A stretch of 64,000 nucleotides of DNA, from NCBI GenBank assembly GCA_016463365.1, contig JAEMRJ010000001.1:7320-71319 (forward strand), given 5' to 3'. Shown here in pieces: positions 1 through 64,000 of this stretch (positions are counted from its first letter, which is position 1; each line of letters starts with the position of its first letter). Made by a program: the position numbers and the translations under genes. The notes below the pieces were generated by a model, which was not told the DNA's origin, made no database searches, and saw only the letters and a list, made by a program, of their open reading frames with translations. This DNA comes from Thermoleophilaceae bacterium. GTDB taxonomy: Bacteria > Actinomycetota > Thermoleophilia > Solirubrobacterales > JACPNS01.

Positions 1-263
1 ACCACTCTCATTTTCTGGCGCTGGCCGTCCACTTTGGCGACAAACGTGTCGCCGTCGATCACATACTGAACGCGCACCGTCTCGCTCGGGCGCGGCAAGA
101 TCCCAGAGAAGGCGCCGCGCACTTTCTCGCCGAGATCCAAATCGCCCAGGGACACGCTTCCAAGCGACAGCCCGTTGCCGAGGCTCGCCACCGACGCGAG
201 CGAGATGCCGAGCATTCCGCAGATCATCGTGATCATCCAGACACGCCTTGCGATTCCGAACAT
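1..263 (-). CDS. Exported thermonuclease-like (SNase) protein, cut by window edge
   Basis: The first 87 codons are visible; the 3' end lies outside the window. Residues 1-30 look like a signal peptide or membrane anchor (basic FGIARR followed by a Met/Ile/Leu-rich core). Around residue 65 the motif VQYVIDGDT followed by a Val/Lys strand resembles the opening strands of staphylococcal-nuclease-fold enzymes, whose conserved DGDT begins the active-site region. The catalytic Arg/Glu residues would lie beyond the edge and cannot be checked. Its ATG overlaps the stop of the upstream 436-residue gene (TGATG), so it is the last visible gene of the coupling-protein operon. An exported nuclease could act outside the cell or in the wall. 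Confidence 0.65.
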   Translation of the reverse strand, partial: MFGIARRVWMITMICGMLGISLASVASLGNGLSLGSVSLGDLDLGEKVRGAFSGILPRPSETVRVQYVIDGDTFVAKVDGQRQKMRV

Positions 264-1573
264 CAGATGCCCGCTCCCTTAGCCACGCTCGCGCCAGTTG
301 AGACCTGACGCGCCTTGGTTACGGCGAGCAATCCAAACTTCTTGTCTGCCCGCGCGAGCGAGAGCTGATCCGTCCTGTTTGTTGGCCGGTGCATACCCAC
401 TGCAGACTCCAGCCCTGCAGTCCGCTGAAGATCGCGCGCGAGCTTCTGCCCGATACGTCCGACTCCCTCACCGCCAAACCGAGGAACTACTGATCCCAAC
501 TCCCAGCCAGGGCGATCTCCAAAGCGCCCCGACCTCATATCCAACCTGAGCTGCATCGCAGCATGATCCACAATGTCAAAGCTGCTCTGCACGATGTTGG
601 GCGGAAGCTTCCCTGCGGGGATGTGAAGCTCGACTACGAGATCCGTTTGCAAAGCTTGACCTGCGCCGTAACTTTCAAATTGATAAGAATCGCTCGCAAG
701 GTCGACCTTGACACGTGCCGGCTCACCCGCAACCTCTACTTGCGACCAGTCTTCGGGGCGCAGCCCCATCGCTCGCGTCCTGAAGCCCCATGTATCTTCG
801 CCCGCCGCGACCCGCGGCACTGCGGCAGCAATCTCGCCGGCTAGAACTTCCGGAGCAAACTCCTCACCAAAGCTTCGACGCGCGGGCTTGATGTAACCCG
901 CAAGAGAGTCGAAACGATCATTCCAATGCCGCTCAAGCCACTGACTTTCAAACTGATCTGCGCCCCCGCTCGGCAGCTCCAACTGCTTGCGAACTGACTC
1001 CAATGATCCACCTGTTTTCACCTGCTCGAACTTGATACGAAGCAGCTCCAGCTGCACTGCTCCCGAATACTCCACGTCTAGGCGCGACCTAATCAGCGTC
1101 TCCTTGATCGTCGACAGCAAAACACTCGGATTCTTGCCCTCAAGTAGGGAGCTCACTTCCCCGCGCTCGGCCAGGAAGCGCTCCTTGGGGATGCTCTCTG
1201 AGATCGCATCGAGGGCGTCCATTTTTCTGCCCATATCGCCCGGCACAACCTGGGCGTTTACGCGCTTGGCGATGTCGCCGATCATCTCCCGCGCATGACC
1301 GTTGTCCAGCGCTGCAACCAAATCTTCGTCACCGCGCGAAGCAAGCCCCCGCTCCCACGACTCGTAGCCCCTCCTTGCAAGCTCGCCTAAGTCAAAGCCA
1401 TTCTCGCCACCAAAAAGCTTTGCAACCGCGAGCTCGTCGGCAGTGACCCTCATCGCATCCCGCCACCCGCGCGAGCCGTGCACAAAGCCTGCGACCGTTT
1501 CTTTGCTCAAGATCTGGATGCGCTCTTCAAGCGTCGCGAAGGCCGATTCGGCAAGTCTTAGGTTTTCGCTCAT
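263..1573 (-). CDS. Unknown 436-residue conjugation-operon protein
   Basis: A soluble, mixed alpha/beta-looking protein with no signal peptide or membrane helix; I do not recognise its family. The N-terminal 200 residues are helix-rich and charged (LAESAFATLEERIQIL), and the C-terminal half has more aromatic and beta-prone segments. The ATG overlaps the stop of the coupling-protein gene by four bases (ATGA), and its own stop overlaps the nuclease-like gene, so it is translated from the same message. Position right after a VirD4-type ATPase suggests a substrate-recognition or cytoplasmic accessory role in transfer, which is inference only. Confidence 0.75.
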   Translation of the reverse strand: MSENLRLAESAFATLEERIQILSKETVAGFVHGSRGWRDAMRVTADELAVAKLFGGENGFDLGELARRGYESWERGLASRGDEDLVAALDNGHAREMIGDIAKRVNAQVVPGDMGRKMDALDAISESIPKERFLAERGEVSSLLEGKNPSVLLSTIKETLIRSRLDVEYSGAVQLELLRIKFEQVKTGGSLESVRKQLELPSGGADQFESQWLERHWNDRFDSLAGYIKPARRSFGEEFAPEVLAGEIAAAVPRVAAGEDTWGFRTRAMGLRPEDWSQVEVAGEPARVKVDLASDSYQFESYGAGQALQTDLVVELHIPAGKLPPNIVQSSFDIVDHAAMQLRLDMRSGRFGDRPGWELGSVVPRFGGEGVGRIGQKLARDLQRTAGLESAVGMHRPTNRTDQLSLARADKKFGLLAVTKARQVSTGASVAKGAGI

Positions 1574-3621
1574 TCCCCGTCCTCATCGAATTCGAATCTC
1601 ATACGTGCATCGACGTCCGGCTCGTCACCACCGGGTTCGCCCGCAAACCCATCCTCGGGCAGCCTGAAAATCGGTCCGTCATCCGGGTCAAGAAGACTCT
1701 GCTGACCCTCGATAACTTCGCGGGCCGCTCTGCCCGTGGCAACCTCGGGGCGCTCTGCAACTACAGCTCCCCCGGGGTTCTCATCGCTCGTGAGACGCAA
1801 TACCTCGCGCTCATCGTCCTCGTTCATCTCGCCAACCCTGAGGGGCTGACTGGCCGCTCTGCGCTTGAAGTCGTGGTCGGGGGTGGTGACTTCGTAGGTG
1901 ATCGGATTGAAGCGTTCGGGATCCGAATTCTTCGCGTCTTCGATCATCTTCTTCAGCGACGGCTCGGCATACCACGGACGCAGATCGAGCATGGCCGGCT
2001 TGATGTTTCCGTAGATCAGCAGCCCCGTGTTCGTCTTCATCTCGCGCACGAGGTTGCTCGGGAGCATCCTGCGGTAGGTGTCGCTCTCGGTCGTCGACTT
2101 GCTTTGATGGCCGTCGGTGAACGAGACCTGGCGGATGCTCTGCTCGCCGGTGACGTCGCCGACCCACTTCAGGGTGTGCTCGCATTTGACGCCCGGCAGC
2201 ACGATCGTCGCTCTGTGGTTTGAGACGATCGTCTGCGCCTTGTCGTGGCCCCAGCGCTCGCGCACCTGGCCGAAGTCCTGAAAGATCGTGACCAGCTGAA
2301 TACCTACGCCGGCCGCGGTCGAGGCCAGCTTGTCGAGGTCCGGCAGCGGCGCGATGTTTGCCGCCTCGTCAAGCACGACCAGCAGCGGCGGGTCAAGCGG
2401 CCGGCCAGTCTTTGCGTACTCCTGATAGCCGTAGTCGATGATCTCGTTGATCAGCGTTCCGTAGAGCGCGGCGAGCTGCTTCTGCTCGGTGATCGGTGCG
2501 CAGAGATAGGCAGTTGCGGGCTTGTCTCCGATCAGCTTGTCCGGCGTGATCTCCGAGCTGCGCGCCGAATCGAGGACGCGCGGCGAGCGGTAGGCCTCAA
2601 CGACGCTGCGCGCCGTCAGATACACGGAGTCGCGCTGCTCATTTGCCATCGCCCAGACGCCGCGCAGCGTGTTCAGCGGCAAGTCGTCGAGGCCGTCATA
2701 GACGTCGACCAGCTCGCGCGTGATCTCGTCCTTTGCATCGACGCCGATCGAAAGCCAGTTGACGACCTTGCCCATGTCAAAGTCGCCAAGCTTTGCCGCG
2801 TACATCAGCGGCGCGAGAAGCATCTGAGCCTGCTCGTACCAGAAGCCGTTGTCATTTCCCCCGCCGAGCGCCTGCTTTGCAGTCTGCGTGAGCGACTTAG
2901 AAGTTGTCTGCGCGCCCTCGAAGGTGTTGCAGCGCGACAGAGGAGTCCAGGTGTGCCGGCGCTCGATCTCGTTGGTCTCGGCCGGGTCATACATATAGAC
3001 CGGCCCCTTCTGGCGTCTTACGGCGATCGTGTCCTCGAGCAGGTCGCTCTTGACCGAGGTGATCAGAGCCGAGCCCTCCCATTCGCAGATCGCCGGCACG
3101 GCGATCGCCGTCGACTTACCTTGCTGAGTCGGGCCAAAGGCGCAGGTCGATTGACGGACCTCGGCAGCAATAAGCGCGCGGCCTGATTTGCCAAGCACGA
3201 CGCGGTTTCCGCCCGGCTTTGAGACCACCAGATCCGAGAGGTCGCCTTTGACCGCCCAGGTGGCGCTCTCTGGGGGAGCGTTTCTTCCCTTCATCACGCG
3301 AGCGATCGTCGGGGCGTGCCGGTAGGCCAGCGCGGCGATCAGCGCATAAACCGCAAGCACGCCGAGCCAGAAGACCGTCTCGTTGATGTACGGACGGTGC
3401 TCGGCCGGCCACGCAGTCGCGGGATCGGCGAGCGCCGCAAGCATCCTAATCCCGAGCGCCGGCGCTGCCAAGAGCCGCGCGCCAGTGAAGTGGCCGCTGG
3501 CCAGAAGATTCAGCAGCTCCCCAACAAAAAAGCAAATCACGCCGAAGCTCATCACAGCGATAAACCCGAAGAGGACGAGCTTGATGTTTATCTCGCGCTG
3601 GGGCTGATTCTGCGGAATCAC
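1570..3621 (-). CDS. VirD4/TraG-type IV coupling protein ATPase
   Basis: This is the inner-membrane ATPase that brings the relaxase-DNA complex to the secretion channel. Two membrane helices lie near residues 14-40 and 82-100. A Walker A segment (GPTQQGKST) is at about residues 163-171 and Walker B (LLVVLDEAAN) at about 414-422, both typical of the TraG/VirD4 family. The C-terminal 100 residues are acidic and low-complexity, as in coupling proteins that dock substrates. I chose the GTG start because it gives a GTGA overlap with the upstream stop; an in-frame ATG ten codons earlier would overlap 34 bases. Length (683 residues) is normal for the family. Family call is secure; the partner relaxase is presumably the MobF protein at 47.2 kb. 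Confidence 0.93.
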   Translation of the reverse strand: MIPQNQPQREINIKLVLFGFIAVMSFGVICFFVGELLNLLASGHFTGARLLAAPALGIRMLAALADPATAWPAEHRPYINETVFWLGVLAVYALIAALAYRHAPTIARVMKGRNAPPESATWAVKGDLSDLVVSKPGGNRVVLGKSGRALIAAEVRQSTCAFGPTQQGKSTAIAVPAICEWEGSALITSVKSDLLEDTIAVRRQKGPVYMYDPAETNEIERRHTWTPLSRCNTFEGAQTTSKSLTQTAKQALGGGNDNGFWYEQAQMLLAPLMYAAKLGDFDMGKVVNWLSIGVDAKDEITRELVDVYDGLDDLPLNTLRGVWAMANEQRDSVYLTARSVVEAYRSPRVLDSARSSEITPDKLIGDKPATAYLCAPITEQKQLAALYGTLINEIIDYGYQEYAKTGRPLDPPLLVVLDEAANIAPLPDLDKLASTAAGVGIQLVTIFQDFGQVRERWGHDKAQTIVSNHRATIVLPGVKCEHTLKWVGDVTGEQSIRQVSFTDGHQSKSTTESDTYRRMLPSNLVREMKTNTGLLIYGNIKPAMLDLRPWYAEPSLKKMIEDAKNSDPERFNPITYEVTTPDHDFKRRAASQPLRVGEMNEDDEREVLRLTSDENPGGAVVAERPEVATGRAAREVIEGQQSLLDPDDGPIFRLPEDGFAGEPGGDEPDVDARMRFEFDEDGE

Positions 3622-4046
3622 CCAGCACCGCCAATACTCACAACCGGGCAAAGCGGAATCCGCATCGACGCTTCGCCCTTGGCGAACTCAAAGTAGGCCA
3701 GCCTCGTCTCCAGGTACCAGGCGAGAAGCTGCGCCCAACGCTCCCCGGCCCAGCGGGCCAGCTGTGCCTCGCAGCACGCGCACAGCTGCTCAGTCACGGC
3801 GCGCACCGTTGCTGCTCCAACTTCGCGCAGCGCGGTCTCGGCGTCGCCTACCTCCCACTCTCCGCTGAACGGGTCAAAGAAGTCAACGAGCTTGATCCGC
3901 ACCGCGGCGATCTCGTCTGTCTCGCGCTCGGCCGAGACGATCGCCAGCAGCTCCGCAGGCTCAAGCGTCTTAAAGAAGGATTCATACCGAGACACGTACG
4001 CGCCAAAGTCGGCGGCCGCGAACTGCGTTGTCTCAGAACCGCTCAT
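3618..4046 (-). CDS. Small unknown protein of conjugation operon
   Basis: A 142-residue, helix-rich, cysteine-containing protein (an LCACCEAQL segment near residue 90) with no signal peptide. I do not recognise it. Start (ATGA) and end (GTGA) overlap both neighbours, so it is tightly coupled between another small unknown and the VirD4-type ATPase. The paired small proteins upstream of the coupling protein may be transfer-specific accessory or chaperone proteins; no motif proves this. Confidence 0.7.
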   Translation of the reverse strand: MSGSETTQFAAADFGAYVSRYESFFKTLEPAELLAIVSAERETDEIAAVRIKLVDFFDPFSGEWEVGDAETALREVGAATVRAVTEQLCACCEAQLARWAGERWAQLLAWYLETRLAYFEFAKGEASMRIPLCPVVSIGGAG

Positions 4047-4435
4047 GCGGCGATCCGAGTTGAAGTCCGCGAGATCCGGTCCAGGCGCGCCCAGAGCGCG
4101 GCGGCGATCGTGCGACCGGCCTCGTCGCCGGCGTCGCCTTCGACGATTTCGCTGATCGCTTCGCGCGTGTAGAACGCGATGCTGGTGATCACGTCAGCAT
4201 CGAGGCGCACCTCGGCGTCGCGCAGCGCGAAGCGCCACCACTCAACAAGATCATCAAGCACCCATTCGGTGCCCGGCGCAAAAGCAGCGGCTGCTCGCAG
4301 CGAGCCGTTGCCGACGTGAAAGAGGACATAGCCCGGGAGCAGCACAAGGCCCCACTCATCGACGCCACGGCGCCGCGGGAGCGGAGTAGCTTCCGGAGTC
4401 GCGATAGCGCGCAGCTGGGCCGACTGCGGGTTCAT
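4043..4435 (-). CDS. Small unknown protein of conjugation operon
   Basis: 130 residues, Trp-rich centre (VEWWRF) and an acidic helix, no membrane segment. The ATG at 4435 is chosen over an upstream in-frame ATG because it overlaps the stop of the preceding 32-codon reading frame by ATGA, the arrangement used throughout this operon. No family recognised. It is the second gene behind promoter element P1 and is followed by an ATGA overlap with the next unknown. Confidence 0.65.
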   Translation of the reverse strand: MNPQSAQLRAIATPEATPLPRRRGVDEWGLVLLPGYVLFHVGNGSLRAAAAFAPGTEWVLDDLVEWWRFALRDAEVRLDADVITSIAFYTREAISEIVEGDAGDEAGRTIAAALWARLDRISRTSTRIAA

Positions 4436-4530
4436 CGCGTCACCTGCGGGCGGAGGGTGAAACACCCGGGCGTAGCGCCGCAGCGCTTGCCCAGGGTGCT
4501 CCTCATTGGTTGTCTACCTCTTTGTGCCAT
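4432..4530 (-). CDS. 32-residue leader ORF at promoter P1
   Basis: A short reading frame that begins with ATG immediately after the TTAG end of promoter element P1 and finishes with TGA overlapping the next start codon (ATGA). The peptide is basic (MAQRGRQPMRS then two Cys). If transcription starts where the element predicts, this is a leaderless coding sequence, and its translation would deliver ribosomes to the 130-residue gene, which has no clear Shine-Dalgarno of its own. No homology is claimed. The alternative is that it is a non-coding leader of about 100 bases. Confidence 0.45.
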   Translation of the reverse strand: MAQRGRQPMRSTLGKRCGATPGCFTLRPQVTR

Positions 4531-4590
4531 CTAAGAAGTAAGCGGGATAAAACGACCTCGCTGTCATCGCGTTTGCAAAAAACTTTTTGC
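4531..4590 (-). promoter_or_regulatory. Promoter element P1 (GATGACAG-N13-TCCC type)
   Basis: Read on the minus strand: an A/T-rich tract, GATGACAG (4568-4561), 13 bases, TCCC (4547-4544), then GCTTAC and TTAG ending one base before the ATG at 4530. It is one of five copies with identical 13-base spacing, each upstream of a conjugation or sigma gene. It probably drives the leader ORF, two unknowns, VirD4, the 436-residue protein and the nuclease. Confidence 0.75.
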
Positions 4591-4627
4591 GCGCGACCGT
4601 CTCGCTGGACGCCCCCGAAGGCCGCCC

Positions 4628-5002
4628 TCAGATCTCTTCGATGCCGATGCTCGAAAGCAGATCAATACGCAGGCTCGCCGCCTGACTGAAATCCGCGAAC
4701 TCTGCTCCATCGAGCAGCAGCTCGGCGAGCGCGGCGAAATCGCGGTAGGTCATCTGAAGCTGCATCTCCCCGGGCGCGTCGAGCCCGGCGCTCTTCAAAC
4801 AACCGAGCAGCTGCTCGGCGTTTGCCTTTGCCGCTTCCCCCCACTCGCCGGCGTTGCCCTTGCGCCAGAGAAGGCGCACGAGATCCGCGTCCTCGCGGTT
4901 TAGCTCTGCCGGGTAGAAGATCTCGCTTCCCATCACGACGCCAAGCCGCGCCTTCACCTCGGCCGGCGAGGTAAGTCCGAAGGTTTTCACCAGCGCGCTC
5001 AT
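4628..5002 (-). CDS. Small unknown protein at end of T4SS core operon
   Basis: 124 residues starting SALVKTFGL. The ATG at 5002 overlaps the stop of the VirB4-like gene (ATGA), so the upstream in-frame ATG is rejected. It carries no signal peptide or recognised motif; the C-terminal half is Leu/Ala/Asp-rich helix. It is the last gene of the operon headed by P2, and the P1 element begins less than 100 bases beyond. Its size and acidity resemble the two unknown proteins just downstream, but I see no convincing alignment between them. Confidence 0.7.
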   Translation of the reverse strand: MSALVKTFGLTSPAEVKARLGVVMGSEIFYPAELNREDADLVRLLWRKGNAGEWGEAAKANAEQLLGCLKSAGLDAPGEMQLQMTYRDFAALAELLLDGAEFADFSQAASLRIDLLSSIGIEEI

Positions 5003-6255
5003 GCGGCGATCGAGTCTTCTGCGCCCATGCGAGCGTCGGTGTCGATGATCTGCCACTCGTCCGGCGAGAGGTCGTGGTGGACGATCGCTTTGGTGCGGCC
5101 GACAAGCCAGAGGCCCGTTCCCCGCTTGGCAGTTGCGATCACGTCGCGCTCGACGCTTGTGAGGCGGTAGACCTTTTCCACGCCTTGCACCCCTTCGGAG
5201 CCTTGCGGATAGATCACGTGCGTTCCGGTGTCCTCAAGAAGCCCCCGCGCAAGCGCTTCGATGCGCGATCCGCCGTCGCCGGCGCTCATCAGGTCGCTCA
5301 CTCGGTGCAGCACCATGATGTTGCAGATGCCGTAGGAACGTGAGTGCTTGTAGGAGTCTTGGAGCCATTCGCCCACCCCCTCGTGGGCGATGATCTTCCA
5401 TCCCTCGTCGATCACCCAGAAGTTCTTGATGCGCTGATCGTGCTTACGCTGCATTGCGATCTCGGCGCGCAACCAGGCCGAGGCGCAGGCCATCAAAATG
5501 CCGATCGACTCCCCGCCGTAGAAAGCCTCGAGATTCAAGACTACGATGCGCTTGGAAAAGTCGACGTCGCCCGTTGATGGGCCGTCAAACATTCCTTGCA
5601 GCGGTCCCTCGCAGAGGTTTTGAAGCGCAAGCGCGGATCCGCGGACGGCGTCGATCGTGCCGCTCTTGTCAAGCTTCAACGCTTCGCACAGATTCTTCGT
5701 CGGGTGCAGCAGGCCGTGGACGATCATCGGGATCGTCGGCTCGGATTCTTTTGCGGCCGTCTCGCCGAGCACCACCGTGAGCGCGCGCTGCTCAACTGGA
5801 GCGAGCGGCTTCTTCTGCGCCGCCGCCGCAACCGCGAGCAGAACTCCCAGCTGCATCTCAGGCCCGCCGCGAGGGTTCAAGGGATTCAGGCGCACCTTGC
5901 CGCCTGGCTCGAGCCTGATCGGCTCGGCGCCCCAAGCGTTCGCAAGTGGTCCGTACTCGCCCTTGGGGTCAACGATCACCGCTCGACGGTCTTTGAAGAT
6001 CAGCTCACGAGATAGGAACGACTTCACAAGCGCGCTCTTTCCCGAACCGATCTCGCCAAAAATCATCACGTTCGGGTTGGTTAGAACCTTCTTGTTGTAG
6101 AGCACCCAAGGGTCAAAACAGAAGGCAGACCCGAGCCTGCTCTGGCCAATGTAGACGCCCTCAGAGCCAAAGCCTGCTTCGGCCTGAAACGGGTATGCGG
6201 CCTTGAAATTCGCGGTTGTCACTCGGTGGCCGCGCTTCTCGTTTACGTCGCGCAT
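4999..6255 (-). CDS. VirB4-type conjugation ATPase, C-terminal ATPase half
   Basis: The motor ATPase of the secretion channel. Walker A GEIGSGKS is at residues 67-74, a VDPKGEYG segment near 95-102, and Walker B FWVIDE at 279-284, followed by a sensor-like HRVSDL segment. At 418 residues it contains only the RecA-like half; canonical VirB4 proteins are about 800 residues with an N-terminal membrane-associated half. That half is supplied by the preceding gene, which ends four bases upstream, so VirB4 is split across two adjacent proteins here. Such a split is known for actinobacterial SCO6880-type systems. Energises pilus or channel assembly and DNA export. Confidence 0.9.
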   Translation of the reverse strand: MRDVNEKRGHRVTTANFKAAYPFQAEAGFGSEGVYIGQSRLGSAFCFDPWVLYNKKVLTNPNVMIFGEIGSGKSALVKSFLSRELIFKDRRAVIVDPKGEYGPLANAWGAEPIRLEPGGKVRLNPLNPRGGPEMQLGVLLAVAAAAQKKPLAPVEQRALTVVLGETAAKESEPTIPMIVHGLLHPTKNLCEALKLDKSGTIDAVRGSALALQNLCEGPLQGMFDGPSTGDVDFSKRIVVLNLEAFYGGESIGILMACASAWLRAEIAMQRKHDQRIKNFWVIDEGWKIIAHEGVGEWLQDSYKHSRSYGICNIMVLHRVSDLMSAGDGGSRIEALARGLLEDTGTHVIYPQGSEGVQGVEKVYRLTSVERDVIATAKRGTGLWLVGRTKAIVHHDLSPDEWQIIDTDARMGAEDSIAA

Positions 6256-6258
6256 GAG

Positions 6259-7743
6259 CTACACCAGTCCTGACTTCAAGCCGCGGCAGAGCGGCATCGT
6301 GTAGCTGATAGCCGTGCCCTGCTCGCCGAGGAGCCGGCGCAGCTCGAGGTGGCTTTGGGACGCCGCGTGTTCGATCTCGGCGCAGGCCGCGTCGAGCTCT
6401 TCGCGCGTGCGGCCAGAGACGGTCACGAACGCGGAGAAGCGAACCTCCGCGTGGCCAGAGGCAAGCTCTTGCTCCCTCTCCATGATCCCCTGGTAGACGC
6501 GGCGCTTGCTCGCTGAGGTGCGAAACCCGCGCGATTCGCGCGCGTCGGCTGAGGCCTCTTCGCTTGTGGCCGCAGACTGCACGTCGCGCATCGCCTTTAT
6601 GTGCGGGACGGGTTCAACGGTCATGCTCACGGTTCTAAGCACGCTGGTGTTCAGGAGCAGCGGGGACAGGAAAGTCGGCCCGACGCCGATACGCGGAAAG
6701 TTCACGACCCAATAGGTCGTGTGCAGCACGCCTTCGCACTCGTAGGTGTCCCAATCCTCCTCGGCGTAGATCGGGCCCATCGACTGCGGGGCGACGCCAG
6801 TCTTCATCTGATCGGTCACGGCATAAGGATTGAAATGTCCCCGCACGACCCGAGCGAGCGTGCGCGGCCGAAGCGGGCCGACCACGCGAACGTCGGCCTG
6901 GCCCAAGGCCGTGATGAAATGCTCCATCTCGCGCATAAGCAGCGCGCAGTAACCATCGTGATGCTTGCCAAGCCGCGAAGCCATTTTGCGCACGCTGCGC
7001 TTCTTCATGTCAAGGCGCAGCACGAGCAGCAGCTCGTGTTCTTGCTGCACTGACGCGGCACCCGAGAGGAGCTTGACGTAGGACATGACGTTGGGGTCAT
7101 TGGCGCCAAGTTCGGTGTCAACGTTCTCCACCAGGTACTCGCGCAGCTCGTCCTGATTGGCCGGCAGCGTCGTCTCGATCCACTGAATCCGCGAGACCGG
7201 GCAATCGTCGCGCGCTAGGTCTGCAAGCACGGCGGCCCAGCCCTGGAGCTTTGCCTGCTGCTCCTCATCATCCAGAAGCGCAAACGAATCAGCCGTAACC
7301 GCGATCGAGGCCGTGTATGCGCCCCAATCAGCGTCATAGGCAACGCCGACTTCGTGGCCATTGAGCATCGCGCCGAGGATCTCGATCGACTCGATTGCTG
7401 GCGGCAGGTCAGTTTCAAGCTCTGCCTCGCCGTCGATCTCGCCGATGTGGCCGTAGTTCATCGCCTGAGACTCGTAACGCAGACGGCCGAGAAAGCGCCG
7501 GATGCCAAAACGAATCGCGATGTCAGTCCAATCGACCGCTGGCCTGCCAAGCACCGGCATCGTCACAAACGCAAACGTCACTCCCGCAATTACCAGGGCG
7601 ACCATCAAGGAGCGCCCGCTGCCGAGCTGGGTCAGCGCGATGAGGCTGGCGATAAAGCCGATCGCAGCTGCGACCAGCTGACGCATCGAAAGATCACCGA
7701 AAATGCCCGTAGATTCGAGCGGACCAAACTTGTAGTTAGACAC
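6259..7743 (-). CDS. SCO6880/PrgI-like T4SS protein (VirB3-VirB4 N-terminal equivalent)
   Basis: Two membrane helices near residues 20-45 and 50-68 (a PrgI/VirB3-like hairpin) are followed by a large cytoplasmic region with segments typical of VirB4 N-terminal halves, for example YWVVNFPRIGV around residue 345 and an LRTVSMTVEPV strand. No Walker A is present, as expected if the ATPase half is the next gene. Start is GTG, overlapping the TrbL-like stop by eight bases. The match to the family named after Streptomyces SCO6880 is from memory of its architecture; the split VirB4 reading is supported by adjacency. Confidence 0.7.
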   Translation of the reverse strand: MSNYKFGPLESTGIFGDLSMRQLVAAAIGFIASLIALTQLGSGRSLMVALVIAGVTFAFVTMPVLGRPAVDWTDIAIRFGIRRFLGRLRYESQAMNYGHIGEIDGEAELETDLPPAIESIEILGAMLNGHEVGVAYDADWGAYTASIAVTADSFALLDDEEQQAKLQGWAAVLADLARDDCPVSRIQWIETTLPANQDELREYLVENVDTELGANDPNVMSYVKLLSGAASVQQEHELLLVLRLDMKKRSVRKMASRLGKHHDGYCALLMREMEHFITALGQADVRVVGPLRPRTLARVVRGHFNPYAVTDQMKTGVAPQSMGPIYAEEDWDTYECEGVLHTTYWVVNFPRIGVGPTFLSPLLLNTSVLRTVSMTVEPVPHIKAMRDVQSAATSEEASADARESRGFRTSASKRRVYQGIMEREQELASGHAEVRFSAFVTVSGRTREELDAACAEIEHAASQSHLELRRLLGEQGTAISYTMPLCRGLKSGLV

Positions 7744-9415
7744 TTGAGACCTCCTGCCTCGTTACGTTCTGCCGCGCGGCCAGGTGCGCGGGAGGTTCAC
7801 TTGACCCGCCACCTGAGCCGGGTTGGCCTTGACTTGATCCGCCGCCACTTGAAGCGCCGCCGGGGGAGCTACTTCCGCTCTCTCCGCCGCCCTGCGCTGG
7901 AGCAGACGCTCCGGCCGCGCGGCCCGCTGATTGCTGATTTATCCCTTGCCCGGCTGCAGCTCCAACGGCGACGCCAGCGCCTACAACCGCCGCTGGCGCA
8001 GCAGCGGCTCCAGCAGCCGCCCCGCCTCCAGCAGCTCCGCCCGAAGCGCCTCCGCTAGATGCGCCGCTTACGCCTCCAGGCGCGCCGCCCGGTTTGGGGC
8101 CTCCAGCGCCTCCGGGCGGTTTGCCACCGCCGCCTCCCCCAGGAGTACCGCCGCCGCCTGCGCCCGAGCTGCCCTTGGCTGCCGATGAGCCTCCGCCCGA
8201 GCTCTGTCCTTCGCCTTCTCCTTTGCCGCCGCCGCCAAGGCGCGAGGTAAGCGACTGGCGCATCATCTGGGATCCAGTGATCTGCGCGCCGACCGGGGTG
8301 TTTGGCCGGCCCTGAACGTCGCCCAATCCATCAAACGGCAGAAGCGAGAAGAGCACCATCGGGCTAAAAGCTGCAAGCGTCATGATCACCACGCCTGCGA
8401 TCACGCCGGTGACGTCGCCGGCCCCGCCCATCTTGGCGATCATCGTCGCGCCGAACGCAAACATCGTGACGATGAAGAACTTCGCAACGATAATCACGAA
8501 CAGGATGATTCCCATCTTTCGCGCCACGTTCTTGGCTGGTGGCCAGACCGAGGCAACGATGCCGAGCGGCAAGTAGAAGATCACGATGTAGACGAGACCC
8601 TCTCGGATGATCAGCTCGATCATCAGCAAGAAAGTCCCGATCGCCGCGATCACCGCAACGACCAGCAAAACGAACGTCGAGCCAACCGCGACTGCCGCCG
8701 TGTCGGCGCCGGGCGTCAAGAAATCGACCAGGCCTCTCGTGATTTCTTTGGTGTCGCCGCCGAACGTATTTGCCATGCCGAGGCTCAATTGATCTACGGC
8801 AGTCACAAGCGTTTGGGAGATCGGCACCGCTGCGCCGATCGCGATGAATCCAATCGGCATGAATAAAAAACTCGCTCGAAGAGTCGATCCCAGCTGGCCC
8901 GTCATCATGCCGCCGATCGCCGCTGCAACTAGCGCAAGCACCGAGAGCGCTCCGGCGAGAAGCATCATCGCCTGGTACCGCTTCTTGAACCACGCTTTGG
9001 TCGTTTGCGGCGTTGAAGACTTGACCATCAGTTCCTGAACCTTGACCATCATCGAGGCGACGCCGCCCGCGACCCATTTCGCAACCCCGTCCATCGCCTG
9101 CTCGCCAATGCCGCCAACTACCTGCTCGCCGATCGCCGCTGCGCCATTTCCGACCTGCTCGACTACTTCGCCAACGGCATCTTCTGCGCAGCCCAGCGGA
9201 TCGGTGATGCAACCGAGCCCAGCTGCCGCCTGCGCCTTGATTGTGCGCGACTTGGCGCAGACGGCCTGCGAGGGCCGACCAAAGTTCGTCTCCTTGCATC
9301 CCGCCCCGGGAATTGTTTTCGCTCGTGAATCAGCAGCCGAAGCATTCGCGTTGAACGCGAACGTCAGAGCGGTCGCCGCCAGAGCGAAGATCAGCGTCCT
9401 ACGGAGCCTGCTCAT
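7736..9415 (-). CDS. VirB6/TrbL-like polytopic channel protein
   Basis: 559 residues starting at MSRLRR: a signal peptide with cleavage near ANASAAD, an exported stretch with paired Cys, then five or six membrane helices between about residues 140 and 375, and a C-terminal region of about 180 residues that is almost only Gly, Ser, Ala, Pro and Gln. That layout (multi-spanning core plus low-complexity tail) is what actinobacterial TrbL/VirB6-type conjugation proteins show. The ATG at 9415 overlaps the VirB8-like gene by 17 bases and gives a clean signal peptide, so the longer upstream reading frame is rejected. It should form the inner-membrane part of the channel. Confidence 0.78.
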   Translation of the reverse strand: MSRLRRTLIFALAATALTFAFNANASAADSRAKTIPGAGCKETNFGRPSQAVCAKSRTIKAQAAAGLGCITDPLGCAEDAVGEVVEQVGNGAAAIGEQVVGGIGEQAMDGVAKWVAGGVASMMVKVQELMVKSSTPQTTKAWFKKRYQAMMLLAGALSVLALVAAAIGGMMTGQLGSTLRASFLFMPIGFIAIGAAVPISQTLVTAVDQLSLGMANTFGGDTKEITRGLVDFLTPGADTAAVAVGSTFVLLVVAVIAAIGTFLLMIELIIREGLVYIVIFYLPLGIVASVWPPAKNVARKMGIILFVIIVAKFFIVTMFAFGATMIAKMGGAGDVTGVIAGVVIMTLAAFSPMVLFSLLPFDGLGDVQGRPNTPVGAQITGSQMMRQSLTSRLGGGGKGEGEGQSSGGGSSAAKGSSGAGGGGTPGGGGGGKPPGGAGGPKPGGAPGGVSGASSGGASGGAAGGGAAAGAAAAPAAVVGAGVAVGAAAGQGINQQSAGRAAGASAPAQGGGESGSSSPGGASSGGGSSQGQPGSGGGSSEPPAHLAARQNVTRQEVSSV

Positions 9416-10109
9416 AAAGCTCGCCGCCTTCCATCTCTTCGTAGAAACCGGACTCAGTTGTTGTGCGCTGAGCGGCGCTGACATACGGCACCGGCGCCGG
9501 GCGCTGGGCGTAGCTTGAAACCTTCCAAGTGTTCGCATCTCGCACCAGGCCTATGCGGTCGCGCACGTAGGAGACGCGCGGCACGGCTTGCCCCTCGATG
9601 CCAGAGACGGTCATCGACCAAATCGAGACGAATGCCTTGTTGTCCGCGTAGGACTCAACAAAGAACTTCAACGGCACGACGTCGGCGATGTAGACGCCGC
9701 TCGCGTCCTTTGCCGCATACAGCGGGCTTTCGGCCTGCGCTGCCATCAGCTCTTCGAACTGCTTGGAAACCTGCGCCTTTCCCTCTGGCGCAACTTGCGC
9801 CATGACCTTCGCTCGCGCAACCTCCGCCTCATCGAGATCTGCGACGAGGAAATACTTCTCGAACGCCGTCGCCGCGGCGACCGCGCCCTCTTTGGTTTGC
9901 GCGTAGGCGGGCAGACCCGTTACCTGGGCCTGAGCCGGAGCCTTCGCCCCCGCCCGCGGGGCGGGGTTCTTTACGGCAGCAAACAGAAACAGCAGGGCAG
10001 CCAGACTGCCCACACCAATTACGGCTGGCACGAGCCACGGCTTATCTGTGTTCGCACTGGTGCGAGACCGGGAGCCAGAGCGCGTCTTGGTGTAGGCAGT
10101 CACGGCCAT
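9399..10109 (-). CDS. VirB8/TcpC-like bitopic T4SS protein
   Basis: 236 residues: basic N-terminus, one membrane helix near residues 25-46, an Ala/Pro linker, then a soluble domain of about 150 residues with the helix-rich then beta-rich pattern of NTF2-fold VirB8 proteins (FVSIWSMTVSG, TWKVSSYA strands). Position between the pilin-like and TrbL-like genes fits a VirB8-type scaffold. Sequence identity to VirB8 is not visible by eye, so the call rests on architecture and context. Confidence 0.6.
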   Translation of the reverse strand: MAVTAYTKTRSGSRSRTSANTDKPWLVPAVIGVGSLAALLFLFAAVKNPAPRAGAKAPAQAQVTGLPAYAQTKEGAVAAATAFEKYFLVADLDEAEVARAKVMAQVAPEGKAQVSKQFEELMAAQAESPLYAAKDASGVYIADVVPLKFFVESYADNKAFVSIWSMTVSGIEGQAVPRVSYVRDRIGLVRDANTWKVSSYAQRPAPVPYVSAAQRTTTESGFYEEMEGGELYEQAP

Positions 10110-10111
10110 CC

Positions 10112-10438
10112 CTACTTCACCTCAGTGCCGAGGTTGTAGAAGGACTCACCGATGGCGTTCGCGCCGCCGATGACGACTGCTCCGACGCAGGCTGCCAGCA
10201 GGATCATCTTGCCGCCTGCGGCGTGCTGCGGGTTGTGGCCCTTGCTGCCGACGATCCACATGATCACGCCGACGACGAGCGCCGTGACAACTGCATACTG
10301 GCCCCAGCGCATAGCGCCGCCGACCAGTTTCTCGATCACGCTGCCACCGGGCAACGAGTCATTTGGTTTTGCGCCAAAGGCGTCGGCCGCGAAAATGATC
10401 GTGGCCGCCTTCAGCGAAGCGAGTGATTCGATCATCAC
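10112..10438 (-). CDS. VirB2-like small membrane protein (pilin candidate)
   Basis: 108 residues with two hydrophobic helices (about 48-64 and 78-95) separated by a short basic, Gly-rich loop (SKGHNPQHAAGG), the size and topology of VirB2/TrbC pilins and of the small two-helix proteins found at this place in actinobacterial conjugation loci. An N-terminal hydrophobic segment could serve as signal. Start is GTG at 10438 or ATG at 10435; the former overlaps the upstream stop. Pilin function is inference. Confidence 0.6.
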   Translation of the reverse strand: MMIESLASLKAATIIFAADAFGAKPNDSLPGGSVIEKLVGGAMRWGQYAVVTALVVGVIMWIVGSKGHNPQHAAGGKMILLAACVGAVVIGGANAIGESFYNLGTEVK

Positions 10439-10578
10439 TAGTTCCTCTCTTTCGTTTCATTGACGGCGGCCGTCGCCGCCACGTTCGCCTCGAGGGAATC
10501 CTCGAGAACGTTTAGATGGCGCCCGCCGCGTCCGGTTGCGCTTGCTTGGTGAGCAAAATTGATTGCCAGCGCGCTCAC
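10438..10578 (-). CDS. 46-residue protein of T4SS operon
   Basis: A short frame starting with GTG that overlaps the peptidase gene stop as GTGA and whose TAG meets the start of the pilin-like gene. Sequence begins SALAINFAHQAS and ends in a charged helix. Tight coupling on both sides argues it is translated. No family recognised, no membrane segment. Confidence 0.5.
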   Translation of the reverse strand: MSALAINFAHQASATGRGGRHLNVLEDSLEANVAATAAVNETKERN

Positions 10579-12134
10579 TTGGGGACCCCCAGGAGCGCTT
10601 CTGGATCGCCTGTCATGCAGGCGATGTGCAGGTGGTTCACGCCGTTGGCCGCGCCCGAGGTTCCAAGCAGCTGACCGCCCGTGACGTTCTGGCCAACGCG
10701 CAGGGCTACGCGCGATTTCAGGTGCGTGTAGAACCACTGGTTATCTCCCGTCTGGAGCGTCACGTTGAAGCCGTCTGGGTTTCCTCTACCGCCGCTCCAC
10801 GAGCCGCCGAGCTTGGTCACGCGAGCATTGGCAACCGCATAGACCGGAACGCCCTGCTTGATTCCGATGTCCACCGCCTGATCGCTCTGCCAGTTGCCCC
10901 AGGGGCGTGACTTGTGCGCGCTCACGCCGCCGATGCTCTTGCCCTTCTCGGCGAGCGGATAGTGAAGGCCAGAAGCTCCAACGACCGACGAGCTCGCGCC
11001 GGCCGGGCAGGCCGCTGCAGCATCGGCGCTCGTGGTGTCGCTTGGCACGATGCTCTCGCTGCCATTGAGGTAGGGCATCGGGTCGGTCGGAGGCGAGTTC
11101 ACCGCGCCGCCTTTGCGGACCTCAAAGTGAAGGTGCGGCCCGGTGGAGTTACCCGTGTTGCCGACGTAGCCGATCAGCTGTGATTGAGAGACGACTGAAC
11201 CATTCTTGATGCCGGTAGCAAAACGCTGCTGATGCGCGTAACAAGTCGTAAGCGCGTTTGAGTGCTTTATGCAGATGTAGTTGCCGTATCCGCCCATCGG
11301 GCCGGCCCAGATGACGCGGCCAGCGAGCGCAGCGACGATCGGCGTTCCAGCTGGCGGCGCGATGTCTACGCCGGCATGGAGCCGTCCCCATCGCTGGCCA
11401 AAAGGCGAAGTGATCGGCCCGCTTGTCGGGCGGCGGAACTTCACGCCGTTGACCGGAGCCGATTGACTCACCTGCGCGGCCGTCACCGTTCTCGTTGCGA
11501 CGGTTCTGCTTGCAACCGTCGTGGTCTGCGCGTTTAGCCGCTGCGAGCCGCCACTGCCCTGGATCGGCGCCTTGGAGAGCTTGACCATCCGGGCGTTGCC
11601 CCACTCGTTCGACTTCTTCTCGTCGGCGTCGCCCCAGATGTAAAAGTCGATTCTGTAGGTGCCATCACTTCCGTCAAAATCGCCGCCCGTATCTGCGACC
11701 ACGAACGGGCCGCGCCAGTTGTACGGATTCGGCCAGAGGTAAACCAATGCGCCGTACTTATTCAGCTGCGGGTTGGACGCAATCAGGTACTTCCTGAGCT
11801 GCCCCTTCTTGACGCGAATGCCCGATGCCGTCGAATCACAGCGGTTGCCGGTGTCGCAGTTGATCCCTCCCGCCGCAGGCGCATACGCCGTTGAGCGGTA
11901 CTCGTTCTCAACGACCGTTGTCCCGCCATAGACGTGGCGGCGCGCGCGCTCGATCTCTTCCCTTGAAACGCCCGTGCCCAGCACCCCGCCGAGCGATCCC
12001 GGCGCGTCCGAGGTAGCGGTGAGGTCGCCGTCAGGCGAGCACGTCGCCTGCGCCTGGGCGATGATGATTGCCAGTCCCATAAGCACGAGCAAAGGGACAA
12101 GGACAAGGCCTCCGATCAGCATGGACTTGTTCAC
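10575..12134 (-). CDS. Exported peptidoglycan hydrolase with 3D-like and two M23 domains
   Basis: An N-terminal membrane anchor (residues 5-28) is followed by a segment with the features of a 3D/double-psi beta-barrel domain (residues about 95-180: STAYAP, paired Cys, VVADTGGDF, RIDFYIWG). A first M23 metallopeptidase domain follows with its HAGVDI and HLHFEV zinc motifs, then a second, degenerate M23 domain (AVDIGI, YTHL, NHLHIA) at the C-terminus. The first M23 keeps the zinc ligands; the second lacks the first His of HxxxD. This is the VirB1-like activity that opens the cell wall for the transfer channel. Starts by ATGA overlap with the preceding unknown. Confidence 0.85.
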   Translation of the reverse strand: MNKSMLIGGLVLVPLLVLMGLAIIIAQAQATCSPDGDLTATSDAPGSLGGVLGTGVSREEIERARRHVYGGTTVVENEYRSTAYAPAAGGINCDTGNRCDSTASGIRVKKGQLRKYLIASNPQLNKYGALVYLWPNPYNWRGPFVVADTGGDFDGSDGTYRIDFYIWGDADEKKSNEWGNARMVKLSKAPIQGSGGSQRLNAQTTTVASRTVATRTVTAAQVSQSAPVNGVKFRRPTSGPITSPFGQRWGRLHAGVDIAPPAGTPIVAALAGRVIWAGPMGGYGNYICIKHSNALTTCYAHQQRFATGIKNGSVVSQSQLIGYVGNTGNSTGPHLHFEVRKGGAVNSPPTDPMPYLNGSESIVPSDTTSADAAAACPAGASSSVVGASGLHYPLAEKGKSIGGVSAHKSRPWGNWQSDQAVDIGIKQGVPVYAVANARVTKLGGSWSGGRGNPDGFNVTLQTGDNQWFYTHLKSRVALRVGQNVTGGQLLGTSGAANGVNHLHIACMTGDPEALLGVPK

Positions 12135-12547
12135 GCCTTGCTCTCTGCGCGAGCGCTCGCAAATTCGGCGACCTGCCAGCCACTATCTCCAAGCACGAGG
12201 CCTACGCCGATGCGAATGTAGGTGCGGCCAGCTCGTCCGAGCACGATCCCGATGCGGACGACCTCACTGTCGGTCGAGCCCAGCACCAGCGTCCTCAAAA
12301 TGCCGTTGCCCTCGCTCGTCTGATCGAGATGGGCGTGGAATCCTTCGAGCCGCGCCGTGATCTCCAGCGAGCCGTTCGTGCTGGCTGATTCGATCAGGCG
12401 CGCGACCTCGTCGTTGCCTTCGTCGATCGCGACGACCACCCTCCGCACGAGCATCCGCGCAGCACGGACGGCCGAGACGCAGATCACTCGAAATTCCCGA
12501 TCCATCGGTTGCGTGTCCTGGCCCAGCGACGTCGTCGGACCGCGCAT
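12131..12547 (-). CDS. Unknown 138-residue protein
   Basis: Soluble beta-rich protein with no signal peptide: Arg-rich helices in the first third, then alternating strands (RIGIVLGRAGRTYIRIGV). The ATG overlaps the stop of the sigma/anti-sigma-like gene (TGATG). Position between a sigma/anti-sigma protein and the structural T4SS genes makes a regulatory role possible, but no motif supports one. Confidence 0.65.
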   Translation of the reverse strand: MRGPTTSLGQDTQPMDREFRVICVSAVRAARMLVRRVVVAIDEGNDEVARLIESASTNGSLEITARLEGFHAHLDQTSEGNGILRTLVLGSTDSEVVRIGIVLGRAGRTYIRIGVGLVLGDSGWQVAEFASARAESKA

Positions 12548-14658
12548 CAGCCGCGCTCCTCAGGAAGAAACTCGGAGGATCCATCATCGACGCCCGATGA
12601 ACCGCTTGAACTCGGCGCTGGCTCGGGGTTGCTCGGCGCAGCTGCCGGAACGTAGGTCGTCGTCGGCTGCGGGGCCGGCTGGGCCCCCTTGGCCTGCTTC
12701 TTGTGGTGCTTCTTGCGCTTGTGCTTCTTGGGCTTGGGCTTCGCAGCGGCGGGCGCGCTCGGCGCGGCGGCCACCTGCGGGTCGCCTCCGCCCCCACCGT
12801 CGAACGTGATGCCGACCAGGAGCAGCAGCGCGGCCACGGCCGCGATCAGGACGCCGGCAATCTTCTTGCGCGAGTCCTTCTGCTCGTCGCGCTCCACGTA
12901 GTCGAAGTCGTCGTCTTCGTCGGCGTCGACCCAGCGGGCGATATCGCGCTCCTCACTTGCAGGAGCGGACTTTGTCAGGTACGTCGCGGCGCCCGCAGCC
13001 GGAGCTACTTCAAGCACGCTCATCGGCGCGCCCTGCTTCTCCGGCTCCTCTTCAACGACGATTGGCGGCGGGACACTGCCGATGAGCTCGGCGTCATCCT
13101 CTGTGGCGAGATCCAGCACCAGGGCAACCGGCACAGCGCGCTCGGCGAAGTCGATTGCCTGAGCGCGCTCGGAAATGCTCAGTTCGGATTCCGAATCCGC
13201 CTCGGCGGGGGAATCAGTCTCCTGCTCGGCCACCACGACTTCGGGATCTGCGGAGGCGACCGGGATCTGTTCGACTTCGGCCGCCTGAGCAAGCTCAGGC
13301 TCTTCGGCAGTCGGCCGCTCTTCCTCGAGAGCCACCTCGCCAGCCCAATCAAAGACTTCCCCGGCGGCCGGCGCACTTTCGTCCAGCTCGTCGTTTCGGA
13401 TCAGCGCCGGCACGACGATCGTCGGGTCGATCACGTCTTCCAGAATCGCCATTGACGCATAGAGATCGAGGTCGTCGCCGTCCTCGTCGTTGTCGTCGAG
13501 CATCTCCTCCTCCTCGATCGCCGCGAGGTCGATCGGGGGAGCTGGGCCGGGGTCGACGAACCCCAGCGACGTGCTCACAGGCGCGGGCGCCTCCGTCGCG
13601 ACAGGCTCCGGCGCGCCGACAGTTGCGACGGCCGCAGGGGCGGCCTCAAGCTCGGCCGCTTCTTCGGACGCAAGGATCGCCGCAGCTGACACGCTCTCGA
13701 CCTCCTCGAGTTGCGCGTCGTCGAGTAGAAACTCCTCGCCCGGCCAATCTGCAGCCTCGGCCTCAGCGGTTACAAGCTCTCGCAGTTCGCGCTCGCGCGC
13801 AACGTCAAAGTTTTCCTCCGGCGCGAAGGCGGGCTGCGCCTCGATCACCTCGGTTACGGGTTCACTTGCCGCCGCAGCTTCGGGGGGGTATTCGACCTCG
13901 GCGCCGGTGTGGCGCTCAAAGTCAGCTGCGACGGCAAGCCCGAGCGAGCGGCCACGCATGATCTCGGCCGACTGCTCGGCCGTGAGGTCACGCGGGGGAA
14001 TAACCGCCGCCATAAGAGTCAACGCGCGTGAGAGATGCGTGCGTACAGACGCGCACGCATCACACGAGTCTTCATGCGCCATAAAACGCTCGACGTCTGC
14101 GCTGATCTTCTTGTCCTTGTCTCCGTAGAGGCCAAAGATGATTCGCGGAAGCACCGCGTCTGTCTCGCCGCAGCCGGTCAGCGCGCTCGCGTAGTAACCA
14201 CGCACCAGAACGCCGGCGGCGGCCTTTGCCGCGCTCCGGGCTTTGTTGATCGTCACATCCGAGTCAGCAGCGATCTCGGCCCAGCGAAGTCCGTAGACAG
14301 CGCGCATCACGAGCGCGCGGTCGCCGATCCGGTCTTTGCTGAAGTGCATCGCGCGAGCGAAGATCTCCAGCTCGGTGCCGGTGTAGTAGTCCTCAAGGCC
14401 GACCTCACGGACCGGCACAACGCCATCCTCAAGATCCTCACGCTTGTATCCGATCGCGCTCAGCGCTTCGAGCGCGGGAAGCAGCGTCTCCTTGTCGCCG
14501 TCGCCCAAGACGTCGTCGCCTGCTCTTGCGAGCAGCTGGAAGAGGTCGATCGTTCGACGGCGATCGTCAGTGCCGTACTTCTCAAAGAGTTCCAGTTCGC
14601 CGGCCAAGGAGAAGCGCTGCATGGCCGTGACGTGCTTGAAGATGATTTGACCGCTCAT
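12547..14658 (-). CDS. Membrane sigma/anti-sigma-like fusion with GSSEFLPEER tail
   Basis: 703 residues in four parts. Residues 30-160 look like a divergent ECF-type sigma region 4 (RALVMRAVYGLRWAEIA with a following helix rich in Lys/Arg). At 195-202 is H-x3-C-x2-C (HEDSCDAC), the zinc-finger signature of anti-sigma domains. Residues about 220-590 are acidic, Ala/Glu/Pro-rich and low-complexity. One membrane helix lies at about 599-619, then a Lys/His-rich segment and the terminal GSSEFLPEERG. The N-terminus should be cytoplasmic and the tail outside. Region 2 of sigma is not recognisable, so DNA-binding by this protein alone is uncertain. It heads the T4SS operon directly behind P2, the usual autoregulatory position. 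The second fusion at 24.9 kb has the same order and tail. Confidence 0.7.
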   Translation of the reverse strand: MSGQIIFKHVTAMQRFSLAGELELFEKYGTDDRRRTIDLFQLLARAGDDVLGDGDKETLLPALEALSAIGYKREDLEDGVVPVREVGLEDYYTGTELEIFARAMHFSKDRIGDRALVMRAVYGLRWAEIAADSDVTINKARSAAKAAAGVLVRGYYASALTGCGETDAVLPRIIFGLYGDKDKKISADVERFMAHEDSCDACASVRTHLSRALTLMAAVIPPRDLTAEQSAEIMRGRSLGLAVAADFERHTGAEVEYPPEAAAASEPVTEVIEAQPAFAPEENFDVARERELRELVTAEAEAADWPGEEFLLDDAQLEEVESVSAAAILASEEAAELEAAPAAVATVGAPEPVATEAPAPVSTSLGFVDPGPAPPIDLAAIEEEEMLDDNDEDGDDLDLYASMAILEDVIDPTIVVPALIRNDELDESAPAAGEVFDWAGEVALEEERPTAEEPELAQAAEVEQIPVASADPEVVVAEQETDSPAEADSESELSISERAQAIDFAERAVPVALVLDLATEDDAELIGSVPPPIVVEEEPEKQGAPMSVLEVAPAAGAATYLTKSAPASEERDIARWVDADEDDDFDYVERDEQKDSRKKIAGVLIAAVAALLLLVGITFDGGGGGDPQVAAAPSAPAAAKPKPKKHKRKKHHKKQAKGAQPAPQPTTTYVPAAAPSNPEPAPSSSGSSGVDDGSSEFLPEERG

Positions 14659-14710
14659 ACCCCCTAGGCGGGATAAATCGAGCCTCCTGTCATCGAGTTC
14701 GTGAAAAAAC
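14659..14710 (-). promoter_or_regulatory. Promoter element P2 (GATGACAG-N13-TCCC type)
   Basis: On the minus strand: A/T tract, GATGACAG (14694-14687), 13 bases, TCCC (14673-14670), then GCCTAG in place of the usual CTTAC, 11 bases from TCCC to the ATG of the sigma/anti-sigma-like gene. It is the most divergent copy in the downstream box. A GGGGG run just before the ATG might serve as a ribosome site or simply be the transcript start. Confidence 0.72.
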
Positions 14711-14760
14711 TTTTTCGCCCAACTCGATGACAGCTACCCCCTGGCCTCCCACTTACCTAG
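14711..14760 (+). promoter_or_regulatory. Promoter element P3 (divergent from P2)
   Basis: GATGACAG (14726-14733), 13 bases, TCCC (14747-14750), then ACTTACC; the ATG of the zinc-finger gene follows at 14770. P2 and P3 share one central A/T tract and form an inverted repeat (GATGACAG, AACTC and the A5/T5 core mirror each other), so two divergent promoters face away from one control region. Confidence 0.72.
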
Positions 14761-14769
14761 TGAAGGCCA

Positions 14770-15141
14770 ATGAACACACCGACGATCAGCAAGCACCGGA
14801 GTCCTGTCAACTGCTCCAAGCCCGGCTGCTCGACGCCGTCCAACGGCATCGGGCCATTCAACTACTGCCGCACTCATTACCGCAGCTATATGGAATGGCT
14901 CGCCTGCCGTACCCGGCTCCAGGCGCACATCGAGGTCTGCATCAAGCAGATCGACCAAAGCGCCGCCCTGCCGCAGGAGGACGTCGACGCCTTCGCTGAA
15001 GTCGGTGTGCCGTTGGCCCTCGTACAGCACGAGCGCGAGCAAGTCCTTATCGGAGCAGTGATGGACCAGATCGGCCACCACGCAACCCGCTCGGTCTTTC
15101 GCCCGCGCCCGAACTCAATCCCTAAGGAGAACGAGACATGA
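14770..15141 (+). CDS. Small zinc-finger protein preceding ssb
   Basis: 123 residues. Residues 18-40 contain C-x4-C-x12-C-x2-H (CSKPGC then YCRTH), a plausible single zinc-binding site as in small plasmid and phage DNA-binding proteins; the rest is helical and acidic. It is the first gene behind P3 and overlaps ssb by ATGA, so it is probably co-expressed with SSB. No ribosome site is evident within the short leader, in keeping with a near-leaderless start. Function unknown. Confidence 0.7.
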   Translation: MNTPTISKHRSPVNCSKPGCSTPSNGIGPFNYCRTHYRSYMEWLACRTRLQAHIEVCIKQIDQSAALPQEDVDAFAEVGVPLALVQHEREQVLIGAVMDQIGHHATRSVFRPRPNSIPKENET

Positions 15142-15518
15142 ATCACGTCTCAATCAGCGGCAACCTCACGGCCGACCCTGTGAAGAAGCCGACGAAGTCC
15201 GACAAGTTGATGGCGACCGCAAGCATCGCCATCAATCACCCAAAGAGCGGCGAAGTCGAGTACTTCGACATCACCGCCTTCGACAAGACGGCCGAGATTC
15301 TTCTCGACCGCGGAGAGATCGGCCGCCCGGTCGCGATCTCCGGTCGCCTGCGCTACCGCGCATGGGAGGACGAGGGCAAAAAGCGCTCGGCCGTCGACAT
15401 CGTCGCCAACCAGGTGTTTATCGCCGAGAAGCGCCCCCGCAAGCAGGACGCCAGCGAAACCCGCGACCAGTCCGAGGCAGAGGCCTCACAGGAAGAGAAG
15501 GTGGCCGTCGAGTTCTAG
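15138..15518 (+). CDS. ssb: Single-stranded DNA-binding protein
   Basis: 126 residues with the SSB OB-fold pattern: NHVSISGNLTADP at the N-terminus, the EYFDITAFDKTAE strand, GRPVAISGRLRYR, and a VDIVANQVFI strand, followed by an acidic tail. The terminal residues are KVAVEF, not the DDxPF tip that recruits host repair proteins, though a terminal Phe is kept. Plasmid SSBs coat transferred single strands during conjugation and suppress SOS; linkage to P3 supports expression with transfer genes. Confidence 0.9.
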   Translation: MNHVSISGNLTADPVKKPTKSDKLMATASIAINHPKSGEVEYFDITAFDKTAEILLDRGEIGRPVAISGRLRYRAWEDEGKKRSAVDIVANQVFIAEKRPRKQDASETRDQSEAEASQEEKVAVEF

Positions 15519-15588
15519 TCGACGCCTCAGCCCCCCGGCCGCCGCCAGCTCTTTCGGGCTGGCTGGCGGTTCGGTGGTGGTTGTGGTT

Positions 15589-15610
15589 GGTACGGCGCTT
15601 GCGCGCCGCG
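15589..15610 (+). repeat. GC hairpin element in leader of sigma gene (copy 1)
   Basis: GGTACGGCGC-TT-GCGCGCCGCG lies in the 132-base gap between ssb and the next gene. An almost identical 22-base element stands at 22258, and both are followed by a CGGCGATG segment and a GAGGAACCA ribosome site before an ATG. It could be a structured leader or terminator; a larger stem (GCCGCCAGC with GGCTGGCGG) precedes it. Confidence 0.45.
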
Positions 15611-15650
15611 GCGATGGCCTCAAACAGCCCAACTCTCACGAGGAACCAAG

Positions 15651-16571
15651 ATGCAACAGCAACCGACATCAACTTCCGAGACAGACCGCGACTACCTGGC
15701 CCGCGTCGTATCCAAGCCTCCCCTGCCCGCGCCGGTCGAGAAACGCCTCTTCGCGCAGCTCGCCAAGGGCGATGCCGCCGCCCGTGAAGCGCTCGTGCTG
15801 CACAACACGCGGCTCATCACGAGGGCGATCGTCGCGATCCCGAACGAGCAGCGCCAGCATCAGCTCGGCCCGATCACGCCCGGAGGCCTCGAATACACCG
15901 ACCTCTTCAACCAGGGCTACGTCGCTCTGACCAACGCGATCAACATGTTCAACCCCGCGCGCGGCGTCCCCTTTGACGTCTACGCCGGCACCGCGATCAA
16001 GAACGAACTCAGCAAGGCGCTGAACAATCTTGAAGATCAGGTCCGGCTACCGGCGCAGGCCGCGCAGCTCGAGCGCCAGATCTTCCGCATCGAAGACAGG
16101 CGCAAGCTGCGAGGCGTCACGACGCCGCTCTCAGATGAGCAGCTTTCCGAGATGACGGGCGCAACGCTCTCAATGGTCAAGAACGTTCGCACCGCGCCCC
16201 GAGTCGTCACGAGCCTGCAGACCCCGACCGAAACCGGCACCGAACTCGGAACGCTGCTCGCCGACACGACGCCCGACGAGCAGCTGGCAGATGAGGACAC
16301 GTCAATCCTCGACCACTTCACCCCCGAGCGCGTGAACACGTTGCTCGATTCCATCAAACCCAAGTACGCGGACCCAATCCGCAAGCACTACCTCGAAGGC
16401 AAGTCACTCGAGACGACCGCGCAAGAGACGGGCGTCTCCGCAACAACCACCGCAAAAAACATCCGTCACGGCATCGGGCAGCTTCGCCGAGTCGCAAAGA
16501 CGCAGATCAACGAACACCAGGCATCGACCGCGCTGCAGGCCGTCGCCTCTAAAGGAGCAGCATCGCTATGA
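15651..16571 (+). CDS. Sigma-70 family factor with regions 2, 3 and 4
   Basis: 306 residues. Region 2 is at about 80-130 (YTDLFNQGYVALTNAI, then FNPARGVPFDVYA), region 3 follows, and region 4 with its helix-turn-helix is at about 240-285 (YADPIRKHYLEGKSLETTA). It has the order and size of an alternative group 3 sigma factor, but the polar residues of region 2.4 are unlike the housekeeping set, implying a different promoter. The start follows a GAGGAACCA ribosome site. It overlaps the next gene by four bases. It may recognise plasmid promoters; the element is not shown by sequence alone. Confidence 0.82.
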   Translation: MQQQPTSTSETDRDYLARVVSKPPLPAPVEKRLFAQLAKGDAAAREALVLHNTRLITRAIVAIPNEQRQHQLGPITPGGLEYTDLFNQGYVALTNAINMFNPARGVPFDVYAGTAIKNELSKALNNLEDQVRLPAQAAQLERQIFRIEDRRKLRGVTTPLSDEQLSEMTGATLSMVKNVRTAPRVVTSLQTPTETGTELGTLLADTTPDEQLADEDTSILDHFTPERVNTLLDSIKPKYADPIRKHYLEGKSLETTAQETGVSATTTAKNIRHGIGQLRRVAKTQINEHQASTALQAVASKGAASL

Positions 16572-18274
16572 GCATCCAGATCGTCCCGCCCTCAGAGAAG
16601 CAGCTTGAGTTTTTCCACTCACTCGCAAAGCAGCTGAACATCACCGACCCCGAGGTGCCCAAGTCCAAGAGCGCGGCCACCATGAAGATCGGTGAGTACA
16701 AGTTCGAGCTGACAACCGGCCAGCTCGCCGCCCTCTCGGACAAGATGCGCGTCGCGCCGGCCGAGTTTGATGCCGAGGCAATCACGCCGTCGATCGACCG
16801 CAAGATCCTCGCGCACCCCTCGATGGAAGCTCGCGGAGTCGACCGCATCCATCACGTCGGAGTCGACGGCGATGACCCCGACACGGCCGTGCGCCAGGAC
16901 GGCCTGCGTGCTCGCTTTGAGATGCCGTTCCGTCAGAAGCACATCGACTTCGAGCTTGCCCGGCTGAACTTGATCCACCAGCAGAAGCTCACCGGCGAGC
17001 AGGCAACCCTGGCTGAGGCAGATGCACCGTATGAGGAGCGATACCAGACGATGCTCGGCGAGCTCAAGCGCATCAAGCAGCTCCCAACCCGTCGTCAGCT
17101 CTCGCGCATCAAGAGCTTTTCCGAGCGCTACGAGCAGGGCATCACGCTCCCCAGCACGCGCGACAAGGCATCGCGGATGGTCAAGGACATCAAGGAAGGA
17201 ATCGAATCGGGCCGCTACGTAGTCGACCCGAACAACGCGCCCGGCGCCGCGGCCGCAGACCTGCCCGACGAGCGCACCGGCATGACCCTCAAGCAGGAGG
17301 CCGCGATGGGCGGAGCCGACGGCATCGCTTACCGCCCCGACGAATACGAGCGCGCATCATCGGCCCCTTGGGACGAAGAGCGCGAGGCCGACAAGACGGC
17401 CAACATGAACCCGGAGGAGATCAAAGAGCTGCGCGAGAGGGAGCGCAACGAAGCTCTCAGCGACGCGGAACTTGACCCCGTCCGCCAGATGGTGACCGAT
17501 GAGATGGACCCGCGCGTTGTGCGCGAGCAGCTCGGAAACCTCGAGCAGCGCGCCGCAGACGCCGGCATTCCGCTCACCAACCTGCCGCTGAACGATGAAG
17601 GCCTGATCGAGTTCAAGACGACCAAGGAGGCGCTCGACTTCCTTGACAACCTGCGCGAGGCACCGCACGCCGCCACGCTCAACGCACCGATAGACACGGG
17701 TTCAGAAACGCCCACGGCCGTCCGCGGCAACTGGGGCGACGAGGACTACGAAATCGAAGCGCCGACGCCGCGCCAGACCGAATACTTCAACGACCTAATC
17801 GCCAAGACCGGCGTTCGGATCCGCGAGGCGACAGAAGAAGCGCTTCCCGTCGAGGGCGTTCGCATCCTCGAAGACTCGATCGCGATGCCAGAGACCAAGG
17901 CCGAGATGCGCCAGGCGATCGACGCGCTGAAAAACCGAGAAGCCGACGACACGCAGCTCATCCAGACGATGAAGAACGTCCAAGGGATGAACGGCGAGCA
18001 GATCGACGAGATCGCCGCAGCCCTTCGCCCGCAGGAGCGCGAAGTGTTTGAGCAGCGTTTCCGCTTGCAGGGCAGCCGCGCCGAGGTCGCAGACGACCTC
18101 GACATCAGCGAGGCAACCGTCAAGCAGATCGAGAAGTCTGTCTCCAGCAAGGTCGCCCGCCTCACCAAGACCAACGGCAACGGCCTCTCTGCCGCGCAGA
18201 TGAACAAGGTCAACAACGCTGCCCGACGCAACGACGACCCCGGCGCCGGCATGGCGGCCGCGCTCCCGGTCTAA
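16568..18274 (+). CDS. Sigma-region-4-containing protein with three PTxxQ modules
   Basis: 568 residues, acidic and helical. The C-terminus (about 490-540) has a sigma region 4-like helix-turn-helix (LRPQEREVFEQRFRLQGSRA, then DISEATVKQIEKSV). Three related modules begin with Pro-x-x-x-Gln: PSEKQLEFFHSLAKQL (about 8-23), PTRRQLSRIKSFSERY (about 174) and PTPRQTEYFNDLIAKTG (about 398). There is no sigma region 2, so it cannot open promoters alone; it may be an adaptor or a competitor for core polymerase or DNA. Translation is coupled to the sigma factor upstream by ATGA overlap. Confidence 0.7.
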   Translation: MSIQIVPPSEKQLEFFHSLAKQLNITDPEVPKSKSAATMKIGEYKFELTTGQLAALSDKMRVAPAEFDAEAITPSIDRKILAHPSMEARGVDRIHHVGVDGDDPDTAVRQDGLRARFEMPFRQKHIDFELARLNLIHQQKLTGEQATLAEADAPYEERYQTMLGELKRIKQLPTRRQLSRIKSFSERYEQGITLPSTRDKASRMVKDIKEGIESGRYVVDPNNAPGAAAADLPDERTGMTLKQEAAMGGADGIAYRPDEYERASSAPWDEEREADKTANMNPEEIKELRERERNEALSDAELDPVRQMVTDEMDPRVVREQLGNLEQRAADAGIPLTNLPLNDEGLIEFKTTKEALDFLDNLREAPHAATLNAPIDTGSETPTAVRGNWGDEDYEIEAPTPRQTEYFNDLIAKTGVRIREATEEALPVEGVRILEDSIAMPETKAEMRQAIDALKNREADDTQLIQTMKNVQGMNGEQIDEIAAALRPQEREVFEQRFRLQGSRAEVADDLDISEATVKQIEKSVSSKVARLTKTNGNGLSAAQMNKVNNAARRNDDPGAGMAAALPV

Positions 18275-18279
18275 GCCTC

Positions 18280-19407
18280 ATGCGCCCGGCCACCAAACCT
18301 GAGCTGATCTACATGGACGCTGACGCTGCGCGTTGGCGTCCCTCCCCCCATCAGATCGACCAGATGGTGCGCCGGGCCCAGGAGGGCAACCGCTCGGCCG
18401 AGGAACGCCTGTTCATGGCTTTCACTCACATGGTCGCCAAGATCGCCGCCGAGCCGTTCTTCCGCAACCTCCCCGAGAACGCCGGCCAGCCGGACGCAGT
18501 CGACCTCATTCAGGTAGGCCACATCCAGCTGATCCTCGCGATCCGCAAGTACGACACGGCAGGCGAGCACCGCTTCGCCGGCTACGCGGCCGCCTGTATT
18601 CGAGGCGGCATGAGGACGGCTGCCACAACCCAGAGCAGCAGCATCCACGTTCCGCGCAAGGCCACCGAAACCCACCGCGCACCTGACCCCTGCGAGTCAC
18701 TGGATGCGGCGCGGCCCTGCGACGCAGTCCGGTTACACCTGGTCAGCCACACCGCAGACGACACCCACGAGAAAGCAGTCAGCTCCATTACCGACGGCGA
18801 AGCGTTTGGCCTCTCCCTTGTCTACTCGCAGGACGTCGACGTCGACGAGCTGACCGCAGACGACGCAGCGGCCGCCGCGCTTTCACGCAAGGTTCAGAAC
18901 GCCGCCCACCGCCTCACGCTCGCCGCCGGCGGGCCAACCGTCGCCCCAGCTCCGCGCGGCTGCCTCTCCCCTGTCAGCTACGCGCTGATCTGCGCGATGC
19001 CTGCGCTCCAGATGAAGCAGCAGACCGCACTCCACCTTTTTCACACCAACCGGCTCTCGATCGAGCAGACGGCCGCCCAGCTTTCACTGACGCCGGCCAA
19101 AGCAGCGGCGCTGCTTTCGACGTCCACCCGCGCGCTATTTGCAAATGCAGATCTGACCAACGAGCCCTCTCCTGGCCAGCTGCGCCGCGCCGTCGCCGCG
19201 CACAGCGCCTTGCGCGAGCGCGCGCTTCTGCATATGGACGACCAAAGCGCTGCGCTGATCAAAGAACGCCTGCTTTTCGGAACGACGACTTCCGCCCTTG
19301 CGGCAAAGTTGCACCAGTCGATTGCCAAGACTCGTGACCAAGGGACGCAGGCCCGCAAGGATCTCGCGCGCCACGAACGACGCCTTCTTCTGCTCTACCG
19401 CTCGTAG
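18280..19407 (+). CDS. Divergent sigma-70-like protein
   Basis: 375 residues. The N-terminal 110 residues resemble sigma region 2 (DLIQVGHIQLILAIRKYDT, then HRFAGYAAACIRGGM), and a second half contains two helix-turn-helix-like stretches (LSIEQTAAQLSLTPAKAA around 265 and TTSALAAKLHQSIAKTRD around 345). The middle is an unrelated Asp/Ala-rich linker. It follows the 568-residue gene by five bases, so the operon carries three consecutive sigma-related products. Whether it is an active sigma factor is uncertain because region 2.4 is poorly conserved. Confidence 0.65.
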   Translation: MRPATKPELIYMDADAARWRPSPHQIDQMVRRAQEGNRSAEERLFMAFTHMVAKIAAEPFFRNLPENAGQPDAVDLIQVGHIQLILAIRKYDTAGEHRFAGYAAACIRGGMRTAATTQSSSIHVPRKATETHRAPDPCESLDAARPCDAVRLHLVSHTADDTHEKAVSSITDGEAFGLSLVYSQDVDVDELTADDAAAAALSRKVQNAAHRLTLAAGGPTVAPAPRGCLSPVSYALICAMPALQMKQQTALHLFHTNRLSIEQTAAQLSLTPAKAAALLSTSTRALFANADLTNEPSPGQLRRAVAAHSALRERALLHMDDQSAALIKERLLFGTTTSALAAKLHQSIAKTRDQGTQARKDLARHERRLLLLYRS

Positions 19408-19689
19408 AGCCTCCGATCCCCCTCAAACCCGCTCTGCGCCTTAAAAAACGGGCCAGGGTTCCATCCGTGTCGAAACCTAACGTGCGTGTTGCCTGCGCGC
19501 GCCGAAAAAGCGCCGCTCGGTTGCGCCATGACACGGTTTTTCTCACCAAACAACAGGCCTCGCGCCGGTTCGCTGAACATCTCAGACGAGCAACGGCCGC
19601 CACCATCTCCCACGCGGCCATCTAGAGCCGCGGGTCAACGCCCCGAGCCGGCAAGCTCGACGCGAGAAACGACCTCTAGAGACAAGAAA

Positions 19690-19709
19690 GCCCCGGCGGC
19701 AACCGAGGC
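19690..19709 (-). terminator. Hairpin a (GCCCCGG-6-CCGAGGC)
   Basis: Seven-base stem with six-base loop; read on the minus strand it is followed by TTTCTTG, so it could end a minus-strand transcript. On the plus strand it lies nine bases after a TAG. Confidence 0.35.
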
Positions 19710-19964
19710 GTTCGAGTCAGAGAAAACTCCAAAAACAAAACTCACCGGTGATACTACTTCGCGCCCGGACGGAAACTTTTACGCTTTTGTTCCCGAGTCC
19801 GCCCCGCGCGTACACGACCAGTTTCCCCGCTACTCCTGCCTGCCTCTACCCGAGCCGCCCCGTGACTTCCTGCGCCGGCGCGAGCGGCCTCATGCTCGAG
19901 GGCCGACCGAAGGCCCAGCGCCGCCGCGAGCTTCACCCGAGCGCGACGCGGCGTTAAATGAAAA

Positions 19965-19986
19965 GGACCCGGCTGCAACCAGGTCC
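19965..19986 (-). terminator. Hairpin b (GGACC...GGTCC)
   Basis: Stem of about eight pairs with a CTGCAA loop core; the minus-strand reading continues into TTTTCATTT, a fair intrinsic terminator. On the plus strand it is preceded by TAAATGAAAA. Confidence 0.4.
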
Positions 19987-20252
19987 GATTCGATAATTGA
20001 ATCCCCGTTCCACGAAGATTTAGGTCCGACTCACCGGAAGGCCGCGCTGCGGCGTTCAGGTCAATCGGTATGGCTTCACATTAGCCATCGCTCGGACGGA
20101 ACCTTCCTGCCTGCTCCGCCGCGGCCGCGATCGCACGCCCGCCTGCAGCTGCTCCCGCCCGGCCAGGCCGGCCCCCTGGGCATCAACGAACCACCGCGCT
20201 TGCACTCACATCCCGCTCGTCGGAGGGTGCTCATGCCTCCATAAATGACAAC

Positions 20253-20277
20253 GGCCCCGAGTTACTAGCTCGAGGCC
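20253..20277 (-). terminator. Hairpin c (GGCCCCGAG-7-CTCGAGGCC)
   Basis: Nine-base imperfect stem, seven-base loop; the minus-strand reading continues GTTGTCATTT. The plus-strand approach, TAAATGACAAC, closely matches that of hairpin b. Confidence 0.35.
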
Positions 20278-20365
20278 GCGCCAACAGATTTCAAGTCGGG
20301 AAACCGGCCCACGATTTGGCGATCCAGCGCCGGTTTCAAAAACAGCCTTTGAGAAGGAGGACTTC

Positions 20366-22240
20366 TTGCGTCCTCAATCGCCGACCGTTCTGGATCATCA
20401 TAACGAGACGCCGCTTGCCTGTCAAGCGCCTGATCTCCCTGCAAACGACGCACACCACGAGCTCTTCACGAAGGGCCAATGGCGCTATCCCCAGCGCTTT
20501 CAGATCAACCCTGTGCAGCTCTTCGCACTCCAGGCCGAACACGAATCGGAACTCCTGACGCTGGGCGATCTCGCGCGCACGCGCTTCTCGGCCGGCCAGC
20601 TGCTCACCCAGCGCAAGCTCCGCCAAGTGATCGCCGTTGATCGTCAGGTCCCCGAGTGGTTCATTCACCCCCAGACCCGCGACGCCGGCGCGCTACACAC
20701 GATCTCTGAGAAGGAACAACAGATCGCTCTTGCGATCGTCACCACCCTGCTCGGCTGGAGCGCGGCGACCGGCAGGCGGCTTGTCACCTTCACGCACTCA
20801 TCGCTCTACGGCAAACCCGGCCGAGATAGAGCAAGCTCCACCGGCCCCAAGACCATCCGCCAGCAGTTCGGGTGCTCCTTTGCCACCTACAAGAAAGCGC
20901 TGCGGCTTCTCGCGCTCGCACAGATGCCCACGCTCCACCTACGGCACACCGACGAGCACGGCAACCTAACCCAGGTCGACCGCTGCCTCGCGATCATCCT
21001 GCCCACAGTCCCGCGCAACGCCAACGTCGATCTCTCCTGCAAGCTGCCCGCCGATTCGCTGGCCCGCTCGCTTGAACCTGGCCACCAACTCACCTTCGAG
21101 ATCGTCGCCGCTGACCCCGGCCCAGAACAGCCGATTAGCCCCCCATATGTAACTACAACTCACCAAGTAAGACAAAGCCCGCAGCATTCAACAAACTCCA
21201 ATCCCACAAACCAACGCCCATTCGTCGAAAGCACCGACGAGTCCCGTATCCAGACCCAGATACTTCTCGGAATCCAGCCCGCTGGGCTAACTGGCGAAAC
21301 AAGAAGATTCATTCTGCCGCGCTCGGCTGCAAATCTCCAGGGTCAGGCCTGCTTTGAGATGTTTCGCTGGCTCTGGACCGCGCAGTTCGGCCGAAGGGAG
21401 CTTTTGAAGGTTTCCGTCAGCCAACGACGCTTGATCGACGAGCGCTTCGACGCCGTCACCGCGTTGCTCGGCCGGCGCGAAACCAACCGAGCCCTGCTGG
21501 CGTGGATCCGCCAGCTCGGCCGCAGACCCCAGCACCTAACGGCCACGCCACGCCCTCACTGGATCTTCAGTTTCCTAAGCCAACAGATTGCAAGAGGACA
21601 TCAGCTCGCAACGACCGCAACCAAGGCGCCGCCCCCGCTCGCAAAACGTCAACAGTTCACGAGCGCGCTCTACCCCGCGGCCGAGCTGCTCACGAGCAAC
21701 GAGGTTCACTTCACCCTTGCCGCGATCGCAACTGACCCGGAAACCCATACGCGCACCGCCGTAACGACAGGCAACCACGCCGCCTGGCAGATGCTCGTCC
21801 ACGAAGCCGGCGCGTCGTTGCTGCTCAAGGCAGCTGCAAACTGTGGCTGCGACCGCGTCATGTTCACCAGCTCCTCTGGGCGAATACTCGACCCCGTCCG
21901 CGTCGAGCGCCTTGCAGGCTCCAGTCAGCCCGCCCGCGAGCTCGCATCATCCGAAGATGCTTTTGCCCTGGCCCGCGAGGTCGACCAGCTCGATGTGATC
22001 GAAGACTCGGCATCTCGAGCAACCCGTGCAATTCGCGCGGCCATTCCCGATCCGCACGATCGCTTCACGTTCTTCGAGGTCACCCACATCGGCGGCCGCC
22101 AGTTCGCCGTCACGCTGCCGAACCTCAAATACCGCTCGACATTCGAGCTGCGCTATCAGCGCATCTACACACGAACCATCGCGGCGGAGTTTGCTCGCGA
22201 GCTACGCGGCCTCTCCCCCGTTCTTGTGTTCGTCGACTGA
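20366..22240 (+). CDS. Candidate plasmid replication/DNA-binding protein, TTG start
   Basis: 624 residues with no recognised family. The start is TTG, placed by a strong GAAGGAGG site five bases upstream. Residues about 110-215 have a winged-helix flavour (EKEQQIALAIVTTLL, TFTHSSLYG, TIRQQFGCSFATYKKALRLL), a pattern seen in replication initiators and helix-turn-helix phage proteins. The C-terminal third (from about 430) is a separate alpha/beta region with a GGRQFAVTLPNLKYR strand. Location between the hairpin-rich gap and the ParA/palindrome region is where a replication protein is often encoded, and no other Rep candidate is evident. The Rep role is a hypothesis. Confidence 0.4.
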   Translation: MRPQSPTVLDHHNETPLACQAPDLPANDAHHELFTKGQWRYPQRFQINPVQLFALQAEHESELLTLGDLARTRFSAGQLLTQRKLRQVIAVDRQVPEWFIHPQTRDAGALHTISEKEQQIALAIVTTLLGWSAATGRRLVTFTHSSLYGKPGRDRASSTGPKTIRQQFGCSFATYKKALRLLALAQMPTLHLRHTDEHGNLTQVDRCLAIILPTVPRNANVDLSCKLPADSLARSLEPGHQLTFEIVAADPGPEQPISPPYVTTTHQVRQSPQHSTNSNPTNQRPFVESTDESRIQTQILLGIQPAGLTGETRRFILPRSAANLQGQACFEMFRWLWTAQFGRRELLKVSVSQRRLIDERFDAVTALLGRRETNRALLAWIRQLGRRPQHLTATPRPHWIFSFLSQQIARGHQLATTATKAPPPLAKRQQFTSALYPAAELLTSNEVHFTLAAIATDPETHTRTAVTTGNHAAWQMLVHEAGASLLLKAAANCGCDRVMFTSSSGRILDPVRVERLAGSSQPARELASSEDAFALAREVDQLDVIEDSASRATRAIRAAIPDPHDRFTFFEVTHIGGRQFAVTLPNLKYRSTFELRYQRIYTRTIAAEFARELRGLSPVLVFVD

Positions 22241-22257
22241 GCGGCGGTTCGTTTTGC

Positions 22258-22279
22258 GGTACGGCGCTGGCGCGCCGCG
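22258..22279 (+). repeat. GC hairpin element (copy 2)
   Basis: GGTACGGCGC-TG-GCGCGCCGCG, differing at one base from the copy at 15589. Downstream come a CGGCGATG-CCTC segment and a GAGGAACC ribosome site, as in copy 1, so the two leaders appear related. Confidence 0.45.
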
Positions 22280-22382
22280 CCAGGTGTTGCTCTCGCCTTG
22301 CTCGAGTTTGACGCTACGGCGATGCCTCGGCCTCAATGACCGTTGGGCATACTGCCCGACGCTGAGAACCCGAGGAGGAACC

Positions 22383-22451
22383 ATGGAGTCGCTCAGTATC
22401 CAACTGAGTCTCCTTGTGATCCTGCTTCTCGTGCTGGAACGGCGAAAGTAG
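22383..22451 (+). CDS. 22-residue hydrophobic peptide
   Basis: A very short frame preceded by an excellent GAGGAGGA site: MESLSIQLSL, then VILLLVL, ending ERRK. Residues 7-18 form one short membrane helix with a basic C-terminus, as in small membrane toxins of type I toxin-antitoxin systems or membrane-acting regulatory peptides. Its leader resembles that of the sigma gene at 15.65 kb, and a tight hairpin follows within 20 bases. No antisense RNA gene is proven. An unexpressed chance frame is the alternative, but the ribosome site and spacing argue against it. Confidence 0.5.
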   Translation: MESLSIQLSLLVILLLVLERRK

Positions 22452-22468
22452 GACGGGAGCCCGAGTTA

Positions 22469-22529
22469 CCGAGTCCGCCTACCGGACTCGGATCAACCGG
22501 GGCGGGCGGAGAGTTTGCGCTCTTCGCCC
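22469..22529. terminator. Two consecutive hairpins between convergent genes
   Basis: CCGAGTCCG-5-CGGACTCGG (22469-22491) is a perfect nine-base stem, and GGGCGGAGAG-6-CTCTTCGCCC (22504-22529) is a near-perfect ten-base stem. They lie between the plus-strand peptide gene and the minus-strand par operon end, so they probably terminate transcription from both sides. T-tracts are lacking, as is common in high-GC hosts. Confidence 0.55.
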
Positions 22530-22591
22530 GCTGAATCTTCGAACCCGAGGAAGGACTCTGAAGACGTTTCCATTCTAGCGAAACTTCGGAC

Positions 22592-23095
22592 CTAGACCAC
22601 CTCACGCGACGGACGATTCGCGGCCCGCATCAATTCGGCCGCGCTGCGTTCGCGCTCTTGCACCAGGCATGAGACAAGCCATTTCAAGCTCTGCTCATCA
22701 TCGCGAATGGCCACCCTCACAACCGCCGACATGATCTCCTGCATCGAAAGTTCACCGTCCTGAAGACCAAGTTTTTGCGTCAACTTTGCCTGAACGACTT
22801 CAAAAGTCGGCCCCATCTCCTCTTCTTTAAATCTGGCGCCGATAAGCAACTTCTTCTTGCGCCCTGCCCCCTGCTTCTTCGCCGGCCGCGCGCTCGTCTG
22901 CGGCCTGGGTGCTTCAGCTGCGGGTGGCTCATCTCTCCGCGACTCCTCTCCCCCGGCCTCACCCCTGCTCGCGCGCGTGTCTCTCACCACAATCTCATCG
23001 GAACTCGCCGCGCCGATGCCGCTCGTCGCGTTGAAGTCCTCAAGCAGACTGCCCTTCGGTTTTGTGAACGTTTCCGTCTTGAGCGACTTAGCCAT
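22592..23095 (-). CDS. ParA-partner DNA-binding protein candidate
   Basis: 167 residues. The first 70 are disordered-looking, basic/acidic and Pro-rich; the rest (GARFKEEEMGPTFEVVQAKL onward) is helical. It overlaps the ParA gene by eight bases and follows it, the normal place for the centromere-binding partner of a plasmid ParA. The N-terminal motif TKPKGSLLEDF may be the ParA-stimulating segment. No ribbon-helix-helix is obvious, so the DNA-binding fold is unassigned. The palindromes upstream of parA would be its expected target. Confidence 0.6.
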   Translation of the reverse strand: MAKSLKTETFTKPKGSLLEDFNATSGIGAASSDEIVVRDTRASRGEAGGEESRRDEPPAAEAPRPQTSARPAKKQGAGRKKKLLIGARFKEEEMGPTFEVVQAKLTQKLGLQDGELSMQEIMSAVVRVAIRDDEQSLKWLVSCLVQERERSAAELMRAANRPSREVV

Positions 23096-23894
23096 TTACC
23101 GCTGCCTCCTCTCGACTCGCAGCAGCCGACACGTCGATCGCTTCGCTGCGCTCGATGACATATGCCGCCAAACGACGGTGAGCTTCAGACACCCTGCAAT
23201 CGGGGTTCAGCCAGAACAACGGCTTGTGCGCGAAGGCCGCATCTTCTGCTTCACCAAGATCCGGCGTCGAGAGCGGAATGACTGTTCCGTATTCAGGCAA
23301 CGCCTCATTAATCGCCTTCGCGGCCAGTCGCGTCTCACGCTCAATTGTCGGCAAGACACCAAACAACTCGACGTCGATCCCGGCACCTCGGAGTTCGGCA
23401 ATCGCGTTCAGAGTGTTCACAGCACCTTCGACCGCCTCCCAGTCGCTCATCTTCACTGGGATCATCACCATCCTCGTCGCCACGATCGCATTGATCGTCA
23501 AGTCGAGCATGTTCGGGCCAGTGTCGATCAGCAAGTAGTCGTAAGGAACTATCACGCCCTCCAGGGCCAAGCGCAGCTTCTCCTCACGCCGCATAGTCGA
23601 GACAAGCCAACGCTGCACGCTCGCAAGATCGGAGTGGCCAGGCACGATGCTGACGTAGTCCGAGAGTTTCAGAGTTGCCTGGTCGATCGAGGCCTCCCCG
23701 ACCATCGCCTGCGCGATGCTCGGTCCCTCGAGCTCCTCCGGATTCACGCCGAACAATCGAGTCATCGAACATTGCGGATCCATGTCGATAGCCAGAACCG
23801 ACCGCTTCTTCTCTCCCAGCGCGCAGGCAAGGTTGACGACAGTGGTCGACTTCCCTACCCCGCCCTTTTGATTTGTCACTGTCAAACCGTTCAA
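23088..23894 (-). CDS. parA: ParA-family partition ATPase
   Basis: Deviant Walker A KGGVGKST close to the N-terminus, AIDMDPQCSMTRLFG, and YLLIDTGPNMLDLT (Walker A' and B) identify a ParA/Soj ATPase that segregates plasmid copies over the nucleoid. I place the start at the TTG at 23894: it puts VTNQKGG at the usual distance from the N-terminus and has GAGGAG five bases upstream. An ATG at 23921 would start inside a palindrome half-site, and a longer frame runs to 23990; both give untypical N-terminal extensions. The protein is then 268 residues and lacks the helix-turn-helix extension of type Ia ParA, so autoregulation would depend on its partner. Confidence 0.92.
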   Translation of the reverse strand: MNGLTVTNQKGGVGKSTTVVNLACALGEKKRSVLAIDMDPQCSMTRLFGVNPEELEGPSIAQAMVGEASIDQATLKLSDYVSIVPGHSDLASVQRWLVSTMRREEKLRLALEGVIVPYDYLLIDTGPNMLDLTINAIVATRMVMIPVKMSDWEAVEGAVNTLNAIAELRGAGIDVELFGVLPTIERETRLAAKAINEALPEYGTVIPLSTPDLGEAEDAAFAHKPLFWLNPDCRVSEAHRRLAAYVIERSEAIDVSAAASREEAAVNG

Positions 23895-23912
23895 CGCTGC
23901 TCCTCGGTGCGT

Positions 23913-24519
23913 GGATTGCATGTGGCTTTCACAGTTTCGCGAGCGGCCCGGACTTTCCTTCCGCCGCCCTGCAATCCACGTGGCTTGCACGACCTACCTA
24001 CGCCCCGTCGACCTTCACACCAAGCCGCGATTTGCAATCCCGCTGGATTGCGCTCCAGTGTGCCCCTTCCCCGCAATCCCTGTGGATTGCACGATCCCGT
24101 CGCACGCTGCCACCCACGGCCCGACACAAGCCCGCCACCGACCTCTCGCGGAACAACGACGATCTGCCGCCTCGTTTGCAGGTCACGGGTACTCGGGTCC
24201 AAAAGCACCGAAGTCTCGTGCGACGCCGGCTCTCAGGACGCCCTGGGATCGAAACCACGCTCTGACTTGGCCAACTGTCAGCGTTACGCTCTGCCGCGGC
24301 CGCGCCCATCGGTTTACCAGCCCGCCTGCAATCCACATGCAATCCAACTGGATTGCATCAGCATTGGTCTCCAAAGGCCGCCTGAATGCAATCCCCGTGG
24401 CTTGCTCGTGCAATCCACCGATCTAGCAACGACCTCCTGGTCCATCGTTTGAGGTCAGCTATTTAGAAGTGGATTGCACTCACCCCAGGGCCAGACGCCC
24501 CGCAATCCACGTGGATTGC
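23913..24519. repeat. Array of GCAATCC-N4-GGATTGC palindromes (parS/iteron region)
   Basis: Six full 18-bp copies start at 23971, 24034, 24073, 24339, 24388 and 24502; the copies at 23971 and 24388 have GGCTTGC as right half. Isolated half-sites occur at 23913, 24328, 24410 and 24471. The array begins at the parA ribosome site and extends about 600 bases upstream. Spacing is irregular (39 to about 266 bases between full sites), unlike evenly phased replication iterons and more like centromere or operator arrays. The first half-site abuts the parA start, so a bound protein could repress the par operon. Confidence 0.85.
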
Positions 24520-24810
24520 ACCAGAGCGCTCAAATAGCGGTTCGCAACGGGTGGGGGAGACTCATTTGCAAGTCTTCTTGCATACGCAGTTAGACAGCAC
24601 ACAGAGCCGCGTCACCCCAACTGTGGACAGGCGTACGGCCCTAAACCTAGACAAAATTGCCAATTCACAGTAACATCGAACGTGCGTGTCCACTAATGAA
24701 AGTTGCTAACTGACCGATAGTTCAGCAAGCGCATGGATGCGCAGCAACGACCCGCCTTCGGGCGACGTAACCAGCAAGCCGCACGCAGGCTTTCCCACGC
24801 GGCTCACATT
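24520..24810. other. Lower-GC intergenic stretch with possible DnaA box
   Basis: No gene. The sequence is less GC-rich than its surroundings, contains CTGTGGACAG at 24621 (TGTGGACAG differs by one base from the high-GC DnaA box TGTGGACAA), a TTGCA-rich patch at 24567-24583, and AT-richer patches around 24650-24720. Next to the palindrome array, it is a candidate replication origin, but a single box is weak evidence. Confidence 0.3.
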
Positions 24811-24862
24811 TTTTTTTCAAACCGGATGACAGGGAGCACGGATTCTCCCGCTTACCCTTTAG
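24811..24862 (+). promoter_or_regulatory. Promoter element P4 (GATGACAG-N13-TCCC type)
   Basis: T9 tract, GATGACAG (24825-24832), 13 bases, TCCC (24846-24849), GCTTAC, then TTAG directly abutting the ATG of the sigma/anti-sigma fusion. No ribosome site can fit, so the message should be leaderless. The TTAGATGGCAC end is shared exactly with P1. Confidence 0.8.
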
Positions 24863-26074
24863 ATGGCACATTTCGACCTTCAATATTTCCAGAGCACCCA
24901 GGGCGAACGCAACGGCGCGATCACCTGGGCCCTGACCCTGCACGGCGACCAGCTGCAGCGTCACGTTCGCAAACGCTTCCACCAAGACTCGGACGATCTC
25001 TACCAAGACCTCGTCACCGAGCTGTTTCGCGCGAACTTCGATAAGCACCGCGACCTCCTTGAGTCCGGCGACTATGACCGCCTCCAAGGATGGTTCGACA
25101 ACGCAGCCAAGTGGGCGTTGTCAGAAACCCACAACCGGGCTGCACAGACCGACTTCGAGCAGAACGTCGAAATAACCACCGACGGCGATCTGCCGGAGTA
25201 CGCCTTTGACCCGGCTGCAGCCGGTGAACCAGACCCGATCGACCCGCAAGTGATCACCGTTCTCAAGAACGTTCGAAATCAAAAGGTCGTCCAATCGCTC
25301 GTGCTCTCCTCGCAGGGCCTCGGCTGGGATGAGATCGCGCAGCTGGTTGGATTCTCCAGCCGGCAAGCGGCTCACCGCGCCTGCAACTCGCCCAAGGTGG
25401 TTCGAGAACTCGCCTTCGCTTGGCGCGCCCTGAAGGGCGACGAACTCTGCCCCGAGATCGCCACTGATCTCGCAACTGTCGCTTGGACTGTCGGAGATCT
25501 CGACCCCGAGATTCAGCAGCGGGTTAATGCGCACGTCGCCACCTGCCCAACATGCAGCGCGATCCTCGAGACACACAAGAACACGCTCGCCGCGGCGCCC
25601 GCGTTCTTCCCGATGCCCGCGATGCTCGTCCTCACCAACGACAGCGCCACAAGTCACGCGGTCGCCGGCCTCGATGCAATCTCCGCGAAGTTTCACAACT
25701 TCATTTACTGGATCACCGGCCAATCCTCGACAGGCACCTGGAGCGCACCACGAGCCGCAGGTGTTGCCACAGCCAGCGTTTTGCTGGTCGGTGGGGGAGG
25801 GGCCGCTGTTCACAAAGCGACCACCGACCGCAGTAGCAACGACACCTCGGCCGCGACTACTCCCGCGCCGCAGAGCTTTTACGACCAAGTAAACGTGCCT
25901 CCAGTCGAGCGTCCGACGCCACGACCCAAGCACAAAAAGAAGACGCCGAAGGCAACCCAGGTTGCCGCGCCGGTCGCACCGGCACCGCAGGCGACTAGCG
26001 CTCCCGCGCAGACGTCAACACCCAAGCAAACAACAGGGGATGGCTCTAGCGAGTTCCTTCCGGAAGAACGCTAA
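24863..26074 (+). CDS. ECF sigma / zinc-finger anti-sigma membrane fusion with GSSEFLPEER tail
   Basis: 403 residues. Region 2 of an ECF sigma factor is at about 30-95 (QDSDDLYQDLVTELFRANF), region 4 with helix-turn-helix at about 145-185 (SSQGLGWDEIAQLVGFSSRQ). A zinc-finger anti-sigma motif H-x3-C-x2-C (HVATCPTC) follows near 224, then a membrane helix at about 297-318, a Lys/Pro linker and the C-terminal tail GSSEFLPEER. Such ECF proteins with fused zinc-finger and membrane domains are known in actinobacteria and are thought to sense envelope state. It lies behind P4 with a leaderless arrangement, implying autoregulation. The identical tail on the T4SS-operon fusion suggests that both tails meet the same external partner or protease. 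Confidence 0.82.
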   Translation: MAHFDLQYFQSTQGERNGAITWALTLHGDQLQRHVRKRFHQDSDDLYQDLVTELFRANFDKHRDLLESGDYDRLQGWFDNAAKWALSETHNRAAQTDFEQNVEITTDGDLPEYAFDPAAAGEPDPIDPQVITVLKNVRNQKVVQSLVLSSQGLGWDEIAQLVGFSSRQAAHRACNSPKVVRELAFAWRALKGDELCPEIATDLATVAWTVGDLDPEIQQRVNAHVATCPTCSAILETHKNTLAAAPAFFPMPAMLVLTNDSATSHAVAGLDAISAKFHNFIYWITGQSSTGTWSAPRAAGVATASVLLVGGGGAAVHKATTDRSSNDTSAATTPAPQSFYDQVNVPPVERPTPRPKHKKKTPKATQVAAPVAPAPQATSAPAQTSTPKQTTGDGSSEFLPEER

Positions 26075-26151
26075 CCACTGCCACCGCGACCGAACCGGAA
26101 GAGATCAACAACATGCTCATTTCAGCCAGACCAACCAACAAAGGAAAGTCA

Positions 26152-29100
26152 ATGAACAAGAAGATCCGCGCGATGGTCGTTGCGGCGCTCACCGTCGCTT
26201 CGGTCTTCGCGTTCTCAACATCGGCTCAGGCCGGCAACTACACCGTGACGCCAAATCCATGCGGACAATGGGGCGGCGGCTACGGCAGCAACGGCTGGGG
26301 CTTGGGTATCAACTGCGTATCCGGCTACTCCTCGTTTCAGCTTGGCGGAGGCTCCGTCGGCCCTCCGGGCACCTACATGTGGCTGAAATCCGATCGCCTG
26401 AACGACGCTACATATCTCTCCTCGCTCAGCCTTTCCTACATTTCGTCTGAGGCCACCGGCAGCGGCGATCACATTCAAGTTCGCGGATGCCAGCGCTACA
26501 CCGGAGTAACCCCGGTCTACTCGGGCGGCCCCAACGGTTCCTGCGTCGGCGGCGTGATGGCCTTCCCCAACCAGACTGCCGGCTTTGCCTGGCGCACCTT
26601 CGGCGCTGGCGCACTTGCATGCGGAAGTAACTGCGGCGGATACCAGATCGACACCTCCGCCAGCTACACCAGCGGCCACGTCTGGATCAACGGCGTCAGC
26701 GCCGAGATCACGGACAACACGGCGCCGGTCACGACCAGCGGCTTTGCCAGCCACGAGATCAGCCAGGGCGGCTGGATCAACGGCAGCGCCGGCTTCGGCG
26801 CCACAGGCACCGATTCAAACGGCAGCGGAATAACCAACATCACCTTCTATCCCGGCGATCCGCTTCTGACCGTCTCGCAGAACAAGAGCTGCAACTACGC
26901 GCAGTGGATTCCCTGCACCCTGGTTGTCGGCACAACTGCAGGAAGCTCCTTTGACACGACGGCGATGTCAGATGGATCGCACACCGGCTACTACACGTCA
27001 ACCGACGCCGGCGGAAACACCGGCCAGAGCGCGTCCTTCACCTACAAGACAGACAACACTGATCCGACGACGCCGAGCTCGATCGCAGCCAGCACCGACG
27101 GCCAGAGCGGATGGAGTTCAGACAACTCGATCGGCGCAAGCTGGAACAATGGGGCAGAGGTTGCAGAAACCGCAACTCAGTCGGGCCTTGATCAGGTGAT
27201 CATCGACGTCAACCCGACGACCGGCGGTCAGACCGACCCCGCGCCGGTGACAGTTCCCGTCGGCGGCAGCGCCTCTGGCATTTCGGCAACGACCTCGAGC
27301 ATCAGCGGCCTCGCACTTCCGGAAGCGGGCGCCTGGACTCTTCGCCTGCAGCTGGTCGACAAGGCCGGGAACGTTTCTGACGTCGGGGATGGATCCGGTT
27401 CGTCTGCCGACTCGGACATCTCGGTTGGTTATGACCCGAACCCACCAGCTTCACCGGCTGGCGTTGCGAACGGCTGGATCAGTCGAGATGAGCTTGCCGC
27501 TGGTTTCGATCAGGAGTTCACCTACTCCGCGCCGCCGCAGGCAATCGCACAACTCTGCGGATTCGCAGGCGCGATCGACAAGAACATCAACGGCACCGCT
27601 GGCTCGACCATCAACGTGCCCGGCGATGGAAGCGTCCGCTCATGGCAACTCCCAGGCACACTCGACGAGGACACGCACTACGTCCACTTGCGCGCAGTCA
27701 GCTGCAACGGCCTCGCCTCACCAACCACTGAAACCGTGACAGCTCCAGTTGACCGCACCGACCCGGTTGGAACGATCAGCGGCGTTGAAAACGGCAAGTG
27801 GTACAAGGACGGCCAGCTCGTCGAGCTGCTCGGCAGTGACGTACTTTCCGGGATGGCACCAGCCCCTCCCTCCGACACCGAGTCCACACTTGGCGCCTAC
27901 CTCTCCTACACCATCAACGGTTCGGGGCCGCTCGACAAGGATGCCCCCCGCGGCGACACCACCTCACTCCCGATCACCGGCGAAGGTCAGAAAGAACTCC
28001 GCTTCTCACCGGTCGACCTCGCTGGCAACAAGGCGGCGGCCAAGGTCGCAACCTTCGGCATCGACGCAACCAACCCCAACGGCTACATCGACCGCCCGGA
28101 CGCTGCGCGTCCGACGCTGCTCTCCTCAAAGCTGACCGACGCGCCTTCTGGCGTCTCATATGCCGTCTTCTCCGTCCGCCCCACGGGCAGCTCTGACGCA
28201 GACTGGATTCAGCTGCCGACCTCGCTCACAGGAGCAGACGGCAACGTCGTCGGAGCAGCTGTCGCCTCTGGCAGCGCAACAGCCCGTTTCCCGGACACAA
28301 GCCTGCCGCAGGGCAGCTACGACGTCCGCGTTCAGGCCTTTGACCAGGCAGGTAACCCCTTGGCCACTCAGCGCTATCAGGACGGCTCGCTTGCCCGGGT
28401 TGAGAACCCGATGCGCGCAGCGACAGGCGTCTCATTGAAGCTCTTCAAGGCTCTTCGCGAGTGCAAGAAGAACAAGAACGGAAAGATGAAGTGCGCAATC
28501 AAGAAGTGCACCAAAAAGACCAAGGGCACTTGCTACAAGGTTCTAAAGGGCAAAGTCGTCCTCCAGGGCGGATCAACCACCGTCACTTCGGCCTACAACC
28601 GCGGAGCGATCGCCACCGGTGTCCTCACCGACGCAAACGGCGCCGCGCTCAAGAACACCGAAGTTTCGATCTCAACGACGACCAAGGTTCACGGCAAGAG
28701 CGCCGAAGTTGGCACCGCGACAACTGACGCAAACGGCATCTGGGCGCTCCGCGTTCCTGCCGGCGTGAACCGCGCCGTCAAGGCCACATATCTCGGCACC
28801 GAAACTCGCCGCCCGTCAACGAGCTCGGCAACGATGAACACGCAGGCCAAGCTCAAGCTGAAGGTGAGCAAGAAGCGCGCCAAGACCGGTCAAAGCATCA
28901 CGTTCTCGGGCAAGGTCACGCCATATGACGCCGCATACCCCAGCGGCGGCAAGATCGTCGCTCTGCAGTTCTTTGCGGCCAAGAAGTGGCGCCCGGCAGT
29001 TGGAGTGGCCCACACTGACAAGAACGGCAAGTTCAAGATCAGCTACAAGTTCGACGGCAAGAAGGTCAAGGCAAAGATCATCTTCCGCGTCGTTGCCCCG

Positions 29101-29166
29101 TCTGAAGATGCCTGGGGTCACGCCTTCAGCGTCTCAAAGCCGATCAACATCAAGCTCAACTACTAA
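26152..29166 (+). CDS. Large exported Ig-like surface protein
   Basis: 1004 residues. The start at 26152 has an AAAGGAAAG ribosome site and yields a signal peptide ending SAQA-G; an earlier in-frame ATG is rejected. The mature protein is Gly/Ser/Thr-rich beta structure with Ig-like repeats (for example SASFTYKTDNTDPTTPSS and LVDKAGNVSDVGDG), Cys pairs, and a Lys-rich C-terminal part with two tandem beta-sandwich modules (VSKKRAKTGQSITFSGKVTP). No sortase motif or membrane anchor is seen. It could coat the cell or promote mating contacts. It is read in the same direction as the sigma fusion 77 bases upstream and ends at a terminator. Confidence 0.8.
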   Translation: MNKKIRAMVVAALTVASVFAFSTSAQAGNYTVTPNPCGQWGGGYGSNGWGLGINCVSGYSSFQLGGGSVGPPGTYMWLKSDRLNDATYLSSLSLSYISSEATGSGDHIQVRGCQRYTGVTPVYSGGPNGSCVGGVMAFPNQTAGFAWRTFGAGALACGSNCGGYQIDTSASYTSGHVWINGVSAEITDNTAPVTTSGFASHEISQGGWINGSAGFGATGTDSNGSGITNITFYPGDPLLTVSQNKSCNYAQWIPCTLVVGTTAGSSFDTTAMSDGSHTGYYTSTDAGGNTGQSASFTYKTDNTDPTTPSSIAASTDGQSGWSSDNSIGASWNNGAEVAETATQSGLDQVIIDVNPTTGGQTDPAPVTVPVGGSASGISATTSSISGLALPEAGAWTLRLQLVDKAGNVSDVGDGSGSSADSDISVGYDPNPPASPAGVANGWISRDELAAGFDQEFTYSAPPQAIAQLCGFAGAIDKNINGTAGSTINVPGDGSVRSWQLPGTLDEDTHYVHLRAVSCNGLASPTTETVTAPVDRTDPVGTISGVENGKWYKDGQLVELLGSDVLSGMAPAPPSDTESTLGAYLSYTINGSGPLDKDAPRGDTTSLPITGEGQKELRFSPVDLAGNKAAAKVATFGIDATNPNGYIDRPDAARPTLLSSKLTDAPSGVSYAVFSVRPTGSSDADWIQLPTSLTGADGNVVGAAVASGSATARFPDTSLPQGSYDVRVQAFDQAGNPLATQRYQDGSLARVENPMRAATGVSLKLFKALRECKKNKNGKMKCAIKKCTKKTKGTCYKVLKGKVVLQGGSTTVTSAYNRGAIATGVLTDANGAALKNTEVSISTTTKVHGKSAEVGTATTDANGIWALRVPAGVNRAVKATYLGTETRRPSTSSATMNTQAKLKLKVSKKRAKTGQSITFSGKVTPYDAAYPSGGKIVALQFFAAKKWRPAVGVAHTDKNGKFKISYKFDGKKVKAKIIFRVVAPSEDAWGHAFSVSKPINIKLNY

Positions 29167-29202
29167 CCATCCCCGCAGTTCCCGCCAGAATTGGCTGCAA
29201 TT

Positions 29203-29236
29203 GAGCGTCTCGCCCTATCGGCGGGGCGCTCTTTTT
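29203..29236 (+). terminator. Intrinsic terminator after Ig-like protein
   Basis: GAGCG..CTCGCC pairs with GGCGGGGCGCTC around a CTAT loop, followed by TTTTT. Confidence 0.8.
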
Positions 29237-29386
29237 CTGCCCCGACACGTGTTCCTAGAAGTGTCGCTCCGCGCCGCTATCGCCCTTTGGGCGACGGCGA
29301 CCTCGATTGGAAGTTCTGTTGCGTGCACCCTTAGGCGAAACATGCAGGGGAGACCTGCCGATAGAACTAGTTAGAACAAACAAGCA

Positions 29387-32300
29387 ATGAACACAAGAAT
29401 CCTCAACATTCCCAAGACCCTTTTGCTCGCGTTCGCGCTTGCCGGGGGCATCCTTGTGCTGCTGCAGAGCTCTCGCAGCGCGCCTGCTCTGGCGACGCCT
29501 GGTCCCAGCGCTTCGACCCCCGCTTCGACTCGCAGTGCCCCAAACAACACCCGACTTGTGACGGTGCTTCTGACCTCCAACTCCTTCACCGCTCGCCTGC
29601 CCGAGCGCGCAACAGATTTGCTGACCACGACCAAGGGCACGACCGCTGCGCGCCTTGCTGCTCAGCGCAACCCCTTCAAGCGTTCGGGGTCCGAAGCCGT
29701 TGCAGCTTCGATCGCCGAGCACGCACGCAACGCGGCCCTCCCGCTCATCCGCGAAGCGGCCGCTCCGGACCTTGCCGCAAGCCAGGCGCTCCAGCGCAAG
29801 ATCCGCCGGCTCGGCGGCAGAATTGTGAGCGCCAGTCCTATCCCGAATCAGATCGTTATGCGCATCGACGCCTCTGCGATCCCGTCGCTTAAGCGCGACC
29901 CGCGCGTCGCGAGCGTCACCGCCGCAAAGCTTCCAGTTTCTCTTGCAGGTCCGATCGACGGCTCTGCGATCTGGTGGGCCAACGGCTTCACCGGACAAGG
30001 ACCGTCTCTCGACGGAAACGGCAGCCCCGATGCCGTCGTCTTCGATACCGGCATTCGCGTCAATCACAACTACTTCAAGTCTCGTTTACTCGGCGATTGC
30101 TCCACCTGCCAGGGCTCAGGTCCGACTCGCGTGACGTCACCAGTGATTCGTAGCGACTTCTCAGGCTCAAAACACGGCAACACGATTGGCGCGACCATCG
30201 CAGCGACGTCCTTCTCAGGAGGACCGAACCCGACCAGCGGCGTCGGCATGGCCTACGGCATCGACAAGCTCTACGACAACTACCAGGCCACCAATCCCTA
30301 CCTCTGGGATCTTGGAATCAATGTGGGAAGCGACACCGGCCTCGGCGGCAACACCGACCTGCCGGAGGTCATCAACTACAGCGCCACGATTTATCAAAAC
30401 ACGGTGGATCTTGACCCCGCCTGGAACTACTTCGATGCCCTCGAATCCCGCTTCGGAATCCTCAACACGATCGGCGGCGGCAATTGCGGCATCGCCGATC
30501 CCTTTTACACAAACTGCGCAACCGGTCCTCACCGCATCGGCACCCCCGGTGTCAACTACAACGTTCTCACGATGGGCGGCCAAGACCCCGGCGCGGATCC
30601 CACCAACACAGCCACCTATGCGCCGTGGCCAAACAGTTCGCCGGGGCCGACGTGGGGAGGACGCAAAAAGCCAGACATGATCGGACCAGTCTCAGGCATC
30701 GCCGGCACTCCTTCCGCAATTGACGACGTCTCCACGACGTCTTTCGGTCAAGGCACCAGCTTCGCCGCACCAGTGGCCGCAGCTGGAGCTCTGCTCCTCG
30801 GTTCCGCCGGCGTCTACCTGCCAACCGCGCAGAAGGCCATCATGATCAACTCCGCGCGGCCCGTCCAAGGCCAGACCTACTGGACCCCGCGCACCGGATG
30901 GGGCGCGATCAACATGGACGCCGCCTACTACGACCGCGGCAACTACGTCAACGGCAACGTTTCCGGCAGCGGCGCAAACAGCGCACGCTTCTTTCAGGTG
31001 ACCGGCGTCGCAAGCGACGATCGCGCGACTCTTGTCTGGAATCGCCGCACATCGCTCGACAACATCACCAATCCCGACAACCTTCAGATCACCAACCCCG
31101 CCTACTACAACCTCACAGACCTCGACCTCACTCAGTTTGACCCCGGCACGCTCACCGCTACATCGACCGGCGGATCCGACGCCGCAGACACCGTCGACAC
31201 CGATCAGACCATCACGGCCGCGAACCCGATGCCCGGAAACGGGAGCGACGGGGGGGACAACGTTGAGCAGATTCGATCAACCGGTACGGGTACGCAGATC
31301 CTGAAAGTGAAAGCTCTTTCCAGCGTTGACGGCACCCCCGCAGAGCCGTACTCCCTTGCAACAACAAACCCGATCACAGCACTCTCAACACCGATTCCAA
31401 CTGTCGCGCTCGCAACAGTTCCATCGGTTCAAGGCGTAGGCCAGAACGTCACCGTAACCGCCACAGTTCAAAACCCCTCTAACGATCTTCCGCTGGCCAG
31501 CTCGAGCGTCCTCCTAACACTTCCCGCTGGCACCACTCTTATCACCGGCGCAAATCCAGCTCCACTCGGAACAATCGCGCCCAACGGAACAACCATCGCG
31601 ACCTGGACTCTCCAGGGGAACACCGCTGGCCCAAAAAACCTTTCGGCTGACATCTCCGGAACTGCATACGGCGAAAATTTCGCAGGCAACGACACCGACT
31701 CCTTCCAAGTCGACGGGACGCCTCCAGTCGTCTCAATCACTCCGACGCCTGCATACTCCACCACAACTAATCCAGCGTTCACCTGGTCAGCGACTGACTC
31801 TCAGAGCACCGTGGCCAACTACGACGTTGAAACTGCGCTCGACGCAGGACCTTGGACGCCGGCGCTCACAAATACAACGCTCACCACGACCATTGCCTCT
31901 GGCGGCGAAGGGCAAGTCGTGCATCTCCGAGTGCGAAGCAGGGACACCTTTGGCAACGAGTCCGGATGGAGCGAAGTCTCAACAACGATCGACGCCGCTC
32001 CGCCGATCATCGCCTTCGGCTCAAGCCAAACACCCTCATCAGGAACCATCAATGTCCCGGTCACATACAGCAACGTCGGCAGCCCAGTGACAAGCGCCGT
32101 TTACTCATTCGCGCCTACCGCTGGCACCCCTAACAAACCTCTGACGGCCGCGCCCGCAACCTACTTCAACACAACACGCTCCGTCGTCACCGCCACGCTC
32201 CTCGTAACGGTCACCGACGCCGCCGGACACACCGCAACCAAGGCCCAGGCCTACTCCGTCGCGCAGACAACGATCGCCGCCAACCTTCAGATTGCCAAAC

Positions 32301-32551
32301 CCAAGATCAAGTCGCGCACAGCAACGATCAAGGGAACGATCAACAGCTCCGCGGCCGGCAAGGTCACCCTGACCGTCCGACGCAAGGGCAAGACCGGCAC
32401 AAGAAAAGTCACAAAGCGCGCCGCGATCAAGAGCGGCCGCTACAGCGCCAAGGTGAAGCTCAAGAAAGGCAAATACACCGTCTCTGCCTCATTCACAGGT
32501 TCTCCAGGCGTCACCACAGCGAACACGAAGCGCTCTTTCACCGTTCGCTGA
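29387..32551 (+). CDS. Exported subtilisin-like serine protease with Ig-like C-terminus
   Basis: 1054 residues. A hydrophobic N-terminal segment (about 8-28) exports the protein and a prodomain-like region follows. The S8 catalytic triad is visible: Asp220 in VVFDTG, His263 in KHGNT and Ser458 in GTSFAAP; GGGNCG near 367 is a candidate oxyanion Asn. After the catalytic domain come beta-sandwich repeats (from about 650) and a final Lys-rich module similar in style to that of the preceding surface protein. No membrane anchor. The upstream 150 bases contain no GATGACAG element and no clear ribosome site. It could process surface proteins, including the tails of the sigma fusions, but that is speculation. 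Confidence 0.85.
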   Translation: MNTRILNIPKTLLLAFALAGGILVLLQSSRSAPALATPGPSASTPASTRSAPNNTRLVTVLLTSNSFTARLPERATDLLTTTKGTTAARLAAQRNPFKRSGSEAVAASIAEHARNAALPLIREAAAPDLAASQALQRKIRRLGGRIVSASPIPNQIVMRIDASAIPSLKRDPRVASVTAAKLPVSLAGPIDGSAIWWANGFTGQGPSLDGNGSPDAVVFDTGIRVNHNYFKSRLLGDCSTCQGSGPTRVTSPVIRSDFSGSKHGNTIGATIAATSFSGGPNPTSGVGMAYGIDKLYDNYQATNPYLWDLGINVGSDTGLGGNTDLPEVINYSATIYQNTVDLDPAWNYFDALESRFGILNTIGGGNCGIADPFYTNCATGPHRIGTPGVNYNVLTMGGQDPGADPTNTATYAPWPNSSPGPTWGGRKKPDMIGPVSGIAGTPSAIDDVSTTSFGQGTSFAAPVAAAGALLLGSAGVYLPTAQKAIMINSARPVQGQTYWTPRTGWGAINMDAAYYDRGNYVNGNVSGSGANSARFFQVTGVASDDRATLVWNRRTSLDNITNPDNLQITNPAYYNLTDLDLTQFDPGTLTATSTGGSDAADTVDTDQTITAANPMPGNGSDGGDNVEQIRSTGTGTQILKVKALSSVDGTPAEPYSLATTNPITALSTPIPTVALATVPSVQGVGQNVTVTATVQNPSNDLPLASSSVLLTLPAGTTLITGANPAPLGTIAPNGTTIATWTLQGNTAGPKNLSADISGTAYGENFAGNDTDSFQVDGTPPVVSITPTPAYSTTTNPAFTWSATDSQSTVANYDVETALDAGPWTPALTNTTLTTTIASGGEGQVVHLRVRSRDTFGNESGWSEVSTTIDAAPPIIAFGSSQTPSSGTINVPVTYSNVGSPVTSAVYSFAPTAGTPNKPLTAAPATYFNTTRSVVTATLLVTVTDAAGHTATKAQAYSVAQTTIAANLQIAKPKIKSRTATIKGTINSSAAGKVTLTVRRKGKTGTRKVTKRAAIKSGRYSAKVKLKKGKYTVSASFTGSPGVTTANTKRSFTVR

Positions 32552-32575
32552 CACTGACTCCTAATTAGCCCTCAT

Positions 32576-32631
32576 ATCTGGCCTCTGAGCCAGATCTCAC
32601 ACCTGTAAAAGGCCGCGCAAGCGGTCTTTTT
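32576..32631 (+). terminator. Hairpin pair ending the protease gene
   Basis: ATCTGGC-6-GCCAGAT, then AAAGGCCGC-GCAA-GCGGTCTTTTT; the second is a clear intrinsic terminator, nearly symmetrical, so it may work on both strands. Confidence 0.75.
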
Positions 32632-32658
32632 CCGTTTAACGACCCGGAAAGGCCGTCG

Positions 32659-35600
32659 ATGCCTGCATCCTCCTCCCAGAAGCCCGCCAAAAGCCGCCAG
32701 AAGCGCGGGCAACTAACCGATAGCGCAACCGCCACGGCAGACGTTCTGGCCTCCAGTAACGCCATTCTGCGCCCCACACGCCCCGGCGCAGGTCAGCGCG
32801 GCCTACAACAGTTTTTCACGCCTCCCGTGGTCTCGGATTTCGCTCACCACGTTTTCGGGCTGAACTCGTTTCCAGTCTTTGACCCAACCGCAGGAGATGG
32901 CGCTCTCCTGACTTCAGCCCCGCGCGACATGCGCTTCGGGGTCGAGATAGACGCCGACCACGTCGCAGTCGGGCCCTACACCGCAATCCGCGGCGACATC
33001 CAGCGCGTCTATCCGCTGATGCGCGCAGCAGGCGTGACTTTCCCGCGCATCCTCGCCAATCCGCCGTTCGGTCTCGACGACTGGTCCGACCGAGCACTCT
33101 CCAAGGGCAAGAAGATCAACAGCACTCTTCTGACCTTTCGCTACTGCCTGGGATTGCTCGATCCGCACGGCGCTGGCTTGTTTGTCGCCGGCCGCGATCG
33201 CTTCAACAAACTCGTACTCGCCGGAGACGAGCTGGATGCCAAGTCAGTCGTCCTGGCCATCGACATCGACGACCTCTTTGACGACGTCGCTCTCCCATGC
33301 ACGATTGCGCTTTTCACTCAGACAAACAACAGATCTGAGATCGCGTTCAGACGCTTCTCTGCCACCGCCGAGGAGCTTGCCACAAAGACCCTCCGAGACG
33401 AAATCCGAGTCGCTTTCCGAGAGGGAACCAACTACGTCCCGGCCGCCCCGCCGAGCCGCGCCTACGACGCCAAGGCGCAGATGGAAACCGACTTCGAGAC
33501 GATCGCCGGAGAATACGAGCGGCGCCTTGCAACCAGTGACCTCACTCAGGACTTCGACGTCATGGTCAAGGGCGGCAAGCTCTCGATCAAGCCTTCACCA
33601 TTCGCGAAGATCGCCGTCGTCCAGCGCGGCTTCGACAAGCTCCGCCAGCTAGAGGGACTGCACGGCCAATCGCCGGCCTACTTCGCGATCAATGTGCGCG
33701 ACTGGAATCTCCTAAACGAACTCGCGCGCGACGAGGTCCTCACGATTGACCCAACCGCGCTCGCGCGGATCGAAAAGCACATCGAGAAGAGCCGCCTTCA
33801 ACTACGGCCGATGTATCCAATCCCGCCGCAGATGCGGCTGGGCTTTCTCGACGACACCGAGCGAATCCAATGCACGACCACCGATGCCGACAAGGGTTAC
33901 CGAACGGGGGAGTGGTACGACGTCACCGTCGACTCCAAAGTAAGCAAGGAGACCGAGACCCGCCTTCACGAACAGCGCAACGGCAAGAGCGAGCTGCGAC
34001 GGTTTGAGAAGGAGAAGAAGATCCTCCGTATTCGCATCGGCGACCAGCTCTTCAACGAGTCCGCCGAGGACATCGAATACATCATCGAGCACTTCGAGTT
34101 GCCCGAGGTGGGCGATCTCGCCACCGATCACCCAAAAGAACTCGAGCACGCTCGCAAAGTTCTAAAGGAGATCTCCGAAGAGAACGGATTTGAATGGGCC
34201 GACTTCCAGCAGGAGGATCTCGCCCGATGCGTGATCAAGGAGCGCGCCCTTCTCACATGGTCGATGGGCGGCGGCAAGACAGCAGGGATTCTTGGCACCG
34301 CAGAGGCCTGGGTTCGCACCGGGCGAGCGAAGAACCGCGTACTCATCATCGCCCCCCAGGACCTCCACGACCAATGGCGCCGCGAGGCCAAGAAGTTCCT
34401 CGGAACCTCCGACCGCCAACTCGAGTCGATCGAGACGCCCGCCGACGCCGAGCGCGTGCGCCGGCACTTCAAGAACGGAGGGGAGGGGTGGTACCTCACC
34501 TCCTACGAAGCGCTTTCGCTCAAAGGCACGCGAGGAACCGAACTACTGCCGGTCCAAGCACTCGCAGAAGCCGGAACCACCGACATTTCCGACCCCGACG
34601 AGCCCGCCATCTCGCGCCTCACGGCGACCACCGAGGAAGCTTGCCCCAGCTGCAAGGAAAACGGCACCCCCTGGAGCGGAACCCATTGCTCGACCTGCGG
34701 CTACACGCATTACCTCACGCGCGTGAAGAACGTGGCCTCGCGATTGTCTGTCGCGTTCAAGGACGGAGTGATCGCCGTTGACGAGCTCTCGATGGTGCGA
34801 GGAGACACTTCGTTGCGCTCGCTCGCACTTCGCGGTATGCGCTCCCGCTGTCGCCTCGGGGCCACCGGAACTCCCATCAGCAACTATGTGAATGATTGCT
34901 TTTGGGGAGTCGCTTGGACCATCGGGTGGGGCTCGCCGCGCTTCCCATATGACTACGAAGCCGGCAAGTCGAAGTTCGAAAAAGACTTCTGCGTAATCGA
35001 ATACCAGATGGGCTCGTCCAAGTCCAACGAGCAGCACCGCAGAGAGCGTCGCAAAGTGATGCCCGAGGTCACCAACCTCTCGATGCTTTGGAAGCTTCTC
35101 TCGATCAACATGGTCCGCCGTCGCCAGACGGACATGGGGGACATGGTCGAACGCACATTCCACCCGGTCGAAGTTCCGATGGGCGTGAACCAGCTCCACA
35201 TGAATACCGCGTGGCTCAAAGGCTTCCCAAGTTGGTTCGCCGAGAAGAACCCCGACCACCCGCTCGTCGAGCACGACCTTGTCGAGAAATTCCAAGCGAC
35301 ACTCGGCCTTCTTTGGAAGATGGAGTACGCCGCATCACTCCCCGAGGCAGATCCCCACGTCGACTGGGTTCGCGAATCCGGCCCGCGCTACATCGAAAAG
35401 CAGCCCAACGGCGCGCAAACCCAGATCAATCCATCGAACATGACGCCCAAGTTCGTCAAGGCGCTCGAAATCATCGAGGAGCACGTCGCCAACGGGGAAA
35501 AAGTTCTTGTCGGTTCCGCGCTCGTCGACGCAGGCCCGCTCGTTTCACGCCTGCTCACAGCTCGCGGAATCAAATCCGCACACATCACCGACATCTCTGC

Positions 35601-36183
35601 TGACGGAAAGGCGAAGACAAAAAACCCAAAGAAACGCGCCCAGGCGGTAACCAACTTCGTTCAAGGCGATACCGAGGTCCTCTGCGCCGGCGTCCAGGCG
35701 ATGAAGCTCGGCCATAATCTCGACGTCGCCTCGGTGGTGGTCCTGATCGGCTTCCCCTGGTCATACGAAGCCTTCGAACAGTTCCTCGCCCGTGTGTGGC
35801 GCCGAACCTCCAAACGACCCGTTTCCGTTTACTGCCTGATCGCCAAGGGCACGATCGACGAGCGCAAGTTTCAACTGCTCTCAGACAAAGCGGCCGCCTC
35901 AGACGTCGCTCTCGACGGCCGCCTGGTGGAAGAGAACGAGAAGCCGCACGACTGGAACAAATACCTGCGCGAGATGAAACGCGCCGGCATAGAAGCAGAA
36001 GGCGACGAGCTGCCCGAGGACCAACTTGCCGCCCGCTGGCACGCCCGCCCACTCCCGAAGCTCCGCAGTCTCTACACCAACAAGCGCGGCAAGAAGAGCG
36101 GAATCAAGCCGCTCAAGGGCGTGAAGAGTCCGATCTACAAAGTCTCCAGCGCCCCGGGCGAGCAGACCGCATTCTTCGACTGA
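32659..36183 (+). CDS. N6-adenine DNA methylase / SNF2-type helicase fusion
   Basis: 1174 residues. The N-terminal methylase domain has the SAM motif FDPTAGDGALL at about 73-83 and catalytic NPPF at about 133. The helicase has a P-loop MGGGKTAG near 535, APQDLHDQWRREAKKF, Walker B DELS near 708, TGTP near 735, and the superfamily 2 motif VI QFLARVWRR near 1040. A four-Cys zinc ribbon (CPSC, CSTC) is inserted at about 662-683. Such fusions occur on plasmids and phages; roles proposed for similar proteins include anti-restriction methylation and DNA remodelling. The P-loop is MGGGKT rather than the usual GxGKT spacing. No specificity subunit or nuclease is nearby, so it does not look like a restriction system. 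First gene of a run leading to DprA, ComM and ParB. Confidence 0.85.
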   Translation: MPASSSQKPAKSRQKRGQLTDSATATADVLASSNAILRPTRPGAGQRGLQQFFTPPVVSDFAHHVFGLNSFPVFDPTAGDGALLTSAPRDMRFGVEIDADHVAVGPYTAIRGDIQRVYPLMRAAGVTFPRILANPPFGLDDWSDRALSKGKKINSTLLTFRYCLGLLDPHGAGLFVAGRDRFNKLVLAGDELDAKSVVLAIDIDDLFDDVALPCTIALFTQTNNRSEIAFRRFSATAEELATKTLRDEIRVAFREGTNYVPAAPPSRAYDAKAQMETDFETIAGEYERRLATSDLTQDFDVMVKGGKLSIKPSPFAKIAVVQRGFDKLRQLEGLHGQSPAYFAINVRDWNLLNELARDEVLTIDPTALARIEKHIEKSRLQLRPMYPIPPQMRLGFLDDTERIQCTTTDADKGYRTGEWYDVTVDSKVSKETETRLHEQRNGKSELRRFEKEKKILRIRIGDQLFNESAEDIEYIIEHFELPEVGDLATDHPKELEHARKVLKEISEENGFEWADFQQEDLARCVIKERALLTWSMGGGKTAGILGTAEAWVRTGRAKNRVLIIAPQDLHDQWRREAKKFLGTSDRQLESIETPADAERVRRHFKNGGEGWYLTSYEALSLKGTRGTELLPVQALAEAGTTDISDPDEPAISRLTATTEEACPSCKENGTPWSGTHCSTCGYTHYLTRVKNVASRLSVAFKDGVIAVDELSMVRGDTSLRSLALRGMRSRCRLGATGTPISNYVNDCFWGVAWTIGWGSPRFPYDYEAGKSKFEKDFCVIEYQMGSSKSNEQHRRERRKVMPEVTNLSMLWKLLSINMVRRRQTDMGDMVERTFHPVEVPMGVNQLHMNTAWLKGFPSWFAEKNPDHPLVEHDLVEKFQATLGLLWKMEYAASLPEADPHVDWVRESGPRYIEKQPNGAQTQINPSNMTPKFVKALEIIEEHVANGEKVLVGSALVDAGPLVSRLLTARGIKSAHITDISADGKAKTKNPKKRAQAVTNFVQGDTEVLCAGVQAMKLGHNLDVASVVVLIGFPWSYEAFEQFLARVWRRTSKRPVSVYCLIAKGTIDERKFQLLSDKAAASDVALDGRLVEENEKPHDWNKYLREMKRAGIEAEGDELPEDQLAARWHARPLPKLRSLYTNKRGKKSGIKPLKGVKSPIYKVSSAPGEQTAFFD

Positions 36184-36197
36184 TTTCGCCGCTAGTA

Positions 36198-36222
36198 CCG
36201 CGAGCGGGCAAGCCGCTCGCGG
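36198..36222. repeat. GC hairpin in intergenic gap
   Basis: CCGCGAGCGG-5-CCGCTCGCGG, a ten-base near-perfect stem starting just after GTA, in the 125-base gap behind the methylase-helicase gene. It has no T-tract; it may be an attenuator or belong to the family of GC hairpins seen at 15.6, 22.3 and 45.6 kb. Confidence 0.4.
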
Positions 36223-36308
36223 CGGCTCGGTCCCAGCAAACGCGATCCCTGCGCGTTGGGGCCAATTCGGATTCCGAATATCTGACCACCCGCTTCCCCA
36301 AGAGAAGG

Positions 36309-36953
36309 ATGACCCCGACTAATCAACTCCCCACCCGCACCGACCAACTTGCAGACTTGGTCAACGCACATTGGACCGACAGCCCAGATGCGCCCGTGTC
36401 CGATCCGCTGGAGCTGACTGATTACTTCACAGGCGAACTTCCTTGCGGGCAGTTCGCGCTCGTCTGCTCGGCTCCCTTGGCGCCGGCGCAGCGAAGCATC
36501 AGCCCCGATTACCCGACTCTCCTATCGGCCATGCGCCAAGCGTCAGATCTCCTAAGAAGCCATCTACGAGAAGAAACCCCACTTGAAATCGTCAACCTCG
36601 ATACCGGCGAACGCTGGATTCCCGAATACCCCAAGCTCGGCTGGGTCGTCACGCCGCGACTTCCGCTGGCCGCCCAACAACACGCCGCCATGCAACTAGA
36701 CAAAACAGGCACCGAATACGCGCCATTAGAAGGCGCTGAGAGCAAACGCCCTGGCGCGCTCTACGCGCTAACGAGCGAACTCCACACGAACAACATCGCC
36801 GCAGCGACCGTGCACGGGCAGGTGCACACATCCGAAGACTTCGCCGCGGTTTGGAACAAGCTCTCAAACCGCTACACGGCCGGGATCCCCATCAGCGGCG
36901 CCCGTATGAAAAAGCTCGTCGCTCGCTGCGTAACCGCACTCAACTCCCAATAG
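36309..36953 (+). CDS. Unknown 214-residue protein
   Basis: Soluble protein with no recognised family; Ala/Leu/Glu-rich with a strand pair (LEIVNLDTGERWIPEY and LGWVVTPRLPL). The ATG is preceded by AGAGAAGG, which is too close for an ideal ribosome site, so the start is uncertain. It ends nine bases before the DprA-like gene and is probably co-transcribed with it and the methylase-helicase. Confidence 0.6.
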   Translation: MTPTNQLPTRTDQLADLVNAHWTDSPDAPVSDPLELTDYFTGELPCGQFALVCSAPLAPAQRSISPDYPTLLSAMRQASDLLRSHLREETPLEIVNLDTGERWIPEYPKLGWVVTPRLPLAAQQHAAMQLDKTGTEYAPLEGAESKRPGALYALTSELHTNNIAAATVHGQVHTSEDFAAVWNKLSNRYTAGIPISGARMKKLVARCVTALNSQ

Positions 36954-36962
36954 GAGCCCTCC

Positions 36963-37802
36963 ATGTCGACCTACGACGACCACCTCGCCGCCGCGAGGGA
37001 GGTCCAATTTGCCATGCAACTTTCGCGCGAGCAGATGGCTGCCAACCGCCAGCTTGTACCGCCCGCGCGCCTCGTCTCCGAGGACTTTCATCCACACGAG
37101 CCGACAGCGGCCGCCCTGGCAAGGCGCTCAATCCGTCAGATCTCGAGCCACGGTGAGTTTTGGCGAACAACAAACCCAACCACGAACACGCAAGGGGGGA
37201 GGCCCTACGAATCCCCTCTCCTCTACGGCATCGGTTCTCGCGCCGCATTTGACACGCTCCGCGCAACCCCTGGCCTGATCATCACCGGTCCCCGCCGTCC
37301 CACTGCTTCCACGGCCGCGCGAACCGCCGCAATCTCTGCCGTTCTGGCCGAAGCCCGGGTTCCACTGATCGCTGGTCTCTCAAACGGCACTGAGACAACC
37401 GCGCTCCGTATGTACCTCGACCGCGCGCCAGACCTCGTCACGGTCGTCCTCGGCAGCTCGCCACTGATCGCCTACCCGACCAACCAGCGCGAGCTCCATA
37501 GACGCGCCATCGCATCCGGCGGCGCAGTAATCAGCCGAACCCCGCACCCGGCGCCGCCAATCCGCCATTCCGAACGCCTGCGCGACCTCACTCGCGTACC
37601 GCTGGCGCGCGTTGCACTCGTAACCGAGACGCGGCCCGCTCCCTCCACGACCGACTCGTTCATCCAGACCGCTCAGGAGAACTCACTCTCCCTCTACACG
37701 TTCAGCACCGACCACCAGGTGCCAAGCGAACACCGCGCGGATCTTCCCCAGATCGCAGACCCCTACGACCTGAGCGCGCTCATTCACTCGACGATCGCCT
37801 AG
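36963..37802 (+). CDS. Divergent DprA-like (SLOG/Rossmann) protein
   Basis: 279 residues. The central region (about 85-205) follows the DprA Rossmann pattern: IGSRAAFDTL, GLIITGPRRPTASTAARTAA, then VPLIAGLSNGTETTALRMYL, in place of the GSR-YG-GxA-GID-AH motifs of DprA. It lacks the C-terminal winged helix of the DprA at 39.4 kb and many canonical residues, so it may bind nucleotide or DNA without loading RecA. Start is an ATG behind AGGAGCCCTCC. It is followed, 54 bases on, by comM, giving dprA-like/comM/dprA in a row. Confidence 0.6.
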   Translation: MSTYDDHLAAAREVQFAMQLSREQMAANRQLVPPARLVSEDFHPHEPTAAALARRSIRQISSHGEFWRTTNPTTNTQGGRPYESPLLYGIGSRAAFDTLRATPGLIITGPRRPTASTAARTAAISAVLAEARVPLIAGLSNGTETTALRMYLDRAPDLVTVVLGSSPLIAYPTNQRELHRRAIASGGAVISRTPHPAPPIRHSERLRDLTRVPLARVALVTETRPAPSTTDSFIQTAQENSLSLYTFSTDHQVPSEHRADLPQIADPYDLSALIHSTIA

Positions 37803-37856
37803 CGCGCGCCCGCACGAATTCCACCTTTCCCATCAACCAAGTAATCGAGGTCACCG

Positions 37857-39350
37857 ATGCTCGCACGAACCCAATCCTTTTGTATCCAGGGCGCAAAAGC
37901 CGCCAACGTCACCGTCGAAGTTGACATTCGCTCCGGCCTGCCCGCCTTTTCGATCGTCGGCCTACCAGACACGGCAATACGAGAGTCGCGCGAGCGCGTT
38001 CGCGCCGCGATACTCAACGACGGCTTCGAGTTTCCCCAGCGCCGCATCACCATCAACGTCGCTGGCGGGGGAGAGCCCTTTCGCAGCGGCCCCTCACTCG
38101 ATCTTCCGATCGCCTTCGGAATTTTGAAGGCCAGCAATCAGCTGGGGAACACGGACACTGAGAAGATCGCCACAGTCGGCGAACTCTCGCTCGACGGAGC
38201 CGTCCAACCCATCAGAGGCTCGCTACTGATTGCAAAACAAGCGGCGGAGTCGGGCGTCGAACTGCTTGTCGTACCGAGCGCCAACGACCGCGAAGCCCGC
38301 GCCGATCAACACCCACCCGTCTGCGCCGTGCGCCGACTCTCGGACCTCCGGGACTTGACCCCGACCGACCCTCCGAGCGAAAGCACGTCAACGCCAGCCT
38401 TTCCTGACGGGCCAGACATACGCGACCTGCGCGGGCACGCTTTCCCGATTCGCGCCCTCGAGATCGCAGCGGCGGGGTCGCACTCAGTTCTCTTTCGTGG
38501 CGCGCCCGGTTGCGGGAAAACCATGCTGGCGCGCCGGCTTCCCAGCATCCTTCCGCCGATGAGCCACGAAGAAGCGGTTCAAGTGACTGGGCTTCAGAGC
38601 GTCGCCGGCAACCTCCGCGTCGACGGCCTCACCAAACAGCGTCCCTTCCGAGCGCCCCATCACAGCATCTCTGCTTCGGGCCTTGTCGGCGGGCACCACT
38701 CGTTCATTCCAGGAGAGGCATCTCTCTCTCACGCCGGGGTCTTGTTCTTAGACGAATTGTCCGAATTCAGCACTCGCTCCTTGGAGTCACTTCGCCAGCC
38801 TTTAGACGATGGGGAAATCGCCCTCACCAAGGACCAACACACGATCATCCTTCCCGCCCGGTTCCAGCTTGTCGCCGCGACCAACCCATGTCCCTGCGGC
38901 GCGGCCAACACCGCCAAGTGCCGCTGCTCTGCGACCGAGCGAGACCGCTACAACCGCCGCTTGTCGGGACCACTGCTCGACCGCTTCGATATGACCTGCC
39001 CTGTCGAACGGCCAACCCCCGCTGAAGTAGAAGCCGGGCCCATTACCGACTCCAAGACAGTCCGCGCTCGCACGAGCGCAGCGCGCGAGATGCAGCTCGA
39101 GCGCTACTGCGACCTTCCATTTGTTGCCAATGGGGATCTAGACGGCGCCACGACGCGCCGCTTGCTCAAGCCGCCCGACGACGTGCGGGCGATGCTCAAC
39201 GACGGCTACAAACACCACCGCATCTCACTGCGCGGCTACGACCGCACCCTCCGAATCGCCCGCACGATCGCAGACCTCGACGCACGAGACGACATCAGCA
39301 CAGCTGACGTCGCCGAAGCGCTCGCATTCCGTATCGAACCCCTGATCTAG
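37857..39350 (+). CDS. comM: ComM/YifB Mg-chelatase-family AAA+ ATPase
   Basis: 497 residues with the full family layout: N-terminal domain (SFCIQGAKAANVTVEVDI, GLPDTAIRESRERVRAA), P-loop GAPGCGKTMLARRLPSILP near 220, PHHSISASGLVGG, Walker B VLFLDELSEF near 297, the Cys cluster CPCGAANTAKCRC near 343, and the GPLLDRFDM segment with a C-terminal chelatase lid. In naturally transformable bacteria ComM is a hexameric helicase that extends DNA strand exchange during integration of single-stranded DNA. Finding it on a conjugative element between two DprA-family genes suggests handling of incoming or displaced single strands. Confidence 0.92.
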   Translation: MLARTQSFCIQGAKAANVTVEVDIRSGLPAFSIVGLPDTAIRESRERVRAAILNDGFEFPQRRITINVAGGGEPFRSGPSLDLPIAFGILKASNQLGNTDTEKIATVGELSLDGAVQPIRGSLLIAKQAAESGVELLVVPSANDREARADQHPPVCAVRRLSDLRDLTPTDPPSESTSTPAFPDGPDIRDLRGHAFPIRALEIAAAGSHSVLFRGAPGCGKTMLARRLPSILPPMSHEEAVQVTGLQSVAGNLRVDGLTKQRPFRAPHHSISASGLVGGHHSFIPGEASLSHAGVLFLDELSEFSTRSLESLRQPLDDGEIALTKDQHTIILPARFQLVAATNPCPCGAANTAKCRCSATERDRYNRRLSGPLLDRFDMTCPVERPTPAEVEAGPITDSKTVRARTSAAREMQLERYCDLPFVANGDLDGATTRRLLKPPDDVRAMLNDGYKHHRISLRGYDRTLRIARTIADLDARDDISTADVAEALAFRIEPLI

Positions 39351-39360
39351 AGGACGCCCC

Positions 39361-40410
39361 ATGAACGCCTGCCCAGCTTGCATCAGCGAGTCCGTCCAAC
39401 GCGCCCTGACCCTCACGGACAATGGCGCCAATTCCTTCGAAAACTACGGCAAGGATCTCGCCAGCCTGACTGACCAACTCCGATCCCTTCACAGCGATTT
39501 TGAATCCCGCCTGACCGAGATCACCTCCACGCTCACAACCGAGGAAGCGAGCGAGACTTTCGGCGCCTACTGCCGCCACGACGAACACTTTCCGACGCGC
39601 ATCGCCGAGCACCACCCTGAGGTCGCCGTGATCTACGTCTGCGGCAATCTGGCGACCTTCGAAGCCCTGAACGAAAAGGAGACGCTCGCCCTGGTCGGAG
39701 CCAGACGCGCAAGCGCCTACGGCCGTGAAGTCGCCTATTCGTTCGCCAACGACGCAGCCTCTCGCGGCGTCATCGTCATCACAGGAATGGCGCTCGGCGT
39801 CGACGGAGCAGCCAACCGCGGCGCGCTCCAGGGAAGCGGGGAGACGATCGCCTTCCTTGCCGGGCCTCCGACGCAGGCCTACCCACGCTCTCACCGATTG
39901 CTCTATGAGCAGATCACGCAGAAGGGGTGCGCCATCTCGATCATGCCTCCGGGTCTTCAGGAAACCAGAGCCGCATTCCAATTGCGCTCAACGCTGATCG
40001 GCACGCTCGCAGCTGGCTCGGTCTTTGTCGAAGGAAGCGAGAACTCGGGCGCGATGTTCACGCTCAACGAAGCCCGCCGCGCCGGCAACATGGTGGGCGC
40101 CGTTCCCGGCCCCATAACCGGACCTCTTTCCAGCGGCCCCAACAACCTGATCGCCGGCGACGCGCGCGTCATCTGCAGTTCAGATGACCTCTTCGATTAC
40201 GACACGACGGAGCCGGCCACCCGGCACCGCGGCGAGCTACCAGATACCGACCGAAGCGTGCTTGCCGCACTCAACGACGGCCACGACACGCCCCGCCAGC
40301 TCGCCACGCAGCTCCCCGATCTCGCCCCAAGAGACATTTCTGCCGCCCTCGGCCGACTCGAACTCCTCGGGTACATCGTCCGAGCGGACGACGCCTACCG
40401 CCTCAACTGA
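39361..40410 (+). CDS. dprA: DprA/Smf DNA-processing protein
   Basis: 349 residues. The Rossmann core is clear: LVGARRASAYGREVAY, VIVITGMALGVDGAANRGAL, TIAFLAGPPTQAYPRSHRLL, and SGAMFTLNEARRAGNMVGAVPG. The C-terminal 60 residues form a winged helix (SVLAALNDGHDTPRQLATQL). The N-terminus has a short CPAC pair not typical of DprA. DprA binds single-stranded DNA and loads RecA; on a plasmid it could protect or convert incoming transferred strands. It is ten bases downstream of comM. Confidence 0.9.
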   Translation: MNACPACISESVQRALTLTDNGANSFENYGKDLASLTDQLRSLHSDFESRLTEITSTLTTEEASETFGAYCRHDEHFPTRIAEHHPEVAVIYVCGNLATFEALNEKETLALVGARRASAYGREVAYSFANDAASRGVIVITGMALGVDGAANRGALQGSGETIAFLAGPPTQAYPRSHRLLYEQITQKGCAISIMPPGLQETRAAFQLRSTLIGTLAAGSVFVEGSENSGAMFTLNEARRAGNMVGAVPGPITGPLSSGPNNLIAGDARVICSSDDLFDYDTTEPATRHRGELPDTDRSVLAALNDGHDTPRQLATQLPDLAPRDISAALGRLELLGYIVRADDAYRLN

Positions 40411-40485
40411 CCTATCAAAAGATTCCCAGCCAGAACTGCACGACCCCCAACCATGCAAACAACCCCGAGCAAGAAGGACACATCA

Positions 40486-42138
40486 ATGAGCACCACCGCA
40501 ACAAGACCGACCACGCAGGCCGAGATGGTCGACCCGAACCTGATTGACGTCGCCAAAGACTTCAACCCCCGTCGAAGCTTCGACACCGAGGCAGACAAGA
40601 AGCTGGCCGAGAGCGTAAAGCTCAACGGCGTCAAGCAGAGCTTGCTCGTCACCGAAGGCGAGAACGGTCGCTACAACCTCGTTGCCGGTGAGCGCCGGCT
40701 CCGCGCAGCGAAATCGGCCAAGGTCGACCTCGTGCCCGTCGTCATTGAGCAGCCGTCAACCGACACCCAGATTCACGCGCTGATGGAGAACGTCGCTCGC
40801 ATGAGCGTGAACCCGATCGACGAGGCGAAGGCGATCACACAGATCCTCAACACCACGAAGATCTCCCAAAAAGAGCTCGCGGCAAACCTCGCGGTCACGC
40901 AGTCGCACATCACCGAGCGCAAGCGCCTCCTCACGCTCCCAGAGGCGGCCCAGGAACTCATCGCCAACGGCGAGCTTCCGGTCGCCGCCTCTCGCTACCT
41001 CGAGAAGATCGCCGAAGGCAGCAGCACTCTCGCCGCGCACTTCGCCAAGCAGCTGACAACCGACCCCTACGAGCGCTTCCGCTCGGACCCCGTCACCCAA
41101 GGCGTTCGCCTTCTGCAGGACGTCTCGGACAACGTCGGCAAAGACATCGAGGGCCTGCCCAAGCTCGAAGCCGTCGCAATCCTCGATCGCCAGCTGCGCC
41201 CGACCGCAGTCAAGGTTCACTGGCCGGAGGACAAGGAAGACCTGAAGAAGGCGTGGGAGCAGCACGCGGCCCAGGAGAACTACGACTGGGACTACGCAAT
41301 GCCAAGTCCCGACGCTGAGAACACGATGACTTCTTCCAGCGCCATCAAGCTCGACAACGAGAATGACTGGCAGCGCGCCACCTGGGTCACCTGCGACCGC
41401 GAAGCGATCATCGACGCGATCGAGAACGCGGTCATCGACTACGAAGAGCGACTCGAAGAAGCCGCCGCATACCGCGCGAAGGCCGCGGCCGAGCGCGAGA
41501 AGGCCGGTAGCAACGGAACCGCATCCGGAGCAAGCGCCGCAGCGGGCGCAAGCGCGACCTCAGCCGAACCCGGCCCCAGCGACTTCGAGAAGCGTGAGGA
41601 GGCCAAGCAGGCTGCGTTCGTCAAGAACACAGAGATCGGACGCAACAGCCTGACCAAACTCGCCCTGCTCAAGCCCACCCTCCCGATCATCAAGACGTTG
41701 GCTCTCGGCTACCTGCACCACAACAACGATCTCGCCGGCGCCGGCATCGCCCTGACCGACGAACGCCTACAGGAAGTCGAGATCATCGAGCAGAAGAACG
41801 GCAAGAAGCGCACGAAGGTCACCTACAAGAGCTACCACGAAGCAGGCGAGATCCTCGAAGACCGCATCATGCGCGCCAAGAGCGTCGATGAAGTACTCGG
41901 AATCCTCTTCACGGCGATCGTCGCCGGCCTCAACGCTTCGACTGACGCGACGCTCGCGAGTGACAAGCGCCACTGGAGCAACGCGGCTTTCCGCTACAGC
42001 TTCTCCAAGTCAGACAAGTTCGCAAGCAATGAGGTCGAAAAGCTCGCTGCCCGCGTTCTGCCCAAGGAGAAGCCGGCACCCAAGAAGACCGCCGCCAAGA
42101 CAACTCCGGCCGCAAAGAAGGCAACGGCCGCCAAGTGA
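40486..42138 (+). CDS. ParB/Spo0J-family DNA-binding protein with long C-terminal extension
   Basis: 550 residues. The N-terminal 200 match ParB: FNPRRSFDTEADKKLAESV, VAGERRLRAAKSA (the GERR CTP-binding box) and a helix-turn-helix ISQKELAANLAVTQSHITER. The remaining 350 residues are longer than in chromosomal ParB and end in an Ala/Lys/Pro-rich tail. The start at 40486 has AAGAAGGA eight bases upstream and is preferred over an ATG 33 bases earlier. It is 16.6 kb from parA, which has its own small partner, so this may be a separate ParB-like clamp, for example for transcription or DNA processing. Confidence 0.82.
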   Translation: MSTTATRPTTQAEMVDPNLIDVAKDFNPRRSFDTEADKKLAESVKLNGVKQSLLVTEGENGRYNLVAGERRLRAAKSAKVDLVPVVIEQPSTDTQIHALMENVARMSVNPIDEAKAITQILNTTKISQKELAANLAVTQSHITERKRLLTLPEAAQELIANGELPVAASRYLEKIAEGSSTLAAHFAKQLTTDPYERFRSDPVTQGVRLLQDVSDNVGKDIEGLPKLEAVAILDRQLRPTAVKVHWPEDKEDLKKAWEQHAAQENYDWDYAMPSPDAENTMTSSSAIKLDNENDWQRATWVTCDREAIIDAIENAVIDYEERLEEAAAYRAKAAAEREKAGSNGTASGASAAAGASATSAEPGPSDFEKREEAKQAAFVKNTEIGRNSLTKLALLKPTLPIIKTLALGYLHHNNDLAGAGIALTDERLQEVEIIEQKNGKKRTKVTYKSYHEAGEILEDRIMRAKSVDEVLGILFTAIVAGLNASTDATLASDKRHWSNAAFRYSFSKSDKFASNEVEKLAARVLPKEKPAPKKTAAKTTPAAKKATAAK

Positions 42139-42371
42139 TCCCGCCCGCATGGCAAGCCTGCGCGGCAGCGGCGCGCTCGACGCTCAACACGATGGGCGCG
42201 CTCTGCCCGCCGGACGCCCGGCACCGCGATCGACTGCACGACCTCCACGCATCGCTCGCCCGGCTCGCCGCCACTGGCGACGCCAACGGCATCTGCTCAC
42301 TTTTTGACGAAATCAGCTTCGACTACAGCGCGAACAACCAGCGAGAAATCATCCGCTGCTTTGCCAACTGA
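42135..42371 (+). CDS. Small protein coupled to ParB-like gene
   Basis: 78 residues with GTG start overlapping the ParB-like stop as GTGA. It is helical, with an ARHRDRLHDLHASLARL type helix and two Cys. No family recognised; length and coupling support a real gene. Confidence 0.55.
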   Translation: MIPPAWQACAAAARSTLNTMGALCPPDARHRDRLHDLHASLARLAATGDANGICSLFDEISFDYSANNQREIIRCFAN

Positions 42372-42701
42372 GTCCCGGACCTCCTTGCAGCGGCCTCACG
42401 GGTGGATGCACCAGAGGGTGAGAAACACCAACTAACTGCGAGCGCTCGTTTCTCGCGCGAAGTCACGGCCGCCTCGGCCGCCGTCGTCGCTTGCGCGCCG
42501 TCAAAAAGCGGTCGGCGGCGTTGCCGCCTTGATTGAACAAGCGCCGAACGCCGGCGTGTCCAGGCAAGCCGCCGCTTCGCGGCGGTCGGACCACAAGGGC
42601 CCGACCTGACCAAGCCGACGCCCGACGCCCGTCATGGGGGCGTAAGAGAAACGGCTTTGTATCCAACGCGAAGCCACGTTTAGACCCTGGAGGTCTCAAT
42701 C
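42372..42701. other. Hairpin-rich intergenic region
   Basis: 330 bases with no gene. It contains at least four short GC dyads, including CGGCCGCCTCGGCCG, GGCGGCGTTGCCGCC, CGCCGAACGCCGGCG and GCCGCCGCTTCGCGGCGG. These could end the ParB transcript and structure the leader of the second SSB gene. The SSB ribosome site (TGGAGG) is at its end. Confidence 0.45.
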
Positions 42702-43133
42702 ATGTACAGCAACAACAGCATCAACATCACGGGCAACGTCGGCAACAACCCGCGTTACAACGCCCCGAAGTCAGACAGCAAGGACGACGTCAAGCGCGCA
42801 AGCCTCTTCTTCCAGGTCGCGGTCGAGCCGCAGCCGGGCAAGAAGGACAGCGAGAACAACTACGTCGACCAGGACCCGTACTGGGTTCCCTGCGCGATCT
42901 TCGGTGCCCGCGCCGTGACCCTCGCCGAGAACTCGGTGATCAAGTCCGGCCAGCGCCTCGTGATCCTCGGTTCGCTCCGCATCACGAAGGAGCAGCTCAC
43001 GCTCGTCGGTGGCGAGACCACCAGCCGCGCGAAGCCGCTCGTCGTGGTCGAGAACTTCGAGATCATGCCCACCCGCAAGGCGGCATCCTCGAGCGCTTCG
43101 ACCGAGCCGGCCGAAGACGCAATCCCGGCCTAG
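42702..43133 (+). CDS. ssb: Second single-stranded DNA-binding-like protein
   Basis: 143 residues with the SSB opening NNSINITGNVGNNP, a YWVPCAIFGARAVTLAEN strand-turn, GQRLVILGSLRI and an acidic Ser/Ala-rich tail. It differs from the first SSB in having a longer loop before the central strands and a tail ending DAIPA, without a terminal Phe. A monocistronic position between a hairpin-rich leader and a strong terminator suggests separate, perhaps high, expression. Function as SSB is very likely. Confidence 0.82.
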   Translation: MYSNNSINITGNVGNNPRYNAPKSDSKDDVKRASLFFQVAVEPQPGKKDSENNYVDQDPYWVPCAIFGARAVTLAENSVIKSGQRLVILGSLRITKEQLTLVGGETTSRAKPLVVVENFEIMPTRKAASSSASTEPAEDAIPA

Positions 43134-43221
43134 CCGGGAAGGGCGGCGCGACCAGCGGCGACTCTCGCCGCTGGGCTGCCACCCACACACGCCAGACCAA
43201 AAAAATCAGAAGCATCAAACG

Positions 43222-43254
43222 ACCCCGGAGGCCAAGACGGCTCTGGGGTTTTTT
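43222..43254 (+). terminator. Intrinsic terminator after second ssb
   Basis: ACCCCGGAG-10-CTCTGGGGT followed by six T. Confidence 0.85.
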
Positions 43255-43458
43255 GCGTGCTCCTGTGGTTCTCCTCAGGTCACACGGCAGCCCTCGGGAT
43301 CCACTTCCGCCCGAGGGTTGCCGCTCCTCTTCGCGCGCGCCAAGTCGGTCGGCGGCGGGGGAGAGGCCCGGCCGGCGCGCTGCCGCCTTGAACGCACCGC
43401 ATCCTGCGAACTGCCCATCAAGAGAGATACCGCCCGCAGGCGGGCGGAGGCAGAGGAC

Positions 43459-43725
43459 ATGAAGATGGAACTACAGATCAGCGGCCAGATAACGGCGATC
43501 GACGCCGCGCTGGATCGCGATTGGGCAACCGTGGACATCACCCGCGAAGTACGCCCAGGCGCCACCCGCACTTTCTCCGTCGTCGTCGCACGCAAAGCAC
43601 TCAGCGCCGGCCTCGGTGACTCCGTCACGGCAGAGGTTCGCGGCGTGAATCACACCAGCAAGCTCGCCGACGGCCAGCTGCAAATCGACGTCCTCTTCAT
43701 CGCCCGCTCGATTGCCAATCACTGA
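43459..43725 (+). CDS. Small beta-rich protein, possible OB-fold
   Basis: 88 residues beginning KMELQISGQITAI; five predicted strands ending LQIDVLFIARSI resemble an SSB-like OB fold, and it lies close to ssb. Start ATG at 43459 behind a GAGG site; an ATG six bases on is also possible. No family recognised. Confidence 0.55.
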   Translation: MKMELQISGQITAIDAALDRDWATVDITREVRPGATRTFSVVVARKALSAGLGDSVTAEVRGVNHTSKLADGQLQIDVLFIARSIANH

Positions 43726-43739
43726 CCAGGAGGAGCACC

Positions 43740-44078
43740 ATGCCCCAACCAAACACACACCTACCCAGCGCAGCCGCGATCGAGCCGATCTCCTCAGACT
43801 CGCGCGTTCGCATCGACGTTCCCGGCGTGATCGACGAATGCTGCGAGCCCTTCGCGAGCGTTCACTACTACGCCAACGTGACCGAAGAGTCGGCCACGCC
43901 TGGCACCTGCTCAAACGCCGACTGCGTGAACGGCGACGTCGAAGTCCCGCAGGACGGCACCTACGACGGCGTCTGGTTCGCACCTTCGCCTTGCCCCGAC
44001 TGCAACCGCGAAGAGTTCGAGCGCCTTCACGCCGAGACTCCGCGCGACCTGAACTCCGAAGGACCGATTGGCCTATAA
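43740..44078 (+). CDS. Small zinc-ribbon-like protein
   Basis: 112 residues with two adjacent Cys (DECCEPF), then C-x4-C (CSNADC) and C-x2-C (CPDC), consistent with a zinc ribbon. Ribosome site CAGGAGGAG six bases before the ATG is strong. Unknown function, acidic overall. Confidence 0.65.
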   Translation: MPQPNTHLPSAAAIEPISSDSRVRIDVPGVIDECCEPFASVHYYANVTEESATPGTCSNADCVNGDVEVPQDGTYDGVWFAPSPCPDCNREEFERLHAETPRDLNSEGPIGL

Positions 44079-44135
44079 CGCGCTGACGCGCGCCGGCTGA
44101 CTGGCAAGAGACAGGCAACCGATTAGGAGCAGACC

Positions 44136-44480
44136 ATGAAAGTCCTCATCTGCGGATCCCGCAACTGGCCGACCGCGCGCAACAGCGAAATCACCGAACG
44201 CATCGACCAGCTGCAAACAGGCGACACAGTGATCGCTGGCGCGGCCAAGGGCGTTGACTCACTGGCGGCCGAACACGCGCGGGGGAGGGGCCTCACAGTC
44301 GAAGAGTTTCCTGCTGATTGGGACGCTCACGGAAAGTCGGCAGGCTTCAAGCGCAACGTCGAGATGCTGAATCAACGCCCTGACCTCGTGATCGCATTCC
44401 AGCACAACGACTCGCCTGGGACAAGCCACACGATCGAGCAGGCGTTCCGTCGCGGGATCAAGACGGAGGTCGTTCGATGA
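44136..44480 (+). CDS. YspA-type SLOG protein (DUF2493-like)
   Basis: 114 residues: MKVLICGSRNW, then TVIAGAAKGVDSLAAEHARG and a PDLVIAFQH strand match the small Rossmann SLOG proteins often labelled DUF2493, which are related in fold to DprA and are thought to bind nucleotide-derived ligands. It is the third DprA-related fold in the window. Common in phages and plasmids. Ribosome site AGGAGCAG. Overlaps the next gene by ATGA. Confidence 0.8.
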   Translation: MKVLICGSRNWPTARNSEITERIDQLQTGDTVIAGAAKGVDSLAAEHARGRGLTVEEFPADWDAHGKSAGFKRNVEMLNQRPDLVIAFQHNDSPGTSHTIEQAFRRGIKTEVVR

Positions 44481-44668
44481 GCCCCGCCGAAACAAAGCGC
44501 TTCCACATTCACCGCGACAACGTCACCCCGCAAACCACCTTCAAGCGGGATGACCTTCTCGAACCGTTCGGCTCTTCGCTTCGACACTTGAAGACCGAGA
44601 GCGACGTCGAGATCGCGACACGCGCCTTCCGCCTCGGCCTCATCGCCGCCGAGCGCAACAACCACTAG
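44477..44668 (+). CDS. Small unknown protein
   Basis: 63 residues, charged, no motif. Its ATG overlaps the SLOG gene stop (ATGA), so expression is probably coupled. Ends before a short hairpin (GCCGCCCCACGGGCGGCC). Confidence 0.5.
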   Translation: MSPAETKRFHIHRDNVTPQTTFKRDDLLEPFGSSLRHLKTESDVEIATRAFRLGLIAAERNNH

Positions 44669-44720
44669 CCGCCCCACGGGCGGCCGGCCTGCGTGAGCAA
44701 GCAAACAGAAGGAGCTGCTC

Positions 44721-44981
44721 ATGCAGACGAAGGTGGTGAACAAGCGCGGCGGCGCAAGTTACGACGTCTACGTCGGACGCCCGACCAAATGGGGAAACCC
44801 ATTTCGTGCGGGGATCGACGGAACACGAGAAGAAGTCGTCGCGATGTACGAGGAGTACCTAAAGCTCCGGCCCGACCTGATGGCCGCGCTCGGAGAACTC
44901 AAGGGAAAACGCATCGCTTGTTGGTGCGCTCCGCTGAGTTGTCACGCGGACGTACTCGCTGAGTACGCAGACCGCGCGTAG
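44721..44981 (+). CDS. DUF4326-family small protein
   Basis: 86 residues with the VGRPTKWGNPFR motif, EEVVAMYEEYL helix and CWCAPLSCHADVLAEY, the hallmark of proteins labelled DUF4326, common on phages and plasmids and of unknown biochemical role. The Cys/His residues suggest metal binding or redox use. Preceded by GAAGGAGCTG. Confidence 0.8.
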   Translation: MQTKVVNKRGGASYDVYVGRPTKWGNPFRAGIDGTREEVVAMYEEYLKLRPDLMAALGELKGKRIACWCAPLSCHADVLAEYADRA

Positions 44982-44995
44982 AACAAAACGTTGAC

Positions 44996-45027
44996 ACCCC
45001 GCCCGGCGCGAGAGCCCGGGCGGGGGA
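44996..45027. terminator. Strong GC hairpin
   Basis: ACCCCGCCCGG-8-CCCGGGCGGGG forms a stem of about ten pairs in a 214-base gap behind the DUF4326-type gene; no T-tract. Probably a high-GC terminator. Confidence 0.5.
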
Positions 45028-45195
45028 CACGGCGACCGGAATCACCCGCGCCCTCCTGTCCTCAACTGGCCCTCCCTCCAGTTGCAGCGCGCAGGTCTCC
45101 GGTTCGCCTCATCTTGCAGAACCAGGACATCACCACCTACGCCGCAGCGCGGCGCGATCCAAGGTTCGAAATCCAAACCCGAAGGAGACACGACC

Positions 45196-45600
45196 ATGCC
45201 CGAAAGCCCGACACTTTTCGTTCAGCTCGCGCCCGAGACGGCCCGCCACTTTGCAACCGGCGACGTCGCCTTCGAAGGCACGCGCCACCAGGTCCACCTG
45301 CTCGCAGCCTGCAGGCGCGCCGAGCGCGGCCACCGCGCCAAGATCGACGCGCCCCTCTGGGACGTGGAGCTCCCTCGCCGCACCGTCGAGGCGCTGATCG
45401 ACAACCCCACGCAGGACCGCAGCAGCGTCTTCCACCACCAGCTCGTCAAGGCCTGCCGCAAGCTCGCCAACGCCGCCGACGGCATCAACGACAACCCGCC
45501 ATGCCAACTCTGCGGTGGCAGCTACGCCCACCAGTTCTTCATGGACGGCTTCTGGGCACACGACCTCTGCATGGACAAGCGCTGGGAGAACGCAGCCTGA
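45196..45600 (+). CDS. Unknown 134-residue protein with C-terminal Cys pair
   Basis: Starts behind GAAGGAGACAC. A His/Arg-rich helical body is followed by CQLCGGSYAHQFF and a second Cys (DLCMDKRW), which may form a small zinc site. No family recognised. Confidence 0.6.
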   Translation: MPESPTLFVQLAPETARHFATGDVAFEGTRHQVHLLAACRRAERGHRAKIDAPLWDVELPRRTVEALIDNPTQDRSSVFHHQLVKACRKLANAADGINDNPPCQLCGGSYAHQFFMDGFWAHDLCMDKRWENAA

Positions 45601-45604
45601 TCTT

Positions 45605-45641
45605 GGTACGGGCGAACCGAGTTCGCCCGCGGCCGAGGCCA
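45605..45641 (+). repeat. GGTAC-led GC hairpin
   Basis: GGTACGGGCGAACCGAGTTCGCCCGCGG forms a GGGCGAA-4-TTCGCCC stem starting like the elements at 15589 and 22258, again in the leader of a gene. This is a looser third member of that possible family. Confidence 0.3.
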
Positions 45642-45668
45642 TAAGCAAACGACACTGGAGAGACGCCA

Positions 45669-46139
45669 ATGAGCATCCGAGCCAACATAGCTTTTCGCAC
45701 GCCCGGCCCCATCGAGGAGAAGCACCTCGACACCATGTCGCGAGTCCTCTCCCGCCAGTTCGGCCGCGAGTCCTTCCACTCGAGCGACGAGTACATCCAA
45801 CTGCTGACCCCCATCCGGAACCCAACTGTGATCGGCCCGATGGAACGCGACCTCGCGATCGAGTTCGCCAACAGCGACTTCCTTTACGACGTCTACACGA
45901 CCCGATGCTTCTGGGACTTCGATTACCTGCGCGGCGACTTCGGCGCCCAGCTCGACTGGATGAAGGCACTCAAGATCGCCTTCCCGACCATCCAAGTTTT
46001 CTACTACGGAGGCGACGCTCAGAGCACGCCGTGGAAGCCGATCCTCCCGTCCGAGATCACCGATCTCCGCGAGTCCTATCTCCATCAAGCGATCAGCGAT
46101 GGCATCGGGTATGACGCGAACCTGAGGGCCGGCCGATGA
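45669..46139 (+). CDS. Unknown 156-residue protein
   Basis: A soluble, aromatic-rich alpha/beta protein (FLYDVYTTRCFWDFDYLRGD, IQVFYYGG). Ribosome site TGGAGAGA. Ends with TGA overlapped by the next ATG. No family recognised; composition looks like a well-folded globular protein. Confidence 0.65.
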   Translation: MSIRANIAFRTPGPIEEKHLDTMSRVLSRQFGRESFHSSDEYIQLLTPIRNPTVIGPMERDLAIEFANSDFLYDVYTTRCFWDFDYLRGDFGAQLDWMKALKIAFPTIQVFYYGGDAQSTPWKPILPSEITDLRESYLHQAISDGIGYDANLRAGR

Positions 46140-46249
46140 TCCGCCGCCTGTGCAACATGACTATCTCGCCGTGGTACATCGCAAGCGTCTTTGGCGCGCT
46201 CTTTGGATACTCCGTCCTCGCCGCAATCGCCGCCGCGATCTTCTCCTGA
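46136..46249 (+). CDS. 37-residue membrane peptide
   Basis: Starts by ATGA overlap with the preceding stop. IRRLCNMTISPWYIASVFGA onward: residues 12-36 form one membrane helix. Small membrane proteins on plasmids may modify entry exclusion or act as toxins, but nothing specific supports either role. Confidence 0.5.
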   Translation: MIRRLCNMTISPWYIASVFGALFGYSVLAAIAAAIFS

Positions 46250-46261
46250 AAGGTCCCGACG

Positions 46262-46405
46262 ATGAGCCGCCTGACCACACCCGAAAAAGTGTCTTTGACC
46301 TTCGCCTACGCCTCCGCCGCGCTGGCCGCGAGCGAGTCCGCAGTGTTCATTTTCTTCGCCGCCAGAAGCGTCTTCGGCGCCCGCAAATCGGCCCGCTCGC
46401 GCTGA
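46262..46405 (+). CDS. 47-residue membrane-associated peptide
   Basis: MSRLTTPEKVSLTFAYAS opens a frame with an Ala-rich helix (about 12-35) and a strongly basic C-terminus (ARKSARSR). It follows the 37-residue membrane peptide by 12 bases; the ribosome site is weak (AAAGG). A pair of tiny membrane proteins just upstream of the relaxase region. Confidence 0.45.
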   Translation: MSRLTTPEKVSLTFAYASAALAASESAVFIFFAARSVFGARKSARSR

Positions 46406-46420
46406 CCTCAAAAGGACCCC

Positions 46421-46708
46421 ATGCCTGAACTTTCTGACAAGCAACTCGACGAACTTCTCGACGCAATTGACTCGATGCCGACCCCCAGCTTCTACCCGCC
46501 CCAAGCGCGGGAGGCTGGCGAGCCTTTCATCGAGCGCCACCGCATCGCCTTCGACGAAATCGTCTTCACCGTCTGGCACGCAGACGTTCCGATCGCCGTC
46601 AACCTCGACGCGAACTACAAGGCGGCCGACCAATACCTCGACCACTTGGACAAGGTCGGCTTGGCCTATCCGCCGCCCTCGTCCTCGCAATCAAAAGCCA
46701 CTGACTAG
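46421..46708 (+). CDS. Unknown 95-residue acidic protein
   Basis: Begins PELSDKQLDELLDAIDSM, an acidic helix; ends with strands and a helix (DEIVFTVWHADVPIAVNL). An AAAGGA ribosome site is five bases before the ATG. No family recognised. Confidence 0.6.
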   Translation: MPELSDKQLDELLDAIDSMPTPSFYPPQAREAGEPFIERHRIAFDEIVFTVWHADVPIAVNLDANYKAADQYLDHLDKVGLAYPPPSSSQSKATD

Positions 46709-47120
46709 CCCGGCCTTCGAGCCGGCAAGTCGGGGGGCTGGCTAGGTGGTCTGAGAGCCGGGGGAGAGTTCGGGATTCTCAGCGTGGCCAGATCCGGCAG
46801 AGCAGCCGGCAAGCGCGCCGACCAGCGCCGGGGAACTTCGTCGCCCTGGCTGGCGCGCGCCTCCGGCGCAAGTTGTTGTCCCCGCCGACTCGCCGCAACC
46901 GCCGACCCGCCGCGGGCGCAAAAAGATTCAGCAAGACCGCAAGAACCAGCATCGAGCAAATCGAACTGGAAATCGACGAGACAGACGAAACAGACCGACA
47001 AGCGACCAACGGAACGAAAAAGCAAGAAGGAGGAACGAAAACCGCATAGGTAAGCGAATAGAGACGGCAAAAAGCAAAAAGAGCACTACACACGGATGCA
47101 CCCTCCGGGTGGCGGACTGA
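46709..47120. other. Gap upstream of relaxase; candidate oriT region
   Basis: About 410 bases with no firm gene. The first 200 contain GC dyads. From about 46915 to 47095 the plus strand is A-rich and almost free of T, a strong strand asymmetry unlike the rest of the window; one frame through it would encode a Lys/Glu-rich peptide but lacks an ATG or GTG start. A CACCCTCCGGGTG dyad follows at 47098. Location next to a MobF relaxase makes it the best oriT candidate, though no nic-site consensus is recognised. Confidence 0.35.
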
Positions 47121-47180
47121 AATTTCTTTCAAAAACTCGATGACAGGGGGCTCGATTTCTCCCACTTACCAATTAGAACG
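47121..47180 (+). promoter_or_regulatory. Promoter element P5 (GATGACAG-N13-TCCC type)
   Basis: A/T tract, GATGACAG (47139-47146), 13 bases, TCCC (47160-47163), ACTTAC, then TTAG four bases before the relaxase ATG. Closest in sequence to P2 around the GGCTCGATTT spacer. The leader would be under ten bases, with no room for a ribosome site. Confidence 0.8.
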
Positions 47181-50100
47181 ATGGTTTCCCCTGGACGAGT
47201 AACAGCGCAGTCGATCGACTACTACAGCGACAAAGTCGCCTCGAGCGCCGAGGAGTATTTCTCCGGTCGCGGCGAAGCGGACGGCACTTGGCTGGGCAGC
47301 GGCGCACTGAAACTCGGCCTAAAAGAAGAGTTCGTTTCACAAAAAATGTTTGAAACGATCTTCAGCGGCAAGACGCCAAAGGGCGAATATCTCGCCGATC
47401 ACTTCTCCCGCAAAACGGTTCTGGCGGTCGACATGACGTTCTCCGCGCCCAAGTCGGTTTCGGTTCTATGGGCGCTCGCGCCGGCCCGGATCCGGCACGA
47501 AATCGAGGCCGCGCATGAGGCTGCAGTCCAGGCCGGTTTCGCCCATTTGGAGCGCGAGTGTGCGTGGGGCAGGCAAGGCAAGGGAGGCGTTCGCAAGGTC
47601 GAGGGGCAGGGGCTCACGGCCGCCGCATATCGCCACCGCACCTCTCGCGACGCGGACCCTCAGCTCCATACTCACGTTCTAGTTGCGAACTTTGTTGAGT
47701 TCCCTGACGGCACTTACGGCTCGCTCGATACGGCGCGTTTCTGGCACCAGGCGCCGACGCTCACGGCGCTCTACCACCGCGAGCTGCGCAAGGAGATGAC
47801 GCAGCGTTTGGGGGTCGGTTGGGGGGAGGCAAAACACGGCATGGCAGACATCGCCGACTTCCCTTCTGAGCTGAAAGAACTGTTCTCAAAAAGGCACCAG
47901 CAGATCGTCCGCGCCGCTGGCGATTTCGGCCGCGACAACCCCTGGACTCGGCAACTCCAAACGATCCTCACCCGCCGCTCGAAGAAGGTCGCAAAACACA
48001 AGATGTTTGACGACTGGACCGAGGAAGCGGCGGCCGCCGGATACCAGCCTGCCGACGTCCTCGCGCTCTGCCATCGGGCCAAGCTCGCCACCGCGACAGC
48101 CCCTCAGATCGCCGCGGCGATCTCGAAGATTCAGAGCAGCGAAATGCTTGTCAGCTCGTCGGCCCACTTCGGCCGCCGCCACGTAATCGCGCTCTTCGCG
48201 CAAGAGCTTCCGGCGAACCTTTCCAACGAAGACGTGACACGGCTCGCAGACGAATTCATCGGCAGCCAGCTCGTCACTCTGACGCCCGGGGGAGAGTCTG
48301 CCGCGACGCACCTGACCTCACACATGAAGGCCGGCGACACGCCGCTCACCACACCTGAGATGTACGCAATCGAGCAGCGCGCAATGAGCGTCGTTCGTGA
48401 CGGAGTCCACCAGTCGAAGATTCGCCTCACCGCCGAAGAGATCGAAGACGGACTCCGTCGCCACGCGCCGGCGACTCTCGGCGAAGACCAGCGCGCGATG
48501 ATCGAACACATTCTCGGATCGGGCAACGTCGTCGACTGCGTAGTCGGTGACGCAGGCACCGGCAAGACATTCTCGTTCGACATCGCCCACAAGATCCTCG
48601 CCGAACACGGATTCAAAATGGGAGGCGGAGCACTCGCGGCCGTCGCCGCCCAGGAGCTCTCGGAGAAGGCGAGCATGAACTCTTCAACGATCGCTTCGAT
48701 CCTCTGGAACATCGAACATCAGAACAAGCGGTTCCTGAACAACCTGCCAGACATTCTCGTGATCGACGAGGCGGCGATGGTCGGCACGAAGGCGGCCGGC
48801 AAGCTGATCGACTTCTGCGACGAACACGACATGAAGCTCATTCTTGTTGGCGACGCCAAGCAGATTCCGGCGATCGAGGCGGGCGGAATGTTCTCGATGA
48901 TCGACAGCGAAATCGGATCGGCGCGCCTTTACGAGAACTACCGCCAACGCGGAAACGCCGCGCACGTCGAACTCGTCAACGAGTGGCGCGACGGCCACGC
49001 CGGCGTCGCCCTCGAACTCGCCGACCAGCTCGGCCAGCTGAACATCGCCGGCACCGAGTCGGAAATGCTCGAGCAGATGATGGGGGACTGGGCAGCTGAT
49101 CCGCACCGCGCAGAATCCGTGATGATCGCCGTCCGCCACGTCGAGGTCCGCGCGCTCAACAAGGCGGCGCAGCAGGCACGCCTCGAGGCCGGCGAGATTG
49201 ACGGCAAGCACGTAAAGACAAATCTCTACAACTTCCACGTCGGCGACCAAATCCGGTGCAAGGCGCGCGACGAAGATCGCCTCGTCCACAACGGAACCGA
49301 TGGCACAGTCGTCAAGGTCAACCGTCTTCTCAAGAGCGTCACGATCCAGACTTCGGACGGCCGCCGCGTCGACCTCCCGCGCGAATACGTCAGCGACCCC
49401 GAAAAGTTCCAGCTCGGCTACGCGCTCACCGCCGCGTCGGTCCAGGGCGCGACTTTCTTCAACGCCTACGTCGCGCTCTCGGCGAGCATGAACCGCGAGG
49501 TCGCATACACCGCCAACAGCCGCGCGACCAACGCGACGCACCTCTACACCTACACCGATGATCCGTTCGAGAACCACGCGGGCTTTGAGCCCGACAAGGA
49601 TTATGAGCCGCTCCAGCACCTCGTCGAGGCGCTCCAACGTTCGAGCGCGCAGCTGGCTGCGACCGCACTTGGCGAAGAGGACGACTACTGCAACTACAGC
49701 GTCGAGGAAATCCAAGAAGCGATCGACGAGCACCATGACCACATGACGCGCGACGTCATCACTCAGTACGACGCAGCGCTCGAGGAGTCGCCGGTCGACG
49801 AGCTGCCCGATGACATCTTCATTGATCCGGCGATCGTTCGCGATTGGGCAGAGCAACACCCCGACCTCGCGCGCACCTACCAAAACCTCCGACTCGAACT
49901 CTCGATGCGCGTCCGTCAGGAGGCTGCCTTCGCAAGCGTCACGCCTCCGGCCTGGGCGATCGCAGAGCTTGGCCCCGTCCCCGATTCTCCGATCACCCGC
50001 ACCTACTGGCGTGAGGGCTACAAGCACATCGCCCGCCACCGTGTTCGCTTCGGACTGACTGAGCACGAGCTGGCCTACGGCGCGAACGCGACCTCGCTCG

Positions 50101-50198
50101 AAGAGAAGCGCAGCGCCAAGCTCGCTAAGGGGCGCGCAAGCGACACCCGCCAACAGGTCCGAGATGCGGCGACAGAAATCAAGGGCGCGGCGCTCTAA
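47181..50198 (+). CDS. MobF-family relaxase-helicase (TrwC/TraI type)
   Basis: 1005 residues. The N-terminal relaxase has Tyr14/Tyr15 (DYYSDK) as the candidate nicking tyrosine and the metal site His152, His163, His165 (HTH), with the same spacing as the three His of TrwC. A RecD-like helicase follows with P-loop GDAGTGKT near 455, VIDEAAM near 526 and VGDAKQIPAI near 556. It nicks oriT, binds covalently to the strand and unwinds it, and should be delivered by the VirD4 protein at 1.6 kb. It is behind P5 with a near-leaderless start. Length is normal for the family; the C-terminal region is acidic. Confidence 0.93.
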   Translation: MVSPGRVTAQSIDYYSDKVASSAEEYFSGRGEADGTWLGSGALKLGLKEEFVSQKMFETIFSGKTPKGEYLADHFSRKTVLAVDMTFSAPKSVSVLWALAPARIRHEIEAAHEAAVQAGFAHLERECAWGRQGKGGVRKVEGQGLTAAAYRHRTSRDADPQLHTHVLVANFVEFPDGTYGSLDTARFWHQAPTLTALYHRELRKEMTQRLGVGWGEAKHGMADIADFPSELKELFSKRHQQIVRAAGDFGRDNPWTRQLQTILTRRSKKVAKHKMFDDWTEEAAAAGYQPADVLALCHRAKLATATAPQIAAAISKIQSSEMLVSSSAHFGRRHVIALFAQELPANLSNEDVTRLADEFIGSQLVTLTPGGESAATHLTSHMKAGDTPLTTPEMYAIEQRAMSVVRDGVHQSKIRLTAEEIEDGLRRHAPATLGEDQRAMIEHILGSGNVVDCVVGDAGTGKTFSFDIAHKILAEHGFKMGGGALAAVAAQELSEKASMNSSTIASILWNIEHQNKRFLNNLPDILVIDEAAMVGTKAAGKLIDFCDEHDMKLILVGDAKQIPAIEAGGMFSMIDSEIGSARLYENYRQRGNAAHVELVNEWRDGHAGVALELADQLGQLNIAGTESEMLEQMMGDWAADPHRAESVMIAVRHVEVRALNKAAQQARLEAGEIDGKHVKTNLYNFHVGDQIRCKARDEDRLVHNGTDGTVVKVNRLLKSVTIQTSDGRRVDLPREYVSDPEKFQLGYALTAASVQGATFFNAYVALSASMNREVAYTANSRATNATHLYTYTDDPFENHAGFEPDKDYEPLQHLVEALQRSSAQLAATALGEEDDYCNYSVEEIQEAIDEHHDHMTRDVITQYDAALEESPVDELPDDIFIDPAIVRDWAEQHPDLARTYQNLRLELSMRVRQEAAFASVTPPAWAIAELGPVPDSPITRTYWREGYKHIARHRVRFGLTEHELAYGANATSLEEKRSAKLAKGRASDTRQQVRDAATEIKGAAL

Positions 50199-50201
50199 GC
50201 G

Positions 50202-50900
50202 ATGGAACAGTCCTACACCGTTCCCGAGGGAGTCGCCGCGATCACCGTTCACGCAAAGACCGCTCCCGGCAAACCGCACATTCCCGAGTACAGCAAGCCC
50301 CACGCCATCACGCTCGACGTATTCCAGATCAATGCGGCCGACGTCATGTTCCAATCGACCATTAGGTTCGAGGGCGAAGAGGGCCTGCTCGACGCCCACA
50401 AACTGATCGAACGCTCCGGTTGGAAGCTCCTGGCCTTCAACGCGTTCAACTTCGACTATCGGATTCTCTCCGGGCAGATTGACGTCGCTGAGTATCTGCC
50501 ACGAACGATCGACGTTTTCTACGGACTCTGGAACCTCATCAATTCCGACTCGATTGCCAAGACCGGCAAAGCCCTGACCAGCGCCGGTGACCTTCGCTTT
50601 GTCAACTTGTTTATCGAGAACGTGGCGGACCACTCGCCGCGGCCGCGGCAACGCGGCGAAGACTTGATGCTCCTCTGGCTTCAGATCATGCGAAGCAACG
50701 AAGTCCGCGCCGGCGGGCGAACGTTCAAACTCACGCGCGCGGCCGGATTGCGCTTGATCGGAGCCACGCCCTACTTTGAAGACGCCCGTGGCTGGGCAGA
50801 TGAGCTGATCGAGAACGGCTCGCTGCTCGGCAGCCCAGCTCGAGGCCACGAGAAAGAACGCGACGCCGTCTTTCTCAAGCGTTACCGGCACTACCGCTGA
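50202..50900 (+). CDS. DEDD-exonuclease-like protein
   Basis: 232 residues, three bases after the relaxase stop, so co-transcribed. The segment GWKLLAFNAFNFDYRIL resembles the ExoII motif (N-x3-F-D) of DnaQ-type 3'-5' exonucleases. Preceding ITLDVFQINAAD could be a degenerate ExoI, where the usual DxE has lost its Glu. The final His/Asp motif is not clear. It may be an active or inactive nuclease linked to relaxase function; assignment tentative. Confidence 0.45.
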   Translation: MEQSYTVPEGVAAITVHAKTAPGKPHIPEYSKPHAITLDVFQINAADVMFQSTIRFEGEEGLLDAHKLIERSGWKLLAFNAFNFDYRILSGQIDVAEYLPRTIDVFYGLWNLINSDSIAKTGKALTSAGDLRFVNLFIENVADHSPRPRQRGEDLMLLWLQIMRSNEVRAGGRTFKLTRAAGLRLIGATPYFEDARGWADELIENGSLLGSPARGHEKERDAVFLKRYRHYR

Positions 50901-51109
50901 CGGCCCAGACGCACCAGGGGAGGGGGGAAGCTTGTTTGGCTTATCGCACGGCTTGTCCGCCAAGGCCGAGCGTTGTCGCCGCTGCGCGGCGAGCCTTGGC
51001 TCCCGGCGCCGTGCGGACGGCAGGGGGGACAAGAGAGCAACGGCATCACCCGCCGTCGCCCGCCCGGCGAGACCAACTGCTCACACCCTCTTCACCGAAA
51101 GCTCGCAAC

Positions 51110-51490
51110 ATGCAGAAGATCCATATGCGCTGCCCCGTACTCGTCGACATCGTCTTTGACGTCGCCGAGGACGCGATCGAGAAAGTCACGCTGACTCAGC
51201 CCGGCCTCTCCAAGTACGAAGCGATCGACAGCCCTCCGCCGACGCCGCGCCAACTGCTCAAGATCGCCGACTGGGCCTGGGAAGACTTCGCGTTTGAAAC
51301 CGACGAGAGCGACTGCTCACTGTTTCACGTCGCCGGCCGAGACATCAAGACCGGACTCAAGGTCGAGCTCTTTGTCAGTTCCAGTGAAGCCACGATCGCC
51401 GAGGCCAAAGCAGCGGTCGTGTACGCGATTCAACACAGCAGCCAGTTGGTCGACGCGAAGGCGACCCTTCGCACGAACTCCGATGCCTGA
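51110..51490 (+). CDS. Unknown 126-residue protein
   Basis: ATG at 51110 is the first methionine after a 209-base hairpin-rich gap; a longer frame from 50936 is rejected as repeat sequence. Soluble beta/alpha protein (VLVDIVFDVAEDAIEKVTL). It overlaps the next gene by eight bases. No family recognised. Confidence 0.6.
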   Translation: MQKIHMRCPVLVDIVFDVAEDAIEKVTLTQPGLSKYEAIDSPPPTPRQLLKIADWAWEDFAFETDESDCSLFHVAGRDIKTGLKVELFVSSSEATIAEAKAAVVYAIQHSSQLVDAKATLRTNSDA

Positions 51491-51929
51491 GAACGCGAAC
51501 ACCAAAGTAACTGAAGAGTGGACCTACGCCGGCCGCCGCATCGGGCTCGCAAACAACCTCCTATTCACCTGGCTCGACGCAAAGGGGGAGGAGCGCGTCT
51601 TCTCCAAGCTCAAGCACCACGCCCTCGCCGGCGTTTACGAGATCGACGTCGATCGCGACGAGGAGGGCGCATTCCGCGGCGCCTACTTCGCGAGCCTCCA
51701 TTTCGTCAAGCGACTCAGCGTTGACGACGATCCTCGCGTGTCCTCCTGGCTCGTCGAGGACCGCGCCGCCTTTGAAGCCGACGAGCAGCGCAAATTCGAG
51801 GCCCGCGCCAAACGCGACGACCAGCTGCCTCACCTCACGCTCGAGCAACTACGCGACCACGCGCGCGAGCACTTGACCCCGCGCCAGCGCACCGCCCTCA
51901 CGGCCTGGCTCATCAACTACATCCGATGA
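51483..51929 (+). CDS. Unknown 148-residue protein
   Basis: Begins PENANTKVTEEW; the middle has beta-strands (GVYEIDVDRDEEGAFRG) and the C-terminus a charged helix pair (HLTLEQLRDHAREHLTPRQ). Coupled to both neighbours by overlaps. Unknown. Confidence 0.6.
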   Translation: MPENANTKVTEEWTYAGRRIGLANNLLFTWLDAKGEERVFSKLKHHALAGVYEIDVDRDEEGAFRGAYFASLHFVKRLSVDDDPRVSSWLVEDRAAFEADEQRKFEARAKRDDQLPHLTLEQLRDHAREHLTPRQRTALTAWLINYIR

Positions 51930-52750
51930 CAGCGACACTCGACACATCCACTCCAGTCGTCCTGCCCTGCGCAGATCCTCCAGCCGCCGTCACGTTCGAG
52001 ATCCTTGACGCCTACGACGGTTCACTCAGCTGGGTTCAGGAACCCTTGGCTCACGTCTATGTCTATGTAGGCGAAGAGCAGCTCGATTCCCTGTTTGTTT
52101 ATCTCGGCAGCACGATCCTCGAGTTCTTTACGCCGCCCGAAGGTGTTGTCGTACCGCCAGCTGCGCTGGCGGCGGCCGACGCGCAAGCGCAAAAGGAGAT
52201 CCGCGCGATGTGTGAGTCAATCGACTTCATGCTTGAGCCGGCCCTCGACTCCACCTGGAAGGACGTTCCAAACGACCGCGGGTTTTGCCTGCCGTGCAGA
52301 GACAGCGTCGAACCGAAGTACATCTGGGACGACGCAACCCAGGGGGGAGGCGCCGAGCGCCGCAAACTCCTCGAGTTCGCCTTTGACCCGCGCAACAACC
52401 TCCTAGTCAGCCGCTTTGATCCAGCTCAAGACCATTGGCGCATTGAGTCACCGGAACTCTCCTACGAGATCCGTATTCGGCCAAAGACGGGCGAGATCCG
52501 CGTCACCGCCAAGCGCGGCCACTATGAAATCGCAAGCGAACACTTTGACGCCAGCGATCCGGAACTTGAACCCTTCGCCGATCCCGTAACCATCTCGGGG
52601 CTTCCTGGCGCTGACACGACCCGCGCGATCGTCCGTAGCTGCGCGAAAGCGATTAGGCACGGCAAACTGACAAGAGAGACCGAGCGCACAATCACGTCAC
52701 CTCGCGCCCCACAACTACTTACCAACCCCGCCGCGGCGGCCGACAACTAA
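51926..52750 (+). CDS. Unknown 274-residue protein
   Basis: Starts by ATGA overlap. Acidic and strand-rich, with a FCLPC pair near residue 120 and RIRPKTGEIRVTAKRG strands. No family recognised. It ends 38 bases before the next gene. Confidence 0.6.
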   Translation: MTATLDTSTPVVLPCADPPAAVTFEILDAYDGSLSWVQEPLAHVYVYVGEEQLDSLFVYLGSTILEFFTPPEGVVVPPAALAAADAQAQKEIRAMCESIDFMLEPALDSTWKDVPNDRGFCLPCRDSVEPKYIWDDATQGGGAERRKLLEFAFDPRNNLLVSRFDPAQDHWRIESPELSYEIRIRPKTGEIRVTAKRGHYEIASEHFDASDPELEPFADPVTISGLPGADTTRAIVRSCAKAIRHGKLTRETERTITSPRAPQLLTNPAAAADN

Positions 52751-52788
52751 CCAGTCAGCGATCCGCGGCCAATGACTGTCTTAATCCC

Positions 52789-53118
52789 ATGAGCACACTC
52801 ACCGAAAATCCCAACCTCGACGAGCGGACGCGCGCTGCGATCGCTGAGATCGAAGAAGACACCGACCGCGTGATCGCCTCAGGCGACGTCGCCGCCGGCG
52901 CTTCTCACCTTGCAAGCATCGTCGCCTGGCAGCAGTCCGTCGAAAGCGCCATCGTCGTCAACGACAACGAACTCGCTGATCTCGCCGACGCCCCGGCCGA
53001 CGACTCGCTCGTGATCGCCTTTCGCGGTCTCGAACGTTGCTTTCAGGCCTCCCTCCAGGCTGCGACCACCCTTCGCAAACGCATGGAGGATCATCTGAAC
53101 ACCGTCAGCCTCCACTGA
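52789..53118 (+). CDS. Unknown 109-residue acidic helical protein
   Basis: Entirely helical and acidic in prediction by eye (ERTRAAIAEIEEDTDRVIAS; ELADLADAPADD), possibly a four-helix bundle. Followed by a very stable hairpin. Confidence 0.55.
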   Translation: MSTLTENPNLDERTRAAIAEIEEDTDRVIASGDVAAGASHLASIVAWQQSVESAIVVNDNELADLADAPADDSLVIAFRGLERCFQASLQAATTLRKRMEDHLNTVSLH

Positions 53119-53134
53119 CCTTCCCCCAGGGTTT

Positions 53135-53167
53135 CCCCGGCCGGTTTCGTTGCTGTACCGGCCGGGG
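53135..53167 (+). terminator. Stable hairpin CCCCGGCCGG-13-CCGGCCGGGG
   Basis: Perfect ten-base GC stem between two plus-strand genes, 10 bases before the next ATG; followed by CACTTCTTT. It likely terminates the preceding operon and might also shield the next ribosome site. Confidence 0.6.
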
Positions 53168-53176
53168 CACTTCTTT

Positions 53177-53515
53177 ATGTCCAAAGACTTCCCCGACACA
53201 CTTCCCTACTGGGCCCCACGTGACCCAGACGGCACCAAAGCAAGCCTCGCCGCCGCCGTCGACGAAGCCATCGCCTCGCCCTTGATCGAAACCCACGAAC
53301 TTGTTCACGGTCAGCTCGAGGCGATCGTGCAAATCACAGACGGATACGCGCGGGCGATCAGCTCGACCATCTCAGGCCAACCCGACATGAGCGACGAACG
53401 CCGCGCCGAGCTCGCCGACACGCGCAAAGCCTTCCAGCGCGTTGCCACCTTGGCCCGCAACCAGCTCGCACGTCTTGCGGAGTTCCGCCAAGCCGACCTC
53501 ACCAATCCGGGCTGA
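53177..53515 (+). CDS. Unknown 112-residue protein
   Basis: Start at MSKDFPDTLPYW immediately after the hairpin; the body is amphipathic helix. It precedes two sigma-70 genes by 14 bases and may belong to their operon. No motif. Confidence 0.5.
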   Translation: MSKDFPDTLPYWAPRDPDGTKASLAAAVDEAIASPLIETHELVHGQLEAIVQITDGYARAISSTISGQPDMSDERRAELADTRKAFQRVATLARNQLARLAEFRQADLTNPG

Positions 53516-53529
53516 CCCGCCCGACTGCC

Positions 53530-54330
53530 ATGAACTCAACTCCCTCCGACAGCCGCCGCGTCGCCTACGACGCGATACTCAACCACGCCATTCTCACGGC
53601 AGACCAAGAGGTCTGTCTGGCGCGCCGCATCCAGAGCGGCGACGACCTGGCCAAGGCGGAGCTGATGTCCCACAACTACAAGCTCGTCGCCAGCCGCGCC
53701 ACCTACTACGCCCAGCGCTGCCGCCAGCTTGAGTTTGACGACCTCTTCAGCGCCGGCTACGAGGGCCTCGACACGGCTGCCGAACGCTTCGACCCCGAGC
53801 GCGGCTTCAAGTTCAGCACCTACAGCACCTTCTGGATTGACCACATGATCCAAAAGGAAATCGCCAACGCCGAATTCACAATTCGACCGTCCCAGCAAGC
53901 ACTCAAAGATACGCGCCTACTCACACGCACCGAGTGGCAAGAAAACCAACGCCGTCAAGCAGACGTTTCGGAATCCGAACTCGCCGAGCTAACCGGGCTT
54001 TCTCTAGAGGCAATCGCGAAACTTCGCCTGATCGACCGAATTGACAACTTGGACAGACGCCGCCTGGGCTTCGACGGACCTCTGCACGAGTCGATCCCCG
54101 ACCCCAAGACCATTGAGGCCGAAGTCGATCCGGCTTTCACCGATCTTGTCGCGCGCGCCCTCTCGAAACTCCCAGATCAGCAGCGCGAAGACGTCCTCGC
54201 CCTCGCCGTACTTGACGCGAGCCCGACTTCCCAAGGCCGGCGCACTCACCGAAGCGCCGTCGCAACTGGCCGCTCCTTCCGCGCCGGCCTCGGTGCTCTC
54301 CGCCAAGAACTGGAAGGCGTGTACGCATGA
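53530..54330 (+). CDS. Sigma-70 family factor with altered region 4
   Basis: 266 residues. Region 1.2 (ILTADQEVCLARRIQSGD), region 2 (FDDLFSAGYEGLDTAAERFD, FKFSTYSTFWIDHMI) and a region 3 helix are clear. Region 4 is poor: after LPDQQREDVL the expected helix-turn-helix is replaced by Ser/Arg-rich sequence (SPTSQGRRTHRSAV). It may therefore bind -10 elements only or need a partner. It overlaps the next sigma gene by ATGA, suggesting that the two work together or in balance. Confidence 0.85.
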   Translation: MNSTPSDSRRVAYDAILNHAILTADQEVCLARRIQSGDDLAKAELMSHNYKLVASRATYYAQRCRQLEFDDLFSAGYEGLDTAAERFDPERGFKFSTYSTFWIDHMIQKEIANAEFTIRPSQQALKDTRLLTRTEWQENQRRQADVSESELAELTGLSLEAIAKLRLIDRIDNLDRRRLGFDGPLHESIPDPKTIEAEVDPAFTDLVARALSKLPDQQREDVLALAVLDASPTSQGRRTHRSAVATGRSFRAGLGALRQELEGVYA

Positions 54331-55166
54331 CTTCTTCCACGACATACAGGGCGCGCAACACTGACCCACGCTCTTACGAGGAAGCACGCGGAGAGATTGA
54401 CCGCACGCTCTATAAGCACACACTCCTCACGGCCGCGCAAGAAAAGAACCTCGCCAAGCGCATCGAGCGCGGCGACCACGACGCCAAGATGGAGCTGATC
54501 GAGAAGAACATGCGGCTCGTGCGCTCCCTCGCGTTCCCGTACGCCCGTACCTGCAGTTTCCTCGACATCGACGACATCACCGCGATCGGCGTGATCGGCC
54601 TGACGCGCGCCGCAGAAAAATTCGACTACCGCAAGGGTTTCAAATTCAGCACTTACGCGACCTGGTGGATCAAGCAGTCAATAAGCCGCGGAATCGCCAA
54701 CGAAGAAGAGACGATTCGCGCTCCCGTCCATATTCAGGAGCAGTACCGCGCGCTTCGCCGGGCATACGCCAAATTCGTGCAAGACACCGAGCACGAACCG
54801 ACGGATGTAGAACTCTCTGAAGCGTCTGGCATGTCCCTCGATCTCGTCCACACCTGGCAGATCTCCCGACCCGGGCGTTCGCTGAACGCCGGCGTGGGGG
54901 AGGAGGGTGACACCGAATTCCTGGACCTGCTCGCGGACCCCGACGCCGACACCTACGAGGAATCGGCATCTGAGCTGCAGAAGCAAGAGGTAGCCCACCT
55001 TCTTGCCGATCTACCTGAGGAAGAGCGGACCGTCGTGTTTGCCCGCTTCTTTGACAACAAGGGCCTTCGCACAGTTGCGAAGGAGATGGGCCTGCCAGTG
55101 ACCGAGGTCCGCAAACTCGAACACCAGGCCAGCTCCAAACTGCGCGAACTCTACGGAGCAAACTGA
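54327..55166 (+). CDS. RpoD-like sigma-70 factor, complete
   Basis: 279 residues with regions 1.2, 2, 3 and 4: LLTAAQEKNLAKRIERGD, FLDIDDITAIGVIGLTRAAEK, KGFKFSTYATWWIKQSISRG (close to housekeeping region 2.4), and region 4 LPEEERTVVFARFFDNKGL with a VTEVRKLEHQASSKL recognition helix. It lacks the acidic region 1.1 of primary sigma factors, as in group 2. Could redirect host polymerase to plasmid genes. Together with the upstream gene it forms a tandem sigma pair. Confidence 0.92.
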   Translation: MTSSTTYRARNTDPRSYEEARGEIDRTLYKHTLLTAAQEKNLAKRIERGDHDAKMELIEKNMRLVRSLAFPYARTCSFLDIDDITAIGVIGLTRAAEKFDYRKGFKFSTYATWWIKQSISRGIANEEETIRAPVHIQEQYRALRRAYAKFVQDTEHEPTDVELSEASGMSLDLVHTWQISRPGRSLNAGVGEEGDTEFLDLLADPDADTYEESASELQKQEVAHLLADLPEEERTVVFARFFDNKGLRTVAKEMGLPVTEVRKLEHQASSKLRELYGAN

Positions 55167-55168
55167 TC

Positions 55169-55429
55169 ATGCAAATGACAGCAACCAACCAGACCATCAT
55201 CCACGCCGTCGCCTCCGAAGGCCTGCTTGAAGCGGGCGCCCGCCCAAACCCACCTGAGCTTGAGATCACGACCTCGAACCGCCTCGTCATCACCTACGGC
55301 GCGATCCGCGATATCGACTCCGCCAACTTCGTTTTCTCCCAAGGCACGGGCGACTACTCCGACTGCTGGTTTGGACCGAACGGCGAAGGTCCCTATAGCG
55401 ACCTCATCCTCACGCACCCCGCAACGTGA
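55169..55429 (+). CDS. Unknown 86-residue protein
   Basis: Follows the sigma factor by two bases. Begins MQMTATNQ (a second ATG six bases on is possible). Strand-rich with a conserved-looking SDCWFGPNGEGPYSD segment. Its stop overlaps the next GTG start. Confidence 0.55.
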   Translation: MQMTATNQTIIHAVASEGLLEAGARPNPPELEITTSNRLVITYGAIRDIDSANFVFSQGTGDYSDCWFGPNGEGPYSDLILTHPAT

Positions 55430-56163
55430 CCGCTCAGACTCCGCCTACGAACGCGCCCATGCGCATTTGTCTGCTCACCAACGACCATGAGTTTCTTACT
55501 CACGCACCGATCGTGCTTGAGATCAAAGGCCTTCGCCGCGTCCACGCTGAACTCGACCCGGCGATGGCCAAGCCCGACCCTCCGAACCTGATCCTCGCGC
55601 AACTCGCCTCGCCCAAGTTCCTCGACTACCTCGAGCGCCGCGAACACGATCCGCGCCTTTCCCGCGTTCCGCTCGTCGTCTTCACCGACCGATGCGCTCC
55701 ACCCGATCGCGACGAGATCGGTGATCTCGGTGCCGCTGCGATCATCGAAACGGACGTAGCTTCCCAAGCCGAGATCACCGGAGAGCTCACGCTCATACTC
55801 CGGTCCGGAGCTACGGCGCGGCCGCTGCCTCTGGAGCCGTTCGCTCATCAACGCATGAACCTCCAAACCTTCGGACTTGCCGCCCGCCTCGTGCGCCTTC
55901 CGGACTTGGACTCCTACTGCCGTCCGCCCGCCAGCGCCATTCCCACGCCGATCGTCGCGCTCACCGCGTCGGCTCCTCCGCGACTCCTGGGCACCTTCGA
56001 AACCGAGGCCGACGCAGCACGGCAGAGCCCGGAACTTTTGATCGACCTCACGGCGCGACCAAAGACGAGCCTCATACATTTCCCTGAGCACACACGCCGG
56101 CGCCACCGATCTGATCTTGCGTCCTACCTCGCCAGCACACCGGCCCCCTCAAACGCCACCTGA
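55426..56163 (+). CDS. Degenerate receiver-domain protein without phospho-acceptor Asp
   Basis: 245 residues, GTG start overlapping the previous stop. Residues 12-130 follow the response-regulator receiver order (RICLLTNDHEF; NLILAQLASPKFLDYL; LVVFTDRC; AAAIIETD), but the acceptor position in the third strand is Gln59 (ILAQL), and the conserved Lys is not seen. The C-terminal 110 residues are of unknown fold, without a DNA-binding motif. It may be a phosphorylation-independent interaction module. It runs directly into the primase gene. Confidence 0.55.
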   Translation: MTAQTPPTNAPMRICLLTNDHEFLTHAPIVLEIKGLRRVHAELDPAMAKPDPPNLILAQLASPKFLDYLERREHDPRLSRVPLVVFTDRCAPPDRDEIGDLGAAAIIETDVASQAEITGELTLILRSGATARPLPLEPFAHQRMNLQTFGLAARLVRLPDLDSYCRPPASAIPTPIVALTASAPPRLLGTFETEADAARQSPELLIDLTARPKTSLIHFPEHTRRRHRSDLASYLASTPAPSNAT

Positions 56164-57494
56164 TGCCCAAACCCTCTTCCCGAAAACTCCGCCGCTACTC
56201 CGACACTGATCTTGCCGCGCTCAAACAGGCGGCCGACATCGGCGTGATCGCTGCGCGCTACACCGAACTCACTCCAAGCGGCGCCAACCTAACCGGTTGC
56301 TGCCCCATTCACGAAGAAGACTCGCCGAGTTTCACAGTGACGCCCGCGCGCGGCCTCTTCCACTGTTTCGGATGCCACGCGGCAGGGGACGTGATCGCCC
56401 TTGTCCGCCAGGTCGAGGACCTCGACTTCCCGCGCGCCGTCGATCGCGTCGCCGAACTCTCCGGGTTTTCAATCTCCTCCGAACCGGACGAGGACGCAAC
56501 GGCTCGCAAAAATCTCCTCGCCGTTCTAGAGCGAGCCGCATCGTTCTATCAACGCGCGTTGAACGAAGCCGGTCCCGAAGCACGAAAGCAGCTCTCCGCC
56601 TACTTCGAGGATCACGCGATCTCCGCCGCCTGCGTGGCGGACTTTCACCTTGGCCTCGCCGCACCCGGCGCCGCCGCAGACGAGCTGACCCAAGCCGCTC
56701 TCAGCAACGGCGTCCCGTTGAACGACCTAATCGACGCAGGCCTCACGCGAATCGGGGCGGGGGAGAAGCCGATCGACTATTTCCGCAACCGCCTGATATT
56801 CCCGATCTACGGCCTCAACGGCCAGATCACAGGATTCGGCGGCCGCGCGCTTGGCGACTTCAAACCGAAGTACCTCAACTCGCCCCAGTCCCCGGCCTTC
56901 AACAAGAGCAGCGCTCTCTACGGAAATCTGCCCGAGCGCCAGTTTCCACGCCCGGCCGAGCCGCTTATCGTTGTCGAGGGGTACACCGACGCTTTGGCGA
57001 TCAACAGCAACACCGACGCATTGGCGCTCTCCCCAATGGGCACGTCGCTCACGAAACAGCAAGCCGCTCTGATCGCCGGCAACACATCGACCGTGTATCT
57101 CATATTCGACGCTGATCCCTCAGGCGCCGATAGCGCCATTCGCGCGAGCGAACGACTGCTCGCCCACAAAGGCCTGGACATTCGGCTTCACCAACTGCCA
57201 GAAGGCAGCGACCCCGCATCGCTTATCGCAGAGCGCGGCCCCGGAGTCATAAGGGAAGCGATCAATCACTATGAGCCACCGTTCGTCTTCGCGGTACGCA
57301 ACCACATCAACCGTGCGGACCTGACGACCGCCCGCGGCCGCGACGCTCTGATTGACGAGCTCGCCCCGTTGTTTGCCAGCACACCAGCCGGTCCGCTACG
57401 CCATGAGCAGCTTGAGCTTGCCGCTGTCGCGGCGCAGATCCCCACCGACGAGCTTCGTTCAGCTCTTCTAGAGCGCGCGCCAAAAAACCCCTAG
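56163..57494 (+). CDS. dnaG: DnaG-type primase, short form
   Basis: 443 residues. CHC2 zinc finger Cys47-x2-His50 ... Cys68-x2-Cys71 (HCFGCHAAGD), the RNA-polymerase core (RLIFPIYGLNGQITGFGGRA, KYLNSP) at about 205-245, and the Toprim motifs VVEGYTDALAI near 269 and DADPSGADSA near 315. It is shorter than chromosomal DnaG (about 600 residues): the C-terminal DnaB-binding domain is reduced to about 60 residues, so it may not need the host helicase. It would prime lagging-strand synthesis on the plasmid or on transferred single strands. Confidence 0.92.
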   Translation: MPKPSSRKLRRYSDTDLAALKQAADIGVIAARYTELTPSGANLTGCCPIHEEDSPSFTVTPARGLFHCFGCHAAGDVIALVRQVEDLDFPRAVDRVAELSGFSISSEPDEDATARKNLLAVLERAASFYQRALNEAGPEARKQLSAYFEDHAISAACVADFHLGLAAPGAAADELTQAALSNGVPLNDLIDAGLTRIGAGEKPIDYFRNRLIFPIYGLNGQITGFGGRALGDFKPKYLNSPQSPAFNKSSALYGNLPERQFPRPAEPLIVVEGYTDALAINSNTDALALSPMGTSLTKQQAALIAGNTSTVYLIFDADPSGADSAIRASERLLAHKGLDIRLHQLPEGSDPASLIAERGPGVIREAINHYEPPFVFAVRNHINRADLTTARGRDALIDELAPLFASTPAGPLRHEQLELAAVAAQIPTDELRSALLERAPKNP

Positions 57495-57500
57495 TTGTGC

Positions 57501-57541
57501 GGGCCGGCTGCGCCGGCCCGAGCTACCTCGCTCCGCGAGGT
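57501..57541 (+). terminator. Twin hairpins after primase
   Basis: GGGCCGGC-3-GCCGGCCC and ACCTCGC-3-GCGAGGT, followed by GTCTTT. Probably terminate the sigma-primase operon. The remaining gap to 57697 holds nothing recognised. Confidence 0.6.
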
Positions 57542-57697
57542 GTCTTTCGGGTGTGACGTTCCTCCAGGGCTCACTCAGCTGACCGGATCTCCCCCTAAGC
57601 AGTCGGTCAGACCCGCGGACTCGCCAAGGAGCCAGCACATCGCAGCCGACGGACGGCGGCGCAACTGCTCCTTGGCTTCCGCGCACCACTTTCTCCC

Positions 57698-58363
57698 ATG
57701 ACCTCAACGATCTCAAACCCGATCACAGACGCGCGCCGCCTTGACGCCTACAAGAAGGTCTGCGCGCGCTTCGAACTTGATCCCGCCGGCCAAACGTGCG
57801 CGGCCGAGGACTACGAAGCCGTTCTCCTCGGCGACATCGAACTCACACGTTTCGTCCACGTAACACAGGCCGGCAACATCGTCTACGTCGAGCCGAGCGC
57901 GGAGGACCGCGAGAGCGCCTTCGCACGAGCAGTCGAAAACATCAACGACGACATCTTCGAAGAGGCGCCGATAGCCGTAGTCGACCTCGACAACGGGAAC
58001 ACCTACTTCCCGCAGTGGAAATCACTCCGTTGGCGGATGCAGCACGAGCAGGTCGACGTCCCGATGCGCGCAACCGGGGTCTACGACGCCCAAAGCGCCG
58101 TGAACTACCTCCGAAACCAAACGGGCAAGACAAGCGGCTCCCGATACGGCGACAGCGCGCGTGAATGCAGCGTCTACGCCCTGGCTTGGCTTCTTCTCGT
58201 GACCGAGGATGCAGAGGACTGGAACGCCGAGGCCACGGAATACGCCCTCGGCCTTGCACTGAACGACTCCGACGACCTCGCTCGTTTTCTCCCCGACGGA
58301 CCAGCCGCCGCATTTCACGAAGCCGCCGCTCGTCTCTTTTCCGCCCTCAGCCCCGAGCAATAG
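57698..58363 (+). CDS. Unknown 221-residue acidic protein
   Basis: An acidic, Asp/Glu-rich alpha/beta protein (NIVYVEPSAEDRESAFARAV; APIAVVDLDNGNTYFPQW) with no recognised motif. It is preceded by a gap with hairpins rather than a clear ribosome site. The VDLDNGNTYFP segment resembles the strand LEIVNLDTGERWIP in the protein at 36.3 kb, hinting at a shared domain. Confidence 0.6.
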   Translation: MTSTISNPITDARRLDAYKKVCARFELDPAGQTCAAEDYEAVLLGDIELTRFVHVTQAGNIVYVEPSAEDRESAFARAVENINDDIFEEAPIAVVDLDNGNTYFPQWKSLRWRMQHEQVDVPMRATGVYDAQSAVNYLRNQTGKTSGSRYGDSARECSVYALAWLLLVTEDAEDWNAEATEYALGLALNDSDDLARFLPDGPAAAFHEAAARLFSALSPEQ

Positions 58364-58373
58364 GAACCGACCG

Positions 58374-58709
58374 ATGCTCCATACCAACCGCCGGTTCCGC
58401 GTCCGCGACCGCTCTGAGCTTTCAGTCTCCGCTTTCGCCGCTGAGCTTGCCGATCAGACCCACCTTTGCTGCCAGGGCTATCAGTACAGGAACCTTCTTC
58501 TAGTGAACGACGCCACCTGCGAAGACGGCGTTCAAGAGTTCGCCCTCGTTCGCGATGGCCGCCACATCGACCACCTCAACTGCAGCTGGAACGACGCCGA
58601 CGGAGTCGCCCGTTTGCTCGAGCTGCACATGAACTCGGCAGACCCCGGTTACGACGAAGACTTCACCTTCCTCGAGCACAAAGACGGCTTCTGCCATCTC
58701 TGCCTTTGA
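58374..58709 (+). CDS. Unknown 111-residue protein
   Basis: Cys-containing (LCCQGYQYRN; FCHLCL at the C-terminus) small protein, acidic, no family recognised. It lies ten bases after the previous gene. Confidence 0.55.
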   Translation: MLHTNRRFRVRDRSELSVSAFAAELADQTHLCCQGYQYRNLLLVNDATCEDGVQEFALVRDGRHIDHLNCSWNDADGVARLLELHMNSADPGYDEDFTFLEHKDGFCHLCL

Positions 58710-58726
58710 GCCTCTGCGCCTCACCC

Positions 58727-59476
58727 ATGATCCAGCCACTTCACACCCCACCTGCCGAACCGCCCCCGCGCCTTCTTGTCGTCGAGACCGACCCAGCGAT
58801 CCGCGATCGCCTGATCGCAGCGTTCACCCTCGACGGATACGACGCTGTCGCCGCGGCCGACTTTGAAGATGCCCGGACTTGCTTGGCTTCGGGCGCGTGG
58901 GATCTCGTTCTTCTCCAGGTCGCGCCCCCGGACGAATCCGGCTATCGGCTTCTTCGGGACCTTCGCACCGGCGTGACGGCGACCGCTGCTGAAACTGGCA
59001 CCACGCTGCCGGTCATGATGATCAGCAATCGCGGCGCCGAGCACGACCGAATCAAGGGGTTCGAGCTCGGATGCGATGACTGGATCACGAAGCCGTACTC
59101 ATTCGGCGAACTGCGCGGCCGCGTCGCCGCCGTCCTCCGTCGCTCCCGACCGGCGACACGCAACACCACTCGTGACCTCGGTGAACTCGTCATCAACACT
59201 GCAGAACGCACCGTCACCCTCGCCGATCGCACCATCAACCTCACCAGCAAGGAGTACGCCCTGCTCGACGTCTTGGCGTCCGAGCCAGCACGCGTCTTCG
59301 AGCGTGGCGTCCTCATGCGAAAGCTTTACGGCACCACTGCTCCTGGCTCCACCCGAACGCTCGACGCTCAGGCCTGCCGGCTTCGCGCCAAGCTCGCCGG
59401 CGGCAGCAACCACTACGTCGTGAACGTGTGGGGAGTGGGGTACAGGCTGACCGCACAACCGGCCGCAACTTCTTAG
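58727..59476 (+). CDS. OmpR/PhoB-type response regulator lacking the acceptor Asp
   Basis: 249 residues; ATG at 58727 is preferred because the longer frame upstream overlaps the preceding gene. The receiver (16-130) has the acidic pair Glu20/Asp22 (VVETDP) and Lys122 (WITKPYS), but the acceptor Asp is replaced by Gln64 (LVLLQVAPPDESGY). The C-terminal winged helix is intact (LTSKEYALLDVLASEPARVF; WGVGYRLT). No histidine kinase is in the window. It is probably active without phosphorylation or controlled by ligand or partner. Gln64 corresponds to Gln59 of the receiver-like protein at 55.4 kb. Confidence 0.88.
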   Translation: MIQPLHTPPAEPPPRLLVVETDPAIRDRLIAAFTLDGYDAVAAADFEDARTCLASGAWDLVLLQVAPPDESGYRLLRDLRTGVTATAAETGTTLPVMMISNRGAEHDRIKGFELGCDDWITKPYSFGELRGRVAAVLRRSRPATRNTTRDLGELVINTAERTVTLADRTINLTSKEYALLDVLASEPARVFERGVLMRKLYGTTAPGSTRTLDAQACRLRAKLAGGSNHYVVNVWGVGYRLTAQPAATS

Positions 59477-59545
59477 ACGTCCTCCTTTTCCACCGTTCTG
59501 TCCAAGGCCGGCTCTTGCGCCGACCGCTAACCCGAGGAAACACCT

Positions 59546-59854
59546 ATGTACTACTTCATCCCAAGTCCCTTCGGACTCGCCCCCCTCCTTGAGAAGGCTG
59601 ACTCCCGCGACGAAGCACTTGCCGCATATGAGCAGAAGTTCGGCGCGGCGGCCGCGGCCAAGGTCGACAAGATTCACGAAGGCGAACTCCGCCACGCCAC
59701 GCTCGAGGACGTCACTGACGACTGTCCGCTCTGCCTCGCGCTCGCCGAGAAGATCAACGCCGGCAACGCTCCCTTGGTGATCGCCCTGGAGGACGGCGTC
59801 ATCGAACTCCAGGACGGCGACGGCGCCTCAATCCTTTCGCTAAGCGCCGCCTAG
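59546..59854 (+). CDS. Small protein with DDCPxC motif (paralogue 1)
   Basis: 102 residues. The C-terminal half, ATLEDVTDDCPLCLALAEKI then NAGNAPLVIALED, closely matches the 69-residue protein at 61.3 kb. The Cys pair might bind metal. Preceded by a GAGGAAACACC ribosome site. Function unknown. Confidence 0.65.
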   Translation: MYYFIPSPFGLAPLLEKADSRDEALAAYEQKFGAAAAAKVDKIHEGELRHATLEDVTDDCPLCLALAEKINAGNAPLVIALEDGVIELQDGDGASILSLSAA

Positions 59855-60073
59855 CCCACAACTTCGCCCGTCCAACTCCGACCGAGAACGCTGTGAGTTC
59901 TCGGGTCACAGTCAACTGGAGTAGGTAAGAAGACCTCGCGCACGCCGGGACGGGATGCGAGAGGGGGACACCCTCAGCCGGCCCCGCAGAAAGCGTGCTG
60001 GGTCGGCTGGCTTGTTCCCTTAACGACGCGATTTACGCCCCACCAAATTCCGCGCAAGCGCGCTGGAGGAAAC
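59855..60073 (+). other. Gap with several stem-loops, possible structured leader
   Basis: 219 bases without a gene. CCGAGAA-9-TTCTCGG at 59880, CTCGC-15-GCGAG near 59935-59960 and GAGGGGGACACCCTC form successive hairpins ahead of a GGAGGAAAC ribosome site. It could be a regulated 5' leader; no known riboswitch consensus is recognised. Confidence 0.25.
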
Positions 60074-60514
60074 ATGGAACCGCAAGCCACTCCAATCGAC
60101 ATCGACTTTCTCGCACCTCGTGAGCTCGCCGTGGCACTCATGGCTGGAGATCCCGCCGCGTTCAAGCAGGGATACACCAAGGAGAACGCGATCCTTGCCG
60201 TGATCGACATGCAGAAACTCAACGAGGCCGACGCCGCCAATCTTCGCGAGGAACTTGCTGACTCCGTTCTCTCCGTCTATCGCGTCTCGCTCGTATGGGG
60301 CGGACCCGAAGAGGGGGGATGGTGGTACGACCACTACGAGTACGTCGGCACCGTGACCACTCCCACGCCGACGTGGAAGCTCCGGGAACTCCTACAGACG
60401 CTCGACCGACCGGAATCCACGCGCTCGAACGTCTTCGGCCCCGACGATCTCGTTCTCATTGTCGAGAACGAGCCGGGGGAGAGCCGCACCACAGACACCC
60501 CTCGCTATGAATAA
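60074..60514 (+). CDS. Unknown 146-residue protein
   Basis: An N-terminal acidic helical segment, then GGPEEGGWWYDHYEYVGTV, a Trp/Tyr-rich loop. Strong GGAGGAAAC ribosome site. Overlaps the following gene by eight bases. No family recognised. Confidence 0.65.
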   Translation: MEPQATPIDIDFLAPRELAVALMAGDPAAFKQGYTKENAILAVIDMQKLNEADAANLREELADSVLSVYRVSLVWGGPEEGGWWYDHYEYVGTVTTPTPTWKLRELLQTLDRPESTRSNVFGPDDLVLIVENEPGESRTTDTPRYE

Positions 60515-60704
60515 CCCCGCTTCCAGCCAGACACCAAGGCCGATCGGCGAAATCGTCGAGGAGCTGCGCGCCCATCCAGACCACCTGGTCACAGTCGTTT
60601 TCTGCACCGCCGACCTCAACGGAGACACCCGCAGCATCGACGAAATCGACTTCGCGAAGATGGAAGATCGCATGACCGAGTTTGGCCATGACTTTCTCAT
60701 GTAG
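60507..60704 (+). CDS. Unknown 65-residue protein
   Basis: Short alpha/beta protein (HLVTVVFCTADLNGDTRSI) coupled to neighbours on both sides by overlaps. No motif. Confidence 0.5.
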   Translation: MNNPASSQTPRPIGEIVEELRAHPDHLVTVVFCTADLNGDTRSIDEIDFAKMEDRMTEFGHDFLM

Positions 60705-60921
60705 TCCAACCACACCACTTCCGCCTCGCCCCGCCCGCGACCTCTTCACGGTTGATCAACGGATACGTCTTGCCGCCTGGACAGATGAGTGGATGCAGGG
60801 CGATCGCCACGGCACCGTCACCAACGTCGGAACAAAGCTCGTCACCGTGAAGCTCGAACCCTCCGGACGCCCGCGCAAATTCAACGCCAACTCCGAGGCG
60901 ATCGCGCCCATCTACACCTGA
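60688..60921 (+). CDS. Small SH3/KOW-like protein
   Basis: 77 residues from ATG 60688. The C-terminal part, HGTVTNVGTKLVTVKLEPSG, looks like a five-stranded SH3-like or KOW module. It begins inside the preceding gene. Start uncertain. Confidence 0.45.
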   Translation: MTFSCSPTTPLPPRPARDLFTVDQRIRLAAWTDEWMQGDRHGTVTNVGTKLVTVKLEPSGRPRKFNANSEAIAPIYT

Positions 60922-60955
60922 CCGCGCGTCCCTCTCTAGAACTAAAGAGGCCCCA

Positions 60956-61309
60956 ATGCCCGACTTCACAACCGACCGCGCCCGCGGCCACAAACTCCTG
61001 CCTGATTCTGTCGCCAAAAAGATTCCCGACCTTATGACTCACGATGGCGCCGGCATGGACGCACCAATCGCGGTCAAGCTCTTCGGCCCCGGCCGCCTGA
61101 CCTACTTCATCACTGAATGGGACGGCCGCGACGAAGTCTACGGCTACTGCCTGTCCTCGCTGGGACGCGACTGCGACGAATGGGGCTACAGCTCCCTGAC
61201 GCTGCTTTCCGAAGTCTCGCATCCGCAGTTCCCCAACCACCCCGCAATCGAGCGCGACCTCCACTTCGACACCGGGATATCGGTTCGCGAAGCCCTCGCC
61301 ACAGCCTGA
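60956..61309 (+). CDS. DUF2958-family protein
   Basis: 117 residues with the family pattern HKLLPDSVAKKIPDL, IAVKLFGPGRLTYFITEWDG, WGYSSLTLLSEV and IERDLHF, as in proteins labelled DUF2958, common on conjugative elements and beside anti-restriction genes. Biochemical function is not established. An AAGAGG ribosome site precedes the ATG. Confidence 0.85.
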   Translation: MPDFTTDRARGHKLLPDSVAKKIPDLMTHDGAGMDAPIAVKLFGPGRLTYFITEWDGRDEVYGYCLSSLGRDCDEWGYSSLTLLSEVSHPQFPNHPAIERDLHFDTGISVREALATA

Positions 61310-61345
61310 CCTCAACCCACCCATCCGCCAAGGAGCACCACCTCG

Positions 61346-61555
61346 ATGACCGATCCACAAGCTCTCGACCAGCTGCTCACAGGCGGCAACGTCCTCCAGA
61401 TCCTCGGCTCGCCCACGGCGATCGAAAACGGTACGCCCGTAACGCGCGCGGCCACGCTCGACGACGTCGAGGACGACTGTCCCATCTGTCAGCAGATGCG
61501 CGCGCAGATCCTTGCCGGAAACGCCCCGACCGTCATGGTCTTCGAGGAGGCATGA
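61346..61555 (+). CDS. Small protein with DDCPxC motif (paralogue 2)
   Basis: 69 residues; ATLDDVEDDCPICQQMRAQI then AGNAPTVMVFEE aligns without gaps to the protein at 59.5 kb over about 35 residues. A GGAGCACC ribosome site is seen. Overlaps the next gene by ATGA. Confidence 0.65.
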   Translation: MTDPQALDQLLTGGNVLQILGSPTAIENGTPVTRAATLDDVEDDCPICQQMRAQILAGNAPTVMVFEEA

Positions 61556-61791
61556 CACTCCACGCGCCGGCGCCGGCGCCGCGATCTCCCGCGCCCCTGG
61601 GGGAGCCACCCGACCACACCACCATCGAGCCTTGCATTGATGGACGGTGGATGATCGTGCGTTACGGCCACCAATGGTCGGCTGACCCCAACCAATTTGA
61701 TCCGGTTCTCGGCTGCGGCACCCAAACCTGGCCCAGTGCCGAAGCCGCCCACGCTGCGATAACGCAGGCGAAGGAGCACGACTTTCAATGA
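61552..61791 (+). CDS. Unknown 79-residue protein
   Basis: Pro-rich N-terminus (LHAPAPAPRSPAPLGEPP) and a beta-rich C-terminus with GRWMIVRYGHQW. ATGA-coupled on both sides. No family recognised. Confidence 0.5.
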   Translation: MTLHAPAPAPRSPAPLGEPPDHTTIEPCIDGRWMIVRYGHQWSADPNQFDPVLGCGTQTWPSAEAAHAAITQAKEHDFQ

Positions 61792-62123
61792 CCACCACGG
61801 CCCCCACAACAGGCATGGACTCAACGCCCACTCCCACGTACCCCGCCAGCTGCACAGTCGACTTCTACGTCTACATCAATGAGCAGTCAACGGGGTGGAC
61901 AAACCACGGCACCGCGCTCTACTACGTCTTCACCGGCTTTGGACTCGGGGCCGCCGACGCTATCGCCGAGGCCGCTCGCTCTCAACGCGACGACTACGCG
62001 CAATGGGCGGAGTTCAGCGACGAGTTCATCGACGAGCCACCGCCTGTTGAGAACTTCATCGCAATTCGCCGCGATCACCAGCACAACATCGACCATCAAG
62101 CCGTCGTGCCCGCCGAAGACTGA
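61788..62123 (+). CDS. Unknown 111-residue protein
   Basis: VDFYVYINEQSTGWTNHGTA begins a strand-rich section; FGLGAADAIAEAARSQ is a helix. Translation coupled to the previous and following genes. No family recognised. Confidence 0.55.
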   Translation: MTTTAPTTGMDSTPTPTYPASCTVDFYVYINEQSTGWTNHGTALYYVFTGFGLGAADAIAEAARSQRDDYAQWAEFSDEFIDEPPPVENFIAIRRDHQHNIDHQAVVPAED

Positions 62124-62518
62124 TGGGCTTTCTCTTCGTCGACAACCCAGCCACCCGGAACTTCACTGACTGGGTGCAAGGAAACATCCTCGGCCGCGAC
62201 GGCGAATACACGCTCGTCGACGGAGTCCAGCAAAGCCGCGTCTTCTACGGCGCAGTGCGGCGCGAACTGGACGGCCTCACCTTCGCACTCGTCCTACTGC
62301 TCGCCCCAACGCCTACACAGCTCGGCTACCGAAGCTTCACCGAAGACGTTGGCCCAAATCCCACGACTTGCCCCAGGCAGATCCTCGACCAGCTCTCGCC
62401 ACTTGAAGACCTTTATCCACAAGATCCCGCGAGTCCAGACAACGAAGCGTTCGAAAACGCAGCCGCCTGGCGCGCAGCCTGTCGCACACGCGGTCAAACC
62501 ACGATCGGAATCAACTAA
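62123..62518 (+). CDS. Unknown protein resembling DUF6927-type proteins
   Basis: 131 residues: MGFLFVDNPATRNFTDWV, FYGAVRREL, FALVLLLAPTPTQLGYRSF, EDVGPNPTTCPRQILDQLSP and AAWRAACR give the impression, from memory, of the small family labelled DUF6927. Role unknown. It starts and ends in one-base overlaps with neighbours. Confidence 0.5.
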   Translation: MGFLFVDNPATRNFTDWVQGNILGRDGEYTLVDGVQQSRVFYGAVRRELDGLTFALVLLLAPTPTQLGYRSFTEDVGPNPTTCPRQILDQLSPLEDLYPQDPASPDNEAFENAAAWRAACRTRGQTTIGIN

Positions 62519-62907
62519 TGACACTCGCTGACATTCACGCCCTGATCGCGGCCGAGGTCACCCGGCTCGGTGGCCAGCTCCTCGCTTTCTTTCCAACTGA
62601 GGACACCCTCGAGCAGTTTCTTGGCGTCGCCGCATGGCGCAACGAGCACAACGGCGAAGGCGTCACGCACCTCTACAGCATTCGCAAACACGCAGCCGAA
62701 CCTTCCGTGCTACTGGTCCAAGGTCACTACATGACTGAAGCAGCGTCCGAGAACGACTACTTCATCGTCGCCCGCGCCGCAGCCCGCTTCTTCGACGAGA
62801 CTCCCGACGCTCCGAAGCCTGCGCAACGCGAGGTAAACCGAATCGTCAGAACTGCCTCTCCCGCGCAGCTCCAGACTGCTCTACGCCGCGTCCCGACTCT
62901 GACCTGA
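62518..62907 (+). CDS. Unknown 129-residue protein
   Basis: Last plus-strand gene of the accessory run, starting one base into the previous stop. Helix then strands (LADIHALIAAEVTRLGGQLL; HLYSIRKHAAEPSVLLVQGH). No recognised motif. Confidence 0.55.
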   Translation: MTLADIHALIAAEVTRLGGQLLAFFPTEDTLEQFLGVAAWRNEHNGEGVTHLYSIRKHAAEPSVLLVQGHYMTEAASENDYFIVARAAARFFDETPDAPKPAQREVNRIVRTASPAQLQTALRRVPTLT

Positions 62908-62933
62908 CGACTTGCCACCAATCGGGAGGGCCA

Positions 62934-62960
62934 GAGCGCCGCGCCTTCGGGCCGGCGCTC
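62934..62960. terminator. Hairpin between convergent genes
   Basis: GAGCGCC-13-GGCGCTC, with inner pairing around TTCGG, sits between the plus-strand accessory run and the minus-strand regulator operon. Confidence 0.5.
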
Positions 62961-63027
62961 CTTCGCGCTCCAACATGGCCCCCAGGGGAGAGAGGAGGCA
63001 GAGCGCTCTGATCACCACACCCAGCGT

Positions 63028-63486
63028 TCAGCTGACGCGATCGAGCTTCTGCGGCGCGCGACGCCGTACACCGCAACTCCGGACGTTGCGTGCATACCGC
63101 AGAAGTTCCAGCTCGCCAAGAGTTACCGGACCTTTCCCCTCAGTGACACCGTCGAACGCCCGCTCGCGCACCTCCTCCTCGCGTACCAACTCCCAAGCCG
63201 CATCCGAGAAGCGATCGAAGGTCACATCGAACTCCGATAGACGATGCAACAACACCGCGGCGCGCGAGGTCAAGGGCTCGCGGCCGTAACGCCCAGCATC
63301 GTTGTAGACATCCATCACTGAGTCGCCAGGCCCGAGCGCGCTCAGATGCTCCCACAGCACAGCGCAATCGTGATCCTCAAAATGCGAGGGGTCAACCACT
63401 GCGCCGAGGGGAGTCTCAAAGCCCCGCAAGCGGCCGGCCAAGACCAACCATTCATCCACATTTACAAACTCGTCAGCAACCTTCAT
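63028..63486 (-). CDS. Unknown 152-residue acidic protein
   Basis: ATG at 63486 overlaps the stop of the 40-residue frame upstream (TGATG). Sequence MKVADEFVNVDEWLVLAGRL; acidic, helical, no recognised motif. Third gene of a small minus-strand operon headed by a helix-turn-helix protein; possibly the effector or antitoxin-like partner, but nothing proves it. Confidence 0.6.
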   Translation of the reverse strand: MKVADEFVNVDEWLVLAGRLRGFETPLGAVVDPSHFEDHDCAVLWEHLSALGPGDSVMDVYNDAGRYGREPLTSRAAVLLHRLSEFDVTFDRFSDAAWELVREEEVRERAFDGVTEGKGPVTLGELELLRYARNVRSCGVRRRAPQKLDRVS

Positions 63487-63608
63487 CAAATACTCCAAAT
63501 CTCGATCTTCCAGCGCCGCATCTCACACGTTTCCGCGCGTGGCGCAAGCTCATTCTGGCGCAGCACACAGACAACTCGCAACGCCCATTTCACAGCATCA
63601 CGCTTCAC
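63486..63608 (-). CDS. 40-residue basic peptide between regulator and partner
   Basis: GTG start inside the last codons of the helix-turn-helix gene, stop overlapping the next ATG. Sequence VKRDAVKWALRVVCVLRQ then acidic/aromatic end (EIWSI). Overlaps on both sides support translation. No homology known. Confidence 0.4.
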   Translation of the reverse strand: MKRDAVKWALRVVCVLRQNELAPRAETCEMRRWKIEIWSI

Positions 63609-63873
63609 GACCCGCGCCTTCGAGCCACTTGTAGACGGCTGGCACCGAGACGTTTGCAATGTCCGCAATCACCGGCACTGGCAGACCCGCGTCGAACAGC
63701 TTCACCGCCGTTTCAATCTTTTGCTCGCGCTTGGCCGCCACTTGCTCATCCAAGTCCTCAAGCTCGCTCGTGAACTCCAAAAGCTGCTTACGCAGATCCA
63801 CGACGTCACCATCCGACATCAGTTTCGCTAAGTCGACCTGGCTAACCCGACGCCGCTTCTTTTTATCTGCCAT
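63598..63873 (-). CDS. Small coiled-coil plus helix-turn-helix regulator
   Basis: 91 residues from the ATG at 63873 (ribosome site GGGAGAG). A Lys/Arg-rich N-terminus, a heptad-like helix (DLRKQLLEFTSELEDLDEQV) and a C-terminal helix-turn-helix (VPVIADIANVSVPAVYKWLE). Likely DNA-binding and autoregulatory, given the palindromic promoter region. An upstream extension of 25 codons is rejected because it covers the promoter. Confidence 0.65.
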   Translation of the reverse strand: MADKKKRRRVSQVDLAKLMSDGDVVDLRKQLLEFTSELEDLDEQVAAKREQKIETAVKLFDAGLPVPVIADIANVSVPAVYKWLEGAGREA

Positions 63874-63907
63874 CCAACTCTCCCGACACAAATTGTCCGA
63901 TCTCGTT

Positions 63908-63937
63908 AGTATACCTAAATTGCGAGACACAACGCAA
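63908..63937 (-). promoter_or_regulatory. Housekeeping-type promoter of the helix-turn-helix operon
   Basis: On the minus strand TTGCGT, 18 bases, TATACT: a fair sigma-70 promoter, unlike P1-P5. TCTCG...CGAGA (63901-63926) brackets the -10 box and a GACACAAATTGTC dyad lies between promoter and gene; both are possible operators. Confidence 0.55.
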
Positions 63938-64000
63938 AACCCCGGCATGACTGGCTAAAGCCTAACCCGGCTCGAAAATAAATAAAGCAGGTTGGCATAA

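What the first reader, a model, noticed from the sequence alone, without database searches (positions are those of the whole stretch)
4531..47180. A five-copy plasmid-specific promoter class: GATGACAG-N13-TCCC[A/G]C[T/C]TA
Direct observation: five copies (P1 4568-4531 minus, P2 14694-14664 minus, P3 14726-14756, P4 24825-24856, P5 47139-47169) share an upstream A/T tract, exact GATGACAG, an invariant 13-base spacer and TCCC[A/G]C[T/C]TA. Every copy ends within 20 bases of a start codon, and they control both halves of the T4SS operon, the SSB/sigma operon, an ECF fusion and the relaxase. The motif is unlike housekeeping -35/-10 boxes. Inference: a dedicated regulon read by a plasmid sigma factor.
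Basis: partly seen in the sequence, partly recalled or inferred. Interest (0 to 1): 0.93.

Follow-up and report, generated by a model that had tools for sequence, protein, structure and literature searches.

The report
Plasmid's private promoter set for transfer
Five near-identical two-block DNA motifs sit 6 to 14 bases in front of start codons that head the DNA-transfer and sigma-factor-like gene clusters of a plasmid-like element; they are likely promoters read by a sigma factor that the element itself encodes, which would let it switch its transfer genes on as one set.

Summary
In detail: GATGACAG-N13-TCCC[A/G]C[T/C]TA occurs exactly five times (0.29 expected at three mismatches) and tops an unsupervised scan of gene-start regions. 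All five copies share a register-locked A/T tract, an AAC, a T-purine pair 35-36 bases on, and an ATG 6-14 bases behind block 2. P1 with its 32-codon ORF is a decayed copy of P4 plus the start of the P4 gene: blocks 17/17 identical, spacer 7/13, downstream 41/72, which argues for selection on the blocks. The copies head the secretion, coupling-protein, relaxase, SSB/sigma and ECF-like operons. In 39 related genomes the motif has no exact match and two one-mismatch matches, the same number as the reversed control, so a sigma factor common to those genomes is unlikely to read it. Best reading: a private transfer regulon read by an element-encoded sigma, most likely the membrane-tethered ECF-type protein behind P4; the sigma of the P3 operon is the main rival. 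Reader, start sites and signal are inferred. In relatives the ECF-type gene stands beside a subtilase-like gene whose best solved match is site-1 protease, hinting at release by proteolysis.

The parts
4539..4568 (-). Copy P1 (blocks 4561-4568 and 4539-4547); A/T tract at 4578-4587; predicted transcript start 4532
   Evidence: start site inferred
4432..4530 (-). 32-codon ORF behind P1, decayed copy of the start of the P4 gene; stop overlaps ATG 4435 of the 140-aa ORF
   Evidence: 41 of 72 bases match the P4 gene start, best of 127,856 positions apart from itself
263..4435 (-). Genes behind P1: 140-aa and 142-aa proteins, coupling protein (1570-3651), 436-aa protein
   Evidence: PF02534 4.9e-37; operon inferred from gene order
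14665..14694 (-). Copy P2; A/T tract 14704-14713; predicted transcript start 14658, the A of the ATG (leaderless)
   Evidence: start site inferred
12547..14658 (-). 703-aa protein heading the secretion operon: region-4-like helix-turn-helix, HxxxCxxC, membrane stretch, tail DDGSSEFLPEERG
   Evidence: PF08281 0.0058, below cut-off; relatives P0007, P0008 keep the tail; hydropathy
4999..12547 (-). Secretion genes behind P2 (VirB4-like 4999-6255, M23 peptidase 10575-12134 and others)
   Evidence: operon inferred
14687..14733 (.). P2 and P3 back to back: 13-base inverted repeat (14687-14699 and 14721-14733) around one A/T tract
14726..14755 (+). Copy P3; A/T tract 14707-14716; predicted transcript start 14762
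   Evidence: start site inferred
14770..19407 (+). Genes behind P3: 123-aa protein, SSB (15138-15518), sigma-70 family protein (15651-16571), region-4-only protein (16568-18274), region-2 protein (18280-19407)
   Evidence: PF00436 2e-19; TIGR02937 52.7 bits against cut-off 42.9 for 15651-16571; operon inferred
24825..24854 (+). Copy P4; A/T tract 24806-24815; predicted transcript start 24861
   Evidence: start site inferred
24863..26074 (+). ECF403: diverged ECF-type sigma, zinc-finger part, weak membrane stretch, tail GDGSSEFLPEER; proposed reader of the motif
   Evidence: zf-HC2 0.0016 and NF052375 anti-sigma 2.8e-4, both below cut-off; no Pfam sigma match itself; relatives match sigma regions; alignments
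26113..29166 (+). Predicted exported protein with Ig-like domains
   Evidence: PF19077 3.6e-11; 29-70% identical beside ECF relatives; N-terminal hydrophobic stretch
29387..32551 (+). Predicted exported subtilase-like protein
   Evidence: D220, H263, N366, S458 invariant in 5 of 5; profile matches site-1 protease, 5.1e-4, over the Asn/Ser part; Pfam does not call it
47139..47168 (+). Copy P5; A/T tract 47120-47129; predicted transcript start 47175
   Evidence: start site inferred
47181..50198 (+). TrwC/MobF relaxase with helicase part
   Evidence: PF08751 1.9e-71; MobF matches on plasmids
53530..55166 (+). Two sigma-70 family genes (53530-54330 regions 1.2 and 2; 54327-55166 regions 1.2-4), possibly at the end of the P5 operon
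   Evidence: operon extent inferred from co-directional genes

Best explanation
The five copies are likely promoters of one transfer regulon, predicted to be read by a sigma factor that the element itself encodes, most likely the membrane-tethered ECF-type protein (ECF403) whose gene lies right behind copy P4. Shown by sequence: two blocks at fixed spacing, a register-locked A/T tract upstream, a T-purine pair at a fixed place, an ATG 6-14 bases on, and blocks kept intact in a decayed duplicate. Inferred: ATGACA sits at -35 and C[A/G]C[T/C]TA at -10, the A/T tract acts as an UP element, and transcripts start at or up to 8 bases before the AUG. Inferred: ECF403 is held at the membrane and inhibited by its fused zinc-finger part; a signal outside the cell, passed through the C-terminal tail and perhaps by cutting by the neighbouring exported subtilase, would free the sigma part. 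It would then switch on its own gene, both halves of the secretion system, the relaxase, SSB and the other sigma-like genes together. The 703-aa protein heading the secretion operon has the same tail and would share or compete for that signal.
For: Motif statistics and anatomy. P1/P4 duplicate: blocks 17 of 17, spacer 7 of 13, 41 of 72 behind. The copied unit is the promoter and start of the ECF403 gene, which fits an autoregulatory promoter as the source of the regulon. Relatives of ECF403 match sigma region 2 above cut-off in 4 of 5 cases. No exact match and two one-mismatch matches in 39 related genomes, reversed control also two, so a reader common to those hosts is unlikely. Shared tail of ECF403 and the 703-aa protein; their relatives are reported from contigs of the same lengths, 26,865 and 60,382 bases.
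Against: ECF403 and its three close relatives P0002-P0004 have no Pfam sigma match above cut-off, so its sigma function may be lost; its zinc-finger and anti-sigma matches are also below cut-off, and its membrane stretch is weak by hydropathy. In the more typical relatives (L110, L111, L113, L148) the ECF gene has other upstream DNA and no motif. The models of ECF403 and the 703-aa protein were too poor to test the fold. A second full sigma gene also lies behind a copy (P3). DNA of the close relatives could not be fetched, so the motif is known from one element only.
Confidence: 0.5

Rival explanations
1. Same regulon, but the reader is the sigma-70 family protein of the P3 operon (15651-16571), or the region-2 and region-4 proteins beside it acting as a two-part sigma. 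ECF403 and the 703-aa protein would be targets or inhibitors.
For: 15651-16571 passes the curated sigma cut-off (52.7 against 42.9 bits) and lies behind P3, so it too would be autoregulated; relatives at 89, 75 and 52% exist.
Against: Does not explain why the duplicated promoter unit came from the ECF403 gene. Its relatives lie on contigs of 1,222-1,922 bases, so linkage to the motif is unknown.
Confidence: 0.22
2. The motif is an operator for an element-encoded activator or repressor, and another sigma factor reads a weak promoter overlapping it.
For: P2 and P3 form a perfect 13-base inverted repeat; a response regulator gene lies at 58466-59476.
Against: P1, P4 and P5 are single, not palindromic; the distances fit -35/-10 hexamers 17 apart and starts at the AUG; no sigma-70-type promoter was found around any copy.
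Confidence: 0.15
3. A host sigma factor reads the motif, so that the element listens to a host programme.
For: ATGACA resembles the TTGACA box; the host is not known, so its chromosome was not searched.
Against: No exact match in 39 related genomes of about 131 Mb; two one-mismatch matches, both in open frames, as many as for the reversed control.
Confidence: 0.1
4. A non-regulatory repeat that spread by copying.
For: P1 and P4 share flanks by duplication, and some spacers are alike, P2/P5 11 of 13.
Against: Blocks stay perfect while flanks decay, and 5 of 5 copies sit just before start codons.
Confidence: 0.03

Closest known systems
ECF48, ECF52 and ECF53 sigma factors, e.g. SCO4117 of Streptomyces coelicolor (PMC5826349: outline and abstract; PMC8999054: passages)
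   Same: Sigma part followed by zinc finger, membrane helix and proline-rich outer part; own promoter among the targets; release by proteolysis expected
   Different: ECF403 is much diverged, sits on a transfer element, ends in DGSSEFLPEER, and its presumed motif differs from CSGY-N17-SRHA; group membership was not tested
SigN of plasmid pBS32, Bacillus subtilis (PMC6751061: passages)
   Same: Plasmid-encoded sigma, weakly ECF-like, with its own promoters on the plasmid and autoactivation
   Different: Regulon tied to cell death after DNA damage; the word conjugation does not occur in the text
Regulation of Gram-positive conjugation, e.g. pCF10, pLS20, ICEBs1 (PMC6540685: passages)
   Same: Coordinated control of transfer operons, in part by signals from outside the cell
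   Different: The passages seen describe repressors and peptide signals; 'sigma factor' occurs twice and 'alternative sigma' not at all
ICEclc and host RpoS (PMC3395598: search listing only)
   Same: A sigma factor bears on activation of a conjugative element
   Different: RpoS there is the host's own sigma factor

Membership tests
Dedicated sigma-factor promoter class | Two conserved blocks at fixed spacing just upstream of several operons | tested here: met
   5 of 5 exact
Dedicated sigma-factor promoter class | Restricted to the replicon of the sigma gene | tested here: inconclusive
   No exact match in 39 related genomes and chance-like matches elsewhere, but the host genome is not known
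Dedicated sigma-factor promoter class | Transcripts start at the predicted distance and depend on one sigma factor | not testable with these tools
   needs 5' end mapping and in vitro transcription
ECF sigma fused to a membrane anti-sigma part (ECF48/52/53-like) | Sigma regions 2 and 4 | tested here: inconclusive
   ECF403 itself: no Pfam match; aligned relatives match, region 2 above cut-off in 4 of 5
ECF sigma fused to a membrane anti-sigma part (ECF48/52/53-like) | Zinc-finger anti-sigma part | tested here: inconclusive
   zf-HC2 0.0016 and anti-sigma 2.8e-4, below cut-offs; H224, C228, C231 invariant in 9 of 9
ECF sigma fused to a membrane anti-sigma part (ECF48/52/53-like) | Membrane helix | tested here: inconclusive
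   mean hydropathy 1.67 at 298-316
Plasmid-encoded sigma regulon (SigN type) | Sigma gene under its own promoter class on the plasmid | tested here: inconclusive
Subtilase S8 (29387-32551) | Asp/His/Ser triad and oxyanion Asn | tested here: met
   D220, H263, N366, S458 invariant in 5 of 5 (assignment of the residues by eye)
Subtilase S8 (29387-32551) | Match to a curated S8 family model | tested here: not met
   no S8 match in Pfam for any of 5 members; PDB profile match to site-1 protease 5.1e-4

The most novel reading that the evidence does not exclude
Conjugation on this element is run by a membrane-tethered sigma factor that is cut free when an exported, site-1-protease-like subtilase, encoded two genes behind it, reads a DGSSEFLPEER tail exposed outside the cell. 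The same tail on the leader protein of the secretion operon couples sensing to assembly, and a private, nearly leaderless promoter class fires all transfer operons at once.
Probability: 0.17. Interest if true: 0.85.

Novelty: new variant of a known kind. Interest (0 to 1): 0.62.

Why it matters
In the passages I saw of a review of Gram-positive conjugation (PMC6540685), transfer operons are run by repressors and peptide signals. A transfer regulon with its own promoter class and its own sigma factor would be a different logic of control. It offers an orthogonal promoter/sigma pair from a little-studied class of Actinomycetota, and makes testable whether conjugation can be switched on by proteolytic release of a tethered sigma factor. 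The P1/P4 duplicate suggests how such a regulon grows: the sigma-like gene's own promoter is copied in front of another operon.

Tried and rejected
Own genome: none held. Near DNA match of window 4000-24000 to plasmids: one 37-base match. ECF403 and the 703-aa protein against plasmids: none. ECF403 in viral contigs, by sequence and by alignment: no relative; exact motif in viral contigs: none. Exact motif in genome contigs: 29 stretches with one match each in many phyla, not examined one by one and taken as chance (hand arithmetic with equal bases expects about 120). That used the only genome-contig scan, so the protein could not be sought there. Models of ECF403 (mean pLDDT 50.7) and of the 703-aa protein (39.2) were too poor; ECF403 had no PDB fold match with E below 2. 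BLASTP of ECF403 with the 703-aa protein gave only weak pieces, best E 0.14. Rfam at gathering thresholds: nothing in the window, L110, L111, L113. A second repeated promoter class was not found by the word-pair count. The sigma 54327-55166 was set aside as reader because its region 2 looks SigA-like by eye, which would ask for a TATAAT-like -10 (recalled sigma knowledge, no call).

Flaws in my calls: several loci gave an open frame of the wrong strand; one search replaces it. In A4 my coordinates cut the L111 row short, so its missing tail there is my cut (it is present); the same A4 went into. The 40 secretion loci are at most 20 kb and many end at contig ends, so the absence of ECF403 there is limited evidence. 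One search was given 39 genomes: four with the ECF cassette (G484, G487, G532, G742) and 35 others with a VirB4-like match; G456 and G696 of the 38 were left out.
Full report
OBSERVATION. The pattern GATGACAG-N13-TCCC[A/G]C[T/C]TA is exact at five places; at up to three mismatches 6 matches are found against a mean of 0.29 in 100 shuffles. By base composition 2.4e-5 exact matches are expected in the window. A matrix built from any four copies finds the fifth with at most four positions above it, the number of other copies. A count of 6-mer and 4-mer pairs around the starts of 55 ORFs puts this motif first, at 5 of 55.

ANATOMY. Aligned on block 1, all five copies share more than the blocks: A at -19 and -17, T at -14, -12 and -11 (an A/T tract), AAC at -5 to -3, C at +14, T at +35 and a purine at +36 (a G at -44 is also shared, probably by chance). 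If +36 is the transcript start, ATGACA lies at -35 to -30, C[A/G]C[T/C]TA at -12 to -7 with 17 bases between, and the A/T tract at about -55 to -46: standard promoter geometry. P2 would be leaderless, P1 and P4 would have 2-base leaders, P5 6 and P3 8. These start sites are inferred. The ATG lies 6-14 bases behind block 2 in 5 of 5; 4.9% of window positions would meet this with ORFs of 30 codons or more. No sigma-70-type promoter was found around any copy. P2 and P3 stand back to back as a 13-base inverted repeat around one A/T tract.

A NATURAL EXPERIMENT. The 72 bases from the ATG behind P1 match those behind P4 at 41 of 72, the best of 127,856 positions apart from itself (mean 19.0, sd 3.7). 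The 32-codon ORF behind P1 is thus a decayed copy of the start of the P4 gene. In this pair the blocks are 17 of 17 identical and the spacer 7 of 13. At 57% identity a 17 of 17 match has a chance of about 7e-5, so the blocks were kept while their surroundings decayed. The ORF's stop overlaps an ATG (4435) of the next ORF, so the coupling-protein genes sit behind a copied promoter and gene start. The spacers of P2 and P5 are also alike (11 of 13), so other copies may share descent, which weakens the count of five as five independent events.

WHAT THE COPIES HEAD. P1: genes ending with the coupling protein and a 436-aa protein. P2: a 703-aa protein, then secretion genes up to a VirB4-like ATPase. 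P3: SSB, a sigma-70 family protein, a region-4-only and a region-2 protein. P4: ECF403, an Ig-like-domain protein and a subtilase-like protein. P5: a MobF relaxase and, if the co-directional run is one operon, two sigma-70 proteins. Operon extents are inferred. Of the seven sigma-like genes three pass the TIGR02937 cut-off (15651, 53530, 54327); 16568, 18280, ECF403 and the 703-aa protein are partial or weak. The replicon is called plasmid-like because of ParA, ParB, relaxase and secretion genes; the proteins of this window are reported from a contig of 71,319 bases.

ECF403 AND THE TAIL. ECF403 has no Pfam sigma match itself, nor have P0002-P0004 above cut-off. It belongs to a family whose more typical members do: 4 of 5 tested pass the region-2 cut-off. 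Relatives in the protein search are at 84, 46, 32 and 27% identity; the last, partial, is named as from a Solirubrobacterales bacterium. All five rows of A1 end in GDGS[S/A]EFLP[E/D]xR. The 703-aa protein and its relatives end in DDGS[S/A]EFLPExRG, 3 of 3. Profile comparison of the two families aligns only the last 24 columns, probability 97.6; BLASTP gives nothing better than E 0.14. Their relatives are listed with contig lengths 26,865 and 60,382 in both searches, which suggests that the pair travels together. More distant members often end in EFGP: 20 of 39 rows have EF within eight residues of the end (two loci are listed twice in those rows, without the tail).

THE CASSETTE. A member of the ECF family stands beside relatives of the Ig-like-domain and subtilase-like genes in L143, L146, L148 and in L141 (with the ECF of L110), at 29-70% and 32-66% identity for the last two genes. 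D220, H263, N366 and S458, by eye the catalytic residues of a subtilase, are invariant in 5 of 5. The profile's best solved matches are site-1 protease (5.1e-4) over the Asn/Ser part; the single sequence finds none and Pfam does not call it. A tethered sigma factor with an exported protease beside it suggests proteolytic release, as reviewed for ECF48, ECF52 and ECF53 (PMC8999054, passages). The same review says that subtilases and other peptidases may also keep ECF factors inactive by degrading them. Both steps are inferred here. In these relatives the ECF gene has other upstream DNA and no motif, which counts against a promoter fixed for the whole family.

WHO READS IT. A VirB4-like relative occurs in 38 of 399 genomes of the class. 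None of 40 loci fetched around such genes shows ECF403 or the 703-aa protein at E 1e-3. In one search all loci L030-L157 were scanned for block 1 with at most one mismatch plus exact TCCC: five loci matched. L075, L084, L085 and L147 have one mismatch (L084 and L085 lie inside an SSB relative); L128 has exact GATGACAG-N13-TCCC, within its ECF open frame and followed by GAGTC. In 39 genomes (about 131 Mb) there is no exact match to the fuller pattern and there are two one-mismatch matches, as many as for the reversed control, both in open frames. So the motif is not a common promoter of these hosts, and an element-encoded reader is the simplest answer. I prefer ECF403 because its own promoter is one of the five and P1 is a copy of its promoter and gene start. 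The sigma protein 15651-16571 is the main rival: it passes a curated cut-off and lies behind P3.

KNOWN SYSTEMS. SCO4117 (ECF52) has the same kind of domain order and another motif (PMC5826349, outline and abstract). SigN on pBS32 is a plasmid sigma with its own plasmid promoters and autoactivation, tied to cell death (PMC6751061, passages). A review of Gram-positive conjugation shows repressors and peptide signals in the passages seen (PMC6540685). Ten paper searches listed no paper whose title or abstract start names an element-encoded sigma factor dedicated to conjugation; one listed paper concerns host RpoS and ICEclc (PMC3395598, listing only). This covers the held open-access library only.

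VERDICT. The finding is real and its core inference is probably right: a private promoter class for a transfer regulon.

Noticed in passing
15651-19407 and 53530-55166: Sigma-like genes come in pieces: 16568-18274 has region 4 only, 18280-19407 mainly region 2, and 53530-54330 regions 1.2 and 2 directly before a full sigma gene; a two-part sigma is possible.
   Followed up: partly
36963-40410: Two DprA-like genes flank a ComM/ChlI-like gene on the same element.
   Followed up: no
L033, L035, L111, L113, L114, L121, L148 and others: Tethered ECF-type proteins of this class often end in EFGP or EFLPExR at the extreme C-terminus, 20 of 39 rows; a possible signal for a tail-reading protease or partner.
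   Followed up: partly
L110, L111, L113, L148 upstream of the ECF gene: A shared GTTATACA followed by a hairpin-like CGCAYATCTCGGTG element precedes the ECF genes of the relatives (pairing judged by eye, not folded); no Rfam match for L110, L111, L113.
   Followed up: partly
26113-32551; L143:1026-7473: The Ig-like-domain and subtilase-like genes are 70 and 66% identical to a pair on a 398-kb contig (L143) although the ECF beside them is only 28% identical.
   Followed up: partly
4999-7743: The VirB4-like ATPase is short (418 aa) and stands next to a 494-aa-type gene here and in the related loci, as if VirB4 were split in this family.
   Followed up: no
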